64,000 nt of DNA from Limosilactobacillus fermentum (GTDB taxonomy: Bacteria; Bacillota; Bacilli; Lactobacillales; Lactobacillaceae). Positions 1-64,000 of this stretch are shown here, in pieces. The notes under the pieces were generated by a model. It was not told where the DNA came from and ran no database searches. It was given only the letters and a program-made list of their open reading frames with translations. The position numbers and the translations under genes were made by a program. The stretch spans positions 1,595,112-1,659,111 of the forward strand of contig NZ_CP040910.1 in the NCBI RefSeq assembly GCF_013394085.1. The letters run 5' to 3'. Numbering within the stretch: position 1 is the stretch's first letter; each line of letters starts with the position of its first letter.

Positions 1-159
1 TTGTTCCTTGATTTGGTCAAGGGCTTGGTAGAGGATCTTAGAAGCGGTTCCGCGCTTACCATCAAGCATCAAGTGGTTAATCAGGCTGGTAACCAGCTTT
101 GAGTTGTAAATTGGATCCGGTAAAACTTCCGGCTTTGCTACATGTCCCTTACGTGGCAT
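1..159 (-). CDS. rpsG: 30S ribosomal protein S7, N-terminal part (runs off left edge)
   Basis: The reverse strand reads [20 protein letters not shown] and continues to the window edge, which is the typical S7 N-terminus. S7 binds the 3' major domain of 16S rRNA and starts assembly of the 30S head. The start ATG lies at 157-159 behind GGAGGG. It follows rpsL on the same strand by 24 nt, the standard str-operon order rpsL-rpsG. Only about 53 codons are visible, so nothing can be said about the C-terminus. Confidence 0.95.
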
Positions 160-183
160 TGCTTAATCCCTCCTATATAAAGA

Positions 184-597
184 TTACTTCTTCGGCTTCT
201 TAGCACCGTACTTGGAACGGCTTTGCATCCGGCCGTCAACACCGGCGGTATCAAGCGTCCCACGGATGATGTGGTAACGAACCCCAGGAAGGTCCTTAAC
301 ACGGCCCCCACGGATCAGGACAACGGAGTGTTCCTGAAGGTTGTGGCCAATCCCTGGAATGTAAGCCGTCACTTCGATCAGGTTAGATAAACGCACACGA
401 GCGTACTTCCGCAGGGCGGAGTTAGGCTTCTTTGGCGTCATCGTCCCAACACGGGTAGCAACCCCACGCTTTTGCGGTGATGGGTTCTTGATTTCTTCCT
501 TCTTAAAACTGTTGTATACAAAGCCCAGGGCAGGTGACTTTGACTTACCCTTGTGGCTCTTGCGGCCCTTACGAACCAATTGGTTAATGGTAGGCAT
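184..597 (-). CDS. rpsL: 30S ribosomal protein S12
   Basis: A 137-residue S12 protein, full length for the family. S12 sits at the interface of the decoding centre and contributes to decoding accuracy; its conserved loops are also where streptomycin-resistance substitutions arise. The characteristic blocks [11 protein letters not shown] (about residues 53-63) and [18 protein letters not shown] (about 96-113) are present, with lysines at both classical resistance positions, so the sequence is of the sensitive type. It is the first gene of the str operon here, preceded by a leader of about 150 nt and followed by rpsG. The ribosome binding site is AGGAAGGGG before ATG. Confidence 0.98.
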
Positions 598-628
598 AAT
601 TTTTCCCCTTCCTTAATTTAAGTCCACA

Positions 629-673
629 CATCCAGGCGGTTCTTTTTTTGGAATAAAAAAAGGGCGCTGGATG
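629..673 (-). promoter_or_regulatory. Imperfect hairpin in the str-operon leader
   Basis: The arms CATCCAGG and GCTGGATG, with further pairing between T7 and A7 runs inside, form a long imperfect hairpin between the str promoter and rpsL. It ends about 30 nt before the rpsL start. It could be an attenuator, a protein-binding leader or an RNA stabiliser; the sequence alone does not decide. Confidence 0.45.
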
Positions 674-753
674 TTATTTAGTTTTGTGCTATCGCTGCGC
701 ATGCCGTCTGCCCAACGACAGACCAATCCGTTGCTCAAAAAAGCACCTTTATT

Positions 754-782
754 AAATTAACACGCTCTCCGACTAAAGTCAA
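754..782 (-). promoter_or_regulatory. Sigma-A type promoter of the str operon
   Basis: On the minus strand TTGACT (777-782) is followed by a 17-nt spacer and TAATTT (754-759). This places the start about 150 nt upstream of rpsL. It matches the housekeeping consensus well at -35 and moderately at -10. Confidence 0.6.
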
Positions 783-850
783 CGACAACTATGATCAAAT
801 TCGTAACATTGAGTGGTTTTGCCGTACTTAATGGGCAGGAGGAACTAATT

Positions 851-1516
851 ATGGAACAACTAATCGCCTTTTTAACCGGCTCTTGCCTAGCATCGTTCAT
901 CGTCACCATGACCCAGCGGCACCTTCTAGAAATGGGACCTTCTTCCCCCCGTTCGCTTTGTGATCACTGCGCCCACCCCCTAGCCTGGTGGCAATTGATT
1001 CCCCTCGTCGGCTTCGCCCTTCAGTTGGGGCGGTGCCGGTGGTGCAAAAAAGCCATCGCCCCCTGGTCCAGTGTGTGCGAACTAACTTGCGGAACGTGGT
1101 TAGCCCTATACACCCCTCTTGACTTAACCGAGTGGTTAGCAAGCCTAGTCCTGTTAACTGGCCTGTCAGCCATGGCCACTACCGACTGGTACGCCGGGTG
1201 GATGAACCCCCTCGCCCTGACTAGCCTACTCCCCCTCCCCTTAATTGCGTTGTCTCCCCTGGGGATAGAACAACCCGCCCTCTTCTTATTAGTGGCGGGA
1301 TTACTCTCATTGATCACCTTACTTAGCCACGGACTGGGCCTAGGTGATCTTGAATGGCTCTTAGTCGTCTTACTTTTAGCTGGGTGGCAGTGCTATTGGC
1401 AAACCCTGCTAATTGGCTGCGGCCTAGCCTTAACCTCCCCTAAGTTATGGCACCGCCAACCACTCCCCTTTTTGCCCTACCTTTCTACCGGGCTGCTCGT
1501 TTCATTGTTGATCTAG
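851..1516 (+). CDS. Prepilin peptidase (A24 family, ComC/PilD type)
   Basis: A polytopic membrane protein of 221 residues that resembles type IV prepilin leader peptidases. Such enzymes cleave, and often N-methylate, pseudopilin precursors such as the ComG proteins of the competence machinery. The cytoplasmic zinc-binding CxxC pairs are visible (C37/C40 and C62/C65), as are two aspartate motifs in later membrane loops (TTDWYAGWMNP and GLGDLEW). The second is a variant of the usual GxGDxK, with E instead of K. I chose the ATG at 851, behind AGGAGGAA, over an earlier in-frame ATG at 791 that has no ribosome binding site. It stands alone, divergent from the str operon. Confidence 0.85.
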   Translation: MEQLIAFLTGSCLASFIVTMTQRHLLEMGPSSPRSLCDHCAHPLAWWQLIPLVGFALQLGRCRWCKKAIAPWSSVCELTCGTWLALYTPLDLTEWLASLVLLTGLSAMATTDWYAGWMNPLALTSLLPLPLIALSPLGIEQPALFLLVAGLLSLITLLSHGLGLGDLEWLLVVLLLAGWQCYWQTLLIGCGLALTSPKLWHRQPLPFLPYLSTGLLVSLLI

Positions 1517-1519
1517 AAA

Positions 1520-1615
1520 ACGAGTGGCAATTAAGTTTCCAACGGGAATGACTAAATTTAGCGGTAGGGTAGTTGGTCCGTGGCGTTCTTTAGCCGTACT
1601 TAACCTCCGGGTCTT
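1520..1615 (+). repeat. Intergenic palindromic repeat, copy 1 (degenerate)
   Basis: This gap between two converging genes carries a diverged member of the dispersed family described in the findings. It shares GAGTGGCAATTA and GGAATGACTAA at its left. It then shares a GGTTGGT-like middle and CCGTACTTA at its right with the copies near 34200, 52500 and 62450. Its outer arms pair poorly. Confidence 0.5.
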
Positions 1616-1657
1616 TTGTTTTCTTTGGGTATGTTTTTATAAATTCTCCGGGAATTC

Positions 1658-1694
1658 AAAAGGGGACTGGAAAAACACGTTTCCTCAGCCCCCT
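1658..1694 (-). terminator. Intrinsic terminator of the AbrB-DUF998 gene
   Basis: A hairpin with arms AGGGG-CTG and CAG-CCCCCT and a loop around AACACG. On the minus strand it is followed by TTTTG, just past the stop codon at 1703. Confidence 0.6.
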
Positions 1695-1702
1695 AGTTAT
1701 AA

Positions 1703-2878
1703 TTAATGACTAACCCCGTCATTTTCTTCGGCCACCAATTCGACGGTAAAGAGGCGGACGTCCCTTTGCACGACGGCTTCAATTAACTGGAAAAGTAACA
1801 AAATCCACGAAAACGCGATCCCAAAGGCCAGCATTTCAAAAGCGGTTAAAGAAAGGTAGCGGACGAACTTAAAAGCGATGTAACTAACGGCCAACACGCC
1901 ACCGATCACGTAAGAAAGGGTCAAGAAGGTCTTAGTCATCATTGGCATCGTCCACCGAACCACTACCACCAAAATTAACATGGTGTAAACCATCCACATG
2001 GCGATGCGATCGTGAAGAAGGTGAAAACGTGGGTCATTTGGAAACAGCCCGACCCCACCTAGGCAAGCTGCCATTAAGTTAAGTAGCCAGCGGGTCACTT
2101 GAACCCGCCAGCCGGGGTACTTCTTGGACAGGTTGACAAACAAATAGTCAATCAAGGTCAACATCAGCATTGCCGAAAAGATCAGGGTAATATTAAACTG
2201 CCAGCTATTCGACGAGTTTGCCGTCCCCAGGAAGCTAAAATTATGACGCCACCAATCCTTATTGGAATTAGTTAACATCGAGAAGAACACCCCCCCAATA
2301 ATCATGAATGTCATTAGGTTAGTAATCACCCCGGGAGAAATCGTCATGGCCAGGTTGATCATGATGTAAGTAACCATGGCAATCACCAAAAAAATCAGGG
2401 CGCCGGCCGTGTAAATGTCAAAAACGGCCCCGTGAAAAAGCGACCCCACCAACCAGGCTCCCGCCACCAACGAAAAGGCGGTAATCGTCCCGCAAGCAAC
2501 CATAATGCTGATCATAGCCCGCCAAGAAAATTCCTGCGCCCGGCCACGATGGTGACGTTTTTGGCTAATGAAGGTGCTGGCAAAGGCCAATAACCCGCTT
2601 AAAGTAGCAAGGTAAAGGCTAGACGACGCCACCGAATCACCCCCCACCAGTGGCAAGAGGTGGTAGCCTTGGTTAATCATATCGGCGTAAAACAACAACG
2701 TCAGTACTAAGGCGGGGCCAAAGTACCACCGGAGCTTGATTTGGGGTAAACTGTCAGCCAACCGCAGTGGGCGAATCACCAACTGGTTGCCTTCCACCCA
2801 CATTGCTAAGGGCTCGCCATCTTTAATTTCTAACTGGTCCCGGGCGACCTTGGGAACTTCCACGCGATAATTCTTCAA
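1703..2878 (-). CDS. AbrB-like domain fused to a DUF998-type membrane protein
   Basis: 391 residues. The first 40 or so (VEVPKVARDQLEIKDGEPLAMWVEGNQLVIRPL, here split: VEVPKVARDQLEIKDGE then PLAMWVEGNQLVIRPL) look like a swapped-hairpin AbrB/SpoVT-MazE DNA-binding fold. The rest has about nine or ten hydrophobic segments and resembles DUF998 integral membrane proteins. The start is TTG at 2876-2878 with AAGGAG seven bases before it. Neighbours give no functional clue. A membrane-tethered AbrB domain could act as a sensor-regulator or could have been recruited for protein contacts; the function is unknown. Confidence 0.75.
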   Translation of the reverse strand: MKNYRVEVPKVARDQLEIKDGEPLAMWVEGNQLVIRPLRLADSLPQIKLRWYFGPALVLTLLFYADMINQGYHLLPLVGGDSVASSSLYLATLSGLLAFASTFISQKRHHRGRAQEFSWRAMISIMVACGTITAFSLVAGAWLVGSLFHGAVFDIYTAGALIFLVIAMVTYIMINLAMTISPGVITNLMTFMIIGGVFFSMLTNSNKDWWRHNFSFLGTANSSNSWQFNITLIFSAMLMLTLIDYLFVNLSKKYPGWRVQVTRWLLNLMAACLGGVGLFPNDPRFHLLHDRIAMWMVYTMLILVVVVRWTMPMMTKTFLTLSYVIGGVLAVSYIAFKFVRYLSLTAFEMLAFGIAFSWILLLFQLIEAVVQRDVRLFTVELVAEENDGVSH

Positions 2879-2969
2879 TCCACTTCTCCTTGTTAACTGA
2901 TTTTATACTTACTAGATTATCATCAATTTAGACCACTACCACACTCTCACTAAAATTTAATTATAAAGT

Positions 2970-2998
2970 TTGACATGCGCCACTCCCTCCCCTAGACT
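2970..2998 (+). promoter_or_regulatory. Promoter of the glutamine amidotransferase-like hydrolase
   Basis: TTGACA (2970-2975), a 17-nt spacer and TAGACT (2993-2998), about 35 nt before the ATG at 3033. Confidence 0.65.
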
Positions 2999-3032
2999 AG
3001 GGCAATACACTTAAACTACGGGGGGACTCACG

Positions 3033-3761
3033 ATGAGAAAACCAATGATTGCTTTACCAGCCGATACCTATACCGAGGCAACTAGCATCATCAACTTACG
3101 AAACGCCGCTTTTGCGCCCGATCCGGCCATTAAAGCGATCACCAAGTCGGGAGGGCTTCCGATCGTCTTGCCAACCGTGGCCGCCGAAAACGCCGCCTCT
3201 TACGTTGACCTGTTCGACGGGCTCTTGTTGCTCGGCGGTTTTGACGTTGACCCCACCTTTTACGGTCAGGAGCCCCACTTTGAATTAGGGGAAACCTTCC
3301 GTAAACGGGACCTCTTTGAAATCGCCCTGCTTAAGGCGACCATTGAGGCCGGCAAACCGATCATGGGAATCTGCCGGGGGTTGCAATTGATTAACGCTGG
3401 GCTCGGCGGCACCCTTTATCAAGATCTTTCTGAAGACCCGACCGCCCGCCTTAAGCACCACCAGTTAGCCCCAGGAAACCTCCCCACCCACCACGTTAAT
3501 GTCCACGAGGGCTCCCAGCTTCAAAAACTGGTTGGTAATCGAATCTACATCAACTCTCGCCACCACCAGTCAATTCATGAGGTGGCGCCGGGACTCAAAG
3601 TCGTTGCCCGCGCTGACGACGGGGTGATCGAAGCGGTCGAATCCATCGATTCTAATCAAATTCTCGCCGTTCAGTGGCACCCCGAAAACATGTTTAAACA
3701 CACACCGGAATCACAAGTCATTTTCAAGGACCTGATTGACCGCGCTAGCCAACAAATCTAA
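3033..3761 (+). CDS. Gamma-glutamyl-gamma-aminobutyrate hydrolase family protein (class I GATase)
   Basis: 242 residues, the usual size for PuuD-like peptidase C26 hydrolases. These cleave gamma-glutamyl amide bonds, for example in polyamine breakdown. The nucleophile elbow MGICRGLQLIN places the catalytic cysteine at about residue 114, and the C-terminal WHPE supplies the histidine-glutamate pair. The N-terminal MIALPADTY and LLLLGGFDVDPTFYG blocks are also typical. No polyamine genes are nearby, so the true substrate is open. The ribosome binding site GGGGGGA precedes the ATG, and a strong terminator follows the stop. Confidence 0.88.
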   Translation: MRKPMIALPADTYTEATSIINLRNAAFAPDPAIKAITKSGGLPIVLPTVAAENAASYVDLFDGLLLLGGFDVDPTFYGQEPHFELGETFRKRDLFEIALLKATIEAGKPIMGICRGLQLINAGLGGTLYQDLSEDPTARLKHHQLAPGNLPTHHVNVHEGSQLQKLVGNRIYINSRHHQSIHEVAPGLKVVARADDGVIEAVESIDSNQILAVQWHPENMFKHTPESQVIFKDLIDRASQQI

Positions 3762-3771
3762 ATTCAACATC

Positions 3772-3814
3772 AAAAAGGACCCGCCAAACCAGCTTGGTTT
3801 GACGGGTCCTTTTT
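3772..3814. terminator. Bidirectional terminator now cut off from rpoC by an IS
   Basis: AAAAAGGACCCG(T)CAAACCA with its complement TGGTTTGACGGGTCC forms a long hairpin with A- and T-tracts on both sides (sequence at 3772-3814). Its T-tract end CTTTTTAT (3809-3816) is the duplicated target site of the ISL3 element that begins at 3817. Before insertion this hairpin lay about 20 nt from the rpoC stop codon. Confidence 0.85.
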
Positions 3815-3891
3815 ATGGCTCTACACTAAATCTTGTTGATGGATTACCATAGTGGTGATTCGTTGACAGGATTTTTTGGTTTTGAGGGCAC

Positions 3892-3914
3892 AAAAAAAGG
3901 CCCCACCAGCCTTA
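3892..3914 (-). terminator. Terminator-like hairpin inside the ISL3 left end
   Basis: On the minus strand AAGGC, a 7-nt loop, GCCTT and seven T residues. It would stop transcripts that enter the IS from the rpoBC operon, after they have already crossed the transposase gene in antisense. Confidence 0.45.
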
Positions 3915-3968
3915 AAATTCTGATCATTAACTACCACGCAAATTCCAGAAAGTAAGAGGTGTGACCTT

Positions 3969-5255
3969 ATGACTGATTATATTAAAAATATCCTTCAAAT
4001 TAAAGACCCCAATCTTCATTTCACAGACGTTGTCTTTGAAAATAATGACGGATGGGAGACGCAGGTCTTCATTGGGACGGTCTCGCTTAAATTGGATCGG
4101 TGCCCACATTGCGGCTTTGCGGATACCTTCATCAAGAATGGCCATTCTTACCAAACCATTAAGTACCTCTCAATTAACGAAAGTTGTCCCACCATGTTGC
4201 GGATCGGTAAGCAACGCCTGAGATGTAAGAATTGCCAAGATTCGTTCATGGCGAAGACCAACGTCGTTGATAAATACTGTTCCATTGCCAAAGCAGTTAA
4301 ACACAAGGCACTTACGATGCTTGAAAGTAATGTCTCTCAAAAGGACGTGTCTAAGTTTACCGGTGTGTCACCTAGTACCATTGGCCGCCTCCTAGACAGT
4401 GATCAAGCGCTCCTTCGCTTTAATAGTCGCACTTTACCCACTAATATTGCCATTGATGAGTTCCGTGGTCCGCAGGGGAAGTATTGCTTCATTATCGTTG
4501 ATAATGATACCTCACAAATCTACCAAATTCTCCCTGATCGGCTTAAGAGTAGTATTACGCATTACTTTGATCGATTCTCGCTAAAAGAGCGCAAACGAGT
4601 CAAATCAGTCTCGACAGACTTAAACAGTTACTATCAAGGCCTTGTACGCCGCTACTTCCCAAACGCAAAGCTGGTTGTGGATCGATTCCACATCGTTTCA
4701 ATGCTTACGCGGGCGTTTAACCAAGTCCGGGTCGCAGTAATGAAGCAATTCGACCCTAATACGCGTGAGTATCGGGCATTGAAGAATTCGTGGCGACTGT
4801 ACTTACTTAAAAGCACATCGCTTAACTACACTAAGGAGTACTATGATCGCCACTTACGACAAAAGGTAACGATGGCTGAACGGGTGGGAATTGGTCTGGA
4901 CCTTGATCCCCAGTTAGCGGCCGGTTATGAACTCTTACAGGGCGCCATGACCGCTCTTGAAGAGCACGATGTTGACCAATTAATGGACCTCTTGTTCACC
5001 AAATGGGACGTGCCAGCGCCGTTCCAAACGGTTCTTAAGACCCTCCGTAAGAACAGCGAAGGAGTGTACAACGCAACCGTATTACCGTACTCAAACGGTC
5101 GGGTTGAGGGGATCAACCGCATGATCAAGTTAATTCAACGGACGGCATATGGCTTTACTAACTTTGGTCATTTCATCGCCCGGATCCGATTGCATCAAAT
5201 GGGAACGGAAGCTGAAAAAAGGCGGCGCCAGGTGCAAGCACCGGCCGCCGCCTAA
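3969..5255 (+). CDS. tnp: ISL3-family transposase
   Basis: 428 residues, full length for ISL3-type DDE transposases. An N-terminal zinc-binding region has CPHCG and a later CKNC (residues about 38-41 and 85-88), followed by a helix-turn-helix (KDVSKFTGVSPSTIGRLL). The catalytic acidic residues lie in AIDEFRGPQGKY, VVDRFHIVSM and the C-terminal NGRVEGINRMIK. No frameshift or stop is present, so the gene may be active. The start ATG follows AAGAGGTG. Confidence 0.95.
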   Translation: MTDYIKNILQIKDPNLHFTDVVFENNDGWETQVFIGTVSLKLDRCPHCGFADTFIKNGHSYQTIKYLSINESCPTMLRIGKQRLRCKNCQDSFMAKTNVVDKYCSIAKAVKHKALTMLESNVSQKDVSKFTGVSPSTIGRLLDSDQALLRFNSRTLPTNIAIDEFRGPQGKYCFIIVDNDTSQIYQILPDRLKSSITHYFDRFSLKERKRVKSVSTDLNSYYQGLVRRYFPNAKLVVDRFHIVSMLTRAFNQVRVAVMKQFDPNTREYRALKNSWRLYLLKSTSLNYTKEYYDRHLRQKVTMAERVGIGLDLDPQLAAGYELLQGAMTALEEHDVDQLMDLLFTKWDVPAPFQTVLKTLRKNSEGVYNATVLPYSNGRVEGINRMIKLIQRTAYGFTNFGHFIARIRLHQMGTEAEKRRRQVQAPAAA

Positions 5256-5307
5256 AATGACCCATCAACAGGATTTGACAAAGAGCCCTTTTTATTCAAT
5301 CAAGCGC

Positions 5308-8300
5308 TTAGTCTTGATCCTTTAGTTGTTCTTCCATTTCGCGGATGGAGGTAATGGCCCCATCGGTTGCGCCAGTGTTGACACTGACTTCCTTGGGCTT
5401 GATGTTGCGGTAAGCACCCATCCCCGTTCCGGCTGGAATGATCTTCCCGATAATAACGTTTTCCTTGAGCCCCACCAGCGGGTCGTTCTTGCCCCGGATG
5501 GCGGCGTCGGTAAGGACACGCGTCGTTTCTTGGAAGGAAGCGGCCGAAAGGAAACTGTTAGTTTCAAGGGCCGCCTTAGTGATCCCGAGGATAACTGGCC
5601 GGGCAGTGGCCGGAATTCCCCCGGAAATCAAGGTTTGGTAGTTAGCATCGCGGAATTGGCTGATGTCCAACAGTTCACCCGGTAAAACATCAGTATCACC
5701 AGGATCCATCACCCGCACCTTACGCATCATTTGGCGAATCATGATTTCAACGTGCTTGTCGAGCAGGTCAATCCCCTGCATACGGTAAACATTTTGCACT
5801 TCGGAGAGCAGGTAGGTTTCCGTGGACAAGACGTCGCGAACCCGAATCATTTCCTTTGGATCAATTGACCCTTCGTTGATGGCACGACCACGGTGAATAT
5901 CATCACCTTCGGCCACCCGCATCCGGGCCGTGATCGGCAGGGTGTAAGTCCGCGTGTCGGTTTCACCCTTGATCGTAACGTCCTTAGTTTGTTCAGCTGG
6001 GTTTTCTTCGATGGAAACCACCTGACCAGTAACTTCGGAGATCGTGGCCTTCCCTTTCGGGTTCCGTGATTCCACAATTTCTTGGATACGCGGAAGCCCT
6101 TGGGTGATGTCGTCGTTACCGGCCACCCCACCGGTGTGGAAGTTCCGCAGCGTCAGCTGGGTCCCTGGTTCACCGATTGACTGTGCGGCCACCGTCCCGA
6201 TTGCTTCCCCGGCTTCCACTTGGTCCCCGGTAGCGGCGTTGCGTCCGTAACAACGTTCACAAACCCCGTGTTCGGTATTGCAAGTGAAGGCGGAGCGAAT
6301 CGTTACCTTTTGAACGCCCGCATCGATAATCTTTTGCGCCATCTCTTCGTTCAAGAGGACGTTTTTACCGACGATCTTTTCCCCGGTTTCCGGATTAAAG
6401 ACGGACTTCATCGTGTAACGACCCAAAATCCGGTCGTATAACGGTTCGATCATTTCGTTCCCGTTAGTGATGGCGGTCACTTCCAGACCACGGTCGGTGC
6501 CACAGTCCTTTTCGCGAACGATCACATCTTGGGCCACGTCAACCAGCCGCCGGGTCAAGTAACCAGAGTTGGCAGTCTTCAAGGCCGTGTCGGTCATCCC
6601 CTTCCGTGCCCCGTGGGAAGAGATAAACATTTCCAAGACGGAAAGGCCTTCCCGGAAGTTAGAAAGGATCGGCAGTTCCATGATCTTCCCGGATGGGGAA
6701 GCCATCAACCCACGCATTCCGGCCAGCTGGGTAAAGTTGGAGATGTTCCCCCGGGCCCCAGAGTCGGACATCATGTTGATTGGGTTGTGGATATCCATGT
6801 GTTCGATCAGCTTGTTTTGAACTTCATCCTTGGCATCGTTCCAGATCCCAATGACCCGTTCGTAACGTTCGTTATCGGTGATCAAACCACGGCGGAATTG
6901 CTTCGTAACCAGGGCCACTTGCTTGTGCGCCTTTTCGATGATTTCCGGCTTTTCCTTTAAGTCGGTCACGTCGGCGATCCCGACGGTTAACCCGGAAATC
7001 GTGGATTCGTAGTAACCAAGGTCCTTGATCCGGTCAAGAAGTTGGGAGGTGACGGTCACCTTGTAGATCTTGTAAACATCGGCAATGATGTCCGACAAGA
7101 AGCCCTTCTTAAACGGCGGCACCAGCGGCGCGTTTTCTAAGTAGGCGTGAATGTCTTCACCAGGTTCCAAGAAGTACTTGTCCGGAACCCCGTTTTGCAG
7201 GTTGTCGGCGGTCGGTTCGTTAATGTAAGTGTAATCTTCAGGCATGATGTTGTTGAAGAGCAACTTCCCAACCGAGGTCACCATGATCTTTTGGCGTTGT
7301 TCAGCGGTGAACGGCTTCTTGTCAAAGGAAGAAGTCAGCACCCCAACCCGGGTTTGTAAGGCCACGTAACCGTTACGGTAGGCCATCCGGGCTTCGTTGG
7401 TGTCCTTAAAGATCATGCCTTCCCCTTCACGGGCCTTGTCTTCAGTCGTCATGTAGTAGTTACCGATAACCATATCCTGGGATGGGGCCACGATTGGTTC
7501 CCCGTCACGAGGTGAAAGGATGTGGTGAGCGGCTAACATTAACAGACGCGCTTCGGCCTGGGCTTCATCGGACAGTGGTACGTGGATGGCCATCTGGTCC
7601 CCGTCGAAGTCGGCGTTGTAAGCGGCACAAACCAGTGGGTGCAAACGCATGGCCTTCCCGGAAACCAGGATTGGTTCGAAGGCTTGGATCCCTAACCGGT
7701 GCAGGGTAGGGGCGCGGTTCAAGAGAACAGGGTGTTCCTTGATCACGTCTTCTAAGACATCGAAGACCTTTTCGTCACGCTTGTCGATCATCCGCTTGGC
7801 TGCCTTAACGTTGGTAGCCAGGTTCCGCTTGGTCAGTTCGTGAATGATAAATGGCTTGAAGAGTTCCATCGCCATTGGAACCGGCAACCCCATTTGGTTC
7901 ATCTTCATGGATGGACCAACATCGATAACGGAACGACCAGAGTAGTCGACCCGCTTCCCGAGCAGGTTTTGACGGAACCGTCCTTGCTTCCCCTTAAGTA
8001 AGTGGGACAAGGACTTGAGCGGACGGTTACCAGGACCGGCAACCGGACGGCCACGGCGACCGTTATCAATCAGGGCGTCAACGGCTTCTTGGAGCATCCG
8101 CTTTTCGTTTTGAACGATGATGCCCGGAGCGTTTAATTCTAACAGGCGCTTCAACCGGTTGTTCCGGTTAATGACCCGCCGGTACAAGTCGTTCAAGTCG
8201 GAAGTGGCAAAGCGGCCACCTTCCAGTTGAACCATCGGCCGTAAGTCAGGTGGCATAACCGGAATTACGTCCATCACCATCCATTCAGGCTTGTTCCCGG

Positions 8301-8955
8301 ACTTGAGAAAGGCTTCCAAGATATCCAGGCGCCGAACCGCGCGGGTCCGCTTTTGCCCAGTTGCTTCCTTTAAGACCGCCTTTAATTCGGTTGCTTCCTT
8401 GGCCAGGTCTACGTCGGCCAGTAGCTTTTGGATCGCCTCGGCCCCCATCTCAGCGGTGAAACGGTTGCCATATTCTTCCTTGAGTTCCCGGTAACGTGGT
8501 TCGGAAAGCAATTGCTTCTTTTCCAGTCCCGTGTCCCCGGCGTCTAAAACGACGTAAGAAGCAAAGTAGATTACTTCTTCCAGTTCCCGTGGGCTCATGT
8601 CCAAGACCAGCCCCATCCGGCTCGGAATCCCCTTGAAGTACCAGATGTGAGAAGCAGGAGCAGCCAGTTCAATGTGACCCATCCGTTCCCGGCGGACCTT
8701 GGCAGAGGTTACTTCAACCCCACAACGCTCACAGACCCGCTTGCTGTAACGCGCCCGCTTGTAGCGACCACAGGCACATTCAAAGTCCTTGGTCGGGCCG
8801 AAGATTCGTTCATCAAAGAGACCGTCTTTTTCTGGCTTTAAAGTTCGGTAGTTGATCGTTTCCGGCTTGGTAACCTCACCGTAAGACCAACTCCGGATCT
8901 TCATTGGGGAAGCCAGACCGATCTCCATACTTTCAAAATTATTGACGTCAATCAA
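5308..8955 (-). CDS. rpoC: DNA-directed RNA polymerase subunit beta'
   Basis: 1215 residues, normal for Lactobacillales. It forms the active-site cleft of RNA polymerase with RpoB. The N-terminal zinc-binding motif has C60, C62, C75 and C78. The catalytic magnesium-binding [14 protein letters not shown] lies near residue 450. The second zinc site includes [13 protein letters not shown] near residue 890. The start is TTG at 8953-8955 with AAGGAGG eight bases upstream. It follows rpoB by 37 nt in one operon. About 12 nt after the stop codon the sequence meets the ISL3 element, which separates rpoC from its likely original terminator. Confidence 0.98.
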
Positions 8956-8992
8956 AGGATAATCCTCCTTATTTAATCCCTAAGTGGCGAAC

Positions 8993-11900
8993 CTAATCTT
9001 GCTTGGCTTCGTCTTGGGCGCTCGTCGCTTGCGCTGGTTGTTCTTCCAGCGTTTCGTGGCCACGGCGGGCCAGTTTCCGAACGTCAGCAACGTCTTCATC
9101 CATGCTCTTAAGCTGGATTTCTTCGTGCTTGTCATCTAAGACCTTCATGTCTAACCCAAGGGATTGCAATTCCTTAACCAGCACACGGAAGGATTCCGGT
9201 ACCCCTGGCTTTGGAATTTGGTCCCCGTCAATGATGGCTTGGTAAGTATTTACCCGGCCGACCGTATCGTCAGACTTGTAAGTCAAGATTTCTTGCAGGG
9301 TGTAAGCAGCCCCGTATGCTTCCAGGGCCCAAACTTCCATTTCACCGAACCGCTGTCCCCCGAATTGGGCCTTCCCCCCAAGTGGTTGTTGGGTAACCAG
9401 TGAGTATGGACCAGTCGAACGGGCGTGGATCTTGTCGTCAACCATGTGGGCCAGCTTCAGGTAGTGCATGACCCCAACGGCAACCCGTTGTTCAAATGGT
9501 TCCCCGGTCCGACCATCGTAAAGGATCGTCTTCCCATCGGACGGCAAGCCGGCTTCCTTAACGGCATCCCAAACGTCTTGGTCGTTGGCACCATCAAAGA
9601 CTGGCGTGGCAATGTGGATCCCCAGCTCGCGAGCAGCCATCCCCAAGTGAAGTTCGATCACCTGACCGATGTTCATACGGGACGGCACACCCATTGGTGA
9701 CAGCATAATGTCAATTGGGGTCCCATCTGGCATGTACGGCATGTCTTCTTCTGGAACGACGATCGAAACCGTCCCCTTGTTCCCGTGACGACCGGACATC
9801 TTGTCCCCGACTTGGATCTTCCGCTTCTGGGCGATGTAAACACGGACCATCTTGTTAACCCCTGGGGCTAATTCGTCACCGTTTTCGCGGGTAAAGACCT
9901 TCACGTCTTGGATGATCCCGCCACCGCCGTGTGGCACCCTGAGGGAGGTATCACGGACTTCGCGTGACTTTTCACCAAAGATGGCGTGTAAGAGCCGTTC
10001 TTCGGCGGATAGTTCGGTAACCCCCTTTGGCGTTACCTTACCAACCAAAATGTCACCATCGTGGACTTCGGCCCCTACCCGGATCACCCCGGATTCATCA
10101 AGGTTCTTGCGGGCGTCTTCACTGACGTTTGGAATTTCGCGCGTCATTTCTTCTGGTCCGAGCTTAGTTTCGCGGGCTTCGGATTCGTAAGATTCGATGT
10201 GGATCGAAGTGTAAACGTCGTCTTTAACCAGGCGTTCGTTAATGGCGATGGCATCTTCGAAGTTGTAACCTTGCCAAGTCATGAAGGCGATCAGTGGGTT
10301 TTGACCAAGGGCTAATTCCCCTTGTTCCATTGATGGTCCGTCGGCTAAGACGTCATCAGCGTCAACCCATTCGCCAACCTTAACAATTGGCCGTTGGTTG
10401 TAGTTCTTACCACCGTTAGAGCGGCGGAACTTCATCAGCTTGTAAGTGTCTAACGTTCCGTCTTCTTGGCGTACCCGTACTTCGCGGGCGTCAACGTATT
10501 CAACGGTCCCACTGTTCTTAGCGATCAAAGCGACCCCGGAGTCGTGGGCGGCCTTGTATTCAATCCCGGTCCCGATCAACGGAGCGTGTGGGTTAATCAA
10601 CGGAACGGCTTGCCGTTGCATGTTGGCACCCATCAAGGCCCGGTTGGAGTCGTCGTTTTCCAAGAACGGAATACATGCGGAGGCAACGGAAACCACTTGC
10701 TTTGGCGAAACGTCCATGTAGTCGACGTTTTCTGGCGCCGTTTCGATGTAGTCTTCCTTATCACGGCACATGATTTCGTCGTGAACAAAGGAACCATCTT
10801 CGTTCAGTGGCGTGTTGGCCTGGGCGATGATGAAGTTATCTTCTTCGTCGGCCGTCAGGTAGTCGATCCGGTCGGTTACCTTGTGGTCGGCCCATGAGAC
10901 ACGACGGTACGGCGTTTCGATAAAGCCGTATGCGTTCACCCGGGCGTAAGAGGACAGCGAGTTGATCAACCCGATGTTCGGTCCTTCCGGCGTTTCGATT
11001 GGGCACATCCGGCCGTAGTGGGTATAGTGAACGTCCCGGACTTCATAACCGGCCCGGTCACGCGTCAAACCACCCGGTCCCAGGGCGGACAGACGCCGCT
11101 TGTGGGTCAATTCACCCAGTGGGTTGGTCTGGTCCATGAACTGGGAAAGTTGGGAGGAACCAAAGAATTCCTTAATTGAAGCCACGACTGGGCGAATGTT
11201 GATCAGTTGTTGTGGCGTTACGGTGTTGATGTCTTGGATTGACATCCGTTCGCGAACCACCCGTTCCATCCGGGCGAGCCCGATCCGGAATTGGTTTTGC
11301 AACAGTTCCCCAACGGAACGAATCCGCCGGTTACCCAAGTGGTCGATGTCATCGGTAGTCCCGATCCCTTCTTGTAAGTTCAAGAAGTAGTTGATCGAAG
11401 CCAGGATGTCGGCTGGTTGGATGTGCTTTAAGTCCAAGGAGATGTGACCGTTAGATACCACCGGCACCTTGCGTTCAGGGTCGTTCTTGGAGTAAACCAT
11501 GATCTTTTGCAGTTGAACCGGCGCGGTTACCACTGCTTCATCGGATGGCGTGTAGGTGATCATCTTAAAGTCGTCTTGTTCCAGAACCGGTTCGAGTTCC
11601 TTTAAGACTTCCTTAGTGATGACGTCCCCGTCCTTGGCGATAATTTCACCGGTTTCTGGGTCGGCCAGGGTTTCAGCCAGGGTCAGACCTAACAAACGGT
11701 ACTTCATTTGCAGCTTCTTGTTAGTCTTGTAACGACCAACTGGCGCCATGTCGTAGCGCTTTGGATCAAAGAAGCGGGTCGTCAAAAGGGACCGTGCGGA
11801 GTCGGCCGTCTTCGGTTCACCTGGACGGAGCCGTTCGTAGATATCCTTTAAGGATTCTTCAACCCGGGAGTCTTCCGGTTCCTTGTGTAGGTCCTTTTCA

Positions 11901-12565
11901 ATGGTGGCGTTCAGGGATTCTGATTCGCTCCCCAACATGTCCCAAATTTCGTCATCGGAACCAAAACCAAGGGCCCGAACTAATTCCGTAATTGGTAGCT
12001 TACGGGTCCGGTCGATACGGACGTAGGAAATTCCCTTAGCGTCGGTTTCGTATTCTAGCCAAGCCCCCCGGTTCGGGATGAAGTTGGCACCGTAGCTTGG
12101 GCGCCCATTCTTGTCGGCTTCTTCGTTGTAGTAAACCCCTGGGGAACGAACTAATTGGGATACGATAACCCGTTCGGCCCCGTTGATGATGAAGGTCCCT
12201 TGGTCCGTCATCAGTGGGAAGTCACCAAAGAAGACGTCTTGGGACTTGATTTCGCCCGTTTCGTGGTTGGTCAGGCGTAACGTTACGTGCAGTGGTGCTG
12301 AGTAGTTTGCGTCATGTTCACGCGCTTCAGCGACCGTGTACTTTGGTTCCAACAATTGGTAGTCAACGAATTCCAAGGATAGCTTCCCCTGGAAATCATC
12401 GATCGGCATAATGTCGTCAAACATTTCCCGCAAACCCTTGTCCATAAACCAATTGTAAGAATCGGTTTGAATCTCGATCAAGTTAGGCAGGTCCAAGACT
12501 TCCTTGATTCGGGAGTAAGAACGACGGGTACGGTGCTTACCGTACTTAACTAAGTGTCCAGCCAA
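8993..12565 (-). CDS. rpoB: DNA-directed RNA polymerase subunit beta
   Basis: About 1190 residues. The rifampicin-binding cluster ([20 protein letters not shown] followed by [11 protein letters not shown], near residues 465-500) has the wild-type residues D, H and S at the main resistance positions, so the enzyme should be rifampicin sensitive. I place the start at TTG 12563-12565 because GAGAGGTG lies five bases before it. An in-frame GTG at 12572-12574 overlaps that ribosome binding site and is less likely. The promoter is at 12758-12786 and the leader is structured. Confidence 0.97.
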
Positions 12566-12639
12566 ACTATTCACCTCTCTAGTTTGATAAACGGGTCCAG
12601 GAGCGTAATGTTACATTTCGGTTACAATTTAACCAAAAG

Positions 12640-12695
12640 TCCATTTTTGGGCAAAAGAAAACCAAAAGCAACCAGATCGGTGCCTTTGGTTTTTT
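12640..12695 (-). promoter_or_regulatory. Terminator-like hairpin in the rpoB leader with a duplicated arm
   Basis: Read on the minus strand, AAAACCAAAGGCACC can pair with GGTTGCTTTTGGTTTT and is followed by CTTTT, a terminator-like structure inside the leader. A second copy of CTTTTGGTT lies about 25 nt downstream and could compete for the same first arm. This arrangement would suit attenuation of rpoBC, but no ligand or protein partner can be named. Confidence 0.4.
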
Positions 12696-12700
12696 ATAAA

Positions 12701-12730
12701 GAGCCTGATGGACAAGAGATCATGAGGCTC
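12701..12730 (-). promoter_or_regulatory. Second hairpin in the rpoB leader
   Basis: GAGCCTGATG at 12701-12710 faces CATGAGGCTC at 12721-12730, ten paired positions with one mismatch and a 10-nt loop. It is transcribed about 30 nt after the predicted start and lies ahead of the terminator-like hairpin. Confidence 0.5.
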
Positions 12731-12757
12731 ACTGAACTCACAATTACATACTCTTGT

Positions 12758-12786
12758 ATCATACAAGCTTTCGGTTTGAATGTCAA
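12758..12786 (-). promoter_or_regulatory. Strong sigma-A promoter of rpoBC
   Basis: On the minus strand TTGACA (12781-12786), exactly 17 nt, then TATGAT (12758-12763). The -35 box begins only four bases past the stop codon of the upstream TetR gene, so rpoBC is transcribed separately with a leader of about 185 nt. Confidence 0.85.
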
Positions 12787-12789
12787 CGG

Positions 12790-13383
12790 CTATGCTTGCT
12801 TAACAAAGCCGTGCAGAATGCAGCTCAAGATGATTCGTTGCCGTTGTTCTTCGTTGATGGCCCGACCACCGACCTGTTGGAAGGTTCCAAACAGTGGCGT
12901 CAAGCTGGCAATAAAGAGTTCTGCCGCTTCTTTTGGCAACAGGTCTGGACGTAAGTTGACCTCTGGCAGCTTGAAGTATTCCGACAGGGGTTCCACGTAG
13001 TCCATCATAAAGATCATGTCCAACTTCAATTGGGAGCTGGCCGTAAGCGACCGGCGGGCAAATTGATATTGGCTGTAGACACTCAACGGGTGGTACTTCA
13101 AGATGACCTTGGCAATTTCCCAGAGTCGCTCCTCTGGGTCCATGTCTTCTTTTCTCATCACCTTGTTGATGTCTTGGCGTACCTTTCCGCATAAGGCCGT
13201 CAAGACGTCTAAGTACAAGACCTCTTTATCACTGAAGTGGTGATAAAGGGCTGGTTGAGTAATTCCGATGTGTTTGGCAATGTCCCGGGTTGACGTTCCG
13301 TTGAAGCCATTCTCCAAGAATAACTTGGTGGCCGTTCGCAAGATCGCTTTTCGGGTTTTAGCTAATTGTTCCGCTCGCTTCAT
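12790..13383 (-). CDS. TetR/AcrR family transcriptional regulator
   Basis: 197 residues. The N-terminal helix-turn-helix is clear: ILRTATKLFLENGFNGTSTR followed by DIAKHIGITQPALYHHFSDK (residues about 15-53). The rest is the helical ligand-binding domain. No transporter or enzyme gene is adjacent that would suggest a target, and it is transcribed from its own promoter on the same strand as ctsR-clpC and rpoBC. The inducer and target are unknown. Confidence 0.9.
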   Translation of the reverse strand: MKRAEQLAKTRKAILRTATKLFLENGFNGTSTRDIAKHIGITQPALYHHFSDKEVLYLDVLTALCGKVRQDINKVMRKEDMDPEERLWEIAKVILKYHPLSVYSQYQFARRSLTASSQLKLDMIFMMDYVEPLSEYFKLPEVNLRPDLLPKEAAELFIASLTPLFGTFQQVGGRAINEEQRQRIILSCILHGFVKQA

Positions 13384-13440
13384 TAGTTTTCCCTTCTTAA
13401 ACTGCTTAGTTCCTTATCATTATGTGTTCACCAATAACTA

Positions 13441-13468
13441 ATTGTACATTGTTCCGCTTAATTATCAA
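13441..13468 (-). promoter_or_regulatory. Promoter of the TetR gene
   Basis: On the minus strand TTGATA (13463-13468), a 16-nt spacer and TACAAT (13441-13446), about 58 nt before the start codon. AACTAATT and AATTAGTT form a loose inverted repeat around it (13436-13477), a possible but weak operator. Confidence 0.5.
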
Positions 13469-13503
13469 TAATTAGTTTAACTTATCTTTTATTTATTTCG
13501 CAA

Positions 13504-13551
13504 TAAAAGCCGCCCGGCGGGGGCGCCCTTCCCCCGTCAGCTAGCGGCTTA
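13504..13551 (-). terminator. Terminator of ctsR-clpC
   Basis: GC-rich stem AAGCCGC...GACGGGGG against GCCCCCGCC...GCGGCTT. On the minus strand it is followed by TTTATT, 17 nt past the clpC stop codon. Confidence 0.8.
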
Positions 13552-13568
13552 ATTGCATAATCAACTTG

Positions 13569-16073
13569 TTAATTTTGGAGAACTAGGTTCCGGGAAGCGT
13601 TGTCAGAAGTTTTGACTTTGAAGCTCAATTTCCCCCGTTGGGCACCAATCGTCACTTGATCACCGGCCGCAACTTGGCCATCAATCATCGATAAGGAGAG
13701 CGGGTCTTCCACCATCGTTTGTAAGGCCCGCCGTAATGGCCGCGCCCCGTATTCAGGGTTGTACCCCTTCGCCGCTACTAACTCAATGGCAGCCGGGGTC
13801 AGTTTCAGGCTGATCTTTTGTTCCGCCACCCGCTTTACCAACTGGGCGCTCAAGAGCTTAACCACTTGGTGAATATTTTCCTTGGTCAACGAGTGGAAGA
13901 TCACGGTCTCATCAATCCGGTTCAAGAACTCCGGCCGGAAGTGCAAGCGCATCTGTTGCTTGATGGCCGCCGACATCGCTTGGTAATTATTTTGAACGCC
14001 AGTCGCCCCGAAGCCGACCGTCTTTTCATCGGCCAACTGGGTCGCCCCCAAGTTGGAGGTCATGATCAAAATCGTGTTCCGGAAGTCAACCTTACGTCCC
14101 TTGGAATCGGTCAAAACCCCATCATCTAAGACCTGTAACAGGAGGTTAAAGACATCTGGGTGGGCCTTTTCCACCTCATCTAATAAGACGACGGAGTACG
14201 GGTGTTGGCGAACCTGTTCGGTCAACTGTCCACCTTCGTCGTAGCCGACGTAACCTGGCGCCGCCCCGACTAACCGGCTGGTCGAATAGCGTTCCATGTA
14301 CTCGGACATATCAATCCGGATCATGTTGTCTTCTTGGCCAAACATCGCTTCGGCTAACGCCTTAGCCAGCTCGGTCTTCCCAACCCCGGTTGGTCCTAAG
14401 AACATGAAGGAACCAATCGGCCGGTTCGGGTCCTTTAAGCCGCTGCGGGCCCGGCGAATTGCCCGGGCAATAGCCGAAACGGCTTCGTCTTGGCCGATCA
14501 CTCGTTTGTGAAGCACCCTCTCCAGGTTAACCAAGCGATCGCTTTCCTTCTTTTGGAGTTGGGTTAACGGCACCCCGGTCCATTCGTTAACTACCTTGGC
14601 AATGTCTTCAGCCGTCACGGTGTACAGGAACTTGCCATCGGCAACCAACTGGGCGTCTCGTTCCCGCTGTTCTTCGATTTGTCGCTTAACCGTTAGCTCT
14701 TCGTGGCGTAAGTCGGCCGCCCGGTCAAAGTCTTGCTCGGCAATTGCGTCCTCTTTTTGTGCCCGGAGTTCCTCTAACTTGACCGTCAAGCCATTCTTTT
14801 GGTTCCCCTTTTCTTCACCATCGATGCGGACCATTGCCCCGGCCTCATCGATCAGGTCAATCGCCTTATCCGGTAAGAAACGGTTGGTAATGTAACGACT
14901 CGACAAGTTAACCGCCGCTATCAGCGCTTCATCAGTAATCTTGGCGTGGTGGTGTTTTTCATAGCGGGGCCGAATTCCCTCGAGGATTTGGCGGGTCTGC
15001 TCCTTAGTTGGCTCTTCAACCATGATCGTCGCAAAACGCCGTTCTAAGGCCGCATCGGTTTCAACGTACTTTTGGTACTCGTCCAGGGTAGTCGCCCCAA
15101 TCAGCTGGAGTTCCCCCCGGGCCAGGGCCGGTTTGAGAATGTTGGAGGCGTCAATCGCCCCCTCTGCTCCCCCGGCACCAATCATGGTGTGGATTTCGTC
15201 GATAAATAAGATAATTTTGCCGTCCCGGTAAACTTCATCGATGACGTTTTTGATCCGCCCCTCGAATTCACCCCTGAATTTGGTACCGGCAACCAAGGTC
15301 CCCATATCCAGGACCACCAAGCGCTTTTCGGCTAGTTCATCAGGAACTTCACCGTTAACTATCCGTTGGGCAAGGCCCTCGACAATCGCCGTCTTTCCGA
15401 CCCCCGGTTCCCCTAACAGGACCGGGTTATTCTTGGCCCGCCGGGCGAGGATCTGAATCGCCCGCTTGATTTCTTTTTCCCGTCCAATTACGGGGTCAAG
15501 CCCTTCTTCCCTGGCCACCTTTGTCAAATCACGGCCGTACTTATCAAGGGTTGGCGTAGTCCCTTCCCCCTCCTCCGGTTGGGTATTGGATTGGTTTTGC
15601 CGGCGGTTGCGCCGTCCCTCTTGAGAAACCCCCAAACGCCGTAACAACATCCGGCGGGCTTGCTTTGGTTCCACGTCCAAGTTCAAAAGGATCCGCGAGG
15701 AAAGGATGGTCTCATCTGACAACAGGGCCAACAATAGGTGCTCAGTCCCCACACGTCTTGCCCCCATTTGTTGGGCCAAGCGGGCCGCCAGGGCCAAAAT
15801 TTCGCGTAACTTTGGCGAATTAGGCAGGTACGCATCGCTAGCGGTGTTTTGCATGGTTCCGTACCCGGTGTAGCGTTCAATCTCTTCACGCAGGTCGTCA
15901 CTAGTGACGTTAAACTGGTGCAAAACCGTCGCAGCCACCCCCACCTTTTCGAGGCTCAAGGCCAAGAGGAGGTGTTCCGTCCCGACGGCTTGGTGTTTAA
16001 AAAAGCGCGCCTGTTCCTGGGCAATCCGCAAGACGTTATTGGCGCTTGGTGTGTATAGATTTTCGTTATCCAT
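13569..16073 (-). CDS. clpC: ATP-dependent Clp protease ATP-binding subunit ClpC
   Basis: 834 residues. ClpC unfolds damaged or tagged proteins and feeds them into ClpP. Domains in order: two Clp-N repeats (about residues 1-145), first AAA+ module with Walker A GEPGVGKT (near 220), a UVR-containing middle region (about 425-465, [15 protein letters not shown]), and a second AAA+ module with GPTGVGKT (near 565). The middle region identifies it as ClpC rather than ClpE or ClpL. It is 18 nt downstream of ctsR and shares its promoter, so CtsR should repress it and heat stress should derepress it. Confidence 0.96.
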
Positions 16074-16091
16074 TTAAAGCTCGCTTTCTGG

Positions 16092-16562
16092 TTAGCTTTC
16101 ATAGCGTAACCGATTCAAGAGTGACATAAGGATCTGAGCCCGCAGGCCGTTTTCCTCCCCCCGGGTTCCATGGGGAGCCAAGGTTGACTTAGCGGTGGCC
16201 GCTAGCATGAGATCCCCTTCCCGACGGCTAATCAACTTCTCCTTGTACAGAGTCTGGATGATGGCAAAGGCGTCACGTTCATTAATGGCCGCCCCGACCA
16301 CATCCATCATCATCTCAATCACGTCGACGTTATCAAGTAGGCTGACCCGCTCAATGCGGATGTAGCCACCACCGCCCCGCTTGCTACGAACTAGGTAGCC
16401 ATTTTTAGGGGTGAAGCGGGTTTTAATCACGTAATTAATCTGTGAGGGAACCACATCGAAGTGGTTGGCAATTTCTGCGCGCCGAATTTCAATTTGAGCG
16501 GAGTTACCGAGGATTTGCTTTAAGTAATCCTCAATCACGTCCGAGATACTTTTTTCTTCCAA
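16092..16562 (-). CDS. ctsR: Transcriptional repressor of class III heat-shock genes
   Basis: 156 residues, the usual CtsR length. CtsR binds tandem heptad repeats at clp promoters and releases them on heat stress. The winged helix-turn-helix lies in the first 70 residues (ANHFDVVPSQINYVIKTRF) with the glycine-rich RGGGGYIRI wing, the thermosensing part in other species. It is the first gene of ctsR-clpC; mcsA and mcsB are absent, as is common in lactobacilli. Its own operator is visible upstream, which implies autoregulation. Confidence 0.96.
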   Translation of the reverse strand: MEEKSISDVIEDYLKQILGNSAQIEIRRAEIANHFDVVPSQINYVIKTRFTPKNGYLVRSKRGGGGYIRIERVSLLDNVDVIEMMMDVVGAAINERDAFAIIQTLYKEKLISRREGDLMLAATAKSTLAPHGTRGEENGLRAQILMSLLNRLRYES

Positions 16563-16578
16563 GAGTGTTCACCTCATC

Positions 16579-16604
16579 CCTGACTAATTTTGACCTTAAT
16601 TATA
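16579..16604 (-). promoter_or_regulatory. ctsR promoter with CtsR operator
   Basis: On the minus strand an extended -10 TGGTATAAT (core 16599-16604) is followed immediately by GGTCAAA-ATT-AGTCAGG (16579-16595). This agrees with the CtsR heptad repeat (R)GTCAAA-NAN-(R)GTCAAA apart from two positions in the second half. No convincing -35 box is seen, which is usual for extended -10 promoters. Confidence 0.75.
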
Positions 16605-16647
16605 CCATTCTTTTGGTTGAGAAACCCCCACAAAGCTCTTTAGATAT

Positions 16648-16680
16648 AAAAAAGGGCCTCCCCGCAGGGCGACCTTTTTT
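16648..16680 (-). terminator. Terminator of the alcohol dehydrogenase gene
   Basis: A run of A6, GGG...GGGCG core and CCT6 form a hairpin about 20 nt past the stop codon at 16702. It can work in both directions. Confidence 0.65.
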
Positions 16681-16701
16681 AACTTAAGTTAGCAAACAAG
16701 C

Positions 16702-17721
16702 TTATTCGTGAACGAAGTCAACCACGTTCCGACCAACGACCTTATTGTCCTTTAATTCTTGGATCATGTCGTTGATTTCATCCAACTTCCGCGTCTTAAC
16801 GATCGGCTTAACCTTTCCTTCAGCCCCAAATTGGAAGCATTCAGCCAGGTCTTGACGAGTCCCAACCAAGGAACCAGCCACGATAATCCCGTCTAGCACC
16901 GTCTTAGCGATGTTTAATTGCATGTCACCTTGTGGTAAGGCAACGGCAACCAACTTCCCGTCTGGGCGCAGGGAGTCAACGGCTTGGTCAAAGGCGGAAG
17001 CGTTAACGGCCGTAACAACGGCAGCGTGAACCCCACCAACCTTTTCTTGGATTTGCTTGTCAACGTCACCATCATGACGGTTGATCAAGACTTCAGCACC
17101 GTTTTCCTTGGCAGCTTGAAGCTTGTCTTCGTTCCCGTCAACGGCAACCACGTGAGCACCAAAGACGTTGTGAGCAAATTGGATCCCCAAGTTCCCGAGA
17201 CCACCGGCACCAACGATTGATACCCATTGGCCTGGCTTGATGCCAGCAACCTTGAGGGCCTTGTACATGGTAACCCCGGCACAAGTCAGCGAAGTAGCTT
17301 CGACTGGGTCCAGGCCTTCCGGAACCTTAACTGCGTAATCAGCAGGAACGATACATTGTTGTGCCATGGCCCCATCGGCGGTGTAACCGGCGTTGATGAC
17401 TTCGCGACAGAAGGTTTCCCGACCAGTTAAGCAGTATTCACAGTGGCCACAGCCCTTGAAGAACCAAGCGATCGAAACCCGGTCGCCCACCTTCAGGGAG
17501 GTAACACCAGGAGCAACCTTGCTTACGCGGCCAACACCTTCGTGACCGATAATCGTGCCTGGCTTTTCTCCAAAGTCGCCGGCTGCGACGTGTAAGTCAG
17601 TGTGGCAAAGGCCACAGTATTCAACGTCAACGAGGGCTTCACCCGGCTTGAGGTCGCGAAGTTGGACATCTTTGACCGTAACAAATCCATCTACGGGATC
17701 ATTAATAACAGCTGCCTTCAT
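16702..17721 (-). CDS. Zinc-dependent alcohol dehydrogenase (AdhP/AdhA type)
   Basis: 339 residues, a medium-chain dehydrogenase that interconverts ethanol and acetaldehyde or similar pairs with NADH. The catalytic zinc ligands appear in [12 protein letters not shown] and GHEGVGRV. The structural zinc cysteines lie in [16 protein letters not shown], and the Rossmann motif is [11 protein letters not shown]. The ATG at 17719-17721 has AAAGGAGAT in front; the upstream in-frame ATG at 17758 lacks one. In a heterofermenter this enzyme would regenerate NAD+ from acetyl units. A Rex-like site and a cre-like site lie upstream. Confidence 0.9.
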
Positions 17722-17799
17722 AAAGTCTATCTCCTTTGCTAATTCCGTATAACTTTTCATTTACGGCTCTCATTTTATCAAAAAAGATGTGACTTTTAA

Positions 17800-17817
17800 A
17801 GGTGAAATTTAGCACAG
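17800..17817. promoter_or_regulatory. Rex-like (redox) operator candidate
   Basis: On the minus strand CTGTGCTAAATTTCACCT resembles the Rex consensus TTGTGAA-N4-TTCACAA, matching nine of fourteen defined positions. It lies about 80 nt upstream of the alcohol dehydrogenase start, a typical Rex-controlled gene. The assignment rests on resemblance only. Confidence 0.35.
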
Positions 17818-17887
17818 GATTGAAAATTAAGTTTTTATTCATAATAAATTAATAATGTAAATGCCCAGGCAAAAAGGATTTAATCAA

Positions 17888-17901
17888 TGTAAGCGCTTTT
17901 A
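17888..17901. promoter_or_regulatory. cre-like catabolite site candidate
   Basis: TGTAAGCGCTTTTA differs from the palindromic cre core TGTAAGCGCTTACA at two positions. It lies between the divergent alcohol dehydrogenase and B3/B4 genes, so CcpA could act on either. Confidence 0.45.
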
Positions 17902-17935
17902 GACTTTATTTCACAAAGCGTCTAATAATACAAAC

Positions 17936-17965
17936 TTGCAACCATGTCGTTGGACCGGCTACAAT
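17936..17965 (+). promoter_or_regulatory. Promoter of the B3/B4 protein gene
   Basis: TTGCAA (17936-17941), an 18-nt spacer and TACAAT (17960-17965), about 42 nt before the ATG at 18008, which follows AGGAGG. Confidence 0.55.
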
Positions 17966-18007
17966 GGATAAATAAATGCATTCAAGCTTTTTAGGAGGTC
18001 TGTTTTT

Positions 18008-18724
18008 ATGAAGAAAGTAATCATCGATCCGGGCTTTTGGGAGCTATTTCCAGAAGCACAAATTAACATCATGACGATCAAGGGGTTTGATAACCACGAC
18101 ACCCCCGAAACCCACCAGCAACGGGCCGATCTGTTAGCCCAAGCGGTCAAGGAATCCGCTAAGTTCACCGCCGCCGACCCGTTCCGTGACAACCCGGTCA
18201 TCGCGCAGTGGCGGGATGCGTACTCCCAATTCAAGAAGCGTAAGGGTGCCCGCGCATCCATCGAAGCCCTGTTGAAGCGGGCGAACCAAGGCCACGTTTT
18301 TGAACCAACCATCCCTTTGGTTGACCTTTACAACAGCGTTTCCCTGAGCTACGGGGTTCCGGTTGGGATTGAAGACCTTGATAAGATCGAAGGCGATCTC
18401 CACTTGGGACTTGCTAAGGGTGGCGAAGGCTTCTTCCCGTTGGGGGCTGAAGAAGACGACCCGGCCCGCGAAGGCGAAGTTATCTACTACGACAACGGCG
18501 GGGCCGTTTGCCGCTCACTCAACTGGCGGGAAGCGGAACGGACCATGCTGACCGAGACCACGACTAACGGGGTAGCGGTAATGGAATCCGTTAACGCCGA
18601 ACAAGCCGTCCGGGCAACCGAAGCAATGGCCGAACTGAGTAAACTGGTGGCCGACTTCTTTAAGGTTACCCCCAGCGAACAGTTCATTTTAACTAAGGAT
18701 CACCCCGAAGTGACGGTGGATTAA
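18008..18724 (+). CDS. B3/B4 domain-containing protein
   Basis: 238 residues resembling the B3/B4 (tRNA-binding and editing) domain of the phenylalanyl-tRNA synthetase beta chain as a free-standing protein. The family blocks NPVIAQWRDAYSQFKKRKGARAS, here split as NPVIAQWRDAY and SQFKKRKGARAS, and LVDLYNSVSLSYGVPVGIEDL are visible. By analogy it may bind or hydrolyse mischarged tRNA, but free-standing members are not well characterised. It has its own promoter and terminator. Confidence 0.75.
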   Translation: MKKVIIDPGFWELFPEAQINIMTIKGFDNHDTPETHQQRADLLAQAVKESAKFTAADPFRDNPVIAQWRDAYSQFKKRKGARASIEALLKRANQGHVFEPTIPLVDLYNSVSLSYGVPVGIEDLDKIEGDLHLGLAKGGEGFFPLGAEEDDPAREGEVIYYDNGGAVCRSLNWREAERTMLTETTTNGVAVMESVNAEQAVRATEAMAELSKLVADFFKVTPSEQFILTKDHPEVTVD

Positions 18725-18743
18725 AGCAAGTAGCTGGCAAATT

Positions 18744-18788
18744 AAAAACCGACCAGTTCGCGATTTTGCGAACTGGCCGGTTTTTTTA
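18744..18788. terminator. Bidirectional terminator between converging genes
   Basis: AAAAACCG-CCAGTTCGC and GCGAACTGG-CGGTTTTTT form a near-perfect hairpin with a 6-nt loop, serving both the B3/B4 gene and the phosphoesterase gene. Confidence 0.9.
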
Positions 18789-19451
18789 TAGGCTTAGTTT
18801 TGCCAACACCCGTTTTCGGCTGTTGTACCAATCGTGAACCACTAGTTCCACCTGGTCGACCACCAGCGTCCCAAAGTTGAGGTTCGCTAAAGTTGCCAAG
18901 GTAGCGAGGTCCTGGTGCGGATCAATCAGGGGCGCTTGTTGGCGGGCGACGGTCACGTGAGCAGTCGTCTGCTGGTAGCGCTCCTTTAATTGAAGCTTGT
19001 GCACCCCTAAGTGGTGGCGGACCGCTTGGCGCAAGTCCGCTAGCCCCGGTTGGTAAAAGCCAGCCGCCATGACCGCGCTGCCGCTCGCAACCAGCCCCCG
19101 GAAGGCCACTTCAAAGGGGTGCCCCCCTTCCACCACTAACTTGACGGCGGAAACGTAGGCAGCCTCTTCTTCTGGAGTCAGGGCAAAGTCTGGCGTCGCC
19201 CGGATCAAATCAATCACGGTTACGTGCATGTCTTGAGCAGGATAGTAGTATTGCCCGGGCTCAACCTCACGCAACTTCCCCAGGGCGAAACTAATGTTAC
19301 GGCTAACGTGAGCCGGCAGGGTAAAGATTAGGCTTAACCCCCGCCGGCGATCGGCTGCCCGGTCACTTAACCAGGGATCAATGTCGCCCCCCGCCAGCAA
19401 TAGTTCCGTGCCCCGTTGATTAATTGCTTGGTACTTAGCAGTTAGGTCCAT
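18786..19451 (-). CDS. 2'-5' RNA ligase-like 2H phosphoesterase family protein
   Basis: 221 residues. Two HxTx-type motifs, MHVTVIDL (near residue 78) and TAHVTVAR (near 167), identify the 2H phosphoesterase superfamily. Its members hydrolyse or ligate 2',3'-cyclic or 2'-5' phosphodiesters in RNA or small molecules. The ATG at 19449-19451 sits eight bases behind AAAGGAG; an in-frame GTG three codons earlier overlaps that site. The natural substrate cannot be predicted. The gene shares a terminator with the converging B3/B4 gene. Confidence 0.7.
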   Translation of the reverse strand: MDLTAKYQAINQRGTELLLAGGDIDPWLSDRAADRRRGLSLIFTLPAHVSRNISFALGKLREVEPGQYYYPAQDMHVTVIDLIRATPDFALTPEEEAAYVSAVKLVVEGGHPFEVAFRGLVASGSAVMAAGFYQPGLADLRQAVRHHLGVHKLQLKERYQQTTAHVTVARQQAPLIDPHQDLATLATLANLNFGTLVVDQVELVVHDWYNSRKRVLAKLSL

Positions 19452-19483
19452 TTTAGGCACTCCTTTTTGGATCTATGATACCA

Positions 19484-19800
19484 CTATTCTGGAAGCTCTT
19501 TGATCACCCGGGCCGGCACCCCGGCCACAATTGTGTTAGCGGGGACGTCTTTAGTTACCACCGCACCCGCGGCCACCACCACGTTATCACCAATCGTCAC
19601 CCCCGGCAAGATCGTTGCTTTCCCGCCGATCCAAACGTCGTTGCCGATCGTCACCGGTAAGGCCGTGGCGTGATAATGGCGGCGCCCCTCTTTATCAAGG
19701 GGATGGTTAACCGTATAGATATCAACGTTGGGGCCAATCATCACGTGGTCGCCAATCGTCACCTTGGCAATGTCTAAGATCGTTAGGTTGTAGTTAGTCG
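19484..19800 (-). pseudogene. Sugar O-acetyltransferase, 5'-truncated by an IS
   Basis: The C-terminal 105 or so residues of a maltose/galactoside O-acetyltransferase. The left-handed beta-helix repeats remain (TNYNLTILDIAKVTIGDHVM, PVTIGNDVWIGGKATILPGV, VVVAAGAVVTKDVPANTIVA). Family members are about 185 residues, so the N-terminal 80 or so are missing. Coding similarity stops at about 19800, exactly where the right end of the IS200/IS605-type element starts, and an in-frame stop follows. The remaining piece has no proper start and should be non-functional. Confidence 0.85.
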
Positions 19801-19945
19801 TGAACTACTCGGCCATAAATGACCGAGCTTCTGGGAACACGAAGTAGTATTTAGGATGTTGCTTCTGTATTCAGAATACCTAACTTACAGAACTCCGTTC
19901 TTTTACCACGGCTAGTCCCTAGCCAACGGCTTTTAATCCTCTATG
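19801..19945 (-). ncRNA. Candidate omega RNA (reRNA) of the first TnpB
   Basis: TnpB nucleases use a guide RNA made from the 3' end of tnpB plus the element's right end, with the guide lying just outside the element. Here the 120 nt after the tnpB stop are rich in hairpins (GGGACTAGCC region and CTCGG/CCGAG), and the guide would begin in the acetyltransferase remnant at about 19800. This is inferred from position and structure only. Confidence 0.4.
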
Positions 19946-21082
19946 GAGTATATTAACTGCCGCATTAATATCTCGATCGTGATGAGTACCACATTTAGGA
20001 CAAGTCCATTCTCTAATTTCAAGTGGTTTCTTCCCACTATGGTAACCACACGTGCTACAGATCTGACTGGTGTAATTAGGATTAACAGTAATTAACTGTT
20101 TACCGTACCAATCACACTTGTATTCCAGCATGGTTCTAAATTGGTACCAACTGGCATTCGCAATAGCTTTAGCTAAATGGTGATTCTTTTGTAGATTCTT
20201 GGCTTTCAAATCTTCAATGACAATCACATCGTATTTTTTAACTAAGGCTGTTGTTAGTTTGTGTAAGTAATCTTGACGTTGGTTCGCTATCCGTTGTTGG
20301 TAGCGAGCCTTTTGTTTTTGAGCCCGTTGCCAATTCTGATAATCATTGAGATCCATTTTTACGTCTTTATGATTATGGTTCCATTGGCGAACAGCTACGG
20401 TTGCTTGATATTTTCGGCGACTATACTTGCTTTGCCACTTTGTGGCTTGCTTTTCCAACCACTTAGCATTGAAAGTACCAAACTTTTCACCGTCAGAACT
20501 AATCGCTAAGTCAGCGATCCCAACATCCAGGCCAACGGTCTTGCCTGTTTTTGGCAATGCTTCTGGAGCAACAGTCTCGACCTGCAAAGATAAGTAGTAG
20601 CGACCAGTTGGACCATAGCTGACGGTATAACGCTTAATTTTGCCATTTACAGCTTGAGAGGTCTTACTAGTTCGAATGCTTCCTAACTTAGGTAGCTTCA
20701 TTCTTCTCTTGGCAATCACTGTGCAGACCGACCGACCAGTATATGACTGTTTGGCGGCGTGCCTGCTTTTAAAGCGTGGATAGCCACCACGATGTTTAAA
20801 CAGCATCTTAAAAGCTTGGACTAGATTATGGTTCACCACAAGGAAACTAGTCGCATCGCTGTCTTTAAGATAGGGATATTCTTGTTTCAACTGTTTAAGC
20901 AAGTAATTCATTCCATATTCATTTACAAAATGACTGCTAGGATTGTTTTGATAGCGTTGCTTAGCCATATCTAGCATGAGATTCCACACTCTACGGTCAT
21001 TGCCGAACATTTGCCATAGTTGAGCTTGTTGTTGCTTGTTAGGGTACAAGCGTAGCTTGACCCCTTTAATTAATTTGGTCAT
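19919..21082 (-). CDS. tnpB: RNA-guided endonuclease TnpB (IS200/IS605 family)
   Basis: 387 residues, full length. The RuvC-like catalytic residues are visible: the aspartate in [12 protein letters not shown] (near residue 185), the glutamate in [12 protein letters not shown] (near 290) and the final aspartate in [12 protein letters not shown] (about 369-371). The zinc finger has C342, C345, C361 and C364. TnpB cuts DNA complementary to its omega RNA next to a short TAM, which is thought to help the element persist. The gene overlaps tnpA by ATGA, implying translational coupling. Confidence 0.93.
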
Positions 21083-21516
21083 TCTAATTTCACCTCCTTT
21101 TTGCGTTGATCATCAATATACTTGGCTACTGCTTGTTCATTAACGCTCCCAATGCTTTCAACATAATAACTTGGTGACCATAGGTGACGACCTTGCTTTT
21201 TCCAGTAGCTAGTTTGTAGTTCTGGACATTCTCGGAAGAGGTGCCGTGCAGAAATGCCTTTAAGCCAGCGCATGATGTTAGTTACAGACAGTTTTGGCGG
21301 AGCGCTCACTAGTAAGTGGATATGGTCATCTTTACCAATCTCCATATGAGCAATCGTAAATCCATATTTTGAAGCTATATCATATAATGATTGCTTCAAG
21401 ACTTCTTCTACGTGTCCTTTCAACACTTTATTACGATATTTAGTTCCCCAAATTAAATGATAATTAAGATTGTAGACTGACGTTCTACCATATGTAATTC
21501 TTTTTGTATCTTTCAT
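21079..21516 (-). CDS. tnpA: Y1 HUH transposase (IS200/IS605 family)
   Basis: 145 residues. The HUH motif is DHIHLLVS (H65, H67) and the catalytic tyrosine is probably Y133 in AVAKYIDDQ. TnpA moves the element as single-stranded DNA, without target duplication, by recognising the subterminal hairpins. It is first in the tnpA-tnpB pair. All expected residues are present. Confidence 0.93.
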
Positions 21517-21606
21517 ACCAATAATTATATTACATTACGGTTCGATCATGTGCCCTAAGGGCACAAAAAAAGGCAATTCATCACGTCCTTAAAAGAACGT
21601 GTTTCC

Positions 21607-22032
21607 TTGCCCGCTTTCAAAAACGGCCTCCTCCCCTTTGTCAAACGGGACCAGAATGGGCGCCGGGCCTTCATGGATAACGACTTTAACTTCTTGAAGG
21701 TCATTAACTGCCTCAAGAAGAGTGGTGTCCCGGTTAAAGACATCGCGGGCTTTATCAACTTATGTATGCAAGGGGATCAAACCCTTGCCGAACGCTACGA
21801 TTACCTAGACCAAGAAGAAACGGTCATCGAAGCTAAGGTGGCCGAATTGCAAGAACAACTCGATTTCTTGCGCTTCAAAAAGTGGTACTACAAAACGTCT
21901 CTACAGGCCGGGACCGAAGCCGTCCACTTTATGGAGGGGACCAACGTCGTCCAACCAGACATTCACGAACAGTACCTAAAACTTAAGCAGCAAACCCCGC
22001 CGGACCAGTTCCGTCAGTTAATCGACCTTTAG
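21607..22032 (+). pseudogene. MerR-family regulator lacking its N-terminal helix-turn-helix
   Basis: About 140 residues. From GLLPFVKRDQNGRRAF onward the sequence follows MerR regulators (DFNFLKVINCLKKSGVPVKDI, then a coiled coil and a C-terminal part). The first 20-25 residues, which carry most of the recognition helix-turn-helix, are missing or scrambled. The break lies next to the left end of the IS200/IS605-type element. It would have been divergent from the truncated acetyltransferase, so one event appears to have removed both 5' ends. No DNA-binding function is expected. Confidence 0.7.
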
Positions 22033-22532
22033 CCCCGCTCTATTTCCCAGGAAATGACTGGCCATAGCGCCCGTACCAAGACGTAGGCCAGTGCGGCGCC
22101 AACGACCGCACTAGCCGAAAAGCTTGGGATAAATAACATTAAACCACCCTTACCGAATAAAAGCATTGCCAGCGGGACCGCCACTAGGGCGCCCACCAAG
22201 CCGGTTCCGACCACCTCCCCGAGGACGGCCAGGACCGGTTTTTTGAACTTCTGGTATAACCAACCGGCCAAGAAGGCGCCGATCATGCTACCCGGGAAAG
22301 CAAAGACCGTCCCGGTTCCCAGCAGGTTCCGTAGGATTGAAGTTGCCAAGGCTTGACCAAGTGCCCACCAGGGACCCAGGATGATCCCACTCAAGACGTT
22401 GACCAGGCTTTGGACCGGTGCGCACTTAGCGATCCCGATCGGAAAGGAAAAGAGACTCCCCCCGTAGGTAGCAATGGCGACAAACAGGGCGGTCAACACC
22501 AACTTTTTAATCTGCGTTTGCTTTGGCTCCAT
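22029..22532 (-). CDS. thiW: ECF transporter S component ThiW (thiamine precursor uptake)
   Basis: 167 residues, five to six hydrophobic segments. The N-terminal KKLVLTALFVAIATYGGSLF and the GPWWALGQALATSILRNLLGTG block fit ThiW-type substrate-binding components, thought to bind the thiazole moiety of thiamine. No ATPase or T component lies alongside, so it would share the general ECF module. It is the second gene behind a TPP riboswitch, which supports the role. RBS AAAGGGGGAG precedes the ATG. Confidence 0.8.
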   Translation of the reverse strand: MEPKQTQIKKLVLTALFVAIATYGGSLFSFPIGIAKCAPVQSLVNVLSGIILGPWWALGQALATSILRNLLGTGTVFAFPGSMIGAFLAGWLYQKFKKPVLAVLGEVVGTGLVGALVAVPLAMLLFGKGGLMLFIPSFSASAVVGAALAYVLVRALWPVISWEIERG

Positions 22533-22550
22533 TAGTTGCTCCCCCTTTAG

Positions 22551-23029
22551 TTAGGCTGGTTGAATGGCGTGCGCCCTGACCAAGAGGCGGACAACGTAGT
22601 GGACTAAGACGGCCCCAAACAAAAGGTCGGAAACGAGCCGGGTGCAAAACAGGGCGAGAATCATCGGTAGAGCTAAGTGAATGTAACCCTGCTTAAAGAT
22701 TTCGTAGGCAAAGGACACCACCGTGACCCAAAAGGCCGATGAAATCAGCGCCGGCCAGCCCCAGTTCTTGTAGCGCAGGGTTAAAAAGCCCAGTTCACTC
22801 CCGGCCACGGCGGCTAACACCTCCCAATCACGGCCGTCCCCGGGAGCCGGAGAATGGCAATTGCTAGTGGTCCGGCCATGATCCAAAGGCCAAATAAGAC
22901 CTCGTTGGCAAAGGGACCGATCACGAGGTAAAGCGGGGCGTAAATGACGTCTGTTCCGACAAAGAGCGCCCCAAATATTAGGGCGATCAACATGATGAAG
23001 ATAATGTCTTTGAGTGTGAGATGCTTCAT
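22551..23029 (-). pseudogene. ykoE: YkoE-type thiamine/HMP ECF S component, frameshifted
   Basis: The first 69 residues, from MKHLTLKDIIFIMLIALIFG to LRLPGTAVIG, match YkoE substrate-binding components. The next residues continue in another frame (EVLAAVAGSELGFLTLRYKN). The break is at about 22821-22826, where a G-run appears to be one base short. The joined product (about 160 residues) is also shorter than YkoE proteins of about 190, as if 25-30 residues after EVLAAVAG had been deleted. Start ATG at 23027-23029 behind GGAGTG. The riboswitch upstream is intact. Confidence 0.75.
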
Positions 23030-23041
23030 GGTTTTCACTCC

Positions 23042-23076
23042 AAAAAAAGCCCTTCTGTCCGGGGGCAGAAGAGCTG
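23042..23076 (-). terminator. Terminator of the TPP riboswitch expression platform
   Basis: On the minus strand AGCTCTTCTG, a short loop, CAGAAGGGCT and seven T residues, directly before the GGAGTG ribosome binding site of ykoE. This is the expected premature terminator used when TPP is bound. Confidence 0.8.
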
Positions 23077-23095
23077 GAATGGCGGGGAAATTCCG

Positions 23096-23182
23096 TTGAT
23101 TCAACTATCTTCCTCCGCTAGTATTAACTAGATCAGGTTCAATGGGTATTTCTCAGCTAAATCAATAGCACCCCAGACAGAT
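23096..23182 (-). promoter_or_regulatory. TPP riboswitch (THI element)
   Basis: The minus strand shows the conserved landmarks in order: GGGGTGC, GCTGAGA, a short ACCC segment, TTGAACCTGATCTAGTTAAT and ACTAGCGGAGG. These are diagnostic of the TPP aptamer. The aptamer is followed by an intrinsic terminator and then ykoE-thiW, so high TPP should stop transcription. Confidence 0.95.
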
Positions 23183-23309
23183 TCTGATATTTACGTTACC
23201 CTAAGTCAACCACACTTCCGCCCAAAAGAAAAGGGGCAGTTTGAATTACCGGGGACCAAAATTTACAAGAACTTTACCAAAGACTGACCATAGCTCCTCT
23301 TCCCCTTGC

Positions 23310-23315
23310 TATAAT
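23310..23315 (+). promoter_or_regulatory. Extended -10 promoter of uppP
   Basis: TGCTATAAT (core at 23310-23315) lies about 60 nt before the uppP start. A TGACCA-like -35 is present at an unusual 19-nt spacing. Confidence 0.5.
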
Positions 23316-23375
23316 GGTAGCTGAATAAATTTGCGGAGCCCCTTTAAAGTAGTCGGGGCGCAAGGAGGATATGCT

Positions 23376-24206
23376 GTGCTTGAAATACTGAAAGCCGTGA
23401 TCTTAGGAATCGTTGAAGGAATCACCGAATTTTTACCGATCAGTTCGACCGGTCACCTGGTCCTTGTCGATGAGTTTATTAAGCTCAACGAACCCAAGAA
23501 GTTTATCGACATGTTCAACGTCGTGATCCAACTTGGGGCCATCATGGCGGTGGTGGTCTTGTACTTCCACAAACTCAACCCCTGGTCACCGAAAAAGTCC
23601 CGCTTGGAACGGTCCCAAACCTGGACCCTGTGGAAAAAGGTGATCATCGCCGTGATTCCTTCGGTGATCATCGGCTTACCGCTCAACGACTGGATGGACG
23701 CCCACCTCATGAACTGGCTGGTGGTTTCGATCGCCCTGATCGTTTACGGGGTCTTGTTCATCGTAATCGAAAACCACAACCAAAACCTACGGCCCCGCTT
23801 TGACAGCCTCAACACCCTACCTTACAAGGTGGCCATTCTGATCGGGTGCTTCCAGATCCTCTCCTTGATCCCCGGAACGTCGCGGTCGGGAGCTACGATC
23901 CTAGGGGCGATCCTCATTGGGACTTCACGCTACGTGGCCGCCGAATTCTCCTTCTTCTTGGCGATCCCGACCATGTTCGGGGCCTCCCTGTTGAAGTTGT
24001 ACAAGTTCTTCGCCCACGGCGGGACCCTGGCCGGCAACCAAGGCCTCATCTTGGCCGTTGGGGTGATCGTTTCCTTCGTGGTGGCCTACGCCTCGATCCG
24101 TTTCTTGTTAAATTACATCAAGACCAAGGACTTCAAGGCCTTTGGGTGGTACCGGATCATCCTCGGGGTGATCGTGATTGCCTACTTCGCCCTGTTAGCC
24201 CACTAA
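23376..24206 (+). CDS. uppP: Undecaprenyl-diphosphatase
   Basis: 276 residues, multi-pass membrane protein. UppP (BacA) dephosphorylates undecaprenyl diphosphate to recycle the lipid carrier of cell-wall synthesis and gives bacitracin tolerance. The family signatures are [20 protein letters not shown] near the N-terminus and [13 protein letters not shown] in the middle, with the catalytic glutamates, serine and arginine. The GTG at 23376 lies seven bases behind AAGGAGG. A strong terminator follows. Confidence 0.96.
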
Positions 24207-24212
24207 TCCGTT

Positions 24213-24266
24213 AACTGCATCAAAAAGACCGGCTGTGATTACCAGCCGGTCTTTTTTGATGCAGTT
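24213..24266. terminator. Bidirectional terminator after uppP
   Basis: AACTGCATCAAAAAGACCGG and its complement form a very long perfect hairpin around a TGATTAC loop. It also serves the converging SDR pseudogene. Confidence 0.93.
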
Positions 24267-25028
24267 AGTTAACCGTCCAACCCCCATCGGCCTTGACGAT
24301 GTCGCCGTTGATAAAACTTGCTTCGTCTGAGGCCAAGAAGAGGGCTAAGTTGGCAATTTGTCCCGGTTGACCAATTGGGGTCTCACCAGTGGCCTGCAGG
24401 GCTTGCATCCCCAGTGGGTCCGGTGCTGTAATCGTGGTTTGGATGTTGGTAGCCACCCCACCTGGCGCAATGGCGTTGGCCCGCACCTTACCAAAACGTC
24501 CGTACGTCCCGGCGATGTTTTTAGTCAACCCCACCAAAGCGTGTTTAGCCATGGTGTAAGCCGCCCCACCCCGGGTCCCGAAGAGGCCACCGACTGAGGC
24601 GTTATTAATGATGACCCCGCCGGTTTCTTGTTTTCCATCACCTGAATGGCCGCCCGACATAGCTTAACGGGGCCAGTCAAGTTAATGGCCATTACCCGCT
24701 CATATTCTGCGTCGGTTAGGTTCCCGACTGGGGTGAAATTATCCATGATCCCCGCGTTGTTGACCAAGATGTCCAATTGGCCAAAGGTCTGGGTGGCAAA
24801 GTCAATCACCCCGTCAACGTCTTCTTGCTTCACAACGTTGGTCACCTTAGCAGCGGCTTAGCCACCCGCCTGTTCAATCGCTTGCTTAACTTCTTCGATC
24901 CCTTGGGCGTTGATGTCTGCTAAGAACACCTTGGCCCCTTCCTTAGCAAAGAGTTGGCTGATCGCCTTCCCCATTCCGGAACCAGCCCCGGTTACAATAG
25001 CGACCTTACCCGTTAAACGTCCCGTCAT
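24265..25028 (-). pseudogene. Short-chain dehydrogenase/reductase with a stop and a frameshift
   Basis: The product starts at ATG 25026-25028 with the cofactor motif VTGAGSGMGKAI (TGxxxGxG). After EQAGG an in-frame TAA at about 24857-24859 interrupts it. The same frame then continues with ILVNNAGIM. A one-base deletion near 24628 (AAG-AAACC where AAGGAAACC is expected) shifts the frame before GAAYTMAKHALVG, the catalytic YxxxK. The C-terminus FINGDIVKADGGWTVN is intact. Two independent lesions indicate genuine decay. The substrate class is not recognisable. Confidence 0.85.
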
Positions 25029-25115
25029 AATGGCACCATCCTTTCGTTTTCAATTACTGTAAGCGTTACCGCTATTATAATCATGACGTTTTGGGTTAAC
25101 CACTAATTTCAACAC

Positions 25116-25154
25116 AAAAAGACGCCGCTGAGGATAACCTCAACGGCGCCTTTT
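25116..25154 (-). terminator. Terminator of the tRNA operon
   Basis: GACGCCGCTGAGG and CCTCAACGGCGCC pair around ATAA. On the minus strand a TTTTTG tract follows, directly after tRNA-Pro. Confidence 0.88.
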
Positions 25155-25165
25155 GGGAATAACGA

Positions 25166-25239
<74 letters not shown>

Positions 25240-25244
25240 AGGTA

Positions 25245-25318
25245 TGCACCCAGAAGGAGTCGAACCTTCAACCTTCTGATTCGTAGTCAGACACTCTATC
25301 CAATTGCGCTATGGGTGC
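25245..25318 (-). tRNA. tRNA-Arg(ACG)
   Basis: 74 nt, acceptor GCACCCA/TGGGTGC, anticodon loop CTACGAA giving ACG, which would be edited to ICG by TadA. Confidence 0.95.
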
Positions 25319-25327
25319 GTAAGAAAA

Positions 25328-25399
25328 AGCGGAAGACGGGATTCGAACCCGCGACCCCCACCATGGCAAGGTGATGTTCTACCACTGAACTACTTCCGC
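25328..25399 (-). tRNA. tRNA-Gly(GCC)
   Basis: 72 nt, acceptor GCGGAAG/CTTCCGC, anticodon GCC within TTGCCAT, T-loop GGTTCGAATCC. Confidence 0.95.
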
Positions 25400-25507
25400 A
25401 ATTTTCGGGGTGATTGGCAATTACTTGCCTTTCAACGTTTATATATGTTACTCTTCTAGACCAACTTTGTCAATTACTTTTTTAAAATAATTAAGTTGGT
25501 TGGTCAA

Positions 25508-25590
25508 TGCGGATAAGAGGACTCGAACCTCCACGTCATAAAGACACAAGAACCTAAATCTTGCGCGTCTGCCAGTTCCGCCATATCCGC
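25508..25590 (-). tRNA. tRNA-Leu(TAG)
   Basis: 83 nt with a long variable arm as expected for leucine, acceptor GCGGATA/TATCCGC, anticodon loop TTTAGGT giving TAG. Confidence 0.95.
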
Positions 25591-25641
25591 ATGACAAACG
25601 TCGAAAATAAAAGGACGATCCCCTCGGACGCCCTAATAAAA

Positions 25642-25714
25642 TGGAGGATACAGGGCTCGAACCTGTGACCCTCTGCTTGTAAGGCAGACGCTCTCCCAAC
25701 TGAGCTAATCCTCC
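25642..25714 (-). tRNA. tRNA-Val(TAC)
   Basis: 73 nt, acceptor GGAGGAT/ATCCTCC, anticodon loop CTTACAA giving TAC. First gene of the tRNA operon. Confidence 0.95.
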
Positions 25715-25735
25715 ATGTTAACTGACAACTTCTAT

Positions 25736-25764
25736 AGTATAGGCGATGTCAGTCAAACTGTCAA
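25736..25764 (-). promoter_or_regulatory. Promoter of the tRNA operon
   Basis: On the minus strand TTGACA (25759-25764), exactly 17 nt, then TATACT (25736-25741), 22 nt before tRNA-Val. It begins just past the stop codon of the deoxynucleoside kinase gene. Confidence 0.85.
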
Positions 25765-25767
25765 TCA

Positions 25768-26409
25768 TTACTTTAAATTTAATGCAGAAAGTTTTGAATC
25801 GATTTGTTCCAAGACGACCTTGGCCGCCTGCGGATCCGCCACAAAGTCGTACTGGTCGCCATCGATCATCATCTTCGGGCTCTTATCGTATGCCTCGTAC
25901 CAGGATTGGTAACGCTGGTTGAGCGTCTTGTAGTACTGGTAGAGGCTCGGGTCGTTTTCGATTTGTTCAAAGGACCGCCCGCGTTGCTTGATCCGGTTGA
26001 GCATCGTTTCAAAGGAGACCCGGATGTGGATCAAAAGGTTGGGCGCCTTTTGGTGGGCCTGATCTGGTAACTCTTCCATCATGTTCCCCAACAAGGAGGT
26101 GTAGATATCAGCTTCCGTGTGGGTAGCCCGTCCCAAGTCAGCGTTCATCTTAAACATCAGGGCGTCTTCAAAGATTGACCGGTCCAACACGTTCAAATCG
26201 TTATCAAAGGAATCCTTGATTTCGTCTAGGCGCCTGTTTAAAAAGTAAATCTGCAACAAGAACCCGTACTTTTGCGGGTCTTTGTAAAAGAGGGGCAAGA
26301 TCGGGTTGTCATCGACCGATTCAAAAAACGGCTTACTTCCCAGGTGGTCGGCGAGCATCTGCGTCAGGCTCGTCTTCCCCGCCCCAATCGTTCCGGCTAA
26401 TACAATCAT
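25768..26409 (-). CDS. Deoxynucleoside kinase (dAdo/dGuo kinase family)
   Basis: 213 residues. The P-loop is AGTIGAGKTSLT at the N-terminus, followed by ESVDDNPILPLFY and the LDRSIFEDALMF (D-R-S) motif that binds the nucleoside and catalyses phosphate transfer. A C-terminal arginine-rich lid is present (RIKQRGRSFEQIE). Such kinases salvage deoxyadenosine or deoxyguanosine, and lactobacilli usually carry two related copies. Only one is visible here. Its substrate cannot be settled from the sequence. Confidence 0.9.
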   Translation of the reverse strand: MIVLAGTIGAGKTSLTQMLADHLGSKPFFESVDDNPILPLFYKDPQKYGFLLQIYFLNRRLDEIKDSFDNDLNVLDRSIFEDALMFKMNADLGRATHTEADIYTSLLGNMMEELPDQAHQKAPNLLIHIRVSFETMLNRIKQRGRSFEQIENDPSLYQYYKTLNQRYQSWYEAYDKSPKMMIDGDQYDFVADPQAAKVVLEQIDSKLSALNLK

Positions 26410-26488
26410 CCGTTAAACCTCACTTATTCGTTCCGTTTCAAAAGACACAAGGACTATTCTAACACCCCCGCGGTCATTTTTGAAAAGA

Positions 26489-26529
26489 AAAAACCAAGGG
26501 TGGTTGAAAATACAACGCCCCTTGGTTTT
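26489..26529 (-). terminator. Terminator of lysP
   Basis: AAAACCAAGGG-GGTTG and CAACG-CCCTTGGTTTT form a hairpin followed by TTTTC on the minus strand, about 10 nt past the lysP stop. Confidence 0.85.
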
Positions 26530-26539
26530 CGGTCTTAAC

Positions 26540-28030
26540 TTACTTATCTTCGGTTGGCTCGTAGCTTTCCCCCTTGGTCGACCGGGAAAGATCGGCGTCA
26601 GTCGGCTTAATCATCTTAGAGCCGTAACGAAGCTTGTAGTACAGGTACAAAACAATGTAGATCGGCACCGCCATGTAAGTGATGGCAATGTTGGACCAAT
26701 CCAACTTGGCAAAGGCACTCAGGTTCTGGGCCACGATTACGACGATACATAATACGAAGGCGAAAATAGGACCAAACGGGAACCACTTAGCGTGATACTT
26801 GAGTTCGGACAGTTGGTGTCCCTGGGCCAAGAAGGCCTTCCGGAAGCAGTAGTGTGAAATAGCGATCCCCAACCAGGCGATAAACCCACAGAGCCCGGAA
26901 GCACTGATTAAGTAGTTGTAGGCGTTAGGGCCAATGAATTGGGTTGCCCACACCAGGATGCCGACCACCGTCGTCCCTAACAGACCGTAAATCGGAATCC
27001 CGTGCTTGTTAACGTAACCAAACATCTTCCAAGCGTAACCTTCCCGGGCCTGGGAGTACAGCATCCGCGTTGATGCGTACATCCAGGAGTTGGCCGAAGA
27101 AAGGACGGCCACCAGGATGACGGCGTTCATAACCGACGCAGCGGCGGCTAAACCGGCCCGCTTAAAGATCAGGGTAAACGGTGAGGTCACGATGTCTTGC
27201 ACGTCAGACGACAGCAGGTGCGGATCGGTGTACGGTAAGATACAAGCAATCACGAAGATCGTCAAAATGTAGAACAAGAGGATCCGCCAGAAGGTGGACT
27301 TGATCGCTTCTGGAACCGCCTTTTCCGGGTTTTCCGATTCCCCGGCGGTGATCCCGATCATTTCGGTCCCCTGAAAGGAGAATCCAGCCACCAAGAAGAC
27401 GGTGATTATGCCGGGTACCCCGTTAACAAACGGCGCCTTCTTGTAGGTAAAGTTAGTCAAATCGGTTGGTCCTTGGCCGCCCATGATCCCGAGGATCACT
27501 AAGACCCCCACGATGATAAAGATGATAACGGTGACCACCTTGATCAAGGCTAACCAGAATTCCGTTTCCCCGTAAGAACGAACCGACAGGTAATTAATAA
27601 TGAAGATCAAGATAAAGGCGACCCCGGAAAAGACCCAGGCCGGTACGTGGGGAAGCCAGAAGTTCATCACTAACCCGACCGTGGTGATTTCCACCGGCAC
27701 CGTGATAGCGGCGTTAAACCAGTAGTTCCACCCGAGGGCAAACCCGGTTGCCGGCGAGACGAACTTACTTGCGTAGGCGGCAAAGGACCCGGTCAGCGGG
27801 ATGTAAGTCGCCATTTCAGCCAAACTGGTCATCAAGAAGTAGACCATTACCCCCATGACCGCGTAGGCAATCAGGGCGCCCCCTGGTCCGGCCGTGGTAA
27901 TTGCCGACCCGGATGCGATGAAAAGCCCGGTCCCAATTGATCCCCCGAGCGCGATCATTGTTAAGTGGCGCGTCTTTAGCGTCCGTTCAATGTGGCCGCC
28001 TTGTGTGCCAGATGATTGTTGCTCATCCAT
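26540..28030 (-). CDS. lysP: Lysine-specific permease (APC family)
   Basis: 496 residues with about twelve membrane segments. The APC signature GGSIGTGLFIASGSAI lies at the start of the first helix after HIERTLKTRHLTMIALG, and ITAGESENPEKAVPEAIKST is in the central loop, both typical of LysP-type amino acid permeases. The ATG at 28028-28030 follows TAGGAGGAAAAATC; an upstream in-frame start lacks a ribosome binding site. The lysine riboswitch in front strongly supports lysine as substrate. Confidence 0.9.
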   Translation of the reverse strand: MDEQQSSGTQGGHIERTLKTRHLTMIALGGSIGTGLFIASGSAITTAGPGGALIAYAVMGVMVYFLMTSLAEMATYIPLTGSFAAYASKFVSPATGFALGWNYWFNAAITVPVEITTVGLVMNFWLPHVPAWVFSGVAFILIFIINYLSVRSYGETEFWLALIKVVTVIIFIIVGVLVILGIMGGQGPTDLTNFTYKKAPFVNGVPGIITVFLVAGFSFQGTEMIGITAGESENPEKAVPEAIKSTFWRILLFYILTIFVIACILPYTDPHLLSSDVQDIVTSPFTLIFKRAGLAAAASVMNAVILVAVLSSANSWMYASTRMLYSQAREGYAWKMFGYVNKHGIPIYGLLGTTVVGILVWATQFIGPNAYNYLISASGLCGFIAWLGIAISHYCFRKAFLAQGHQLSELKYHAKWFPFGPIFAFVLCIVVIVAQNLSAFAKLDWSNIAITYMAVPIYIVLYLYYKLRYGSKMIKPTDADLSRSTKGESYEPTEDK

Positions 28031-28137
28031 GATTTTTCCTCCTATATGGCTAAAGAGGTGGGGCAAAATTAAGGGGCCCCCTAGCAAGTGCTAGAAGACC
28101 CAACTCATGATTTGAATTAGTATCTGGAAGCACTCCG

Positions 28138-28292
28138 CAAACTGCGACAGTCCGTGGCCTCTTAAGCCACGTCCCAACAAAGGTAACAGCAAAATTACCG
28201 ATGTTTCGGCACGACACCCTTTCAAACGGGCTGGGGCATTTGCTTGCCTAACCCGCCATACTGATGAGTCGTGCGACCTCTTCTTGTGTGAT
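28138..28292 (-). promoter_or_regulatory. Lysine riboswitch (L box)
   Basis: The minus strand carries L-box landmarks in order: AGAGGTCGCACGACTCAT, GAAAGGG followed by GTGCCGAAA, a TTGGGACGTGGC/GCCACG arm and the closing GGACTGTCGCAG. Between it and lysP, AGTGCTTCC, TCTAGCACT and GGGGGCCCC followed by TTAATTTT could form alternative hairpins, the likely expression platform. High lysine should turn lysP off. Confidence 0.88.
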
Positions 28293-28339
28293 AAACATAA
28301 GTATTTTATAACGGGGATTGGGGGATGGCAACCCCTTTT

Positions 28340-28807
28340 CTAAGAAAGTTCTAAGCACCAGTTAACGACCGCCTCATTTTCAGCCGTCCTTATAAATCCA
28401 TTTCTAGCCAAGACCGTTGCCGAAGCGTAATTATCGCCCCGAGTTTGCGCCTCAACCCGTTTCGTTTGCCCCCCGGCCCGTAAGTTAGAAATTAATATTT
28501 GCAGCGCCCTAGTCATCAGCCCTTGGCCCTGCCAGGGTCTCAAGATCAAGTAGCCCACTTCACGAACCCCTTTTTCAATCACGAAACTAGTCGCTAAGCC
28601 AACCCGACTATCACCTAGGGTAATTACCCAGAAGTCACCCGACTGGCGCCACATGGCAAAGGCCCATTGGCGGGCACTTGGATTATCACTTAGGGTAAGA
28701 CCCACCTCTTTGACTAGCTGGGGGTCGGAAAAACATTGGTTAACAAAGCCCATGTCCGCTTCGGTCACCAAGCGGATGTCTAACTGTTTTTGTGGATCTG
28801 CTTGCAC
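28340..28807 (-). CDS. GNAT family N-acetyltransferase (RimJ/RimL-like)
   Basis: 155 residues. The acetyl-CoA binding signature appears as YLILRPWQGQGLMTRALQIL and the C-terminal block as VEAQTRGDNYASATVLARNG. The second matches the N-x-AS-xx-xxx-NGF pattern of RimJ/RimL enzymes that acetylate protein N-termini or small amines. The acceptor is unknown. It is divergent from the following esterase gene with only about 45 nt between the starts. Confidence 0.85.
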   Translation of the reverse strand: MQADPQKQLDIRLVTEADMGFVNQCFSDPQLVKEVGLTLSDNPSARQWAFAMWRQSGDFWVITLGDSRVGLATSFVIEKGVREVGYLILRPWQGQGLMTRALQILISNLRAGGQTKRVEAQTRGDNYASATVLARNGFIRTAENEAVVNWCLELS

Positions 28808-28851
28808 TATAATTACCCCATAGATTTATGATTACAGAAAGGAAGTTTGTT

Positions 28852-29661
28852 ATGGAAATTAAAACACTTTCACTGACCAACGGCAAGCAAACAACCCAAG
28901 CGAGCCTGACCGCTTACCTGCAGACCCCCACCCCCAAGGCCCCCGTTCAAGCATTCCCGGCCCTGATCTTTGTCCCGGGCGGGTCAATGACCCACATCCC
29001 AGAAGAAGAATCGGAAAAAACGGCCCTGACCTTTGCTGCCTTAGGCTACCAGGTCTTCATCCTGCGCTACAGCTTTGTCGGCGAGGCCACGCCCCTCTAC
29101 CCCGCCCCGCTCCTTGATTTGGCCCAGGCTGTGAGCTTGGTTCACCATCACGAAGATTCTTGGCACCTGAACGGCAAGGTTGCCGTAATGGGTTTTTCCG
29201 CCGGGGGTCAAGTAGTGGCACTCTACAACGACTACTGGCAATCAACATGGTTAGGGGAAGAGAGTGGTTTAACAGAGGCCGAGCGTCACTTCGACGCCGC
29301 CGTCCTCGGCTACCCGGTTATTGACCTCGACCTGGGCTTTCCAGACGAAGCCACCCTTACCAAGTGGACCGACGACCCGGCCAAATATAACGCTAGTCAC
29401 CACGTCAACCAAGCAAACCGCCCCACCTTCACTTGGGCTACGGTTACCGACCCCTTGATTACGGTGCAAAACTCCCTTAATTACGTCCAAGCCCTGCAAC
29501 GGGAAAACATTTCCCAGGAAATCCACCTCTTTGACGGCGGTCCCCACGCCATGGACGTGGCAACCGATCTGGTTGGACCCACGGTAGAACCTCACAAACC
29601 CCACGTTCACCACTGGGTCACCCTTGCCGATGAGTGGCTCACCCAAACACTCTCCCTATAA
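28852..29661 (+). CDS. Alpha/beta hydrolase (esterase/acetyl xylan esterase-like)
   Basis: 269 residues. Oxyanion region LIFVPGGSMTHI, nucleophile elbow VMGFSAGGQVVALY (near residue 113) and C-terminal catalytic histidine in LFDGGPHAMDVA. This resembles BD-FAE/xylanase-type esterases. The ATG at 28852 has AAAGGAAG in front, unlike the earlier in-frame start at 28828. No signal peptide is seen, so it acts in the cytoplasm. The substrate is unknown. Confidence 0.85.
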   Translation: MEIKTLSLTNGKQTTQASLTAYLQTPTPKAPVQAFPALIFVPGGSMTHIPEEESEKTALTFAALGYQVFILRYSFVGEATPLYPAPLLDLAQAVSLVHHHEDSWHLNGKVAVMGFSAGGQVVALYNDYWQSTWLGEESGLTEAERHFDAAVLGYPVIDLDLGFPDEATLTKWTDDPAKYNASHHVNQANRPTFTWATVTDPLITVQNSLNYVQALQRENISQEIHLFDGGPHAMDVATDLVGPTVEPHKPHVHHWVTLADEWLTQTLSL

Positions 29662-29680
29662 CGGCGGAAAATTAAACAAG

Positions 29681-29796
29681 GGGTGGGTGAGAAATAACAT
29701 CCGCTGTGGGTCGTACGTAAAATTGGCCGAACGTTTGATGCGGCACACACCATTCTGCGGCCTGCTTAGTCACTAGGCCTGTGGTTATTCCCCACA
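29681..29796 (+). repeat. Intergenic palindromic repeat, copy 2
   Basis: GGGGTGGGTGAGAAATAAC at the left and GTTATTCCCCAC at the right pair as outer arms. Inside, CTTAGTCACTAGGCCTGTGG matches the other copies. It lies between two converging genes. The 5' inner arm is diverged. Confidence 0.65.
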
Positions 29797-29824
29797 TTTT
29801 CTATCTAACATTCGTGAATACAGT

Positions 29825-29871
29825 AAGAGGCTGTGAGAAATGCGCTTTTCTCACAGCCTCTTGTTGTTTTT
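29825..29871. terminator. Bidirectional terminator
   Basis: AAGAGGCTGTGAGAAA and TTTCTCACAGCCTCTT pair perfectly around TGCGCT, serving the esterase and the converging PAP2 gene. Confidence 0.9.
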
Positions 29872-29879
29872 TCGCATGT

Positions 29880-30548
29880 TTAATACCAAGAGTTATGGGT
29901 CATCTTCCACCGCCGCAGCCGTGGGGCGTACCAAACGTACACCCCTTCGGAAAATTGTAGCCAGGCGTAAGCCAACAGCATGGCGCCAAAGGTGTCAGAT
30001 GGGTAGTGGGCCTGCAAGTATACCCGTGAGATTGCCACGAGGACCACCGCAAAGATCAACACCAGTTGAATAATTACCCGGGTGGCCCCACTCCGAATCA
30101 ACGGTACCACGACCAGGCTAATGATCGCCGCAATCAAGAAGAAGCCCAAAACGTGACCACTCGGGAAGGAGTAGCCGGTGTCAGACACCGGGTGTTGGGC
30201 CGGGCGGTCTCGCTTAATAACGTGTTTGACGATGGTCCCTAAAACGTCACCCCCAAATAGGGTCAAGAGGGCCCAGACCGCGGGAATTTTACCCTTAAAG
30301 CCCCAGAGGAAAAAGGCAATAATTAAGCCCCAGAGGATATCCATTTTCGGGCTAGCCAAAAAGGCGGTCAACACCATTAGGGTGTGGACAAAACCGGTCG
30401 TCTTGCTAGAGGTAAAGAGGGCCTGGCAGACCGTGTCTACCGTTGTGATCAGCATCGAATTCTTGTAAATCATCGCAGCCACCACCAAAAAAATGACGGT
30501 TGTCACGATCAAGCGCATGGGACGCTTGCGATCTCGTTCAATTAGCAT
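29880..30548 (-). CDS. PAP2-family membrane phosphatase
   Basis: 222 residues, about six membrane segments. All three PAP2 motifs are present: KHVIKRDRP, PSGH (in YSFPSGHVLG) and SRVYLQAHYPSD. Such enzymes dephosphorylate phosphatidic acid, phosphatidylglycerol phosphate or undecaprenyl diphosphate outside the membrane. uppP lies 6 kb away, so overlap in lipid-carrier recycling is possible. The specificity is not determined by the sequence. Confidence 0.9.
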   Translation of the reverse strand: MLIERDRKRPMRLIVTTVIFLVVAAMIYKNSMLITTVDTVCQALFTSSKTTGFVHTLMVLTAFLASPKMDILWGLIIAFFLWGFKGKIPAVWALLTLFGGDVLGTIVKHVIKRDRPAQHPVSDTGYSFPSGHVLGFFLIAAIISLVVVPLIRSGATRVIIQLVLIFAVVLVAISRVYLQAHYPSDTFGAMLLAYAWLQFSEGVYVWYAPRLRRWKMTHNSWY

Positions 30549-30602
30549 TTTAATAAATCTCCATTTGCAAAGTATGTGCTGAGTATACCACGTTGTCGAA
30601 TC

Positions 30603-31097
30603 TCAATCACGTTTTTTCCAGCCCTTGAGTTGGCTAAAGGGCCGGGCCTCTTTGCGGTGGCGACCGTACAAAGCGGTGTTGATTAGGTCACCGAGCCCAA
30701 AGCCCAGGGTAATCGCCCCGGCAATCACGACCACCTGATAAAGGTAGGATAAGGACAGCCCGTAATCGCCCAAAACAAAGTAACGCACCACCTTGTACGC
30801 CTGGCCACCGGGCACAAAGGGGACCAGGGCCGGAACGTTATACAAAATCATTGGCTGGTGCTGAACCTTGGCCGCCATCATCGCGAGAATCCCGATTAAA
30901 ATCGCGGCGCTCAAGTTTGAAAGGGCTAAGCCAACGTGCAGGTGAAAGTACATTACCACGTAAATCACCCAGGTCGCCCCCCCGATTACGCCCCCAGCTA
31001 AGTAAGCGCGCCGGGGGACGTTAAGTAAAATGGCAAAGCAAATCGTAGCCACAAAGGCAAAAACAAAGTGGAGCAAGAGTCGTTCAATCATGGCCAC
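30603..31097 (-). CDS. ThrE-type exporter, small (YjjB/DUF3815) subunit
   Basis: 164 residues with about five membrane segments. The conserved PALVPFVPGGQAYK motif matches the C-terminal half of threonine/serine exporters of the ThrE family. It lies 3 nt downstream of the large-subunit gene on the same strand, so the two are co-translated and probably form one transporter, as with YjjP/YjjB. YjjPB in E. coli is linked to succinate export, so threonine is not the only candidate substrate. Confidence 0.85.
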   Translation of the reverse strand: MAMIERLLLHFVFAFVATICFAILLNVPRRAYLAGGVIGGATWVIYVVMYFHLHVGLALSNLSAAILIGILAMMAAKVQHQPMILYNVPALVPFVPGGQAYKVVRYFVLGDYGLSLSYLYQVVVIAGAITLGFGLGDLINTALYGRHRKEARPFSQLKGWKKRD

Positions 31098-31100
31098 CCC

Positions 31101-31850
31101 CTATAAGTACCGCAAGACAAGGACAATTGCACACCCAATGGAAGCCGCCGTCAGAACGGCTTCCAGTGCCCGGGCGATCCCAGAAATTACGTTACCAGAC
31201 ACAATATCGCGCGCCGCATTGGTAATTGGCACCCCGGGTACCAGAGACATGATGGCACCAATGATGATGTCGTCCACCCGGTGGGCAAAGCCAAGGTGGA
31301 CCGCCGTGCTGGCTAGGGCCCCAATCACTAAGGCCGTGCAAAATTCCCCCAGGTAACGAACCTTGAAGGTACTAACCAACCACAGGTAGACCCAGTAGGA
31401 AAAGCCGCCGACCAAAAAGGCCACCAGCGTATCCTTGGTATCGCCCGTAAAGACAACCATCAAGACACAACTCATCACCGCTGCTGCTAAGCACTGTAAC
31501 AAGGCCGGCTGCTTAGTGGAAATTTGATCGACGAGGCTTAGGCGCTGGTAGGCCGCCCGCAAGTCAATCTTACGGTCGGCAAAATCCCGCGAAATGGCGT
31601 TGACCTGGGCAATCCTAGTTAAGTCGTTGCGGCGGATCCGGACGTCAACTACCTGGGCGTTGGAGCGGTGATTCGATGAGGCAACGACCCCGGTCACCGT
31701 AGTAAAGGCTTGAAACGACTGCAGACCGGCGTTGGCCGCGATTCGGTACATCGTGTCATTAACCCGCTCCATGTTTGACCCGTTTTCAATTAGGATCTGC
31801 CCCGCCAGTAGGCAGGTACTGATTGCCAGGTCGGTTTCTTCTTGTGTCAT
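31101..31850 (-). CDS. ThrE-type exporter, large (YjjP/DUF1212) subunit
   Basis: 249 residues. A soluble N-terminal part (LAGQILIENGSNMERVNDTM, typical of DUF1212) precedes about five membrane helices with SLVPGVPITNAARDIVSG. It precedes the small subunit gene by 3 nt. A separate, single-chain ThrE homologue lies at 53265-54602, so the strain keeps both architectures. Confidence 0.87.
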   Translation of the reverse strand: MTQEETDLAISTCLLAGQILIENGSNMERVNDTMYRIAANAGLQSFQAFTTVTGVVASSNHRSNAQVVDVRIRRNDLTRIAQVNAISRDFADRKIDLRAAYQRLSLVDQISTKQPALLQCLAAAVMSCVLMVVFTGDTKDTLVAFLVGGFSYWVYLWLVSTFKVRYLGEFCTALVIGALASTAVHLGFAHRVDDIIIGAIMSLVPGVPITNAARDIVSGNVISGIARALEAVLTAASIGCAIVLVLRYL

Positions 31851-31974
31851 GGCTAGCCACCCCCTTATTCGATAGCAACATTATGCAAGGGCGCCGTCAT
31901 GATTGACAAGCCTTTTCGGACAAAAACTTATCATCAATCAAGCCAACGAGGGATTCCCCGGCTTTCCAAGCAAA

Positions 31975-32015
31975 CAAAAAACGGGCGGCGACATAAGTCA
32001 CCACCCGCTTTTTAA
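31975..32015 (-). terminator. Terminator of the cold-shock gene
   Basis: AAAAACGGGCGG-GAC and GTC-CCACCCGCTTTTT pair around ATAA, directly after the stop codon at 32022. Confidence 0.85.
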
Positions 32016-32021
32016 AAATGA

Positions 32022-32222
32022 TTACGACTTAGAAACGTTGGCTGCTTGGAGCCCACGGTCGCCGTTTTCAACGTCGAACGTTACCGATTGACCTTCTTCT
32101 AAAGTCTTGAAGCCGTCGCCTTGGATGGCGGAGAAGTGAACGAACACGTCGTCACCAGCTTCGCGGGAAATAAACCCGTAACCCTTTTCGTCATTAAACC
32201 ACTTAATAGTTCCTTGTTCCAT
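32022..32222 (-). CDS. csp: Cold-shock protein (CspA/CspB family)
   Basis: 66 residues, the typical single cold-shock domain. RNP1 is KGYGFISR and RNP2 is DVFVHFSAI. Such proteins bind single-stranded RNA and DNA and act as RNA chaperones. The ATG follows AGGAGG. A 5' leader of about 110 nt, as is usual for cold-inducible csp mRNAs, stretches to a promoter with extended -10 TGCTATACT (core 32341-32346). Confidence 0.95.
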
Positions 32223-32340
32223 GGATGAATCCTCCTGTTAAAACAAATGTATCAAACTTGGTAATTCTACCTGAGCAAACTGGGAGATTCCTTCAATGAA
32301 ACAATTTACCACTTCGTACCCGAGTCAAACTACATTTATA

Positions 32341-32346
32341 AGTATA
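32341..32346 (-). promoter_or_regulatory. Extended -10 promoter of the cold-shock gene
   Basis: On the minus strand TGCTATACT with the core at 32341-32346. No clear -35. It implies a leader of about 110 nt before the start codon. Confidence 0.5.
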
Positions 32347-32370
32347 GCATGCGCCCCACTATAAAGCTAC

Positions 32371-33030
32371 TTATTTATCTTTCGGCGCAATAAATACGTT
32401 GTGCGCCGCCTTGTAAGAGATGTTGAGCGTTTGACCATCCGTTAGTCGCTCAACCACGACCGGCCCCTCAAAGGGTTCGTGCTTAACAATCTTAATGTGA
32501 TCGCGCAACCGTAAGCCAATCTCACTAAGGTAGGTCAAAAGGTCGTGATTATCCAAGAAGCGCTCAATGATTACCTCTTCGCCATCTTCCCCCTCCGCCA
32601 GTAAGCGGTGGCTAATATTGGTGAAGCGGCCGTTGGCACTAGGGATCACGCCCCCATGCGGGCAGTAGGCCGGGTGCCCCAAGAAATCATCCAAGGCGGT
32701 TGCCAAGTGGTCGCTGGTCTTGTGCTCCAAGATCTCGGCCTCGGGGTGGACGTCAGTCATGTTATAGTGAAGCTTATCAACTAAGAAGGTTTCCCACAGG
32801 CGGTGCTTACGAACCAATTCAGCTGCGTAGCGTCCCCCTTTTTCGGTTAGAGCGATGCCAGCGTAAGGTTCATGCTCTACGAGTCCTTCATCGGCCAACT
32901 TGGTGATCATTTCGGTCACGGACCCGGCGGCGATTCCTAGCCCCAGGGAAATTTCCTTATTGGAAACCTTTTTGCGGCCCCCTCCTAGCTCAAAGATAAT
33001 TTTCAAATAATCTTCTTTCATTGGCGTCAT
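32371..33030 (-). CDS. DtxR/MntR-family metal-dependent regulator
   Basis: 219 residues: an N-terminal winged helix (NKEISLGLGIAAGSVTEMIT), the dimerisation domain with metal-binding positions (ETFLVDKLHYNMTDVHPEAE, LEHKTSDHL, with the HPEAE glutamate and following histidines) and a C-terminal SH3/FeoA-like domain. This is the long form of the family, as in ScaR or TroR. The divergent gene 150 bp away is a cation efflux transporter, a likely target. It should repress metal uptake or activate efflux under high manganese or iron. Confidence 0.9.
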   Translation of the reverse strand: MTPMKEDYLKIIFELGGGRKKVSNKEISLGLGIAAGSVTEMITKLADEGLVEHEPYAGIALTEKGGRYAAELVRKHRLWETFLVDKLHYNMTDVHPEAEILEHKTSDHLATALDDFLGHPAYCPHGGVIPSANGRFTNISHRLLAEGEDGEEVIIERFLDNHDLLTYLSEIGLRLRDHIKIVKHEPFEGPVVVERLTDGQTLNISYKAAHNVFIAPKDK

Positions 33031-33093
33031 TGTATCGCCTCAAACCTTCTTTCTTTTTGTTCGGATCACTTTGTCCCGGTTGAATCCAGAATG

Positions 33094-33099
33094 ATTATA
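33094..33099 (-). promoter_or_regulatory. Extended -10 promoter of the DtxR/MntR-type gene
   Basis: On the minus strand TGCTATAAT with the core at 33094-33099, flanked by the partly palindromic ATGAT...ATCAT, which might be an operator for the regulator itself. Confidence 0.5.
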
Positions 33100-33182
33100 G
33101 CATATCATTAATTTAACGATTTGGATAACCTAAACTTTTGTTTTTAAAGAATTAATTTTTCCTGTACCAAGGGGGGAGACCA

Positions 33183-34088
33183 ATGCATAACAACCGGGTG
33201 AGTGGCGGCCGTTTTCTAGCCGTCACCATCTTAAACGTCGCCATTACCATTGTTGAAATCATCGGGGGGCTCTTATCCGGGAGCCTCGCCCTACTTTCCG
33301 ACGCCTTTCATAACCTTGGTGACTCACTTTCAATTGTGCTGGGCTACTTTGCCCAATCAATTGCCGGACGACCGGAAAACCACCGGCGCACCTATGGTTA
33401 CCGGCGGGCGGAAATTCTAGCCGCCATGCTAAACGCCCTCTTTTTAATCGTGGTGTCCGTCTTTTTAATCATTGAGGCCATTAAACACCTCCACCATCCC
33501 GAACACGTTAACGGACCAATCATGCTCACCGTTGCCATTGTCGGTTTACTGGCCAACCTGATCTCGGCCGGCCTCTTACAAGGAGGGAGTCACCACAGCC
33601 TAAACGTCAGAGCTACCTACTTACACGTCTTATCTGATGCCCTATCTTCGGTCGCCGTGATCCTCGGCGGGCTAGTTCTAACCTTCGTCAACCTCCCCTG
33701 GTTGGACCCGGTTTTAACGATCGCCGTTGCCCTTTACATTGGCTATGAAGCCATCCCCATCATTCGCCAGACTTTGAGCATTCTAATGCAATCGGCCCCC
33801 CGCCTCGACTACGACCAAATCAAACAGGACCTGCTCGGAATTGACGGGGTCGTCAACGTCCACCACGTCCACGCCTGGTCGATCGATGAACACCGGATCA
33901 TCTTTTCTGCCCACTTGAATTGCCAAGACATGCTCTTGAGCCAGGTTGAAGAAGTCTACCACCAGGCCGAACAAATCCTCGAAACCAAGTACGGCATTTG
34001 CCACGTCACCATTCAAGCCGAGTGCTTACGGGGTCAAGACGAGGAGCTCTTCGACACCCCACCGGACCGTCAAAGCATTTGCGAATAA
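33183..34088 (+). CDS. Cation diffusion facilitator (CDF) efflux transporter
   Basis: 301 residues, six membrane segments and a cytoplasmic C-terminal domain. The metal site residues are visible in SDAFHNLGDSLS (helix 2) and HVLSDALSSVAV (helix 5), the HxxxD pattern of zinc-type (CzcD) transporters. A modest His-rich loop (KHLHHPEHVN) lies after helix 3 or 4. It probably exports zinc or another divalent metal by proton antiport. It is divergent from the DtxR/MntR-type regulator. RBS AAGGGGGGAG precedes ATG. Confidence 0.92.
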   Translation: MHNNRVSGGRFLAVTILNVAITIVEIIGGLLSGSLALLSDAFHNLGDSLSIVLGYFAQSIAGRPENHRRTYGYRRAEILAAMLNALFLIVVSVFLIIEAIKHLHHPEHVNGPIMLTVAIVGLLANLISAGLLQGGSHHSLNVRATYLHVLSDALSSVAVILGGLVLTFVNLPWLDPVLTIAVALYIGYEAIPIIRQTLSILMQSAPRLDYDQIKQDLLGIDGVVNVHHVHAWSIDEHRIIFSAHLNCQDMLLSQVEEVYHQAEQILETKYGICHVTIQAECLRGQDEELFDTPPDRQSICE

Positions 34089-34121
34089 TATGCGCTTCGT
34101 ATAACGTTTAAAATTATAAAA

Positions 34122-34160
34122 GTGAGGCAGGGAGAAAAACGGATTTCTCCCTGCCTCTTA
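34122..34160. terminator. Bidirectional terminator after the CDF gene
   Basis: GAGGCAGGGAGAAA and TTTCTCCCTGCCTC pair perfectly around AACGGA. Confidence 0.88.
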
Positions 34161-34177
34161 CTGTATATCAGAATGTT

Positions 34178-34242
34178 AGAGAGAAAGCGTGGCCAACAAC
34201 TATGGGCCTAGTCATCCGACCTGCAGCTAATTGCCACTCTCT
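34178..34242 (-). repeat. Intergenic palindromic repeat, copy 3 (short)
   Basis: On the minus strand GAGTGGCAATTA and GGATGACTAGGCCC match copy 1 and the family core, and GTTGGCCACGC closes it. It is shorter (about 65 nt) and starts right at the stop codon of the interrupted VIT1-family gene. Confidence 0.5.
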
Positions 34243-34529
34243 TTAAAATAACCGTCCAACGCCGTAGTGAATGGTGATCGTGATTAAACCAATCACGATG
34301 TTTCTAATTACGGCGACCTTAACCAACCCATCCCCCAACTTCGAGAAAATGTAACCGGTCAAAGCAGACGATAAGATCACTGCTAAGATTGTCGCGTACC
34401 ACTTCAAGCCCGCCGGGGCCAAAATCATCGCCATTAGAGGTAAGATCCCCCCTAGAGCAGCCGCAAATAGCGAGGCAAAGGCGGCGTCCCACGGGTTGAG
34501 GTAGTGGCCAAGTTCAATATCATATTTAA
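34243..34529 (-). pseudogene. VIT1/CCC1-family transporter, 3' part (split by an IS)
   Basis: The C-terminal 95 residues of a VIT1-family (vacuolar iron transporter-like) protein, KYDIELGHYLNPWDAAFASL to HYGVGRLF. It continues the 5' part at 36536-36943. Joining the two at the IS ends restores an alignment with the intact paralogue at 36961-37644 without missing residues, which places the insertion in the loop before the fourth membrane region. Confidence 0.88.
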
Positions 34530-34579
34530 TAAATATTGGCCGGAAATCCCGTGACTTTAGTCATGGGATGGATAGGCTT

Positions 34580-35032
34580 CTACTTACGTCCTTTAGGGCG
34601 TTTTTTTATTTCATTGTACTTTTGATTATTGATATATTGCTCAACGACCTCCTTGCTCATATTCCCTAAAGTACTCATGTAATAGCTAGGGGACCAGAGG
34701 TGGCCACCCCAATACTGCGACTGGCGGATTTCCGGGTGTCGCTTGAGGAAAATGAAGGCACTGCGTCCTTTGAGGGCTTTGATAGCGCTAGTTGGTGCTT
34801 TACTAGGTGGAAAACTAATCAACACATGGACGTGGTCAGGCATTACTTCCATGTGCTCAATCACGATTTCGTTATCTGCCGCAACCGTTGTAAGGATTTC
34901 TTTCATTTCATTCACTAACACTTCACTAGTAAAAGTTGGATTACGATACTTGGTTACCCAAATCAAATGGTAGTGAAAGTTATAAATATAACGCCGTGTA
35001 TAAATGGCATCTTCGATTTTGTCCTTCGACAT
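34580..35032 (-). CDS. tnpA: Y1 HUH transposase (IS605 type)
   Basis: 150 residues from the ATG at 35030-35032, ten bases behind AAGGAG. The HUH motif is PDHVHVLISF (H67, H69) and the catalytic tyrosine is probably Y133 in VVEQYINNQ. It differs clearly from the TnpA at 21079-21516 (different hairpin ends and divergent arrangement), so the two elements are separate lineages. Confidence 0.93.
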   Translation of the reverse strand: MSKDKIEDAIYTRRYIYNFHYHLIWVTKYRNPTFTSEVLVNEMKEILTTVAADNEIVIEHMEVMPDHVHVLISFPPSKAPTSAIKALKGRSAFIFLKRHPEIRQSQYWGGHLWSPSYYMSTLGNMSKEVVEQYINNQKYNEIKKRPKGRK

Positions 35033-35110
35033 GATTGCCACGCTCCTTAATTATTATTGTCATTGACATGTGGTATAATAACACTATATCAGTGAAGGAG
35101 GTGAAAATAA

Positions 35111-36361
35111 ATGAAGTCAATGGCGCAGATGAAATATCATTACGGACTCAAGGTGCGGATTTATCCAAGCGACAGGCAAAAGAAAATTATCAAGATCAAT
35201 AGTGATGCTAGTCGATTCATCTATAACGAAATGGTCGCTATTAACAAGGAACTTTGGCGGCTAAAACAGGTTAAACTCCCGATTGATACCATTCAGAACC
35301 GGATTGAGCAACTGGAGCTTCGCCAAAGCGCTAAACAAATGTCTAATCATTTCCAGTTCTTAGAAGATAAAAGGATCGATAGCTTGACTAAAGCCAATGC
35401 CATTCAAAACTACCATAAAGCTTGGAATGCTTTTCGCAAAGTTCATACCGCAGGTGTGCCTAAGTTTCACCGGAAAAGTTACGTTTGGCGTTATCAAACT
35501 AACTGCCAGTATTTGAAACAGAAGGCAGCATACTTAACTAACGGAACTGTACATTTTGAAGATAGTAAGCATGTTATAGTGCCTAAATTAGGTCGGCTCC
35601 GTGTTAAAGGTTCCCATCAACGAGTCTTAGCTCGCAGTGCTGAAACCCGTATTGGAACGGTAACCATCGTAAAGGACGCTAGCGGTCGTTTCTTTCTCTC
35701 AATGCAGTTAGCGTCGGATACTCCCTTTGTCAATTGGCCGCAAAATACAGGCAAGCAGATTGGGATTGATCTTAATACTGAAAACTTCTTAACTACTAGT
35801 AATGGCGATACTGTGGCTAATCCACGCTATTACCGCATAATTAAGGGTCGCTTAGCCAAAGCACAGCGCATCTTATCGCGACGGGCTCGTCGGGCCAAAC
35901 AAGAACATCGACCATTACGGACTAGTAAGAACTACCAAAAGCAACGCTTGTTGGTGGCTAAATTACACGCCCAAGTCTTTGAACGTCGACGTGACTTTCT
36001 CCACAATGTCTCGACTACACTAATCAAGAACCACGATTTCGTAGCCGCAGAGGAATTGCGGAGTAAAAATATGCTGAAGAATCATGCTTTAGCGATGAGT
36101 ATTGCGGACGTAGGTTGGCGGACTTTCTTAGGAATGTTGGCTTATAAAGCAGAACTCTACCATCGCCAATTCCTTACGGTGAATCCTAAGAATACTACGC
36201 AGGCTTGCCATGAATGTGGTTTTGTGATGGGCACAGCAGGGACCGAAAAACTCACACTTGCAGACCGAGAATGGACATGCCCAAAGTGCCATGCTCACCA
36301 CGTTCGTGACCATAACGCTGCGCAGAATATTCTAACTAAAGGAATTATTAAATTAGCCTAA
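35111..36361 (+). CDS. tnpB: RNA-guided endonuclease TnpB (IS605 type)
   Basis: 416 residues, intact. RuvC-like residues: aspartate in IGIDLNTENFLTT (near 218), glutamate in VAAEELRSKNML (near 313) and aspartate D400 in HVRDHNAAQNIL. Zinc-finger cysteines C366, C369, C390 and C393. It is longer than the other TnpB in this window, with an extended N-terminal region (residues 30-80). ATG at 35111 with GGAGGTG in front; an in-frame ATG at 35123 is also possible. Confidence 0.93.
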   Translation: MKSMAQMKYHYGLKVRIYPSDRQKKIIKINSDASRFIYNEMVAINKELWRLKQVKLPIDTIQNRIEQLELRQSAKQMSNHFQFLEDKRIDSLTKANAIQNYHKAWNAFRKVHTAGVPKFHRKSYVWRYQTNCQYLKQKAAYLTNGTVHFEDSKHVIVPKLGRLRVKGSHQRVLARSAETRIGTVTIVKDASGRFFLSMQLASDTPFVNWPQNTGKQIGIDLNTENFLTTSNGDTVANPRYYRIIKGRLAKAQRILSRRARRAKQEHRPLRTSKNYQKQRLLVAKLHAQVFERRRDFLHNVSTTLIKNHDFVAAEELRSKNMLKNHALAMSIADVGWRTFLGMLAYKAELYHRQFLTVNPKNTTQACHECGFVMGTAGTEKLTLADREWTCPKCHAHHVRDHNAAQNILTKGIIKLA

Positions 36362-36534
36362 TTTGGCTCGTCCCTATGGCAACCTGGGGACGCTAAAGGC
36401 ATTGGTAATTGCCGTGTAAGACGAAACGGTTCGTAGAACTGTTCGCAGTGGTGTATCTATGCAAATTGTGATTCAAACACTCATCAGAAGGGTGCTTGCT
36501 CACAAGCCACTGACTTTAGTCAGTGGTGGTTGAC
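36340..36534 (+). ncRNA. Candidate omega RNA (reRNA) of the second TnpB
   Basis: The 170 nt between the tnpB stop and the element's right tip hold several hairpins, among them CGTCCC/GGGGACG-like pairing just after the stop and CCACTGAC/GTCAGTGG at the tip. By analogy with ISDra2-type elements this is the omega RNA scaffold. The guide would start at about 36535, inside the split VIT1 gene. Confidence 0.4.
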
Positions 36535-36535
36535 C

Positions 36536-36943
36536 TCGCACAATTGTTTTCAAGGGCGCCTTGGCCATCAAATCCTCAGCGATTGACTGGGCCGTTTTTT
36601 CACTGAGCCCCTTTTCTTGGTAGTAGGCCCGCACGGCGCTCACTTCCCCGTCCCAGTCCGTTTTCAACAGGCCTTCTTCTTTGGCAACGGCGGCCCGTTC
36701 GGTATCCTTTTGGGTGGAGACGGAGGCGTACTCACCGGAGGCCATTGAAAAGGCACAGGCCAAAAGGTCCGATAATCCCGCAATTAAGATCGTGAATTGA
36801 TCGGTGGTGGCCGCAGCCACGGATACCAAGACCCCGACTACGGTCAAAATTCCGTCGTTAGAGCCTAAGACACCGGCCCGCAAGGTATTCAGGCGCTCTT
36901 CCATCGTTTGCTTATGGAGGTTTTTAACCTTAACTTTTTGCAT
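36536..36943 (-). pseudogene. VIT1/CCC1-family transporter, 5' part (split by an IS)
   Basis: The N-terminal 136 residues of a VIT1-family protein: EERLNTLRAGVLGSNDGILT, then ASGEYASVSTQKDTERA and the metal-binding helical insert up to LMAKAPLKTIVR. After that the reading frame enters the IS right end. It lies 17 nt downstream of an intact paralogue, so the pair is a tandem duplication of which one copy is disrupted. Confidence 0.88.
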
Positions 36944-36960
36944 TTTAATCCCCCTTTAGC

Positions 36961-37644
36961 TTAACGGGCAAAGAGCTGCCCAATGACGAAGGTTACCGCC
37001 ATCGTTAATAGGCCGGCCACTACGTTACGAACCACCGACTTTCCGCGTTCAGCGTCCCCCAACACCGCTGCCGCGTACCCGGTGATGCATAGGGCGATCA
37101 AAACGGCAACCACGGTGGCCCAAATCCGGGTGGCCGCCGGAGTAATCATCACCGCCACCATTGGCAGGATCGATCCAAGCGGAAACGAGATCATAGAAGC
37201 GATCGCCGCCGCATAAGGGCTGGTGAATTCATGGGGGTTAAAGCCATGGCGTTCCAGGACAACCGTCCCTAACGCATCTTTAGCCATCAACTCGTTGGTC
37301 GCCTGGGTGGCTAGCGCGGGGTCAATCCCCTGATCCAGGTACTTTTGCTTCACGAAGTCATACTCGCTTTGGTAGTCTTCGTCTAGGCGTTCCTTTTCTT
37401 CAATCAGGGCCATTCGTTGCGAGTCCTTTTGGGTAGAAACCGAAACGTATTCCCCCATTGCCATTGAGATCGTCCCGGCCAGGGCCCCCGATAAACCGGC
37501 AATTAAAATTGCATAACTATTGCTAGTGGCCGCTGCCACCCCAATGACGATCCCCGCCACCGAAATAATGCCATCGTTGGCGCCCATCACGCTAGCCCGC
37601 AAAATGTTAATCCGCCGCGCTAACGATGTTTTTTTCTTCGCCAT
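36961..37644 (-). CDS. VIT1/CCC1-family transporter (intact copy)
   Basis: 227 residues. N-terminal RINILRASVMGANDGIISVA and GEYVSVSTQKDSQR are family signatures, followed by a glutamate-rich cytoplasmic helical domain (LIEEKERLDEDYQSEYDFVK) and three more membrane helices. Eukaryotic and bacterial homologues move Fe2+ or Mn2+ out of the cytoplasm. With the CDF gene and DtxR/MntR-type regulator 3-4 kb away this is a small metal-homeostasis neighbourhood. The start is preceded by AAGGGG. Confidence 0.88.
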   Translation of the reverse strand: MAKKKTSLARRINILRASVMGANDGIISVAGIVIGVAAATSNSYAILIAGLSGALAGTISMAMGEYVSVSTQKDSQRMALIEEKERLDEDYQSEYDFVKQKYLDQGIDPALATQATNELMAKDALGTVVLERHGFNPHEFTSPYAAAIASMISFPLGSILPMVAVMITPAATRIWATVVAVLIALCITGYAAAVLGDAERGKSVVRNVVAGLLTMAVTFVIGQLFAR

Positions 37645-37792
37645 TACGCCACCCCTTCTTCTTTTACTTTAGAACCATTATAATATAACTGAATATAAAA
37701 GCAAGTGGTTTATCAAATTTATAGTTTAAAATTTAGAATAGTTCTAAAAAACGGACACACCTTAATTGGCGTTGTCCGTCTCGGGCGGGATG

Positions 37793-38269
37793 CTATTGAT
37801 AATCCCGGATCTCTTCCGTGCGAATCACAAAAACTGAGGTTCCGGCGTGCTTAGTCATGTAAGAAGCTTGGGAGCCCACCACCTTGCGATTTCCCGGCTT
37901 ACTAATCGAGCCTACAATCAGCAAGTCCGGTTGGAACTCTGGAATGACGTGGTTACAAATCCGTTCAGCGGGACGGTCCCCCTCGTCTACGATCGCCGTG
38001 ATCTTTTTGGGGTCAATCCCGTAATCAATGGCGGCCTGAACGTATTCATCGATCCGTTTTTCGAGGTCCTGGCGGCTGGTGTGAACGTAATCCTTGTCGA
38101 GGGCTTGGAAGACATTAACCGTGTTGGTTTCGTGAATGGATACAATCCCTAATTCACTACCGTCACGCTTGGCCTTCCCCACGGCGTAGGCAAAAGCTGC
38201 CCGGGCATCGGGTGCGTCATCGACCCCGACGAGAATCTTATGGAACGTTTTTGGCTTAATTTCAAACAT
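37793..38269 (-). CDS. Universal stress protein (UspA family)
   Basis: 158 residues. The UspA fold is recognisable from KILVGVDDAPDARAAFAYAV and the ATP-binding type G-x2-G-x9-G-S/T motif, here IVGSISKPGNRKVVGSQASY. Cytoplasmic. The role in stress tolerance is inferred from the family only. It is divergent from the acetyltransferase gene that follows. Confidence 0.9.
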   Translation of the reverse strand: MFEIKPKTFHKILVGVDDAPDARAAFAYAVGKAKRDGSELGIVSIHETNTVNVFQALDKDYVHTSRQDLEKRIDEYVQAAIDYGIDPKKITAIVDEGDRPAERICNHVIPEFQPDLLIVGSISKPGNRKVVGSQASYMTKHAGTSVFVIRTEEIRDYQ

Positions 38270-38416
38270 GAAATTTCTCCTCTCTTTCGGGGGCCGGCAA
38301 CCCGGATCGTCCCCCTAATTGTGTTCATAAATTAGTATTGCACTATTAGCACCGATTGTAAATCAGATTTTTTAGCCTTCCCTAATTTTATTTTCTAACC
38401 CTAGAAATTCATCCCA

Positions 38417-38444
38417 TTGTCGCAGCCCTGATCCGTGCTATACT
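38417..38444 (+). promoter_or_regulatory. Promoter of the ElaA-like acetyltransferase gene
   Basis: TTGTCG (38417-38422), a 16-nt spacer and TATACT (38439-38444), the latter in an extended -10 context (TGCTATACT), 30 nt before the ATG. Confidence 0.6.
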
Positions 38445-38474
38445 TAGTCAATCATCTTTTTAGGGGGACCTTCG

Positions 38475-38909
38475 ATGCTGTTTGATAAGACATTTTCGCA
38501 ATTAACCACCACTGAACTCTTTCAAATTTACCGGCTCCGGGCGGCCGTCTTCATCGTGGCCCAGTCCCGGGTCGTCCAAGACCCCGACGACGTCGACCTC
38601 ATCGCTCGCCATATTTTCATCAAGGACGGAGACGCAATCGTCGCATACGCCCGGGTGTACCCTGCGGACGGCGGCGTTTCCTTTGGGCGGGTCGTCACCG
38701 CGGCCAGCCATCGCGGCCAAGGACTGGGCCGGGAATTAATGGATGGCGTAATGGACTGCATCCGGAAATATTTCCCGGGAAATCCCATCCATATCCACGC
38801 CCAAGAACAGGTAGAACGTTTCTACCACCAGTGGGGCTTCCAAAGCGAAGGGGCGCCGTTTATTCTCGCCCAAACCCCACACGTTAAAATGACCCACCCC
38901 GCCATATAA
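38475..38909 (+). CDS. ElaA-like GNAT N-acetyltransferase
   Basis: 144 residues. FQIYRLRAAVFIVAQ near the N-terminus and the acetyl-CoA loop FGRVVTAASHRGQGLGREL followed by IHAQEQVERFYHQWGF are characteristic of the ElaA subgroup. The acceptor is unknown. RBS AGGGGG before ATG; a terminator follows directly. Confidence 0.88.
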   Translation: MLFDKTFSQLTTTELFQIYRLRAAVFIVAQSRVVQDPDDVDLIARHIFIKDGDAIVAYARVYPADGGVSFGRVVTAASHRGQGLGRELMDGVMDCIRKYFPGNPIHIHAQEQVERFYHQWGFQSEGAPFILAQTPHVKMTHPAI

Positions 38910-38957
38910 ACAAACCTCCACCCCGACCATCAACTTAGTCAGGGTGGAGGTTTTTAA
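38910..38957. terminator. Bidirectional terminator between the acetyltransferase and CPBP genes
   Basis: AACCTCCACCC-GAC and GTC-GGGTGGAGGTTTTT pair around a 10-nt loop. Confidence 0.88.
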
Positions 38958-40172
38958 TTAGAAGCGAAAATCAAGGCGGTAGCCAAAGCTTTGGTCACTC
39001 CCCATCAAGCGTTGGGCGTGCCGTTCTAGCACCGTCCGCCGCTTACCGTGCATCATCCACACCGTTAGAAGGATGAAGAAGACCAGTTCCACTAACGTCA
39101 ACACCCAGCTAGAGGTGGTTGGCGTTCCAGTTAAGGGGGTAACCCCCCCAGTTCCATCAGCCGCAAAGGCTAGCCAATCAAATAAAAAGTGCATCAAAAT
39201 CGTTAACCAAAGCTGGCCGGTGTACAAAAAGACCACCAGGTAAAAAAGGCCAAATCCCACGGCCCCCGTGATCTGCAGGACGGTATCTGCTAAGGGTTGA
39301 CCAGCCGCGTTCAAGAGGTGGGCGAACCCAAACAGTAGCGCCGAAACGGCCAAGGGGCCACCAAGGGGCCAGCGGGTGTTTTTTAAGGCCACCAAAAGGA
39401 CCGCCAAGATAACAAAGCGGCAAAGGGTTTCTTCCCCAATTCCGGCACACAGGGCCACCAAAAAGTTACTGCTACTAGTTAGGCCCTGGCGCAGGGTCGT
39501 TAGGCTAACCCCACCTATGTTAACTCCGGTCACGACCAGGTCCACGGCCACCAGGAAGGCGAAGGTCAGCCAGCTCCAGCCCCAACCAAATTTAGGCAGG
39601 AGGCCAGGCCAAGCCAGCTCCCAGGCCCGCATGAGGGTAGTAGCGGTGATTAAAAAGGCCAACGCCCCCACCACGTGAGAGCTAACGATGGTTTGCATGA
39701 TCGGCGGCCCAGCGAACTTCACCGGTAGGGAAATTGTCATTCCTAAAATAATCAACAAGAACCAGTAAAAGCTGTAGCAAAGCCGGGAAAGCCCCCACTT
39801 AAAGGCACCCCCAATTTCGCTAGCAAGGGGGGCGAACATGATCAGATAGTAGATTAGGGCCAAAACGACGACGCCCCGGGCCGGAAGCTGGAGCCGAACG
39901 ATAATTTGGCGGGTCACCGTTCCCCAGACCATGAGCAAGGCCAGGGGCTGAAAGATGGCTTGTAGCCAACGGTTGGTGGCCGCTAGCCATGTAGGGACCG
40001 CCGGCAGGGAGGCAACGATTAGCCCAATTGCCGTAATTACGCCTAAAAAAATCATCAGGTAGCCCTGATGGATGCCAACGTACATTTCCCACCCACTAAT
40101 AACGAGCAGGAAAAAGAGTGCGGCGACCAATTGGGTCTCATACCAGATGTGCAGGTAATCTCTTCCTGACAT
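38958..40172 (-). CDS. CPBP family intramembrane metalloprotease (CAAX protease-like)
   Basis: 404 residues with at least ten hydrophobic segments. The Abi/CPBP motifs are visible: GIGEETLCRF (EExxxR), FGFAHLLNA and LMHFLFDWLAF. In bacteria such proteins have been linked to bacteriocin maturation or self-immunity and to membrane protein cleavage, but no bacteriocin genes are nearby. The ATG at 40170-40172 follows TTGGAGGTAATAAG; the longer reading frame has no such signal. Confidence 0.82.
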   Translation of the reverse strand: MSGRDYLHIWYETQLVAALFFLLVISGWEMYVGIHQGYLMIFLGVITAIGLIVASLPAVPTWLAATNRWLQAIFQPLALLMVWGTVTRQIIVRLQLPARGVVVLALIYYLIMFAPLASEIGGAFKWGLSRLCYSFYWFLLIILGMTISLPVKFAGPPIMQTIVSSHVVGALAFLITATTLMRAWELAWPGLLPKFGWGWSWLTFAFLVAVDLVVTGVNIGGVSLTTLRQGLTSSSNFLVALCAGIGEETLCRFVILAVLLVALKNTRWPLGGPLAVSALLFGFAHLLNAAGQPLADTVLQITGAVGFGLFYLVVFLYTGQLWLTILMHFLFDWLAFAADGTGGVTPLTGTPTTSSWVLTLVELVFFILLTVWMMHGKRRTVLERHAQRLMGSDQSFGYRLDFRF

Positions 40173-40272
40173 CTTATTACCTCCAATCAAACTTTCATTT
40201 CCTATAACTATGATGGTAACAAAGTCCCGGGTCAAGCAAAAGGGAAAAGCAAAATTTTAATGTTCGCACAAT

Positions 40273-40318
40273 CAAAAAGGGCCCTGCCAAGTTCGTTAAC
40301 CGAACCTACCGGAACCCT
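40273..40318 (-). terminator. Probable terminator of the RNase J gene
   Basis: On the minus strand an interrupted stem, AGGG...GGTTCG/CGAAC...GGCCCT, ends in TTTTTG, about 25 nt past the stop codon. Confidence 0.5.
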
Positions 40319-40342
40319 AATTGCTTACGAAACCTGATTTAA

Positions 40343-42175
40343 CTATTCGGTGACCGTAGCCGTTTCCTTCGCAGCCGTTTTCTTGGCGTTCGGACGACAC
40401 TTACGGTTGTTACGCCGGGTTGCCCCGGATCCTTCCTTACCATCTTCGGCTTGGTTTTTCTTTGGTGCCCGTTCCTGAGCATCGGCGTTTAGGATCGTCA
40501 CCATCGGAATAATGACTGGGCGCCGGCCGGTCCGGTCGTACAAGAGCCGTTGCAAACGTAAGACGATCATCCGGTTAATGGCCCGGCGATCAACCCGCTT
40601 GTGGTTCTTGAAGGTGTTTAGGATCGCCCAGAAGACTTCGTGATTGGCCGCCTTGATCAGTTCCTGGGATTCGTGCATGTAAACAAAGCCCCGGGAAACA
40701 ATATCTGGCCCCGCCACGATCTGGTAGTCCTTTAAGTCGACCACGGCCACCGCCGTTACAACCCCTTCTTCGGAGAGCATCCGCCGTTCGCGAATTTCCG
40801 GATCACCAACTGAATCGCTGACGTCGCGTCCGTCAATGTAAACGTCCCCCATCGATTCGATGTGGTCGGCTAAGCGACAGGTGTCCTTGGTCAAGGCCAG
40901 AACGTCCCCGTTTTCCAGGATGAAGGTGTTTTCCTTTGGCACCCCGGTCAATTGGGCCAGCTTAGTGTGGATCTTTTGCATCCGGTATTCACCGTGGACC
41001 GGGGCGAAGAACTTCGGCTTCATCAAGCGCAGCATTAGTTCTTCGTCAATTTGGCCCCCGTGCCCGGACGTGTGGATGTTGTTAACGTAACCATGGATAA
41101 CGGTAGCGCCGCTTTCTTCCAACTTGTTAATCAGGGCGTTGACCGAAGTCGTGTTCCCCGGAATTGGGTTGGAGGAGAAGACCACCGTATCTTCAGGTTG
41201 GATCGTGATCTGACGGTGGGTCCCGTTAGCGATCCGTGACAGGGCGGCCATCGGTTCCCCCTGCGAACCAGTACACATGATCATGACCTTTTCCGGTGGG
41301 TAGGAGTTTAACTCGTTGGGGTCGATCAAGGAGTCTTCCGGGATCTTTAGGTAACCCAGTGCCTGACCCGCCGCAATGGCGTTTTCCATTGACCGACCAA
41401 AAATGGCGATCTTGCGGCCCTGGCGCATGGCGGCGTCAGAGGCTTCCCGCAACCGGTAAACGTTGGAGGCAAAGGAGGCAAAGATGATCCGCCCCTTAAT
41501 TCGTTCGAAGACCCGCCGAATATGGATGTCAACCCAGCGTTCGGACTTAGTGAACTCCGGCCGTTCGGCGTTGGTGGAGTCCGAGGTCAACAAGAGCACC
41601 CCTTCTTCACCCAGCTTGGCCATTTGTTGGAAGTTGGGCGCCGGCAAGTTGCCAACCGGGGTTAAATCAAACTTGAAGTCCCCGGTTTGAATGATCGTCC
41701 CTTGCGGGGTGTGAACCGCTACCCCCACCGTATCCGGAATCGAGTGGGTAGTCCGGAAGAAGGAAACCCACAGCTTCTTAAAGTGAACCTCGGAGAATTC
41801 ATCAATCTCGTGCAGTTCCGTGCTCCGCAAGAGGTGCTTTTCGTCTAACTTCCCCTTAATCAACGAGGTGGCAAACGGACCGGCATAGATCGGCACGTTA
41901 ACCTTTTGCAAGAAGAAGGGCAAGCCTCCAATGTGGTCTTCGTGACCGTGGGTAATGAAAATCCCTTTAATCTTTTCCTTATTTTCAACTAGGTAATCGT
42001 AATTTTGAATGACGTAATTGACCCCGAGTAGTTCGTCTTCCGGGAAGAGTACCCCACAGTCAATGATCACAATTTCATCTTGGAACTGAACACAGTACAT
42101 GTTCTTCCCAATTTCCCCTAGGCCCCCGACAGCAAAGAAGGCCACTTCATTATTCTTAATTTGTAACTTACGCAT
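40343..42175 (-). CDS. rnj: Ribonuclease J
   Basis: 610 residues. Metallo-beta-lactamase/beta-CASP nuclease with 5'-3' exo- and endonuclease activity in mRNA decay and rRNA maturation. The metal site HGHEDH is at residues 76-81, and the beta-CASP motif TGSQGEP and later HTSGHGG are intact. The C-terminal tail (from about residue 560) is basic and low in complexity (KKNQAEDGKEGSGATRRNN), longer than in most homologues. Whether this is the J1 or J2 paralogue cannot be settled here. The ATG at 42173-42175 follows AAGGAAAGG; the frame extends upstream without a ribosome binding site. Confidence 0.92.
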   Translation of the reverse strand: MRKLQIKNNEVAFFAVGGLGEIGKNMYCVQFQDEIVIIDCGVLFPEDELLGVNYVIQNYDYLVENKEKIKGIFITHGHEDHIGGLPFFLQKVNVPIYAGPFATSLIKGKLDEKHLLRSTELHEIDEFSEVHFKKLWVSFFRTTHSIPDTVGVAVHTPQGTIIQTGDFKFDLTPVGNLPAPNFQQMAKLGEEGVLLLTSDSTNAERPEFTKSERWVDIHIRRVFERIKGRIIFASFASNVYRLREASDAAMRQGRKIAIFGRSMENAIAAGQALGYLKIPEDSLIDPNELNSYPPEKVMIMCTGSQGEPMAALSRIANGTHRQITIQPEDTVVFSSNPIPGNTTSVNALINKLEESGATVIHGYVNNIHTSGHGGQIDEELMLRLMKPKFFAPVHGEYRMQKIHTKLAQLTGVPKENTFILENGDVLALTKDTCRLADHIESMGDVYIDGRDVSDSVGDPEIRERRMLSEEGVVTAVAVVDLKDYQIVAGPDIVSRGFVYMHESQELIKAANHEVFWAILNTFKNHKRVDRRAINRMIVLRLQRLLYDRTGRRPVIIPMVTILNADAQERAPKKNQAEDGKEGSGATRRNNRKCRPNAKKTAAKETATVTE

Positions 42176-42363
42176 AAGTACCTTTCCTTTATCTTTAGTT
42201 GCGATAACGATCGGAACTTCTGGATACACCAAAAGGAGGGCTTCTCCAGTTGTTGCCGCCCTGACGTTTTATTCAGTTTTTCGTTATTTTTTCGTCCGTA
42301 ATAAACTATGAATAGTTTACCACATGCGGGGGGTGAATCATAGTTGGATCACCTGAGTAACTA

Positions 42364-42404
42364 AAACGGGGCCAAGAGAAAGCGAATTTCCCTCAACCCC
42401 GTTT
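42364..42404 (-). terminator. Terminator of the 113-residue hypothetical gene
   Basis: AAACGGGG and CCCCGTTT close an interrupted stem with GAGAAA/TTTC pairing inside, followed by TTTTAG on the minus strand. Confidence 0.65.
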
Positions 42405-42446
42405 AAATCTTTAAAGATAGTTCGGTTTTAGTCCCCTAAGCACAAA

Positions 42447-42788
42447 TTAGTTTTCTTTAATTAGGCCGGCGTGCTTATCGGCGTACCACTGTTGCCAAGT
42501 AGTAGTGGTATGCCCCCGTTGATCATAGGTCATGTCGAGGGCCGCTAAGACCCCCCGGTAAGCCGCTACCGTCATCCGGAGGCTAACGGCGGTGTCGTGT
42601 TCAATCGTCCCCTGCCGGTTCTCACCTAAAACGTGATTAATTTCAGCCACCAAGCGGTCATCGGCCAGGGCCGCAATGATCTCCAAATCATCGTGCTTGA
42701 AGTGTGCTACGTAAAAAGGAGCAAATTCCATTACCGCCACGGTCTGTGCTTCGTCATTTAACTGATTAAATTGGTATTGTTCTGGCAT
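42447..42788 (-). CDS. Conserved hypothetical protein, 113 residues
   Basis: Not recognised. A soluble, acidic, mainly helical protein without signal peptide, membrane segment or obvious motif. ATG at 42786-42788 with GAAAGGAAGG in front. It has its own terminator and lies between RNase J and the MerR regulator. Confidence 0.7.
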   Translation of the reverse strand: MPEQYQFNQLNDEAQTVAVMEFAPFYVAHFKHDDLEIIAALADDRLVAEINHVLGENRQGTIEHDTAVSLRMTVAAYRGVLAALDMTYDQRGHTTTTWQQWYADKHAGLIKEN

Positions 42789-42882
42789 TTTTTGCCTTCC
42801 TTTCACAACCAAGACAACCTGTTTCTACTATATAAATATAGCCTAGCACTTTTTAGCGGGTTCGGCATAGAAGAGTCACCAA

Positions 42883-43320
42883 TTATTTAGTATCAAACAG
42901 GCGTAACTCCACGTGGTCATCTTCTTTGACGATCGCCTCCACCGACTTCTTGGGGTCGTCTGCTAAGGGCCCTAAATCAATGCGGGTTCCCTCCTTGGTC
43001 GCCTCTATTTCAAAGACCCGGTCAATAATAAAGCGCTGAAAGTCCTTCATTTGACTGCGCCGTTCGTCTTCTTTTGCAACCGCCACTGGTAGGGTGTAAC
43101 CCTCATCTAAGTAGTACTTAATCCCCATTACCTGAAAGAGGGTTGCTAACTGGTATTTATGGCTGGAATTTTCTTGGGTTTGCTCCGAGTGGATGTAGCC
43201 CTTGCGCTCCCAATAGCGGAGCTGACTGGGTGAGACTTCCGCGGCTTCGGCTAGTTCTCGCATACTTAGCCGCAGGTTCGCCTTGATAAATCGTTTCCGG
43301 TAGATCGATGCTAGCGACAC
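42883..43320 (-). CDS. MerR-family transcriptional regulator, divergent to an MFS pump
   Basis: 145 residues. The helix-turn-helix and wing are LSMRELAEAAEVSPSQLRYW followed by ERKGYIHSEQ (residues about 17-50). There is a short effector region and no cysteine pattern for metal sensing. Start is GTG at 43318-43320, eight bases from GAGGAGGG; the frame is open further upstream across the promoter. It is divergent from the MFS transporter with a shared palindrome, so it very likely controls that operon and itself. The inducer is unknown. Confidence 0.85.
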   Translation of the reverse strand: MSLASIYRKRFIKANLRLSMRELAEAAEVSPSQLRYWERKGYIHSEQTQENSSHKYQLATLFQVMGIKYYLDEGYTLPVAVAKEDERRSQMKDFQRFIIDRVFEIEATKEGTRIDLGPLADDPKKSVEAIVKEDDHVELRLFDTK

Positions 43321-43359
43321 GCCTATCCCTCCTCTTAATTTACGAAATAAAACAGGGTT

Positions 43360-43422
43360 ATTATCTAATTTTGCGTAATCTTTGTCAAATAATTTGACAA
43401 AGATCTCCAAGAGTAATATATT
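43360..43422. promoter_or_regulatory. Back-to-back promoters sharing a 21-bp palindrome
   Basis: The palindrome TTTGTCAAAT-A-ATTTGACAAA (43381-43401) contains a TTGACA on each strand. To the right TTGACA (43394-43399), 17 nt and TATATT (43417-43422) form the MFS promoter. To the left TTGACA (43383-43388), 17 nt and GATAAT (43360-43365) form the promoter of the MerR gene. One bound repressor could therefore block both -35 boxes. Confidence 0.85.
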
Positions 43423-43467
43423 AATTCCTGTTTAGATTTTACAAAAAGTAAGAAAGAAGGCTTTATC

Positions 43468-44952
43468 TTGCAGTCCAATCAACGACCAATGGACATCAAC
43501 GGCAAGCCATACAACCGGGCGATTCTGGTTGCCGTGCTGACCGTTGGTTCCTTCTTTACGATGTTGACCGGGACCTTCTTGGCGACCGCTTACCCCGCCA
43601 TCATGCGTTCCTTTGACATTTCCACTTCGACCGTTCAGTGGTTGACGACTAGTTTCATGCTGGTGACCGGGATCATGATCCCGATCTCGGCTTGGTTAAT
43701 CAACAAGCTGAACTCCCGGGTGATGTACATTTCGGCGATGGCGACGTTCTTAATCGGAACGATCATCGCCTTTACCGCCCCGAACTTCGGCCTCCTCTTA
43801 ACTGGCCGGGTGATCCAATCAATCGGGGTAGGGGTTTCGATGCCGCTAAACCAGACCGTCATGTTATCGATCTTCCCGCCGGAAAAGCGGGGCGCCGCCA
43901 TGGGGGTGGTGGGGGTCGCCATGGGGTTAGCCCCTGCCGTTGGTCCAACCATGTCCGGTTTGATCGTCGACAATTGGTCCTGGCGGGACCTCTTCGGGAT
44001 CATGATTCCAGCCATCGTGATCGTGATTGCCCTAGCCCTGGTTTACATGAAGCCAGTGCTAAAGGTGCACCAACAACCAATGGATCTTTGGTCAATCATC
44101 ACTTCTACGGTTGGGTTCGGGGGCCTCTTGTACGGGGTTTCAGAAGCATCCAACCGCGGCTGGGGTGACGCCTTAGTCCTGTCTTGCATCGTGATCGGGA
44201 TCATCTTTATCGTCCTTTTTGCCCACCGGCAACTCCACTTGGACGACCCCTTCTTGGACCTAACCGTCTTCAAGTACGGTGAATTTACCCTGGCGGCCGT
44301 TTTATCCAGTGCCGTTAACTTGGCCATGGTCGGGGTGGAAATGCTATTGCCGTTATACATCCAAAATATCCGTGGTGAATCGGCCTTCCACTCCGGGTTA
44401 ATGCTGTTGCCGGGGGCTTTGATGCTGGGGTTAATGTCTCCAGTAACTGGGCGCTTATTCGACCGTTACGGGGCCCGGTTCCTTTCGATCACCGGGTTGA
44501 CCCTCTTGATCATCGGAACGGTGCCGTTTTTAACCCTGACTAAAAACACCCCCGTTATTTCAATCGTGGTCTTCTACGCCATTCGGTTATTTGGGGTCTC
44601 AATGGTCTTCATGCCGGTAACGACCTCGGGGATGAACGTCTTGCCAATCACGGAAATGGCGCACGGGACGGCTGTTAACAACACCTTCCGCCAGACGATG
44701 AGTTCCATTGGGACCGCCATTATGACGACCGTCTTGACCAACGTCACCAACATGCAAAAACCAACCCACGCCCTACTAGAAAAGGCGCCCCTTTCCTACA
44801 AGGACCACTACATCAACGCTACTCTGGCCGGTTTCCACGCCGCCTTCTTGGTGGCCGCCCTCTTTGCCGTGATCTCCTTGATCCTCGCCTTCTTCCTGAA
44901 GAACGGTAACCGGGCCCGCGAAATCGCCTTGCAACAACAGAAGGGGGAATAA
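43468..44952 (+). CDS. MFS multidrug efflux transporter (DHA2/EmrB type)
   Basis: 494 residues, predicted 14 membrane segments. The drug:H+ antiporter signatures are present: ATAYPAIMRSFDISTSTVQWL in the first loop (split as ATAYPAIMRSFDI and STSTVQWL), LTGRVIQSIGVGVSMPL (motif B) and MGVVGVAMGLAPAVGPTMSG (motif C). It likely exports amphipathic drugs or toxic compounds. The start is TTG at 43468-43470 behind AGAAGG. It is followed after 3 nt by a DUF4811 gene and controlled from the shared palindrome. Confidence 0.9.
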   Translation: MQSNQRPMDINGKPYNRAILVAVLTVGSFFTMLTGTFLATAYPAIMRSFDISTSTVQWLTTSFMLVTGIMIPISAWLINKLNSRVMYISAMATFLIGTIIAFTAPNFGLLLTGRVIQSIGVGVSMPLNQTVMLSIFPPEKRGAAMGVVGVAMGLAPAVGPTMSGLIVDNWSWRDLFGIMIPAIVIVIALALVYMKPVLKVHQQPMDLWSIITSTVGFGGLLYGVSEASNRGWGDALVLSCIVIGIIFIVLFAHRQLHLDDPFLDLTVFKYGEFTLAAVLSSAVNLAMVGVEMLLPLYIQNIRGESAFHSGLMLLPGALMLGLMSPVTGRLFDRYGARFLSITGLTLLIIGTVPFLTLTKNTPVISIVVFYAIRLFGVSMVFMPVTTSGMNVLPITEMAHGTAVNNTFRQTMSSIGTAIMTTVLTNVTNMQKPTHALLEKAPLSYKDHYINATLAGFHAAFLVAALFAVISLILAFFLKNGNRAREIALQQQKGE

Positions 44953-44955
44953 GCA

Positions 44956-45660
44956 ATGATCATCGTCTTAGTATTACTATCAACAATTGCCTTTTACCTC
45001 TTCACCGCCGTTTGGCAAAAAATGCCCGGCCGAACGCTCTGGTCGTTTGTAAGTCTAGTCGTCTTGGTGCTTTCGATCGTGTCCTTTGTTTTACACGATA
45101 ACCACCACATGGGAATGAAACTAGAAACGACCAACACCACTTCTAGCTTGGTGTCTCCCATCAAGAACCTCAACGTCTTAGTGTACAAGCAGCTAGGATC
45201 TGGGAGTGAAAAGGTCTACGTCTACAAGACCGACCCCAACGCCAAGAAAACCACTACAACGCGCCTAGCCGCCAACACTAAGTCAACGGTGAAGACCACC
45301 ACGTCAACCAACGCCACGGTGGTTAAGCACACCAAGCGTTGGGTTTACAAGAATGGTTTTTCCAAGCTGATGTTTGGCATCTTAGGCGACGATAACGAAG
45401 TCGACCAAGTAACCTACACCTTCAACATCAACGACCAGTGGCTGGTTCTTTCTAGCACCCAAGCCGCTAAGTTACAAGCCCTGATGAAGGACTTCACCGC
45501 TCAAGCAGCGATGAAGTCCAAGGTCGCTGCCCTAGTCCAGGAGGAAGTGGCCGCCAAACTCAAGGCTAACCCAACGATGAGCGCCACTGACCAAGCCGCG
45601 CTCCAGGCTGCCGCTTTAAAGAGCGCTGAGGCAACCGTTATCGGCCAAATGTTAAAGTAA
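44956..45660 (+). CDS. DUF4811 domain-containing membrane protein
   Basis: 234 residues: two N-terminal membrane segments (residues about 1-20 and 27-47) followed by a large soluble domain rich in threonine and lysine (about 80-120) and a helical alanine-rich C-terminus. This matches the DUF4811 proteins that often accompany MFS pumps in lactobacilli. It starts 3 nt after the MFS gene, so it probably belongs to the efflux system. The function is unknown. Confidence 0.8.
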   Translation: MIIVLVLLSTIAFYLFTAVWQKMPGRTLWSFVSLVVLVLSIVSFVLHDNHHMGMKLETTNTTSSLVSPIKNLNVLVYKQLGSGSEKVYVYKTDPNAKKTTTTRLAANTKSTVKTTTSTNATVVKHTKRWVYKNGFSKLMFGILGDDNEVDQVTYTFNINDQWLVLSSTQAAKLQALMKDFTAQAAMKSKVAALVQEEVAAKLKANPTMSATDQAALQAAALKSAEATVIGQMLK

Positions 45661-45673
45661 TTAATGCCACACT

Positions 45674-45708
45674 AAAAGGGACTCTCCGAATTGGGGAGCC
45701 CCTTTTTT
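45674..45708 (+). terminator. Terminator of the MFS-DUF4811 operon
   Basis: AAAAGGG-CTCTCC and GGGGAG-CCCTTTTTT pair around GAATT. Confidence 0.85.
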
Positions 45709-45750
45709 GTGGTTAGAGGAATTGTTAGCTAAAGAGTGTGGGGTAAATAA

Positions 45751-46590
45751 CTACTTGATGTTGATAAAGTCGACCTTGAACAAACGTGCCAATTGTTCTA
45801 ATTGTTCTTCGCTTAGGGCTAGGGTCAAGACGGTGTGGTGACCACCACCGTACTTCATCCATTGCTTAGCACCCTCAGCCAACCCAATTTCTGGCGTCCA
45901 CATTTGCTTAGCGACCGGCAACTTCGGCATTTCGGCTTCTGGCGTCTTGCAGTCAACCGGGTAGCCAATGAACTTGTAGCCATCATCGAAGTAAGACAGG
46001 GTAATGTCGTAACCCTTCCCTTCGGCCCCAGTGAAGACCAGGCGCGCCGGGTCGTCCTTGCCACCAATCCCCAGTGGGTGAACTTCCACGCGCGGCTTGT
46101 CGGAGGCCAGGGTTGGGTCAACTTCTAGCATGTGCGAACCCATGATGGCTTCGTGACCGTGACGAAGGTCCAGCGTGTAGTCTTCCATCAGGGCGGTTTG
46201 CTTGTTGTCGGCGGCAATCTTAAGCAAGCGGGTTAAGCCGGCCATCTTGAAGTCCCCTTCAGGACCAAAGCCGTAACCATCAATCATCAACAGTTGAACG
46301 GCCAGCCCTGGCAGTTGTTCTAAGCCTTCCAGGTCTTGGAAGTTGTCGGTGAAGGCATCGTAGCCATTGTCATCCAAGAACTTCTTGATCCCCAGGTATT
46401 CACGGAGTTGGTAGCGAACGTTGTGAACGTACTTTTCGTGGTCGTTGTCACCTTCAACCAAGTCATAGTTAGCTTCCAAGTCCTTGTAAGCGGCGTCGAT
46501 TTCGTCTTCGGCGATTCCGTTTACCACCGCTACCAATTCGTTGGTCGGGTAGTAATCAACTGTCCAACCAAACTTGATTTGAGCGGCTGA
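45751..46590 (-). pseudogene. araA: L-arabinose isomerase, 5'-truncated
   Basis: About 280 residues corresponding to the C-terminal 60% of AraA (usual length about 475). Recognisable blocks are [59 protein letters not shown] and [16 protein letters not shown]. The coding similarity ends at about 46590, where a 45-bp palindrome begins. The N-terminal catalytic half is gone and no other ara genes are present, so arabinose use through this locus is excluded. Confidence 0.9.
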
Positions 46591-46634
46591 AGTGAACCCC
46601 CGAGATTGTTGTCCAATCTTGTGGGTTCACTTCA
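46589..46634. repeat. 45-bp near-perfect palindrome at the araA break
   Basis: GAAGTGAACCC at 46589-46599 faces GGGTTCACTTC at 46623-46633, with AGATTG/CAATCT pairing further in. It looks like two IS tips placed head to head, as left after IS excision or deletion, or a small MITE. It marks the truncation point of araA. Confidence 0.65.
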
Positions 46635-46669
46635 AGCTAGTTTTCTCTCAACCTCTTACTGTCTTTTCA

Positions 46670-46725
46670 AACCTTGGATAACAAACACGGGAACCAACCG
46701 TCCACCGGAAGTTATCTCCCACTCC
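46670..46725 (-). repeat. Intergenic palindromic repeat, copy 4 (degenerate, low confidence)
   Basis: On the minus strand GAGTGGGAGATAACTTCC and GGTTGGTTCCC resemble the left end of the copy at 52469 and the end of the copy at 50608. GATAAC and GTTATC pair as outer arms. It lies directly past the stop of the pseudouridine synthase gene. Confidence 0.35.
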
Positions 46726-46728
46726 CTA

Positions 46729-47613
46729 CTAATTTAACCCATCCCACAGGGTCTTGAAGGCAACCGGCATTTCAACGTCAAAGGCCAGGTTCGTTTGGGT
46801 AAACGGATCGGTGAAGGCCAGGTGGCTGGCGTAGAGGGCTTGGTGGTCGGTCACGCTAAGGTCACCGCCGTACAAGTGGTCGCCTAAAAGTGGGTGCCCA
46901 ACGCTGGCCATGTGCACCCGAATCTGGTGGGTCCGCCCGGAGTGTAAGCGCAAGCGCACCAAGGTCCAATCCCCCCGACTTTCTTCGGCCCAGTATTCGG
47001 TTTTTGCCGGTTGGCCAGCCGGGTTAACCTCACGTTCGATTTGCCCCTTGATGCGAGCGATCGGAGTGTCAATGATACCATGCTCCTTAGCAAAGGTTCC
47101 GGCCACAATCGCCCGGTACTCTTTTTGCATCGTGTGCCCCTCAACTTGGGGGCTGATCATGCTGGAGGCGACGTTGTGCTTAGCCACCAATAGTAGTCCG
47201 GCCGTATCGCGGTCCAAGCGGGTAATTAAGTGGGGGCGCAGATCCGGCGCGTCCTTGGCCACTAGGTAGCCCTTCACCCGGTTTAGGATCGTCCCGTTGA
47301 CCACGTGGGGGCCGGGAACCGAGGCTACCCCCACTGGTTTGTTCACGACCAACCAGTTGTCATCCTCGTAGACAATCGTCAGTGGCTCTTCGGAAGTCGC
47401 TACGGTGGCGTCACCCGGTTCAGGTTGGACGGTCAGGGTCAGCGGTTGGTTCGGCAAAATTTTGGTGGTTGGCCGTACCCGCCGGTGGTCGACTTGGAAC
47501 TCGCCAGCCCCGTTTTTGATGTCGTTGAAAAGACGGTGCCCCATCCCTAGCGAATGAAGAAAGGTTTTAATCTTAATTGGTTCTTGGCCCCGGTAGACCC
47601 ACGTGTTTTCCAT
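46729..47613 (-). CDS. RluA-family pseudouridine synthase
   Basis: 294 residues. The catalytic motif HLITRLDRDTAGLLLVAKH (near residue 140) contains the essential aspartate. The N-terminal 60 residues form a reduced S4-like region, and the C-terminal RLHSGRTHQIRVHMASVGHP and LLGDHLYGG are also diagnostic. RluA-family enzymes isomerise uridines in 23S rRNA or tRNA; which site is modified is not determined. ATG at 47611-47613 behind AAAGGAG. Confidence 0.9.
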   Translation of the reverse strand: MENTWVYRGQEPIKIKTFLHSLGMGHRLFNDIKNGAGEFQVDHRRVRPTTKILPNQPLTLTVQPEPGDATVATSEEPLTIVYEDDNWLVVNKPVGVASVPGPHVVNGTILNRVKGYLVAKDAPDLRPHLITRLDRDTAGLLLVAKHNVASSMISPQVEGHTMQKEYRAIVAGTFAKEHGIIDTPIARIKGQIEREVNPAGQPAKTEYWAEESRGDWTLVRLRLHSGRTHQIRVHMASVGHPLLGDHLYGGDLSVTDHQALYASHLAFTDPFTQTNLAFDVEMPVAFKTLWDGLN

Positions 47614-47644
47614 CTCGGCTTGGCTCCTTTTTTCTGTTGAATGT

Positions 47645-47675
47645 AAAAAAACCGGATCCGAAGACCCAGTTTTTG
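47645..47675 (-). terminator. Terminator of tRNA-Asp
   Basis: On the minus strand AACTGGGTC, TTC loop, GGATCCGGTT and a T7 tract, directly after the tRNA. Confidence 0.8.
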
Positions 47676-47685
47676 AAAAATTATA

Positions 47686-47759
47686 CGGTCCGTACGAGAC
47701 TCGAACTCGTGATCTCATCCGTGACAGGGATGCGTCCTAACCAGCTAGACCAACGGACC
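47686..47759 (-). tRNA. tRNA-Asp(GTC)
   Basis: 74 nt, acceptor GGTCCGT/ACGGACC with discriminator G, anticodon loop CTGTCAC giving GTC. A single tRNA between the pseudouridine synthase gene and mprF. Confidence 0.95.
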
Positions 47760-47886
47760 ATTTAACAACAAATAATAGTATACGGGAGAGTGAATTCACC
47801 GTCAACCATTTTTTGCTTTTTTGTTCAAAACAGGAGCGCCCTTTCCCATTCCCCGGTATAATGAATGGCGAATAGGAGGAGAAAAA

Positions 47887-50475
47887 ATGAGTCACCTGAT
47901 TAGTCAACTCAAGACCCTTTGGGGACATTATTCACGATACTTAAAGGTTATCTTTATCATTTCGGTAATCCTGTTTGTGATTACTTCTTTGACCGGGTTC
48001 CTGCGCGGCGTTAACTGGGACCGGGTCGGCGACGGGCTGAGCTCGCTTTCGCCCTTAACGATCGCCCTGCTCACCATCGCCGGGATTGTCTCTGTCATCC
48101 CGATGCTGGGTTATGACGTCGCCATCACCCACCTCTTGCCTGGCAAGTTTACCGTCGGCCACATCATCAGGAGCGGCTGGGTCACCAACACCCTGACCAA
48201 CGTCGCCGGCTTCGGTGGCCTGCTCGGGGCGTCTCTGCGGGCGACTTTTTACGGCCAGCAGGCCAGCAAAAAGGAAATCCTAAACGCAATTGCCAAAATT
48301 GCTATCTTCTTGGTGGCCGGTCTATCGGTGATGTGTTGGGTCGCCTTGGTCCTCATGTTTGGTTTTCACCAGGGGGGCCACTTTAACCGTTACGCCATCT
48401 GGCTGGTCGGCGGTGGACTATACTTCCCGGCCGTCTTTTTCTTCACCCGCTGGAAGTCCAAGAGCCTCTTTGCCGACCTGTCGTGGCGCCTGGAATTATT
48501 GATCATCATTTCCTCGACGCTCGAATGGCTAGGGGTCGCCCTCTTCTTCGTCTTCGTTGGGGCAATGATGGGCGTCCACGTTAATCTGGTCGCCGTTTTC
48601 CCGCTTTACGTGGTCGCCCAACTGCTCGGGGTCGTTTCCATGCTACCGGGGGCGCTGGGTTCCTTTGACCTAATGATGATGGTCGAGTTGGTCATGCTGG
48701 GGGTTCCCCACGCCACCACTGTCGTCTGGTTGGTCTTGTTCCGGGTCTTTTACTACTTGATTCCACTGGCCCTGGCCGGGATCTTCTTTGTTCACTACCT
48801 CTGGCTCCAGCTCGATAACTTCTTGGACCACCTCCCGCAAGCGGCCGGTCACCAAGTCGCCCACTGGGTGGTGACGACCTTCATGTACGGCTCGGGGATC
48901 TTGATGCTTTTAGCCGCTTCGGTTCCCGACCTGGCCGATAACAACAAGCTCTTGCAACAGGTCTACCCCTTCACCTTTTTCTTCTTGCATCAGCTAACGA
49001 CGGTGGCCTTTGCAATCGCCCTGCTGGCTTGTGCCCGCGGGATCCAGGCCAAGGTTGCTAAAGCCTACTGGCCCTCGCTAGCCCTGCTCGTAATCGGAAT
49101 TGCCAACACCCTGTGGTACCTAGGCACCCTTAGCTTAGCGATCTTCTTAGCGGTCCTATTTTTCTTGACCCTGGCGATGCGCCACGTCTTATACCGTAAA
49201 AAACTCCAGTACTCGCTAGGTAAGTTCACCCTCGACGCCGTTATCTACGCCGGGGCGGTGATCTTATACGTCATCGTTGGTCTCGTTAACAACCCCACCT
49301 ACATGGCCAAGCACTCGATCCCGAGTTTCCTGCTCTTCCCCGGCGAAAAGGTGTGGCTGTCGGGCTTTATTGGCATCCTGATCGGTCTGTCGATCATGCT
49401 TTTGATCATCCACTACTTCACCTCGGGGCCCGACCCCTTCGCTGGCGAACAAAAGCTACCGGTTGACCGGGTCAACGCCCTGATTGAAGAATTTGGGGGC
49501 AACGAAACCTCCCACCTGGCCTTTTTAAAGGACAAGAACCTCTACTTCTACCAGGTTGACGGCCACGACCGCCTCTTTTTCATGTACCGGCGCAAGTACG
49601 ATAAGTTGATCGTGATGGGGAATCCGGTCGGAGACCAAACCGTCGTCCGTGAGGCGAGCCTAGAATTTCTACGCGAAGCCAACTTATACGGTTACCAACT
49701 GGTCTTTTACGAGGTCAATAGCCAACTAACTATGCTCCTGCACGAATTTGGGTTTGACTTCCTAAAGACCGGTGAAGACGGATTGGTCAAACTTGCCGAC
49801 TTTACCTTGGCCGGTAAGAAACAACGCTCCCAACGGGCCTTAATGCACAAGTTTGAGCGGGAAGGTTACCAATTCACCATCGTTGAACCACCCTTTTCCG
49901 ATGAGCTGATGCAAGAAATGCGGGCCGTTTCCGACGACTGGTTGGGTGACCAAGTTGAAAAGGGCTTTTCCTTAGGCTTCTTTGATCCCGACTACATCAA
50001 CACCGCCCCGGTGGCCCTGGTCGATGACAAGGACGGCAAGTTGGTGGCCTTTGCCACTCTGATGCCGACCGGGGGTAAGGAGATCCTGACGATCGACTTG
50101 ATGCGTCACTCCCACGCCGCCCCGTCCGGAATCATGGATATGATCTTTGTTTCAATGTTCTTGTATGGTCAGGAAAAGGGCTACACCTACTTCGACCTTG
50201 GGATGGCCCCACTAGCCAACGTTGGTGAATCGCGGTACTCCTTTACCGAAGAGCGGGCTGCCCACTTCATCTACGAATACGGGACCCATCTCTACGGCTT
50301 CCAAGGCCTGCGCCGCTACAAGGATAAGTACGCTAGCGAGTGGCACTCCCGCTACACCGTCTACCGCAAGAAAAACTCCCTGTTGGCCACCATGATCGCC
50401 CTAGTATCGGTCGTTAACCAACGTGCCGATCAAAAGGTTGACCGCCACCCACTAATGATGTGGTGGAAGAAATAG
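47887..50475 (+). CDS. mprF: Phosphatidylglycerol lysyltransferase (MprF)
   Basis: 862 residues. The N-terminal 520 residues hold about 14 membrane segments (flippase, with NVAGFGGLLGASLRA and LGVVSMLPGALGSFD). The C-terminal DUF2156 domain (from about 530) transfers an aminoacyl group from tRNA to phosphatidylglycerol, with FLREANLYGYQLVFYEV, LIDLMRHS-like and FDLGMAPLANVG blocks. The product lowers the negative surface charge and protects against cationic peptides. ATG at 47887 behind TAGGAGGAG. Confidence 0.93.
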   Translation: MSHLISQLKTLWGHYSRYLKVIFIISVILFVITSLTGFLRGVNWDRVGDGLSSLSPLTIALLTIAGIVSVIPMLGYDVAITHLLPGKFTVGHIIRSGWVTNTLTNVAGFGGLLGASLRATFYGQQASKKEILNAIAKIAIFLVAGLSVMCWVALVLMFGFHQGGHFNRYAIWLVGGGLYFPAVFFFTRWKSKSLFADLSWRLELLIIISSTLEWLGVALFFVFVGAMMGVHVNLVAVFPLYVVAQLLGVVSMLPGALGSFDLMMMVELVMLGVPHATTVVWLVLFRVFYYLIPLALAGIFFVHYLWLQLDNFLDHLPQAAGHQVAHWVVTTFMYGSGILMLLAASVPDLADNNKLLQQVYPFTFFFLHQLTTVAFAIALLACARGIQAKVAKAYWPSLALLVIGIANTLWYLGTLSLAIFLAVLFFLTLAMRHVLYRKKLQYSLGKFTLDAVIYAGAVILYVIVGLVNNPTYMAKHSIPSFLLFPGEKVWLSGFIGILIGLSIMLLIIHYFTSGPDPFAGEQKLPVDRVNALIEEFGGNETSHLAFLKDKNLYFYQVDGHDRLFFMYRRKYDKLIVMGNPVGDQTVVREASLEFLREANLYGYQLVFYEVNSQLTMLLHEFGFDFLKTGEDGLVKLADFTLAGKKQRSQRALMHKFEREGYQFTIVEPPFSDELMQEMRAVSDDWLGDQVEKGFSLGFFDPDYINTAPVALVDDKDGKLVAFATLMPTGGKEILTIDLMRHSHAAPSGIMDMIFVSMFLYGQEKGYTYFDLGMAPLANVGESRYSFTEERAAHFIYEYGTHLYGFQGLRRYKDKYASEWHSRYTVYRKKNSLLATMIALVSVVNQRADQKVDRHPLMMWWKK

Positions 50476-50507
50476 GAGTGTGACCCAACCTTCTATATAC
50501 CATCAAA

Positions 50508-50553
50508 TAAAAACCGATCAATTCGCAATTATTTACGAGTTGACCGGTTTTTT
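50508..50553 (+). terminator. Terminator of mprF
   Basis: AAAAACCG-TCAA-TCG and CGA-TTGA-CGGTTTTTT pair around an AT-rich loop, 35 nt past the stop codon. Confidence 0.8.
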
Positions 50554-50607
50554 ACTTGGAAAGAAGTTTGACAATCTCTATTTCATTTTCACTATTACAC
50601 AGATAAC

Positions 50608-50718
50608 GTGGTCACCAACCGCAGGCCTAGTATCTAAGTACGGCCGAAGAACGCTGCTTAACACAGCAACCTTCTGCCTAGCTTAGCTATACACCCTGCC
50701 ATACAGGTTGGTTCCCAC
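50608..50718 (-). repeat. Intergenic palindromic repeat, copy 5
   Basis: GTGGTCACCAACCGCAGGCC on one side and CCTGCCATACAGGTTGGTTCCCAC (positions 50695-50718) on the other form the long imperfect hairpin. CTAAGTACGGC and GCCTAGCTTAG pair inside. Preceded by GATAAC. It lies between the converging mprF and DJ-1/PfpI genes. Confidence 0.8.
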
Positions 50719-50750
50719 TTCGAAACCCAGGTGCGAGGGCGTTTTATTGT

Positions 50751-51335
50751 CTAGTGGTTGTTCTCTAATAGGTAAGGGTAGAGCATTTGACGACGAACCT
50801 CGGCAGCATCCACCCCTAAGGCGTCCGCAATGCAATAGGCAAAGGCCAAGGCCGTTGCCGGTCCCCGGCTGGTGATCAACTTTCCCTTTTCATCGACCAC
50901 GTTAATGTCTTCGTGGAAACGACCGCTGGGAGCGACCTGCGTGGTCGTTTGCTCAATCCCCGGAAAACAAGTGTAGTCGTGACCATCCAAGAGTCCGTAG
51001 CGGGCAAAGGCAATTGGGGCGGCGCACATGGCGGCGTTCCACTCCCCCGCTTGTTGGCGCCGTTGCATCAATTGCATCAAGCGATCATCATCGCGCAATG
51101 CCTTTGCGCCACCCGAGCCGCCGGGAAAGACCACGCAATCGAACCCCAAGAGCCCCTCGCCTACTTCGGCTAGGCTAGTATCGCAAGTTAAGGCAATCTG
51201 GTGGGCCCCTATCACTTGGCGATCATCTAGGCCCACCATCGTCGTTTCAATCCCCAACCGGCGAAAAACATCTACCGGCGTCAGGGCCTCGATTTCTTCA
51301 CAACCTGGGGCAATCATTACCGCTACTTTTGTCAT
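50751..51335 (-). CDS. DJ-1/PfpI family protein (YajL/ThiJ type)
   Basis: 194 residues. The nucleophile cysteine C104 sits in NAAMCAAPIAFA and the partner glutamate in the N-terminal PGCEEIEALTPVDVFRR, as in YajL and DJ-1. Proposed roles of the family include repair of glyoxal adducts and oxidative-stress protection. It overlaps nothing and lies 15 nt downstream of the esterase gene, possibly in one transcript with it. Confidence 0.9.
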   Translation of the reverse strand: MTKVAVMIAPGCEEIEALTPVDVFRRLGIETTMVGLDDRQVIGAHQIALTCDTSLAEVGEGLLGFDCVVFPGGSGGAKALRDDDRLMQLMQRRQQAGEWNAAMCAAPIAFARYGLLDGHDYTCFPGIEQTTTQVAPSGRFHEDINVVDEKGKLITSRGPATALAFAYCIADALGVDAAEVRRQMLYPYLLENNH

Positions 51336-51350
51336 TTTGAATCCCTCTTT

Positions 51351-52349
51351 CTAGCTGTTCACAACCCGTTTGATCTCTTCAACCGCCTGCTCACTCTCCG
51401 GGCTTTGGTAAACCGGGTAAATGTGATACAGGTTCCGCCCGATGTGGGTGGTTACCGGGACGTGTTGCTGACGGAGCCGCTCCGCAAAGTCCATGGCGTC
51501 CGGGTACATCAACTCTTCGGTCCCCACAAAAATCGTCACGTCGCGTAAGGGCGACAGGGTTCCGTACAGTGGGCTCACCTGCCAGTTACGGTGGTCCAAC
51601 TTAGCAGCCCATATCGCCCCTAACTGCCGAAGACCGGCGGCGTTTAAGGTAACGTCTTTTTCCTCGTAGTCAGCGACCTGGGGATTAGTTAAATCGATGT
51701 CTAACCACGGTGAAATCATGATTAGGTGACCGGGTTGCGGAAGCCCCCGTTCACCCAGGTACTCGCAAAAACTAGCCGCCAACCCGGCGCCAGCCGAGTC
51801 CCCCATTACGGTCACCTGGCTGACCGGCACCTGGGTGTAGACCTCGTTATAGATCTGTTTAAGCACGGCAAAGGCGTCCTCAACCGTGTGGGCTGGCAAG
51901 GTCGGGTAAATGGGCACCACCACTTTTGAAGCGGTCCTGTCCGCCAACCGGTTCAAAAACTGCCAGTGCTCCTTTAGCGGCCGCTCAAAAAAGGCACCCC
52001 CGGTTAGGTAAATAATGACCGGGTGTTCCTGCAAGTCCGCGTTGAGCGTAAAGCACTGGCTACCGGCCACTTCGCTCTCCTTAACCGGGACGGTGAACTT
52101 AACGTCACTGGGTAATTGAAGGGGGCGTTCACTTTCCACCGCCGCCCTTTGCAATGCATCAGCCAGTTTAGTCGGGGTGGAGAGTGTCTTTTTAAAACCA
52201 GACACCCGGATCGCCATTTCAGTTAGGGTGGCCCGCTGGGAACGGTGGTGGCCACACTTGGTGACCTCCTTTAGACTGCTCTTAATGCTTGTCACAATTC
52301 CGCGGGCTATTTGGCGGTCAAAGTGACGCCGCTTTACGTTCCTCATCAT
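51351..52349 (-). CDS. Alpha/beta hydrolase fold esterase (HSL-like)
   Basis: 332 residues. The hormone-sensitive-lipase type oxyanion motif appears as IIYLTGGAFFERP (GG in place of the usual HGGG). The nucleophile elbow is VMGDSAGAGLAAS, the acid lies in VGTEELMYPDA and the catalytic histidine in LYHIYPVYQSPES. An N-terminal basic extension of about 40 residues precedes the domain. ATG at 52347-52349 behind AAGGGG. Cytoplasmic; short acyl esters are likely substrates by analogy. Confidence 0.85.
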   Translation of the reverse strand: MMRNVKRRHFDRQIARGIVTSIKSSLKEVTKCGHHRSQRATLTEMAIRVSGFKKTLSTPTKLADALQRAAVESERPLQLPSDVKFTVPVKESEVAGSQCFTLNADLQEHPVIIYLTGGAFFERPLKEHWQFLNRLADRTASKVVVPIYPTLPAHTVEDAFAVLKQIYNEVYTQVPVSQVTVMGDSAGAGLAASFCEYLGERGLPQPGHLIMISPWLDIDLTNPQVADYEEKDVTLNAAGLRQLGAIWAAKLDHRNWQVSPLYGTLSPLRDVTIFVGTEELMYPDAMDFAERLRQQHVPVTTHIGRNLYHIYPVYQSPESEQAVEEIKRVVNS

Positions 52350-52468
52350 CTGCGTTCCCCTTATCAAAATTTTGTGTGCATTCCTCGTTTCTCTCTAGTT
52401 AAAATCCTAACACGGTCCACGCCCCGGTCGTTAGCGATTTCCCGTTAAGTTTTGGTAAAAGAAGGGAA

Positions 52469-52578
52469 GTGGGAAATGACCTTCTCGACAGACCGTATGA
52501 CTAAGCTAGGGGGAAGGTTGGTGCCTTGGCACCGTTCTTCGTCCGTACTTAGGCACTAGGTCTGTGGTCATTTTCCAC
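52469..52578 (+). repeat. Intergenic palindromic repeat, copy 6
   Basis: GTGGGAAATGACC...ACAGACC at the left pairs with GGTCTGTGGTCATTTTCCAC at the right; CTAAG and CTTAG and GGTGCC/GGCACC pair inside. Compared with copies 5, 7 and 8 the arm CAGGCC/GGCCTG has become CAGACC/GGTCTG, a paired change. It lies 7 nt past the stop of the UDG-family gene. Confidence 0.85.
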
Positions 52579-52584
52579 CACCCC

Positions 52585-53256
52585 TTATTGCGGCATCAAA
52601 TGCTGTTCTTTTAGCCACTTCCCGAAGGCCTGCCAGTCGGCACGCACGGTCGGTTCTAGGCGCCGAGCGTACAAAAAGGCGGCTGGGTGATACATTGGCA
52701 CAATGTAGTAAGGGGTCGTCCCCATTTGATAACCCTGGTGATCCGGCCGGGTTTCTAAGACCAACTGGTGCAAGACCTGACCGTGCAAGTCACCAATCTT
52801 GGCCTCTGGTCCCAGCAAGCGTTGGAGGCTGGTGTTGCCTAGGGGCACAACCACCTGAGGGGTGACTGTCTTTAATTCCCAGTCAAAGAGGGGCCCAAAG
52901 GCTAGGACCTCCTTTTTGGTGGGGGTGCGGTTGGGGTACTTGGTGACCCGCTGCCCAGTTTTCTTATCGGTGACCACCTTAACCGAGTACGGCCGCTTGC
53001 GGACCACCGAGGTGATGTGGACGGTCGCCCGCGACAAACCAATTTCTTCTAGCAACTTGATTAATTCCTTACCCGAAGTCCCACTAAAGGGCACCCGGCT
53101 ATCGGTCTCACTGCGCCCGGGAGCCTCACCCACCAGCATTACCGCCGGATGGTTTGGTCCAGCCCCCGGTACAAAGCCCATTAGGGGACGATCCTTGATC
53201 GCTGCCTCTACTTGGTCAACTAACTGCTGAGGATACTCAATTTGCACGCTGATCAC
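52585..53256 (-). CDS. Uracil-DNA glycosylase family protein without Fe-S cysteines
   Basis: 223 residues. The water-activating motif LVGEAPGRSETDSRVPFSG (near 42-60) and the C-terminal PMYHPAAFLY motif place it in the family 4/5 branch of the uracil-DNA glycosylase superfamily, which removes uracil from DNA. Classical family 4 enzymes bind a [4Fe-4S] cluster through four cysteines; I find no cysteine in this sequence (for example VVRKRP where KCRPP is usual). So it must fold without the cluster. ATG behind AGGATAGG; 8 nt past the ThrE-type gene. Confidence 0.8.
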   Translation of the reverse strand: MISVQIEYPQQLVDQVEAAIKDRPLMGFVPGAGPNHPAVMLVGEAPGRSETDSRVPFSGTSGKELIKLLEEIGLSRATVHITSVVRKRPYSVKVVTDKKTGQRVTKYPNRTPTKKEVLAFGPLFDWELKTVTPQVVVPLGNTSLQRLLGPEAKIGDLHGQVLHQLVLETRPDHQGYQMGTTPYYIVPMYHPAAFLYARRLEPTVRADWQAFGKWLKEQHLMPQ

Positions 53257-53264
53257 CCATCTTC

Positions 53265-54602
53265 CTATCCGTTATGACGCCACTTGGTATCGGTTAGTAC
53301 CCGGGCCGCTACTTGACCCAGGGGTAAAAAGAGGACGATTAACATCGCCCGGGTTAACCACTCGGCCCCGGTGTTGACCGACTGTAACCCTAAGTTATAG
53401 ACGGCCCGGTACATGTACAGCCCGGGCACCATGATTACCACCGAGGGAATCGTGATCGCAATCCGCGGGTAACCAACCCGGTTACGGACAATCGCCGCCA
53501 ACAGGCCACAAGCTAGCGCCCCCAAGAAGGCGGCCGGGCCAGCCGCCATCCCAAAGTCGACTAATTCCAGCCGTAAGGTATTACCAAGCGCCCCGATTAC
53601 CCCGGCCATCGCCGCCATTTTCGGCGTCGAATTAAACATAATTGAAAAGCCAAAGACCCCGCAAAAAGAGGCCGGCAACCGCAACAATAAGAGCTGCCAT
53701 TCATTTAACGGCAAGGCGGCGAAGTTGGCTGGCCTTAAGTGGACCATCAGGGCCACCAGCCAGCCAACCAAGGTCGCCACGGTAATGATTAACAGGGCGT
53801 AGGCGGCCCGCTCCAAGCCGGACCGCATGTCTAATTTGGCTAGGTCCAGCCCCGAGGTGATGAATGGAAAACCAGGGATGATAAAGAGCATTGCCCCGAT
53901 GTAGCCGGCCTCGTGACGTTCGTTGATTCCCCAGAAGTTTTGCAGGGCCATAAACGGGACCAGGTATAACAAACAAGCCACGGCCACGGAAACGGCCACG
54001 CAAGCAAGCAGGGTAATGTGACGGTCAATCATCTTACGCCGCACAAAGTTCCCGCACCCCGCTCCCACAAAGGAACACAACATTTCTACCGGGCCCCCGC
54101 CGAGCAAGAAGACGAAGGCTGAACAGGCCAAGGCCGCCGCTAACCCCACTTGGTAAGGGCGGTAATTACCCTTCATCCGTTCAATCTCGGTTAAACGGTG
54201 GTCAATTTCTGCAATCGTCCACTCCCGCTTGCCCCGCTCAATTTCCTTAACGAACTTCTCCAGGGCGTTTAGCCGGGTTGTATTCACCCCGGTCGTCGGT
54301 AACGAGATCGCCTGGGTGTAACTGTGGTTATCATCAATGCAGGTGTATTCAATCGATACCAAGCCAATATCGGCCGAACAGGTCATTCCAAGGTTGCGGG
54401 CAACCACGTTCATCGAGTCGCGCACCCGCCAGGACCCGGTTCCGCAGGCCAAAATCATTAGACCAACCCGCCCAACGATCATTGACCGTTCCACTAAGGG
54501 GGCCTCCTTAGCCGGGGTAACGTTGTCATCTTCTACAAAATCCTGCCACGGAATCTGCATGTGGTGGTGGTAATCTTCACCCACCGCTTGTTCCTTATCC
54601 AT
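53265..54602 (-). CDS. Threonine/serine exporter family protein, single-chain ThrE type
   Basis: 445 residues. The N-terminal DUF1212 part (MILACGTGSWRVRDSMNVVA) and the C-terminal DUF3815 part (ITIPSVVIMVPGLYMYRAVY) are in one polypeptide with about ten membrane helices, PGFPFITSGLDLAKLDMRSG between them. This is the ThrE architecture, in contrast to the two-gene version at 30603-31850. The N-terminal 35 residues are acidic and histidine-containing. ATG behind GGAGAG. Export of threonine, serine or a dicarboxylate is inferred from the family only. Confidence 0.87.
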   Translation of the reverse strand: MDKEQAVGEDYHHHMQIPWQDFVEDDNVTPAKEAPLVERSMIVGRVGLMILACGTGSWRVRDSMNVVARNLGMTCSADIGLVSIEYTCIDDNHSYTQAISLPTTGVNTTRLNALEKFVKEIERGKREWTIAEIDHRLTEIERMKGNYRPYQVGLAAALACSAFVFLLGGGPVEMLCSFVGAGCGNFVRRKMIDRHITLLACVAVSVAVACLLYLVPFMALQNFWGINERHEAGYIGAMLFIIPGFPFITSGLDLAKLDMRSGLERAAYALLIITVATLVGWLVALMVHLRPANFAALPLNEWQLLLLRLPASFCGVFGFSIMFNSTPKMAAMAGVIGALGNTLRLELVDFGMAAGPAAFLGALACGLLAAIVRNRVGYPRIAITIPSVVIMVPGLYMYRAVYNLGLQSVNTGAEWLTRAMLIVLFLPLGQVAARVLTDTKWRHNG

Positions 54603-54676
54603 CTTTTTCTCTCCCCACTTTAGACACTAAATTACGTCCTATTATAGGAGGGTTGCCGACGTTTGTGTAGGGACAA

Positions 54677-55570
54677 TTAAGCGGGTGAAAAGAGTTCCAG
54701 GTGCTTTAGAGTCGTCACTAGGGTCTGCTCGTCTTCGCTTAACACGTAACCTTCCCGGGTCGCCACCGAGATGTAAAAACTGGCCGGGGTCGGGTCCGTC
54801 AATTCTAGCGGTACGATCCCCGGCTCGTCTTTGATCGCATCCAAAACGATCAGGCTGACGCCGAGGTTTTGACGGACCAGCTCCTTGACCCAAGAAATAT
54901 TGGGTAGCGGGTAGAGGGTGCTTTCCGGGCGGACACGGGCCGCGTCGCAATAAGCGTTAAAGGCCGCCCGGTGGATGTATTGGTCACTGTAATTAATGAA
55001 GCGTTCGTTAGCCAAATCGCCAAAGGCCACCCGCCGTTTTTTAGCCAACGGGTGTTGTTCGCTGACCGCCACGGTGAAGGGGCGCTTGGCCACCAGGTCG
55101 ACAAATATCCCCTCCTCATTAATCGGCGCCATCGACCCCAAAATGGCGATGTCAATTTGACCATCCTTGAGCCGTTTTAACAGCTCGTGGGACCCCTGGT
55201 CGGTGATCCGCAGGCACGACAACAAATCCGGCGGACAGGATTTAACTAACCCACTGATGTATATTTTACCGATGATCGGGGGTAAGCCGAAGCGAATGCT
55301 GCCCCGCTTAGCCTGGCTAATTGACTTTTGCGCCAAGGCTAACTGGTGATTGATCCGGTCCGCCGCTTGGTAAAGTAACTGACCAGCCCGGGTGATCTTC
55401 ATCCCCCGCCGGCCACGGGCAACGTCGACCAATTGGACGTCAAATTCACGTTCCAGGCGTTGGATGGCCTGAGTAACGGTTGGCTGGGTGACGCCAAATT
55501 GCCCGGCCACTTGGGTGTAGTTTTTCATTTCAACAACGGCCGTAAAGTACTGTAAGTCACGCGTATTCAT
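54677..55570 (-). CDS. mleR: LysR-family regulator, MleR-like
   Basis: 297 residues. Winged helix-turn-helix MNTRDLQYFTAVVEMKNYTQ followed by FGVTQPTVTQAIQRLEREF. The effector domain begins SIRFGLPPIIGKIY, a stretch I recall as typical of MleR, the activator of malolactic fermentation in lactococci. The neighbouring dicarboxylate genes fit that assignment. ATG at 55568-55570 behind AAAGGGGGAA. It is transcribed in the same direction as the transporter operon upstream, with a terminator in between. Confidence 0.8.
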   Translation of the reverse strand: MNTRDLQYFTAVVEMKNYTQVAGQFGVTQPTVTQAIQRLEREFDVQLVDVARGRRGMKITRAGQLLYQAADRINHQLALAQKSISQAKRGSIRFGLPPIIGKIYISGLVKSCPPDLLSCLRITDQGSHELLKRLKDGQIDIAILGSMAPINEEGIFVDLVAKRPFTVAVSEQHPLAKKRRVAFGDLANERFINYSDQYIHRAAFNAYCDAARVRPESTLYPLPNISWVKELVRQNLGVSLIVLDAIKDEPGIVPLELTDPTPASFYISVATREGYVLSEDEQTLVTTLKHLELFSPA

Positions 55571-55606
55571 TCTGGCGTTCCCCCTTTTTCCTCCAGATTT
55601 TAACAC

Positions 55607-55645
55607 AAAAGGGCCCCCACGGCCGTGCCCCAGGGGTCCTTTTTA
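55607..55645 (-). terminator. Terminator of the fumC-frd-transporter operon
   Basis: AAAAGGGCCCC and GGGG-CCTTTTT close a hairpin with CACGGCCGTG inside. It lies about 140 nt past the transporter stop codon, beyond repeat copy 7, and close to the start of the LysR gene. Confidence 0.75.
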
Positions 55646-55670
55646 ATTAGTAATTTCATTTACGGATAAC

Positions 55671-55779
55671 GTGCTCCCAACCGCAGGCCTAGTGCCTAAG
55701 TCTGGCCACAGAACACCGCTGGCGCGCTAACCTGTGCCCTATCCTTAGTCCAACGGCCTGCTTAATGGTTGGATCACAC
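55671..55779 (-). repeat. Intergenic palindromic repeat, copy 7
   Basis: GTGCTCCCAACCGCAGGCCT at the left and GGCCTGCTTAATGGTTGGATCAC at the right (55756-55779) form the arms; CTAAGTCTGG and CCTTAG pair inside. Preceded by GATAAC. It lies 8 nt past the stop of the DASS transporter gene, before its terminator, so it should be part of the operon's 3' untranslated region. Confidence 0.82.
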
Positions 55780-55786
55780 TTCCTGA

Positions 55787-57208
55787 TCACCACATCCCAA
55801 TCACCTTCATCCAGAGGCTCCCAATCCCGATCCAAACGACCAGGTAGAAGACCCCCAGAACCAGGTTCAAGGACCACCACTTGTTTTGCGGGACGTAACC
55901 AGACCCAAACAAAACCGGAGCCGGGCCAGAAGCGTAGTGGGTGGTTGAGGCGTTTAAGTTCCCAAAGAACCCGAGCAATAAGGCCGCCAGCATTGGCGGT
56001 ACGTGAGCGGAGATGGCTACGGCTAACAGGGCCGAATACATCGCCGTTACGTGGGCCGTTGAACTAGCGAAGAGGTAGTGACTGTAGAAGAAGAAGACAA
56101 TCAAGATCGCCAAGACCAAGAACCAACTCATCCCGTGCAACATACTACCGATGCTTGAAGAAAGCCACGGAATAAAGCCCAGGGTGGTCAAGGAACCAGC
56201 CATCATAACCAAGACGGAGAACCAGGTCAGGGTGTTCCAAGCCCCGGTTTCGTGCAAAACGTCGGTCCAGCTCAGGACCCCAACGACCAAGAGCAGGCCT
56301 AAGGTTAAGAAGGCAGCTAGGCTGGCGTCGATCTTGGTCAGGCTCCCGGTCATCCAGAGGACCAGAGCAATGATGAAGATAACGGCCATTAGCTTTTCTG
56401 GTAGGGTCATCTTCCCCATTTGATCCAGTTCCTTTTCCGCCCACTGCTTAGCGTTGGGCGTTTCCTTAATCTCCGGCGGGTACATCTTGTAGATCAACCA
56501 GGGAACGACGATCAAGGAAATAATTCCCGGAACCAGGGCGGCTAAGAACCAGCCTCCCCAGCTGATGTTCACTCCGCTTGACTTGGCTAGGGTTTGGACC
56601 AGGGGGTTAGCGGCCATCGCCGTCATAAACATGGCGGCGGTGATCATGTCCCCGTGATATTCGGCAAAGACCAAGAAGGAGCCGATCTTGCGTTCCGTCC
56701 CGTCCTTGGGGTCGGAGCCAAAGGATTGGGCCAAGGACTTAATGATTGGGTACAAGACCCCACCGGCCCGGGCGGTGTTGGACGGGGTGGCCGGGGCCAT
56801 GATCAAGTCGACCCCAATTAAGGAATAGGCCAGCCCCAGCGTTTTCTTACCGAAGAGGCGGACGAAGTTAAGGGCGATTCGCCGTCCCAACCCGGTCTTG
56901 ATAAAGCCCCGGGCGATGAAGAAGGCCATGGCAATCATCCAAATTGAGCTGTTCCCAAAGCCTAAGATCGCCTTATCCATCGGCAAGGTGCCGGTCAAAA
57001 CGGTCAGGGCAAAGGCGAGAATTGAGACACCCCCGATTGGTAGGGGCCGGGTGATGCAGGCAATGATCGTCCCGACAAAGAGGGCGAACATGTGCCAGCC
57101 GGCCACGGGAACGGCCGCTGGCTTCATTGGCGTGAGCAGCCACAAAATGACCCCCACGATTACCGGCCAGATAAAGCCCCGGTAATTGACTTTTTCTAAA
57201 TTCTTCAT
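55787..57208 (-). CDS. DASS-family dicarboxylate transporter (CitT/TtdT type)
   Basis: 473 residues, about 12 membrane segments. The DASS blocks IWMIAMAFFIARGFIKTGLG and the SNT-like APATPSNTARAGGVLYPI are clear, and SSTAHVTAMYSA carries the second substrate loop. CitT-type members exchange a dicarboxylate or citrate for succinate. It is third in the operon fumC-frd-dass, so malate or fumarate uptake in exchange for succinate is the simplest model. RBS AGGAAG before ATG. Confidence 0.9.
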   Translation of the reverse strand: MKNLEKVNYRGFIWPVIVGVILWLLTPMKPAAVPVAGWHMFALFVGTIIACITRPLPIGGVSILAFALTVLTGTLPMDKAILGFGNSSIWMIAMAFFIARGFIKTGLGRRIALNFVRLFGKKTLGLAYSLIGVDLIMAPATPSNTARAGGVLYPIIKSLAQSFGSDPKDGTERKIGSFLVFAEYHGDMITAAMFMTAMAANPLVQTLAKSSGVNISWGGWFLAALVPGIISLIVVPWLIYKMYPPEIKETPNAKQWAEKELDQMGKMTLPEKLMAVIFIIALVLWMTGSLTKIDASLAAFLTLGLLLVVGVLSWTDVLHETGAWNTLTWFSVLVMMAGSLTTLGFIPWLSSSIGSMLHGMSWFLVLAILIVFFFYSHYLFASSTAHVTAMYSALLAVAISAHVPPMLAALLLGFFGNLNASTTHYASGPAPVLFGSGYVPQNKWWSLNLVLGVFYLVVWIGIGSLWMKVIGMW

Positions 57209-57243
57209 ATTGATTTCTTCCTAATCAGTTCTCTTGTTTCTTA

Positions 57244-58635
57244 CTATTTCTGACTTTGGTACAAGGCGACTTGTTGACCGGCTTGGCGCCCAAAGATCAC
57301 GATTTCGGCGATCGAGTTACCCCCGACCCGGTTATTCCCGTGTAGGCCCCCGGCAACTTCACCGGCGGCAAACAGTCCCGGAATCACGTTCCCGTTGCCA
57401 TCCAAGACCTCTGTATGGGTGTTGATGTGTAAACCACCCATCGTGTAGTGGATCGCTGGGGCAATGTGGATGGCGAAGAAGCCTGGCTTGGCGATGTCGC
57501 GGTCCATCCCGGTCGTCCGGCTAAATTCCTGGTCATCGTGGTCCTTGACCGCTTGGTTCCAGGTCGCCACCGTCTTTTTCAGGGTAGCTGGCGCCATGGA
57601 GAGTTTTTGGGCGAGCTCTTCGATGGTGTTGCCGGAAACCACTAGCCCCACCTTGTCGTAGAAGTCGACGGCCTTGGCCCGGTCACGGATCCCCTGGTCA
57701 AAGATCAGGTAAGCGGAGTGCTCCGGCAAAGCGGTGATGGCGTTGGAGACGATCTTACGGGTGTTTAACTCGTTGACGAAGCGTTGCCCCTTGGCGTTAA
57801 CCAGGATTGCCCCTTCGCCCCGGACGACTTCACCAATCAAATAAACGTGCGGGTTATCTTGTTGAACGGTCGGGTGGACTTGAATCAAGTCCATTTGAAC
57901 TAGCTGCGCCCCGACGTCTTCGCCGAGTTTCAGGCCGTCGCCGGTGGCCCCCGGTTGGTTAGTCGTCTTGTAATCAACCAGGTCTGGGCGGTAGCGCTTC
58001 ATGTATTCCTTAGAAGCGCCGAAACCACCGGTCGCTAGGATAACGCTGTTGGCCGCGATCGTCTTGGTGCCGGCCGTGGTTTGGACTTCGACCCCGTTAA
58101 CGGTCCCCTGATCGTCTTTTAACAACTTAGTGACCTTGGTCTGGTTGAAGACCGGGATTCCTTGTTGGCCAACCACCCGCAACAACTCGTTGACCAAGAA
58201 TCCACCGATCGGGGCTAAGCTAGCCGGGCGGTGGGTCCGCATCACCGACATCCCCCCGGTGATCGTGACGTCTTCTAACTTGATGTCGTGATCGGCCAGC
58301 CAGTCAATCGCCAGGGCGGAGTGGTGAACGAAGTAACCCAAGAGGTCCTTATCGTTTAAACGACCGCCGTCTTGGTAGGTTTCCCGGTAAAAGGAGCCGA
58401 CGTTATCGATCACCCCGTGCTTTAATTGGACGTTGGTTTCGGCGGCGTTCATCCCGGATGAGGCCCGGTTAGTGTTCCCACCTAAGCCTTCTTCTTTTTC
58501 AAGGACGACGGCTGAAAGCCCTAGTTCATGGGCTTGGATGGCGGCCGTCAAGCCGGCCCCCCCGGAACCAATGATCACCGTGTCGTAGCGGTCCTTTAAC
58601 TCACTGGCCGGGCGTGGTTGAAATTTTTCTCCCAT
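57244..58635 (-). CDS. Soluble FAD-dependent fumarate reductase (flavocytochrome c type catalytic subunit)
   Basis: 463 residues. FAD-binding motif VIIGSGGAGLTAAIQAHELG near the N-terminus, then GLGGNTNRASSGMNAA, and the C-terminal MGGLHINTHTEV, GLFAAGEVAGGLHGNNRVGG, all typical of the FAD subunit of fumarate reductases and related enzymes. No signal peptide and no FMN-binding domain are present, so it acts in the cytoplasm and needs an outside electron donor. It lies 9 nt downstream of fumC. The NAD(P)H:FMN reductases across the intergenic gap are candidate donors. Urocanate or other enoates cannot be excluded as substrates. Confidence 0.88.
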   Translation of the reverse strand: MGEKFQPRPASELKDRYDTVIIGSGGAGLTAAIQAHELGLSAVVLEKEEGLGGNTNRASSGMNAAETNVQLKHGVIDNVGSFYRETYQDGGRLNDKDLLGYFVHHSALAIDWLADHDIKLEDVTITGGMSVMRTHRPASLAPIGGFLVNELLRVVGQQGIPVFNQTKVTKLLKDDQGTVNGVEVQTTAGTKTIAANSVILATGGFGASKEYMKRYRPDLVDYKTTNQPGATGDGLKLGEDVGAQLVQMDLIQVHPTVQQDNPHVYLIGEVVRGEGAILVNAKGQRFVNELNTRKIVSNAITALPEHSAYLIFDQGIRDRAKAVDFYDKVGLVVSGNTIEELAQKLSMAPATLKKTVATWNQAVKDHDDQEFSRTTGMDRDIAKPGFFAIHIAPAIHYTMGGLHINTHTEVLDGNGNVIPGLFAAGEVAGGLHGNNRVGGNSIAEIVIFGRQAGQQVALYQSQK

Positions 58636-58644
58636 AATTTCCTC

Positions 58645-60033
58645 CTAATCTTGTTTGTCGACGTTGGTCATCTTTAACATGTCCATCCATTCGTCGTATT
58701 GTTCTTCGGTCACCTTGCCGGACTTCAAAGCGGCTTCTTTTAAAGTGGAGCCGGCCTTATCGGCGGCTTGGGCAATCTTAGCGGCGTCGTGGTAGCCGAT
58801 ATATGGCGACAGGGCGGTTACCGTCATCAAGGAGTTGTCCAAAAGTTCCTTCATCCGGGCGTCGTTGACCGTCAAGCCTGCAATCATCTTGTCGGCAAAG
58901 CCGGTGATCGTCCCGGTTAGGAGGTTGGCTGATTCCAAGAAGGCGTCGATCATCACCGGCTTGTAGACGTTCATTTCAAAATTCCCCTGGCTAGCGGCCA
59001 TTGAAACGACCGTGTCGTTACCAAAGACCCGTAGTGACGCCATCGTTACTGCTTCGGCTTGGGTTGGGTTAACCTTCCCCGGCATGATTGAGGAACCCGG
59101 TTCGTTGGCCGGGATGTTTAATTCGCCGTAACCAGCCCGCGGACCGGAGGCCAAGAAGCGGACGTCTTGGGCAATCTTAAACATGTCGGCGGCCAGGGTC
59201 TTCAGGGCCCCGTGGACCACGTTTAAGCCGGAGTGGTTAGCCAAGCCAAAGAACTTGTTGGTCTTAACCGTAAATTCGTGTCCGTAAACGACGGAAACCT
59301 TTTCGGCGATCTTTTCCGGCATCCCCGGGGCCGCGTTTAAACCAGTCCCCACGGCCGTTCCCCCGATCGCCAGTTCCAATAGGGTCGGTTGGAGTTGCTT
59401 TAAGTAGTCCCGGTCGTGTTCTAAAGCGGCCACGTAACCAGAGACTTCTTGGCCAAAGGTTAACGGGGTGGCGTCTTGCAGGTGGGTCCGGCCAACCTTA
59501 ACGACGTGCCAGTATTGTTCTTGTTTGGCCTTTAATTCGTCAATTAGGTGCTGGACGGCCGGCAGCAGCTGATCCAAGGCTTCCACGGCCACGATGTTCA
59601 TCGCCGTTGGGTAGACGTCGTTGGAGGATTGACCCTTGTTAACGTCATCGTTTGGCAATACGGTGACGTCTGGATTCAAGCGCTTAGCCAGGTTGGCCAC
59701 GACTTCGTTGGTGTTCATGTTGGTTTGGGTCCCGGAACCGGTTTGGTAAACCTTAAGTGGGAAGTCCTTGCGCAAGTCGTCATCGGGCAGGACTAAGAGT
59801 TGGTCAATCGCCTCGATGATCAACTTCCCCTTGGCCTCATCAATCTGGTTTAATTCCAGGTTGGCTTGGGCAGCGGCCTTCTTAATGTTGAGCAGGGCGC
59901 GGATGATGGCCAACGGCATGAACTGGCCGGTTGGGAAATTGTGGCGGCTCCGTTCCGTTTGTGGTCCCCAGAGGGCTTCTTGTGGGATTTGAACTGGTCC
60001 TAAAGTATCTTCTTCCGTCCGAAATTGTGACAT
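58645..60033 (-). CDS. fumC: Fumarate hydratase class II
   Basis: 462 residues. The superfamily signature GSSIMPGKVNPTQAEA lies near residue 318, with catalytic serine in the loop. GRTHLQDATPLTFGQEVSGY and ATALPNDDVNKGQSSNDVYP-like blocks (here TVLPNDDVNKGQSSNDVYPT) separate it from aspartase and argininosuccinate lyase. It interconverts malate and fumarate. ATG at 60031-60033 behind GGAGG, three codons inside a TTG-started frame. First gene of fumC-frd-dass. Confidence 0.93.
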   Translation of the reverse strand: MSQFRTEEDTLGPVQIPQEALWGPQTERSRHNFPTGQFMPLAIIRALLNIKKAAAQANLELNQIDEAKGKLIIEAIDQLLVLPDDDLRKDFPLKVYQTGSGTQTNMNTNEVVANLAKRLNPDVTVLPNDDVNKGQSSNDVYPTAMNIVAVEALDQLLPAVQHLIDELKAKQEQYWHVVKVGRTHLQDATPLTFGQEVSGYVAALEHDRDYLKQLQPTLLELAIGGTAVGTGLNAAPGMPEKIAEKVSVVYGHEFTVKTNKFFGLANHSGLNVVHGALKTLAADMFKIAQDVRFLASGPRAGYGELNIPANEPGSSIMPGKVNPTQAEAVTMASLRVFGNDTVVSMAASQGNFEMNVYKPVMIDAFLESANLLTGTITGFADKMIAGLTVNDARMKELLDNSLMTVTALSPYIGYHDAAKIAQAADKAGSTLKEAALKSGKVTEEQYDEWMDMLKMTNVDKQD

Positions 60034-60415
60034 ATTCTTCAACCTCCAAGTGATTAATCCGATTGCATTTGTGAAAAGTTACACATTACTTAACGATTAT
60101 ACGATAATCCCCCCGCTCTCTTATAGTCAAACCCGCTAGTTATTATAAGGATTGATTATTATTAACGGTCCTGCACCCCGCTTAATTGATATTCATCAGC
60201 TTTAATCGGCCTATTTTTAGCGGGATTGTTAGCGCCTTCATTTATTTAAATTTTGTCTAATATCCGTAATTGCTTGCCAAATAGTGACGGCGAGCCACCC
60301 GTAACTTTCTAAATCAGGATCCCTGATTGATTTTATTCAAAAACTATGTCAAAATGGGGACGATTGTTAGCCCCTTAACAAGGTGACAAACACAGAAATG
60401 AGAGGATTTGATCAT
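60034..60415. other. Divergent intergenic region of the fumarate locus
   Basis: 382 bp between fumC (left) and the FMN reductase pair (right), rich in AT with no gene. On the minus strand TATAAT (60104-60109 region) is a possible fumC -10. TGTGAAAAGTTACACA just upstream of fumC is an imperfect dyad that could bind a Crp/Fnr- or LysR-type regulator. No clear cre site is seen. Confidence 0.4.
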
Positions 60416-61029
60416 ATGAAGCACTACATTGGGATTGCTGGAACCAACCGTCAAGGCTCCACCAACCGCCGCTTGTTGCAGTTCATCAAGGAACACTTCG
60501 CCGACAAGGCCGAAATTGAATTGATGGACATTGGTGGCCTGCCGGTCTTCTACAAGACCCCGGACCGCTCAGTTCCGGAACGGGTAACTGAAATGGCCAA
60601 GAAGATCGAAGCATCCGACGGGGTCATTATTTCCACCCCTGAATACGACCACGGGGTCCCGGCCGTTTTGATGAACGCCTTGGAATGGCTTTCTTACGGT
60701 GTGCACCCCTTTGCTGACAAGCCGGTAATGATTACCGGGGCGTCATACGGGATGCTTGGGACTTCCCGGGCCCAACTCTGATGCTACGCCAGATGCTGGA
60801 CTCCCCGGAACTGTCCGCCCGGATCATGCCATCATCCGAATACATGGTGGGCCACTCCTTACAAGCCTTTGACGACGAAGGGAACCTCAAGGAAGGGGCC
60901 CTCGTCAACCGCTTGGACGGCTTATTCGCCGACTTCGACACCTTCGTCGACGTCAACAAGAACCTGGTCTATGACCGTGAACACGTGATGCAAGACATCC
61001 GCGTTTCCGACCTGAAGAACGACTTATAA
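60416..61029 (+). pseudogene. NAD(P)H-dependent FMN reductase, frameshifted
   Basis: The first frame, from MKHYIGIAGTNRQGSTNRRL to GASYGMLGTSRAQL, contains the flavodoxin-like flavin-binding parts (STPEYDHGVPAVLMNALEWL). It stops at TGA 60779-60781. The second frame starts at an overlapping ATG (TGATG) and continues MLRQMLDSPELSARIMPSSE to the end. The paralogue next door reads through the same place without interruption. Either the gene is broken or two coupled polypeptides are made; I favour a frameshift mutation. ATG 60416 behind GAGAGG. Confidence 0.8.
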
Positions 61030-61048
61030 ACCAAGGAGGAACCTACGC

Positions 61049-62407
61049 ATGAAGTTAGTTGGGATTGTCGGCTCCATCGCCGAAGATTCATACAACCGCA
61101 AATTAATGACCTTTATGGCCAACCGTTTCAATAACATCGCCGACATTGAAGTCGTTTCAATCAAGGACGTACCGATGTTTTCCGAAGACGACGACCAAAC
61201 CAACGGGATGGCCGTTCAATACTTGAAGCACCGAATTGAAAACGCCGACGGGGTGATCATGGCCACCCCTGAACACAACCACACCACGACCGCCGCTTTG
61301 AAGTCGACAATCGAATGGCTGTCCTATAAGATCCACCCGTTAGAAGACAAGCCGGTCCTGATCATAGGGGCCTCTTACTTCACCCAGGGTTCTTCCCGGG
61401 CCCAATTGGACCTGCGCGAAATCTTGGAAGCCCCAGGGGTTAACGCCCTCGTGATGCCGGGGAACGAATTCTTGTTGGGGAACGTTCGCGACGCCTTTGA
61501 CGACAACGGCAACTTAAAGGACGGCGGCACGATTAACCGTTTGAGCAACTTGTTGATCAAGTTCTCCAAGTGGGTCAACGTCTTGAAGGCCTTAAAGGGC
61601 CCAGAACCGGCCGACGCCTACAAGAATGAAGACCTGACTGCCTCCGGGAAGACTGACACCACTATCGAAGGGGTGAAGCCCGGTGACCCAGACTGGATTG
61701 AAAAGGCCGCTAAGTTGACCAACGCCGCTTCCGGCAAGGACTACGTTAAGCTCGACGCTGGGATCCTGACCGTTGACCAACTTAACTGGTTCTTAAAGTC
61801 GATCCCGGCCGAACTGACCTACGTCGACGACAACAACCAGTTCCTCTACTACAACCACAAGGCCCCGGCTGAAAAGATGTTTGCCTCCCGGACCCCGCAA
61901 CAACCGGGTTCCCCGATGTCGGCCGTTCACCCGGACAAGCGGAATGTCCACGACCACGTTAAGCAAGTCATCCACACCCTACGGACCGGTAAGACCGACA
62001 TGTTCCAACTGGCCGAACCAGTGGACAAGAAGAACGCTAAGTGGGTGGTTAACAACTACCAAGCCATTCACGACGAAGACAACATTTACCGTGGGATTAA
62101 CGAAATCGTGATCGACTTCTGGCCAATCGTCAAGAAGTACCTGGAAATGACCGGGCAAACCCTGGTTGACGACCCGAACAGCAAGGTGGACGCTAACGCC
62201 AGTGCTTCTACCAAGGAAGAAGCCGCCACCGAGGCTCCCGCCGTTGACGCTAGCGCCAGTGCTTCCGAAAGCGAAACGGAAAGCCAACCGGCACCGGCAC
62301 CGGCACCAGCTACTCAAGCACCGGCCGTTGACGCCGACGCCAGTGCCTCAGAAGAAGACGCACCAGCACAACCGGAAGTCGACGCTGACGCCAGTGCAAG
62401 TAAATAA
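61049..62407 (+). CDS. NAD(P)H:FMN reductase fused to a PAS-like domain and a repetitive acidic tail
   Basis: 452 residues in three parts. Residues 1-185 are a flavodoxin-like NAD(P)H:FMN reductase (GIVGSIAEDSYNRKLM, MATPEHNHTTTAALKSTIEW). Residues about 235-380 resemble the PAS-like C-terminal domain of DUF438 proteins (AELTYVDDNNQFLYYNHKAP, then FASRTPQQPGSPMSAVHPDK and HVKQVIHTLRTGKTD). Residues 385-452 are a proline- and alanine-rich acidic tail with four copies of VDAxASAS. It lies 19 nt past the frameshifted paralogue and probably shares its transcript. A role as electron donor to the fumarate reductase is inferred from position. Confidence 0.82.
   Translation: MKLVGIVGSIAEDSYNRKLMTFMANRFNNIADIEVVSIKDVPMFSEDDDQTNGMAVQYLKHRIENADGVIMATPEHNHTTTAALKSTIEWLSYKIHPLEDKPVLIIGASYFTQGSSRAQLDLREILEAPGVNALVMPGNEFLLGNVRDAFDDNGNLKDGGTINRLSNLLIKFSKWVNVLKALKGPEPADAYKNEDLTASGKTDTTIEGVKPGDPDWIEKAAKLTNAASGKDYVKLDAGILTVDQLNWFLKSIPAELTYVDDNNQFLYYNHKAPAEKMFASRTPQQPGSPMSAVHPDKRNVHDHVKQVIHTLRTGKTDMFQLAEPVDKKNAKWVVNNYQAIHDEDNIYRGINEIVIDFWPIVKKYLEMTGQTLVDDPNSKVDANASASTKEEAATEAPAVDASASASESETESQPAPAPAPATQAPAVDADASASEEDAPAQPEVDADASASK
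62186..62401 (+). repeat. Four copies of a 24-bp coding repeat (VDAxASAS)
   Basis: Copies at 62186-62209, 62243-62266, 62337-62360 and 62378-62401 read GT(G/T/C)GACGC(T/C)(A/G)(A/G/C)CGCCAGTGC plus a variable end. Synonymous drift between copies shows that the protein repeat is kept while the DNA diverges. Confidence 0.9.
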
Positions 62408-62412
62408 CGGAA

Positions 62413-62521
62413 GTGCGCCCAACCCGTTCGGCAGGCCGTATGGCTAAGCTAGGGCAAATGGTTACCGCCTTAGCGGTGTCCTTTACCCGTACTTAGACAC
62501 TAGGCCTGCGGTTGGGAGCAC
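62413..62521 (+). repeat. Intergenic palindromic repeat, copy 8 (best preserved)
   Basis: Left arm GTGCGCCCAACC...GGCAGGCC pairs with the right arm GGCCTGCGGTTGGGAGCAC; GGCTAAG/CTTAGAC and ACCGCC/GCGGT pair inside. Followed by GTTATC, as the mirror image of copies 5 and 7. It lies directly past the stop codon of the FMN reductase-PAS gene. Confidence 0.88.
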
Positions 62522-62558
62522 GTTATCTGCGGAAGTGCATCCCTACACCCTACAATAA

Positions 62559-62597
62559 GACCCCTAACGCTCACCTCGTGCGTTAGGGGTCTTTTCA
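62559..62597. terminator. Bidirectional terminator before the malolactic-type gene
   Basis: AAGACCCCTAACGC and GCGTTAGGGGTCTTTT pair around a 9-nt loop. It serves the malolactic-type gene on the minus strand and the FMN reductase transcript on the plus strand. Confidence 0.88.
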
Positions 62598-62635
62598 TTG
62601 TCGTTTAAGCAAGGGAGGTTGGTGAGCACTTCCTC

Positions 62636-64000
62636 TTATTCAAATCTAGCCAGTTCCTGGTCCAGCGGCTTGTATTCCGCTTGCCAAGTAAAGTCGGCCA
62701 CCGCCTGCTTGGCATCCGTGATTCCCGCTGCGGCTAAGCCCTGGTCGATGGCGGATTGAGCCACCGCCTCAGCCACCTTCTTGGAGAAGTCGGCTAGCTT
62801 GGAGACCGGTGGTAAGACGGCGGCGCCCGGTTGATCAGCGTCAACGAGGCCCCCTAAGGCGTGGGCGGCCGCCGCCAGCATGTCGTCGTTAATTACCTTG
62901 GCTTGGACGGCTAAGGCCCCAAAGCCCACCCCCGGGTAAATCAGGGCGTTGTTAGCTTGGCCAATTTCGTACTGAACCCCTTGGTAGTCAACCGCCGGGG
63001 TCGGAATCCCAGTGGCGACTAGGGCCCGCCCGTCAGACCAGTTCATAACGTCGTCTGGCATGGCTTCAATCTTCTTGGTCGGGTTGGAGATTGGGAAGAT
63101 GATCGGGTGCTTAGCGTGGGCCGCCATTTCGCGGATGGCGGCTTCGGTGAAGGCGTTGTGAACGGTCGACGTTCCGACCATCACCGTTGGTTGCACCGCC
63201 TTGATAGCTGCCGTTAAGTCGGTTAATTGAGCGGCGTTGTCGAATTCACCCCGCGACCGGGTGAAGCGGGCTTGTTCCGGCGTTAGGCCCTCCGTATCAT
63301 CAAACAACAACCCCTGGCGATCGAACAAGTAGAAGTGCTGCTTGGCTTCTTGTTCGCTGAGGCCTTGGCGCACCAGTTCTTCGAAGAGCATTTTTACGAT
63401 CCCCATCCCGGCGGTCCCAGCACCAAAGGTTAGGAAGGTTTGGTCGGTTAGCTTTTCTTTGGTGATGTTTAAGGCCCCCAGTACCCCGGCCAAAACGATT
63501 ACCCCGGTCCCTTGGATATCGTCGTTAAAGGTCAAAATCTTGTCTTGGTACTTATCCAAAATCTTGGCGGCCGTCCCACGGCCGAAGTCTTCAAAGTGCA
63601 ACAGGCTCTTAGGGAAGAGGCTTTCGACGTCGCCGACAAATTGGTCAATGAAGTCAAAGTAGCGTTGGCCTTCAATCCGGGCGTGGCGCTTACCCAGGTA
63701 GTTCTTGTCGTCCAGTAGTTCTTGGTTGTTGGTCCCGGCGTCAATCGAAACTGGTAACACTTGGGCCGGGTTGATCCCAGCGGCGGCCGTGTAAACCATT
63801 AACTTACCAACGGCGATGTCGACCCCGTTAACTCCCCAGTCACCAATCCCGAGGATCCCCTCGGCATCGGTCACCACGATCAGACGGATATCCCGCCCCT
63901 CGGCGGCGTTCTTTAAGATCTCACGGTTGTTTTCTGGGTGATCAACGGTTAGGTAGGCGGCATTTTGCGGCTTAACGAAGCGTTCGTTGTACTCTTCAAT
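62636..64000 (-). CDS. mleS: Malolactic enzyme / NAD-dependent malic enzyme, C-terminal part (runs off right edge)
   Basis: About 455 residues are visible, open to the window edge, where the N-terminal 90 or so are missing. The motifs [37 protein letters not shown] and [17 protein letters not shown] are those of the malic enzyme family. The Rossmann motif is [12 protein letters not shown]. The wording [20 protein letters not shown] and [20 protein letters not shown] is closer to malolactic enzymes (malate to lactate and CO2) than to SfcA-type malic enzymes, as far as I can recall. The MleR-like regulator 8 kb away supports this. It converges with the FMN reductase genes. Confidence 0.85.

What the first reader, a model, noticed from the sequence alone, without database searches (positions are those of the whole stretch)
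1520..62521. Dispersed family of about 110-nt palindromes at gene 3' ends, with paired base changes in the arms
Eight intergenic stretches share one layout: an outer arm (GGAAGTG-G-CCAACC type) and its complement ending CACGTTATC, an inner CAGGCC/GGCCTG arm, and CTAAG/CTTAG plus a GGT-CC/GG-ACC centre. Clear copies are 50608-50718, 52469-52578, 55671-55779, 62413-62521 and 29681-29796; weaker ones are 1520-1615, 34178-34242 and 46670-46725. In the copy at 52469 CAGGCC/GGCCTG has become CAGACC/GGTCTG and CCAACC/GGTTGG has become ATGACC/GGTCAT, both sides changing together. Every copy lies at the 3' end of at least one gene, between converging genes or right after a stop codon. That points to a structured RNA or DNA element kept by selection or spread as a MITE/REP-like unit, possibly for mRNA 3' stability, termination, gyrase binding or a RAYT-type transposase.
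Basis: partly seen in the sequence, partly recalled or inferred. Interest (0 to 1): 0.78.

Follow-up and report, generated by a model that had tools for sequence, protein, structure and literature searches.

The report
Stop-codon hairpin RNA repeated in lactobacilli
A 122-letter hairpin, kept in shape by paired mutations and often sitting just behind a gene's stop codon, is repeated about 150 times in this Limosilactobacillus fermentum genome and has relatives in related bacteria, which points to a so far unnamed RNA element at the ends of messenger RNAs.

Summary
The genome is Limosilactobacillus fermentum by its 99.1% match to strain DR9. Covariation is clear and favours the strand read in sense with the upstream gene.

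The new fact is position: at 64 of 115 sites the 5' end lies within 6 nt of a sense stop codon, against 1 of 115 for the 3' end and a null mean of 7.8. An intrinsic terminator follows at 46 of those 64; none of 149 elements contains one.

Divergent copies occur in 32 of 50 genus genomes (own included), in other Lactobacillaceae genera (often at stop codons) and, more weakly, in other Lactobacillales families. Strains gain and lose whole units; L. gorillae gives no match.

Best reading: a structured 3'-UTR RNA at translation stops, working like stop-proximal REPs of E. coli and amplified repeat-like in L. fermentum. It is not a REP by membership: no GTAG/CGTC tag, no alternating arrays, no solitary RAYT seen. 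Transcription and function are untested.

The parts
62407..62527 (+). full rod element, 1 nt overlap with the TAA stop of gene 61049-62407 (FMN_red/PAS)
   Evidence: 126.7 bits R1; distance; syntenic gap in L. gorillae lacks it, same stop position
55665..55785 (-). full rod element, 1 nt behind the stop of the symporter gene 55787-57208
   Evidence: 119.5 bits; distance; absent from the L. gorillae gap
50602..50724 (-). full rod element 26 nt behind the stop of the DJ-1/PfpI gene 50751-51335
   Evidence: 116.1 bits; distance
52463..52584 (+). rod element with altered 3' end; not behind a sense stop, antisense to the 3' end of gene 52585-53256; strain DR9 has about 153 nt more here
   Evidence: 115.4 bits
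29681..29801 (+). decayed rod 19 nt behind the end of gene 28852-29661
   Evidence: 40 bits; fold z -0.15; gene
29802..29885 (+). linker (CTAACATTCGTGAATACA) and intrinsic terminator GAGGCTGTGAGAAA..TTTCTCACAGCCTC with T-run
   Evidence: inverted repeat I5; sequence; like pattern behind other copies
1518..1616 (+). decayed copy right behind the TAG stop ending at 1516
   Evidence: 10.8 bits R2, filters off; missed by R1
34183..34243 (-). copy with internal deletion (arms remain)
   Evidence: 16.9 bits R2, filters off; missed by R1
34118..34182 (-). linker (CTAACATTC) and terminator hairpin behind the deleted copy
   Evidence: sequence; inverted repeat I2 with 29772-29860
46681..46728 (-). copy with internal deletion, directly behind the TAG stop of gene 46729-47613
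   Evidence: 14.5 bits R2, filters off; sequence; missed by R1
50476..50494 (+). 5' stub GAGTGTGACCCAACCTTCT directly behind the mprF TAG stop (50473-50475)
   Evidence: sequence; L. balticus L130 has a full copy 6 nt behind the stop of a gene 69% identical to it
62614..62635 (-). 5' stub GAGGAAGTGCTCACCAACCTCC behind the TAA stop of the malic enzyme gene
   Evidence: sequence

Best explanation
It is a structured RNA element of mRNA 3' ends. Read in sense with the gene before it, the transcript would run stop codon, 122-nt rod (once or in tandem), short linker, intrinsic terminator. Where the rod abuts a stop, its pairs begin about 0-12 nt behind it, so a terminating ribosome should meet it. 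I infer that it slows termination or recycling and shields the 3' end from exonucleases, setting protein output or mRNA life for the gene, as stop-proximal REPs do in E. coli. In L. fermentum it has multiplied like a repeat; units are gained and lost, probably by exchange between head-to-tail copies, which can leave 5' stubs at the stop. Shown: shape, covariation, strand bias, position, unit changes between strains. Inferred: transcription of the whole unit, ribosome contact, effect on expression, and how copies reach new genes.
For: Position: 5' end within 6 nt of a sense stop at 64 of 115 sites, 3' end within 6 nt of an antisense stop at 1 of 115; slide-and-flip null mean 7.8, maximum 18 in 2000 draws. 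With deposited gene tables of strain DR9, 13 of 27 sites (tables, places; one through the array start; counted by eye). In 29 copies of other genus members 15 lie within 20 nt (7 within 6 nt) of the stop of a sense ORF of 100 codons or more, antisense control 1 of 29 (0 within 6); in 20 copies of four other genera 9 lie within 10 nt, antisense control 1 of 20 within 20 nt. Strict sense terminator within 170 nt behind the element: 46 of 64 stop-abutting, 15 of 51 other sites, 0 of 115 shuffled. Structure: 98.1% of cells paired, 15 of 32 pairs with double changes; tree-aware null on 147 copies, 7 column pairs at E<0.05, 6 of them helix pairs. Sense strand: G-U 206 against A-C 76 cells in 24 helix pairs; sense folds better than antisense in 135 of 147, 20 of 20 and 19 of 20 copies.
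Against: 51 of 115 sites are not within 6 nt of a called sense stop; 35 have none within 100 nt. Some of these lie inside a second MITE-like repeat. In the part compared, few sites are shared between species, and L. gorillae gives no R1 match, so no gene is shown to depend on it. Terminators reading against the element are nearly as common in the same 170 nt (38 of 64 and 20 of 51), as expected between converging genes. In families outside Lactobacillaceae only 3 of 13 copies lie within 20 nt of a sense stop. Six significant helix pairs is modest, one significant pair is not in a helix, and in 7 of 24 pairs A-C exceeds G-U. No expression data were available.
Confidence: 0.5

Rival explanations
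1. Selfish miniature repeat: a REP/MITE-like hairpin moved by some transposase or by template switching, tolerated where it does least harm, with no host function. The fold is kept because movement needs it.
For: At least 150 copies here, none detected in L. gorillae; plasmid matches in 36 records; relics and stubs; unit gain and loss between strains; two haplotypes carry it at opposite ends of one gap.
Against: Tolerance alone predicts a spread of distances behind the stop and no strand bias, not a peak at -6 to +6 nt in sense. No target duplication and no REP tag, no transposase seen linked to it. Similar length and loops persist across genera.
Confidence: 0.25
2. mRNA 3'-end protector only: the rod blocks 3'-to-5' exonucleases after termination and has nothing to do with ribosomes.
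For: Placement in front of intrinsic terminators and high fold stability, mean -60.6 kcal/mol over 147 copies.
Against: Does not explain why the start is pinned to the stop codon; a terminator hairpin already gives a 3' block.
Confidence: 0.15
3. The element is itself a transcription terminator between converging genes.
For: 58 of 115 sites lie between converging genes.
Against: 0 of 149 copies contain a hairpin plus T-run by the strict test; such terminators lie behind the element at 61 of 115 sites.
Confidence: 0.03
4. A DNA-level site: recombination site of gene cassettes (attC-like) or a protein-binding site such as for gyrase.
For: Stop-proximal imperfect palindrome; in the one L. sakei plasmid record looked at, asnB carries the element behind it, and 36 plasmid records have matches.
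Against: Wobble bias and better folding of the sense strand speak for RNA. Integrase genes, cassette arrays and gyrase binding were not searched for.
Confidence: 0.05

Closest known systems
REP sequences of Escherichia coli close to stop codons (Liang, Rudd and Deutscher 2015; not held, known here only as cited in PMC12306157, passages read)
   Same: High-copy extragenic hairpins, many within 15 nt of a stop codon; reported to stall ribosomes there.
   Different: REPs are short (20-40 bp per the abstract of PMC3733652, listing); here a rod of about 122 nt with conserved internal loops, same-strand arrays, often a linker and terminator behind, no GTAG tag.
GTAG- and CGTC-tagged REPs with RAYTs (PMC3733652, passages read)
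   Same: Dispersed palindromes next to genes; termini of GTAG REPs often supply a stop codon.
   Different: GTAG or CGTC near an end in 1 and 2 of 147 copies; no solitary RAYT seen. The paper's text has no 'Lactobac' or 'Firmicutes'.
Efa-1 repeat family of Enterococcus faecalis (PMC2267715, passages, section 11)
   Same: Intergenic repeat of 163 nt, 65 copies, predicted pair of adjacent stem-loops; the size would fit rod plus terminator.
   Different: Sequence not in the text I read, so kinship is untested; no stop-codon rule stated in what I read.
BOX and RUP of Streptococcus pneumoniae, ERIC (named in PMC2267715)
   Same: Stem-loop repeats outside genes; BOX and RUP listed there at 63-200 nt.
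   Different: Not compared by sequence here.

Membership tests
REP / RAYT system | GTAG (or CGTC) tetranucleotide at one end | tested here: not met
   1 and 2 of 147 copies within 12 nt of an end
REP / RAYT system | solitary IS200-type transposase flanked by the repeats | tested here: inconclusive
   15 Y1 genes in four size classes of 7, 3, 3 and 2; ends of the IS elements not compared
BIME | repeats in alternating orientation | tested here: not met
   0 of 27 multi-copy sites mixed-strand
MITE | target site duplication | tested here: not met
   mean longest shared flank word 3.765, null 3.765, 115 sites; ends are not sharply defined, so short duplications could be missed
intrinsic terminator | GC stem followed by T-run | tested here: not met
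   0 of 149 copies
stop-proximal REP acting on ribosomes (works like) | hairpin within 15 nt of a stop codon, in sense | tested here: met
   64 of 115 sites within 6 nt; the other 51 sites do not meet it within 6 nt
stop-proximal REP acting on ribosomes (works like) | ribosome stalling and lowered output | not testable with these tools
   needs expression work
Rfam families | match at gathering score over the element | tested here: not met
   window, (gathering); 6, 20 and 20 loci, (E up to 0.1, 1, 0.1). Over elements only sub-threshold hits: T-box 34.8 of 93 bits and a snoRNA on the other strand in L211 and L214, two miRNA families in L226 and L235
Efa-1 | sequence similarity | not testable with these tools
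   no sequence in the text read
integron attC | integrase and cassette arrays | not tested
   no search for integrases made

The most novel reading that the evidence does not exclude
A Lactobacillales-wide RNA family dedicated to the stop codon: it acts on terminating ribosomes, and its copying machinery recognises translation stops on mRNA, so that new copies arrive in sense exactly behind stop codons of unrelated sequence.
Probability: 0.1. Interest if true: 0.93.

Novelty: new variant of a known kind. Interest (0 to 1): 0.7.

Why it matters
If the rod acts on termination, one element sets the output of dozens of genes in a widely used food bacterium, and the idea that stop-proximal hairpins regulate translation, reported for E. 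coli REPs, would reach a distant group through an unrelated sequence. If it is selfish, a repeat that lands in sense at stop codons would be a new target rule. Both are directly testable.

Tried and rejected
Terminator function of the rod: rejected (a first, looser finder was useless, 106 of 115 sites against 80 of 115 shuffled). RAYT/IS200 link: no support. Target duplications and REP tags: none to speak of. Copies in phages: no match in 50,697 records and no exact match of one core pattern in viral contigs. RNAalifold on a plain MAFFT alignment of 147 copies recovered only part of the rod, because the 5' arm is out of register; the pair list was set by hand from A1, and one search counted 24 of the 37 pairs listed, leaving out misaligned pairs and the two near-invariant G-U pairs. 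Alignment A2 holds 30 rows, one of them the antisense partial hit of L032, and is fitted to the model, so its pair counts lean towards it. An earlier count said 15 of 21 genus genomes; the tally is 15 of 38 with the window's own genome counted, 14 of 21 relatives in the genus. A later entry says 16 equal blocks; a recount gives 15. Integron-like cassettes: considered, not tested. Literature searches in which I saw no description of this element: (listings; subscription papers are not held).
Full report
What was checked. The eight stretches were read and folded. Four are strong copies, 29681 is decayed, and three are best seen as relics, two with the middle of the hairpin gone; R1 with default filters misses all three. 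BLAST in the window's own genome gave 60 places; a covariance model R1 from 32 copies gave 150 matches, the cap, 150 scored of 1031 candidates seen, all at E of 6e-9 or better. One of the 150 is a 62-nt partial; 144 are 119-125 nt long, median 122. A later BLAST search listed 12 further places outside those 150; two of them were scored with a model (69.3 bits with R1; 96.4 bits with R3). The species is taken as L. fermentum: a search with window 40-64 kb aligned 66% of it, within 46.6-64 kb, at 99.1% to strain DR9; no call names the window's own record.

Architecture. From the outside: AGTG/CAC outer pairs, a CCAACC/GGTTGG helix, a bulge of about 6 nt on the 5' side only, CAGGCC/GGCCTG, an internal loop, CTAAG/CTTAG, a 3x3 loop CTA/GTA, and a terminal hairpin. 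The 150 copies make 115 sites when copies under 400 nt apart are joined: 88 single, 21 double, 5 triple, 1 fivefold; none of the 27 multi-copy sites mixes strands, and 29 of the 35 neighbouring pairs in them lie within 3 nt of each other or overlap by as much. A CTGTnYA-type linker follows directly at 37 of 115 sites; a full form reads TCTGTCTAACATTCGTGAATACA before a terminator. A strict terminator test in sense found one within 170 nt at 46 of 64 stop-abutting sites and 15 of 51 others, none of 115 shuffled, none inside 149 elements; in the opposite direction the same flanks gave 38 of 64 and 20 of 51.

Structure under selection. In A1, a plain MAFFT alignment of 32 copies, 98.1% of cells pair and 15 of 32 pairs show double changes; sliding the partners drops pairing to 37-44%. 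A tree-aware null in the manner of R-scape, my own script, on 147 distinct copies gives 7 column pairs at E below 0.05; six are helix pairs and one (39-42) is not. Across 24 helix pairs G-U occurs in 206 cells and A-C in 76; G-U leads in 16 pairs, A-C in 7, one tie. The two should be about equal if the duplex or either strand counted alike. The sense strand folds better than its complement in 135 of 147 copies, in 20 of 20 copies from four other genera and in 19 of 20 of a third set (arrays folded whole). This points to RNA read in sense.

Position. Genes were called with a home-made hexamer caller on 431.6 kb around the copies, so this test covers the 115 sites of the 150 best copies only. 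58 sites lie between converging genes, 52 between co-directional and 3 between diverging ones; two more overlap a called ORF. Other gaps of 20 nt or more in the same stretches: 20 convergent, 58 divergent, 103 co-directional. The 5' end lies within 6 nt of a sense stop at 64 of 115, the 3' end within 6 nt of an antisense stop at 1 of 115; sliding and flipping sites inside their gaps gives 7.8 on average, at most 18 in 2000 draws. At 9 sites the stop codon itself lies in the element's 5' part (distances -6 and -17; the three at -17 are not among the 64). With deposited gene tables of DR9, which are incomplete, 13 of 27 sites agree (tables; places, three mirror-strand rows dropped and tandem rows joined; one site through). 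Of eight plasmid stretches with matches that I looked at singly, deposited tables put the element at a sense stop in four: asnB in L. sakei, a substrate-binding protein gene in L. gastricus, pepV and a bacteriocin immunity gene in L. curvatus; in the other four it does not abut a listed sense stop.

Relatives. R1 matched 15 of 38 genomes, the window's own among them, all in the genus. R2, from 30 copies, matched 32 of 50 genus genomes, the window's own included, and 14 of 151 in the family, ten of them in five other genera. R3 matched 24 of 198 in the order, 15 of them outside the family; those are weaker, and E-values of these models are rough. Fetched copies keep about 119-126 nt per unit and an AGTG-like start with a CACGTTT-like end, with exceptions; the eight copies L227-L233 and L238 also keep a TTCG-type linker before a hairpin of the GAGG..CCTC type, more or less intact. 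Stop-codon distance: 15 of 29 genus copies within 20 nt, antisense control 1 of 29; 9 of 20 in genera g17, g34, g39, g47 within 10 nt; 6 of 7 in g17, g18, g19 within 7 nt, five of them tandem; 3 of 13 outside the family within 20 nt. That g39 is or resembles Latilactobacillus and f5 Aerococcaceae is judged only from named plasmid hits.

Dynamics. L. gorillae, syntenic over window 44-64 kb, lacks all four strong copies, and its genome gives no R1 match at E of 0.1 or below. By eye, its stop codons stand at the same place as those at 62407 and 55787. Against DR9, 21 sites could be compared on both sides: 15 blocks agree within 2 nt, one differs by about 11 nt, and five differ by 120, 120, 123, 153 and 240 nt. 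At one DR9 copy the change is an exact 118-nt unit, and the window's genome keeps only a 5' stub behind the stop. At another gap the window's genome has the element 4 nt behind the stop of the left gene; DR9 has it directly behind the stop of the converging right gene, which ends one codon earlier there; each lacks the other's. Flanks are 93-94% identical, so this may be an imported haplotype, and in DR9 the right gene's frame is open for only 48 codons.

Reading. Sense orientation, a start pinned to the stop at more than half the sites, a terminator behind, wobble pairs that are good only in sense, and a plan kept across genera fit an RNA element of mRNA 3' ends. The ribosome step is inference: the rod base lies where a terminating ribosome reaches (footprint recalled, no call), and PMC12306157 (passages) cites stalling by REPs within 15 nt of stops in E. 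coli. The large number in L. fermentum, the few shared sites seen and the stubs show that it also behaves as an unstable repeat; both can be true.

Novelty. Rfam gave no match at gathering score over the elements scanned. Ten library searches showed no description (listed in Tried and rejected). Efa-1 of E. faecalis may be a catalogued relative; I could not compare sequences.

Noticed in passing
genome C1:111346-111522, 587685-587863, 1518442-1518664 and others: A second palindromic repeat (GACAGGACAAATnTTTAGATTTGCGCAA) flanks several copies on both sides like the ends of a MITE; 15 places in the genome at up to 3 mismatches, control 0. It may have carried some copies away from stop codons.
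   Followed up: partly
window 21079-21516 and 34580-35041, minus strand: Two of 15 IS200/IS605-type Y1 transposase genes of the genome.
   Followed up: partly
window 28120-28290 and 23093-23185, minus strand: Lysine riboswitch and TPP riboswitch.
   Followed up: no
CP033372.1 45000-140000: The 760-kb record called a plasmid of L. fermentum DR9 carries an RNA polymerase beta subunit gene, ribosomal protein genes and DNA colinear with the window, so it is probably a chromosome piece.
   Followed up: partly
window 55634-57268: DR9 has a different symporter (68% over 935 nt) and citrate lyase genes where the window has the symporter and its element.
   Followed up: no
L156 and about 30 plasmid records of Latilactobacillus, Lactiplantibacillus and others: Many hits of the same 77% identity to the query suggest one element, behind asnB in the record examined, carried between genera on plasmids.
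   Followed up: partly
L211 1351-1621, minus strand: Sub-threshold T-box match (34.8 of 93 bits) overlapping an element on the other strand.
   Followed up: no
window 46580-46642: Another palindrome (TTGAAGTGAACCC..GGGTTCACTTCA) lies inside the terminator region behind the relic at 46681.
   Followed up: no
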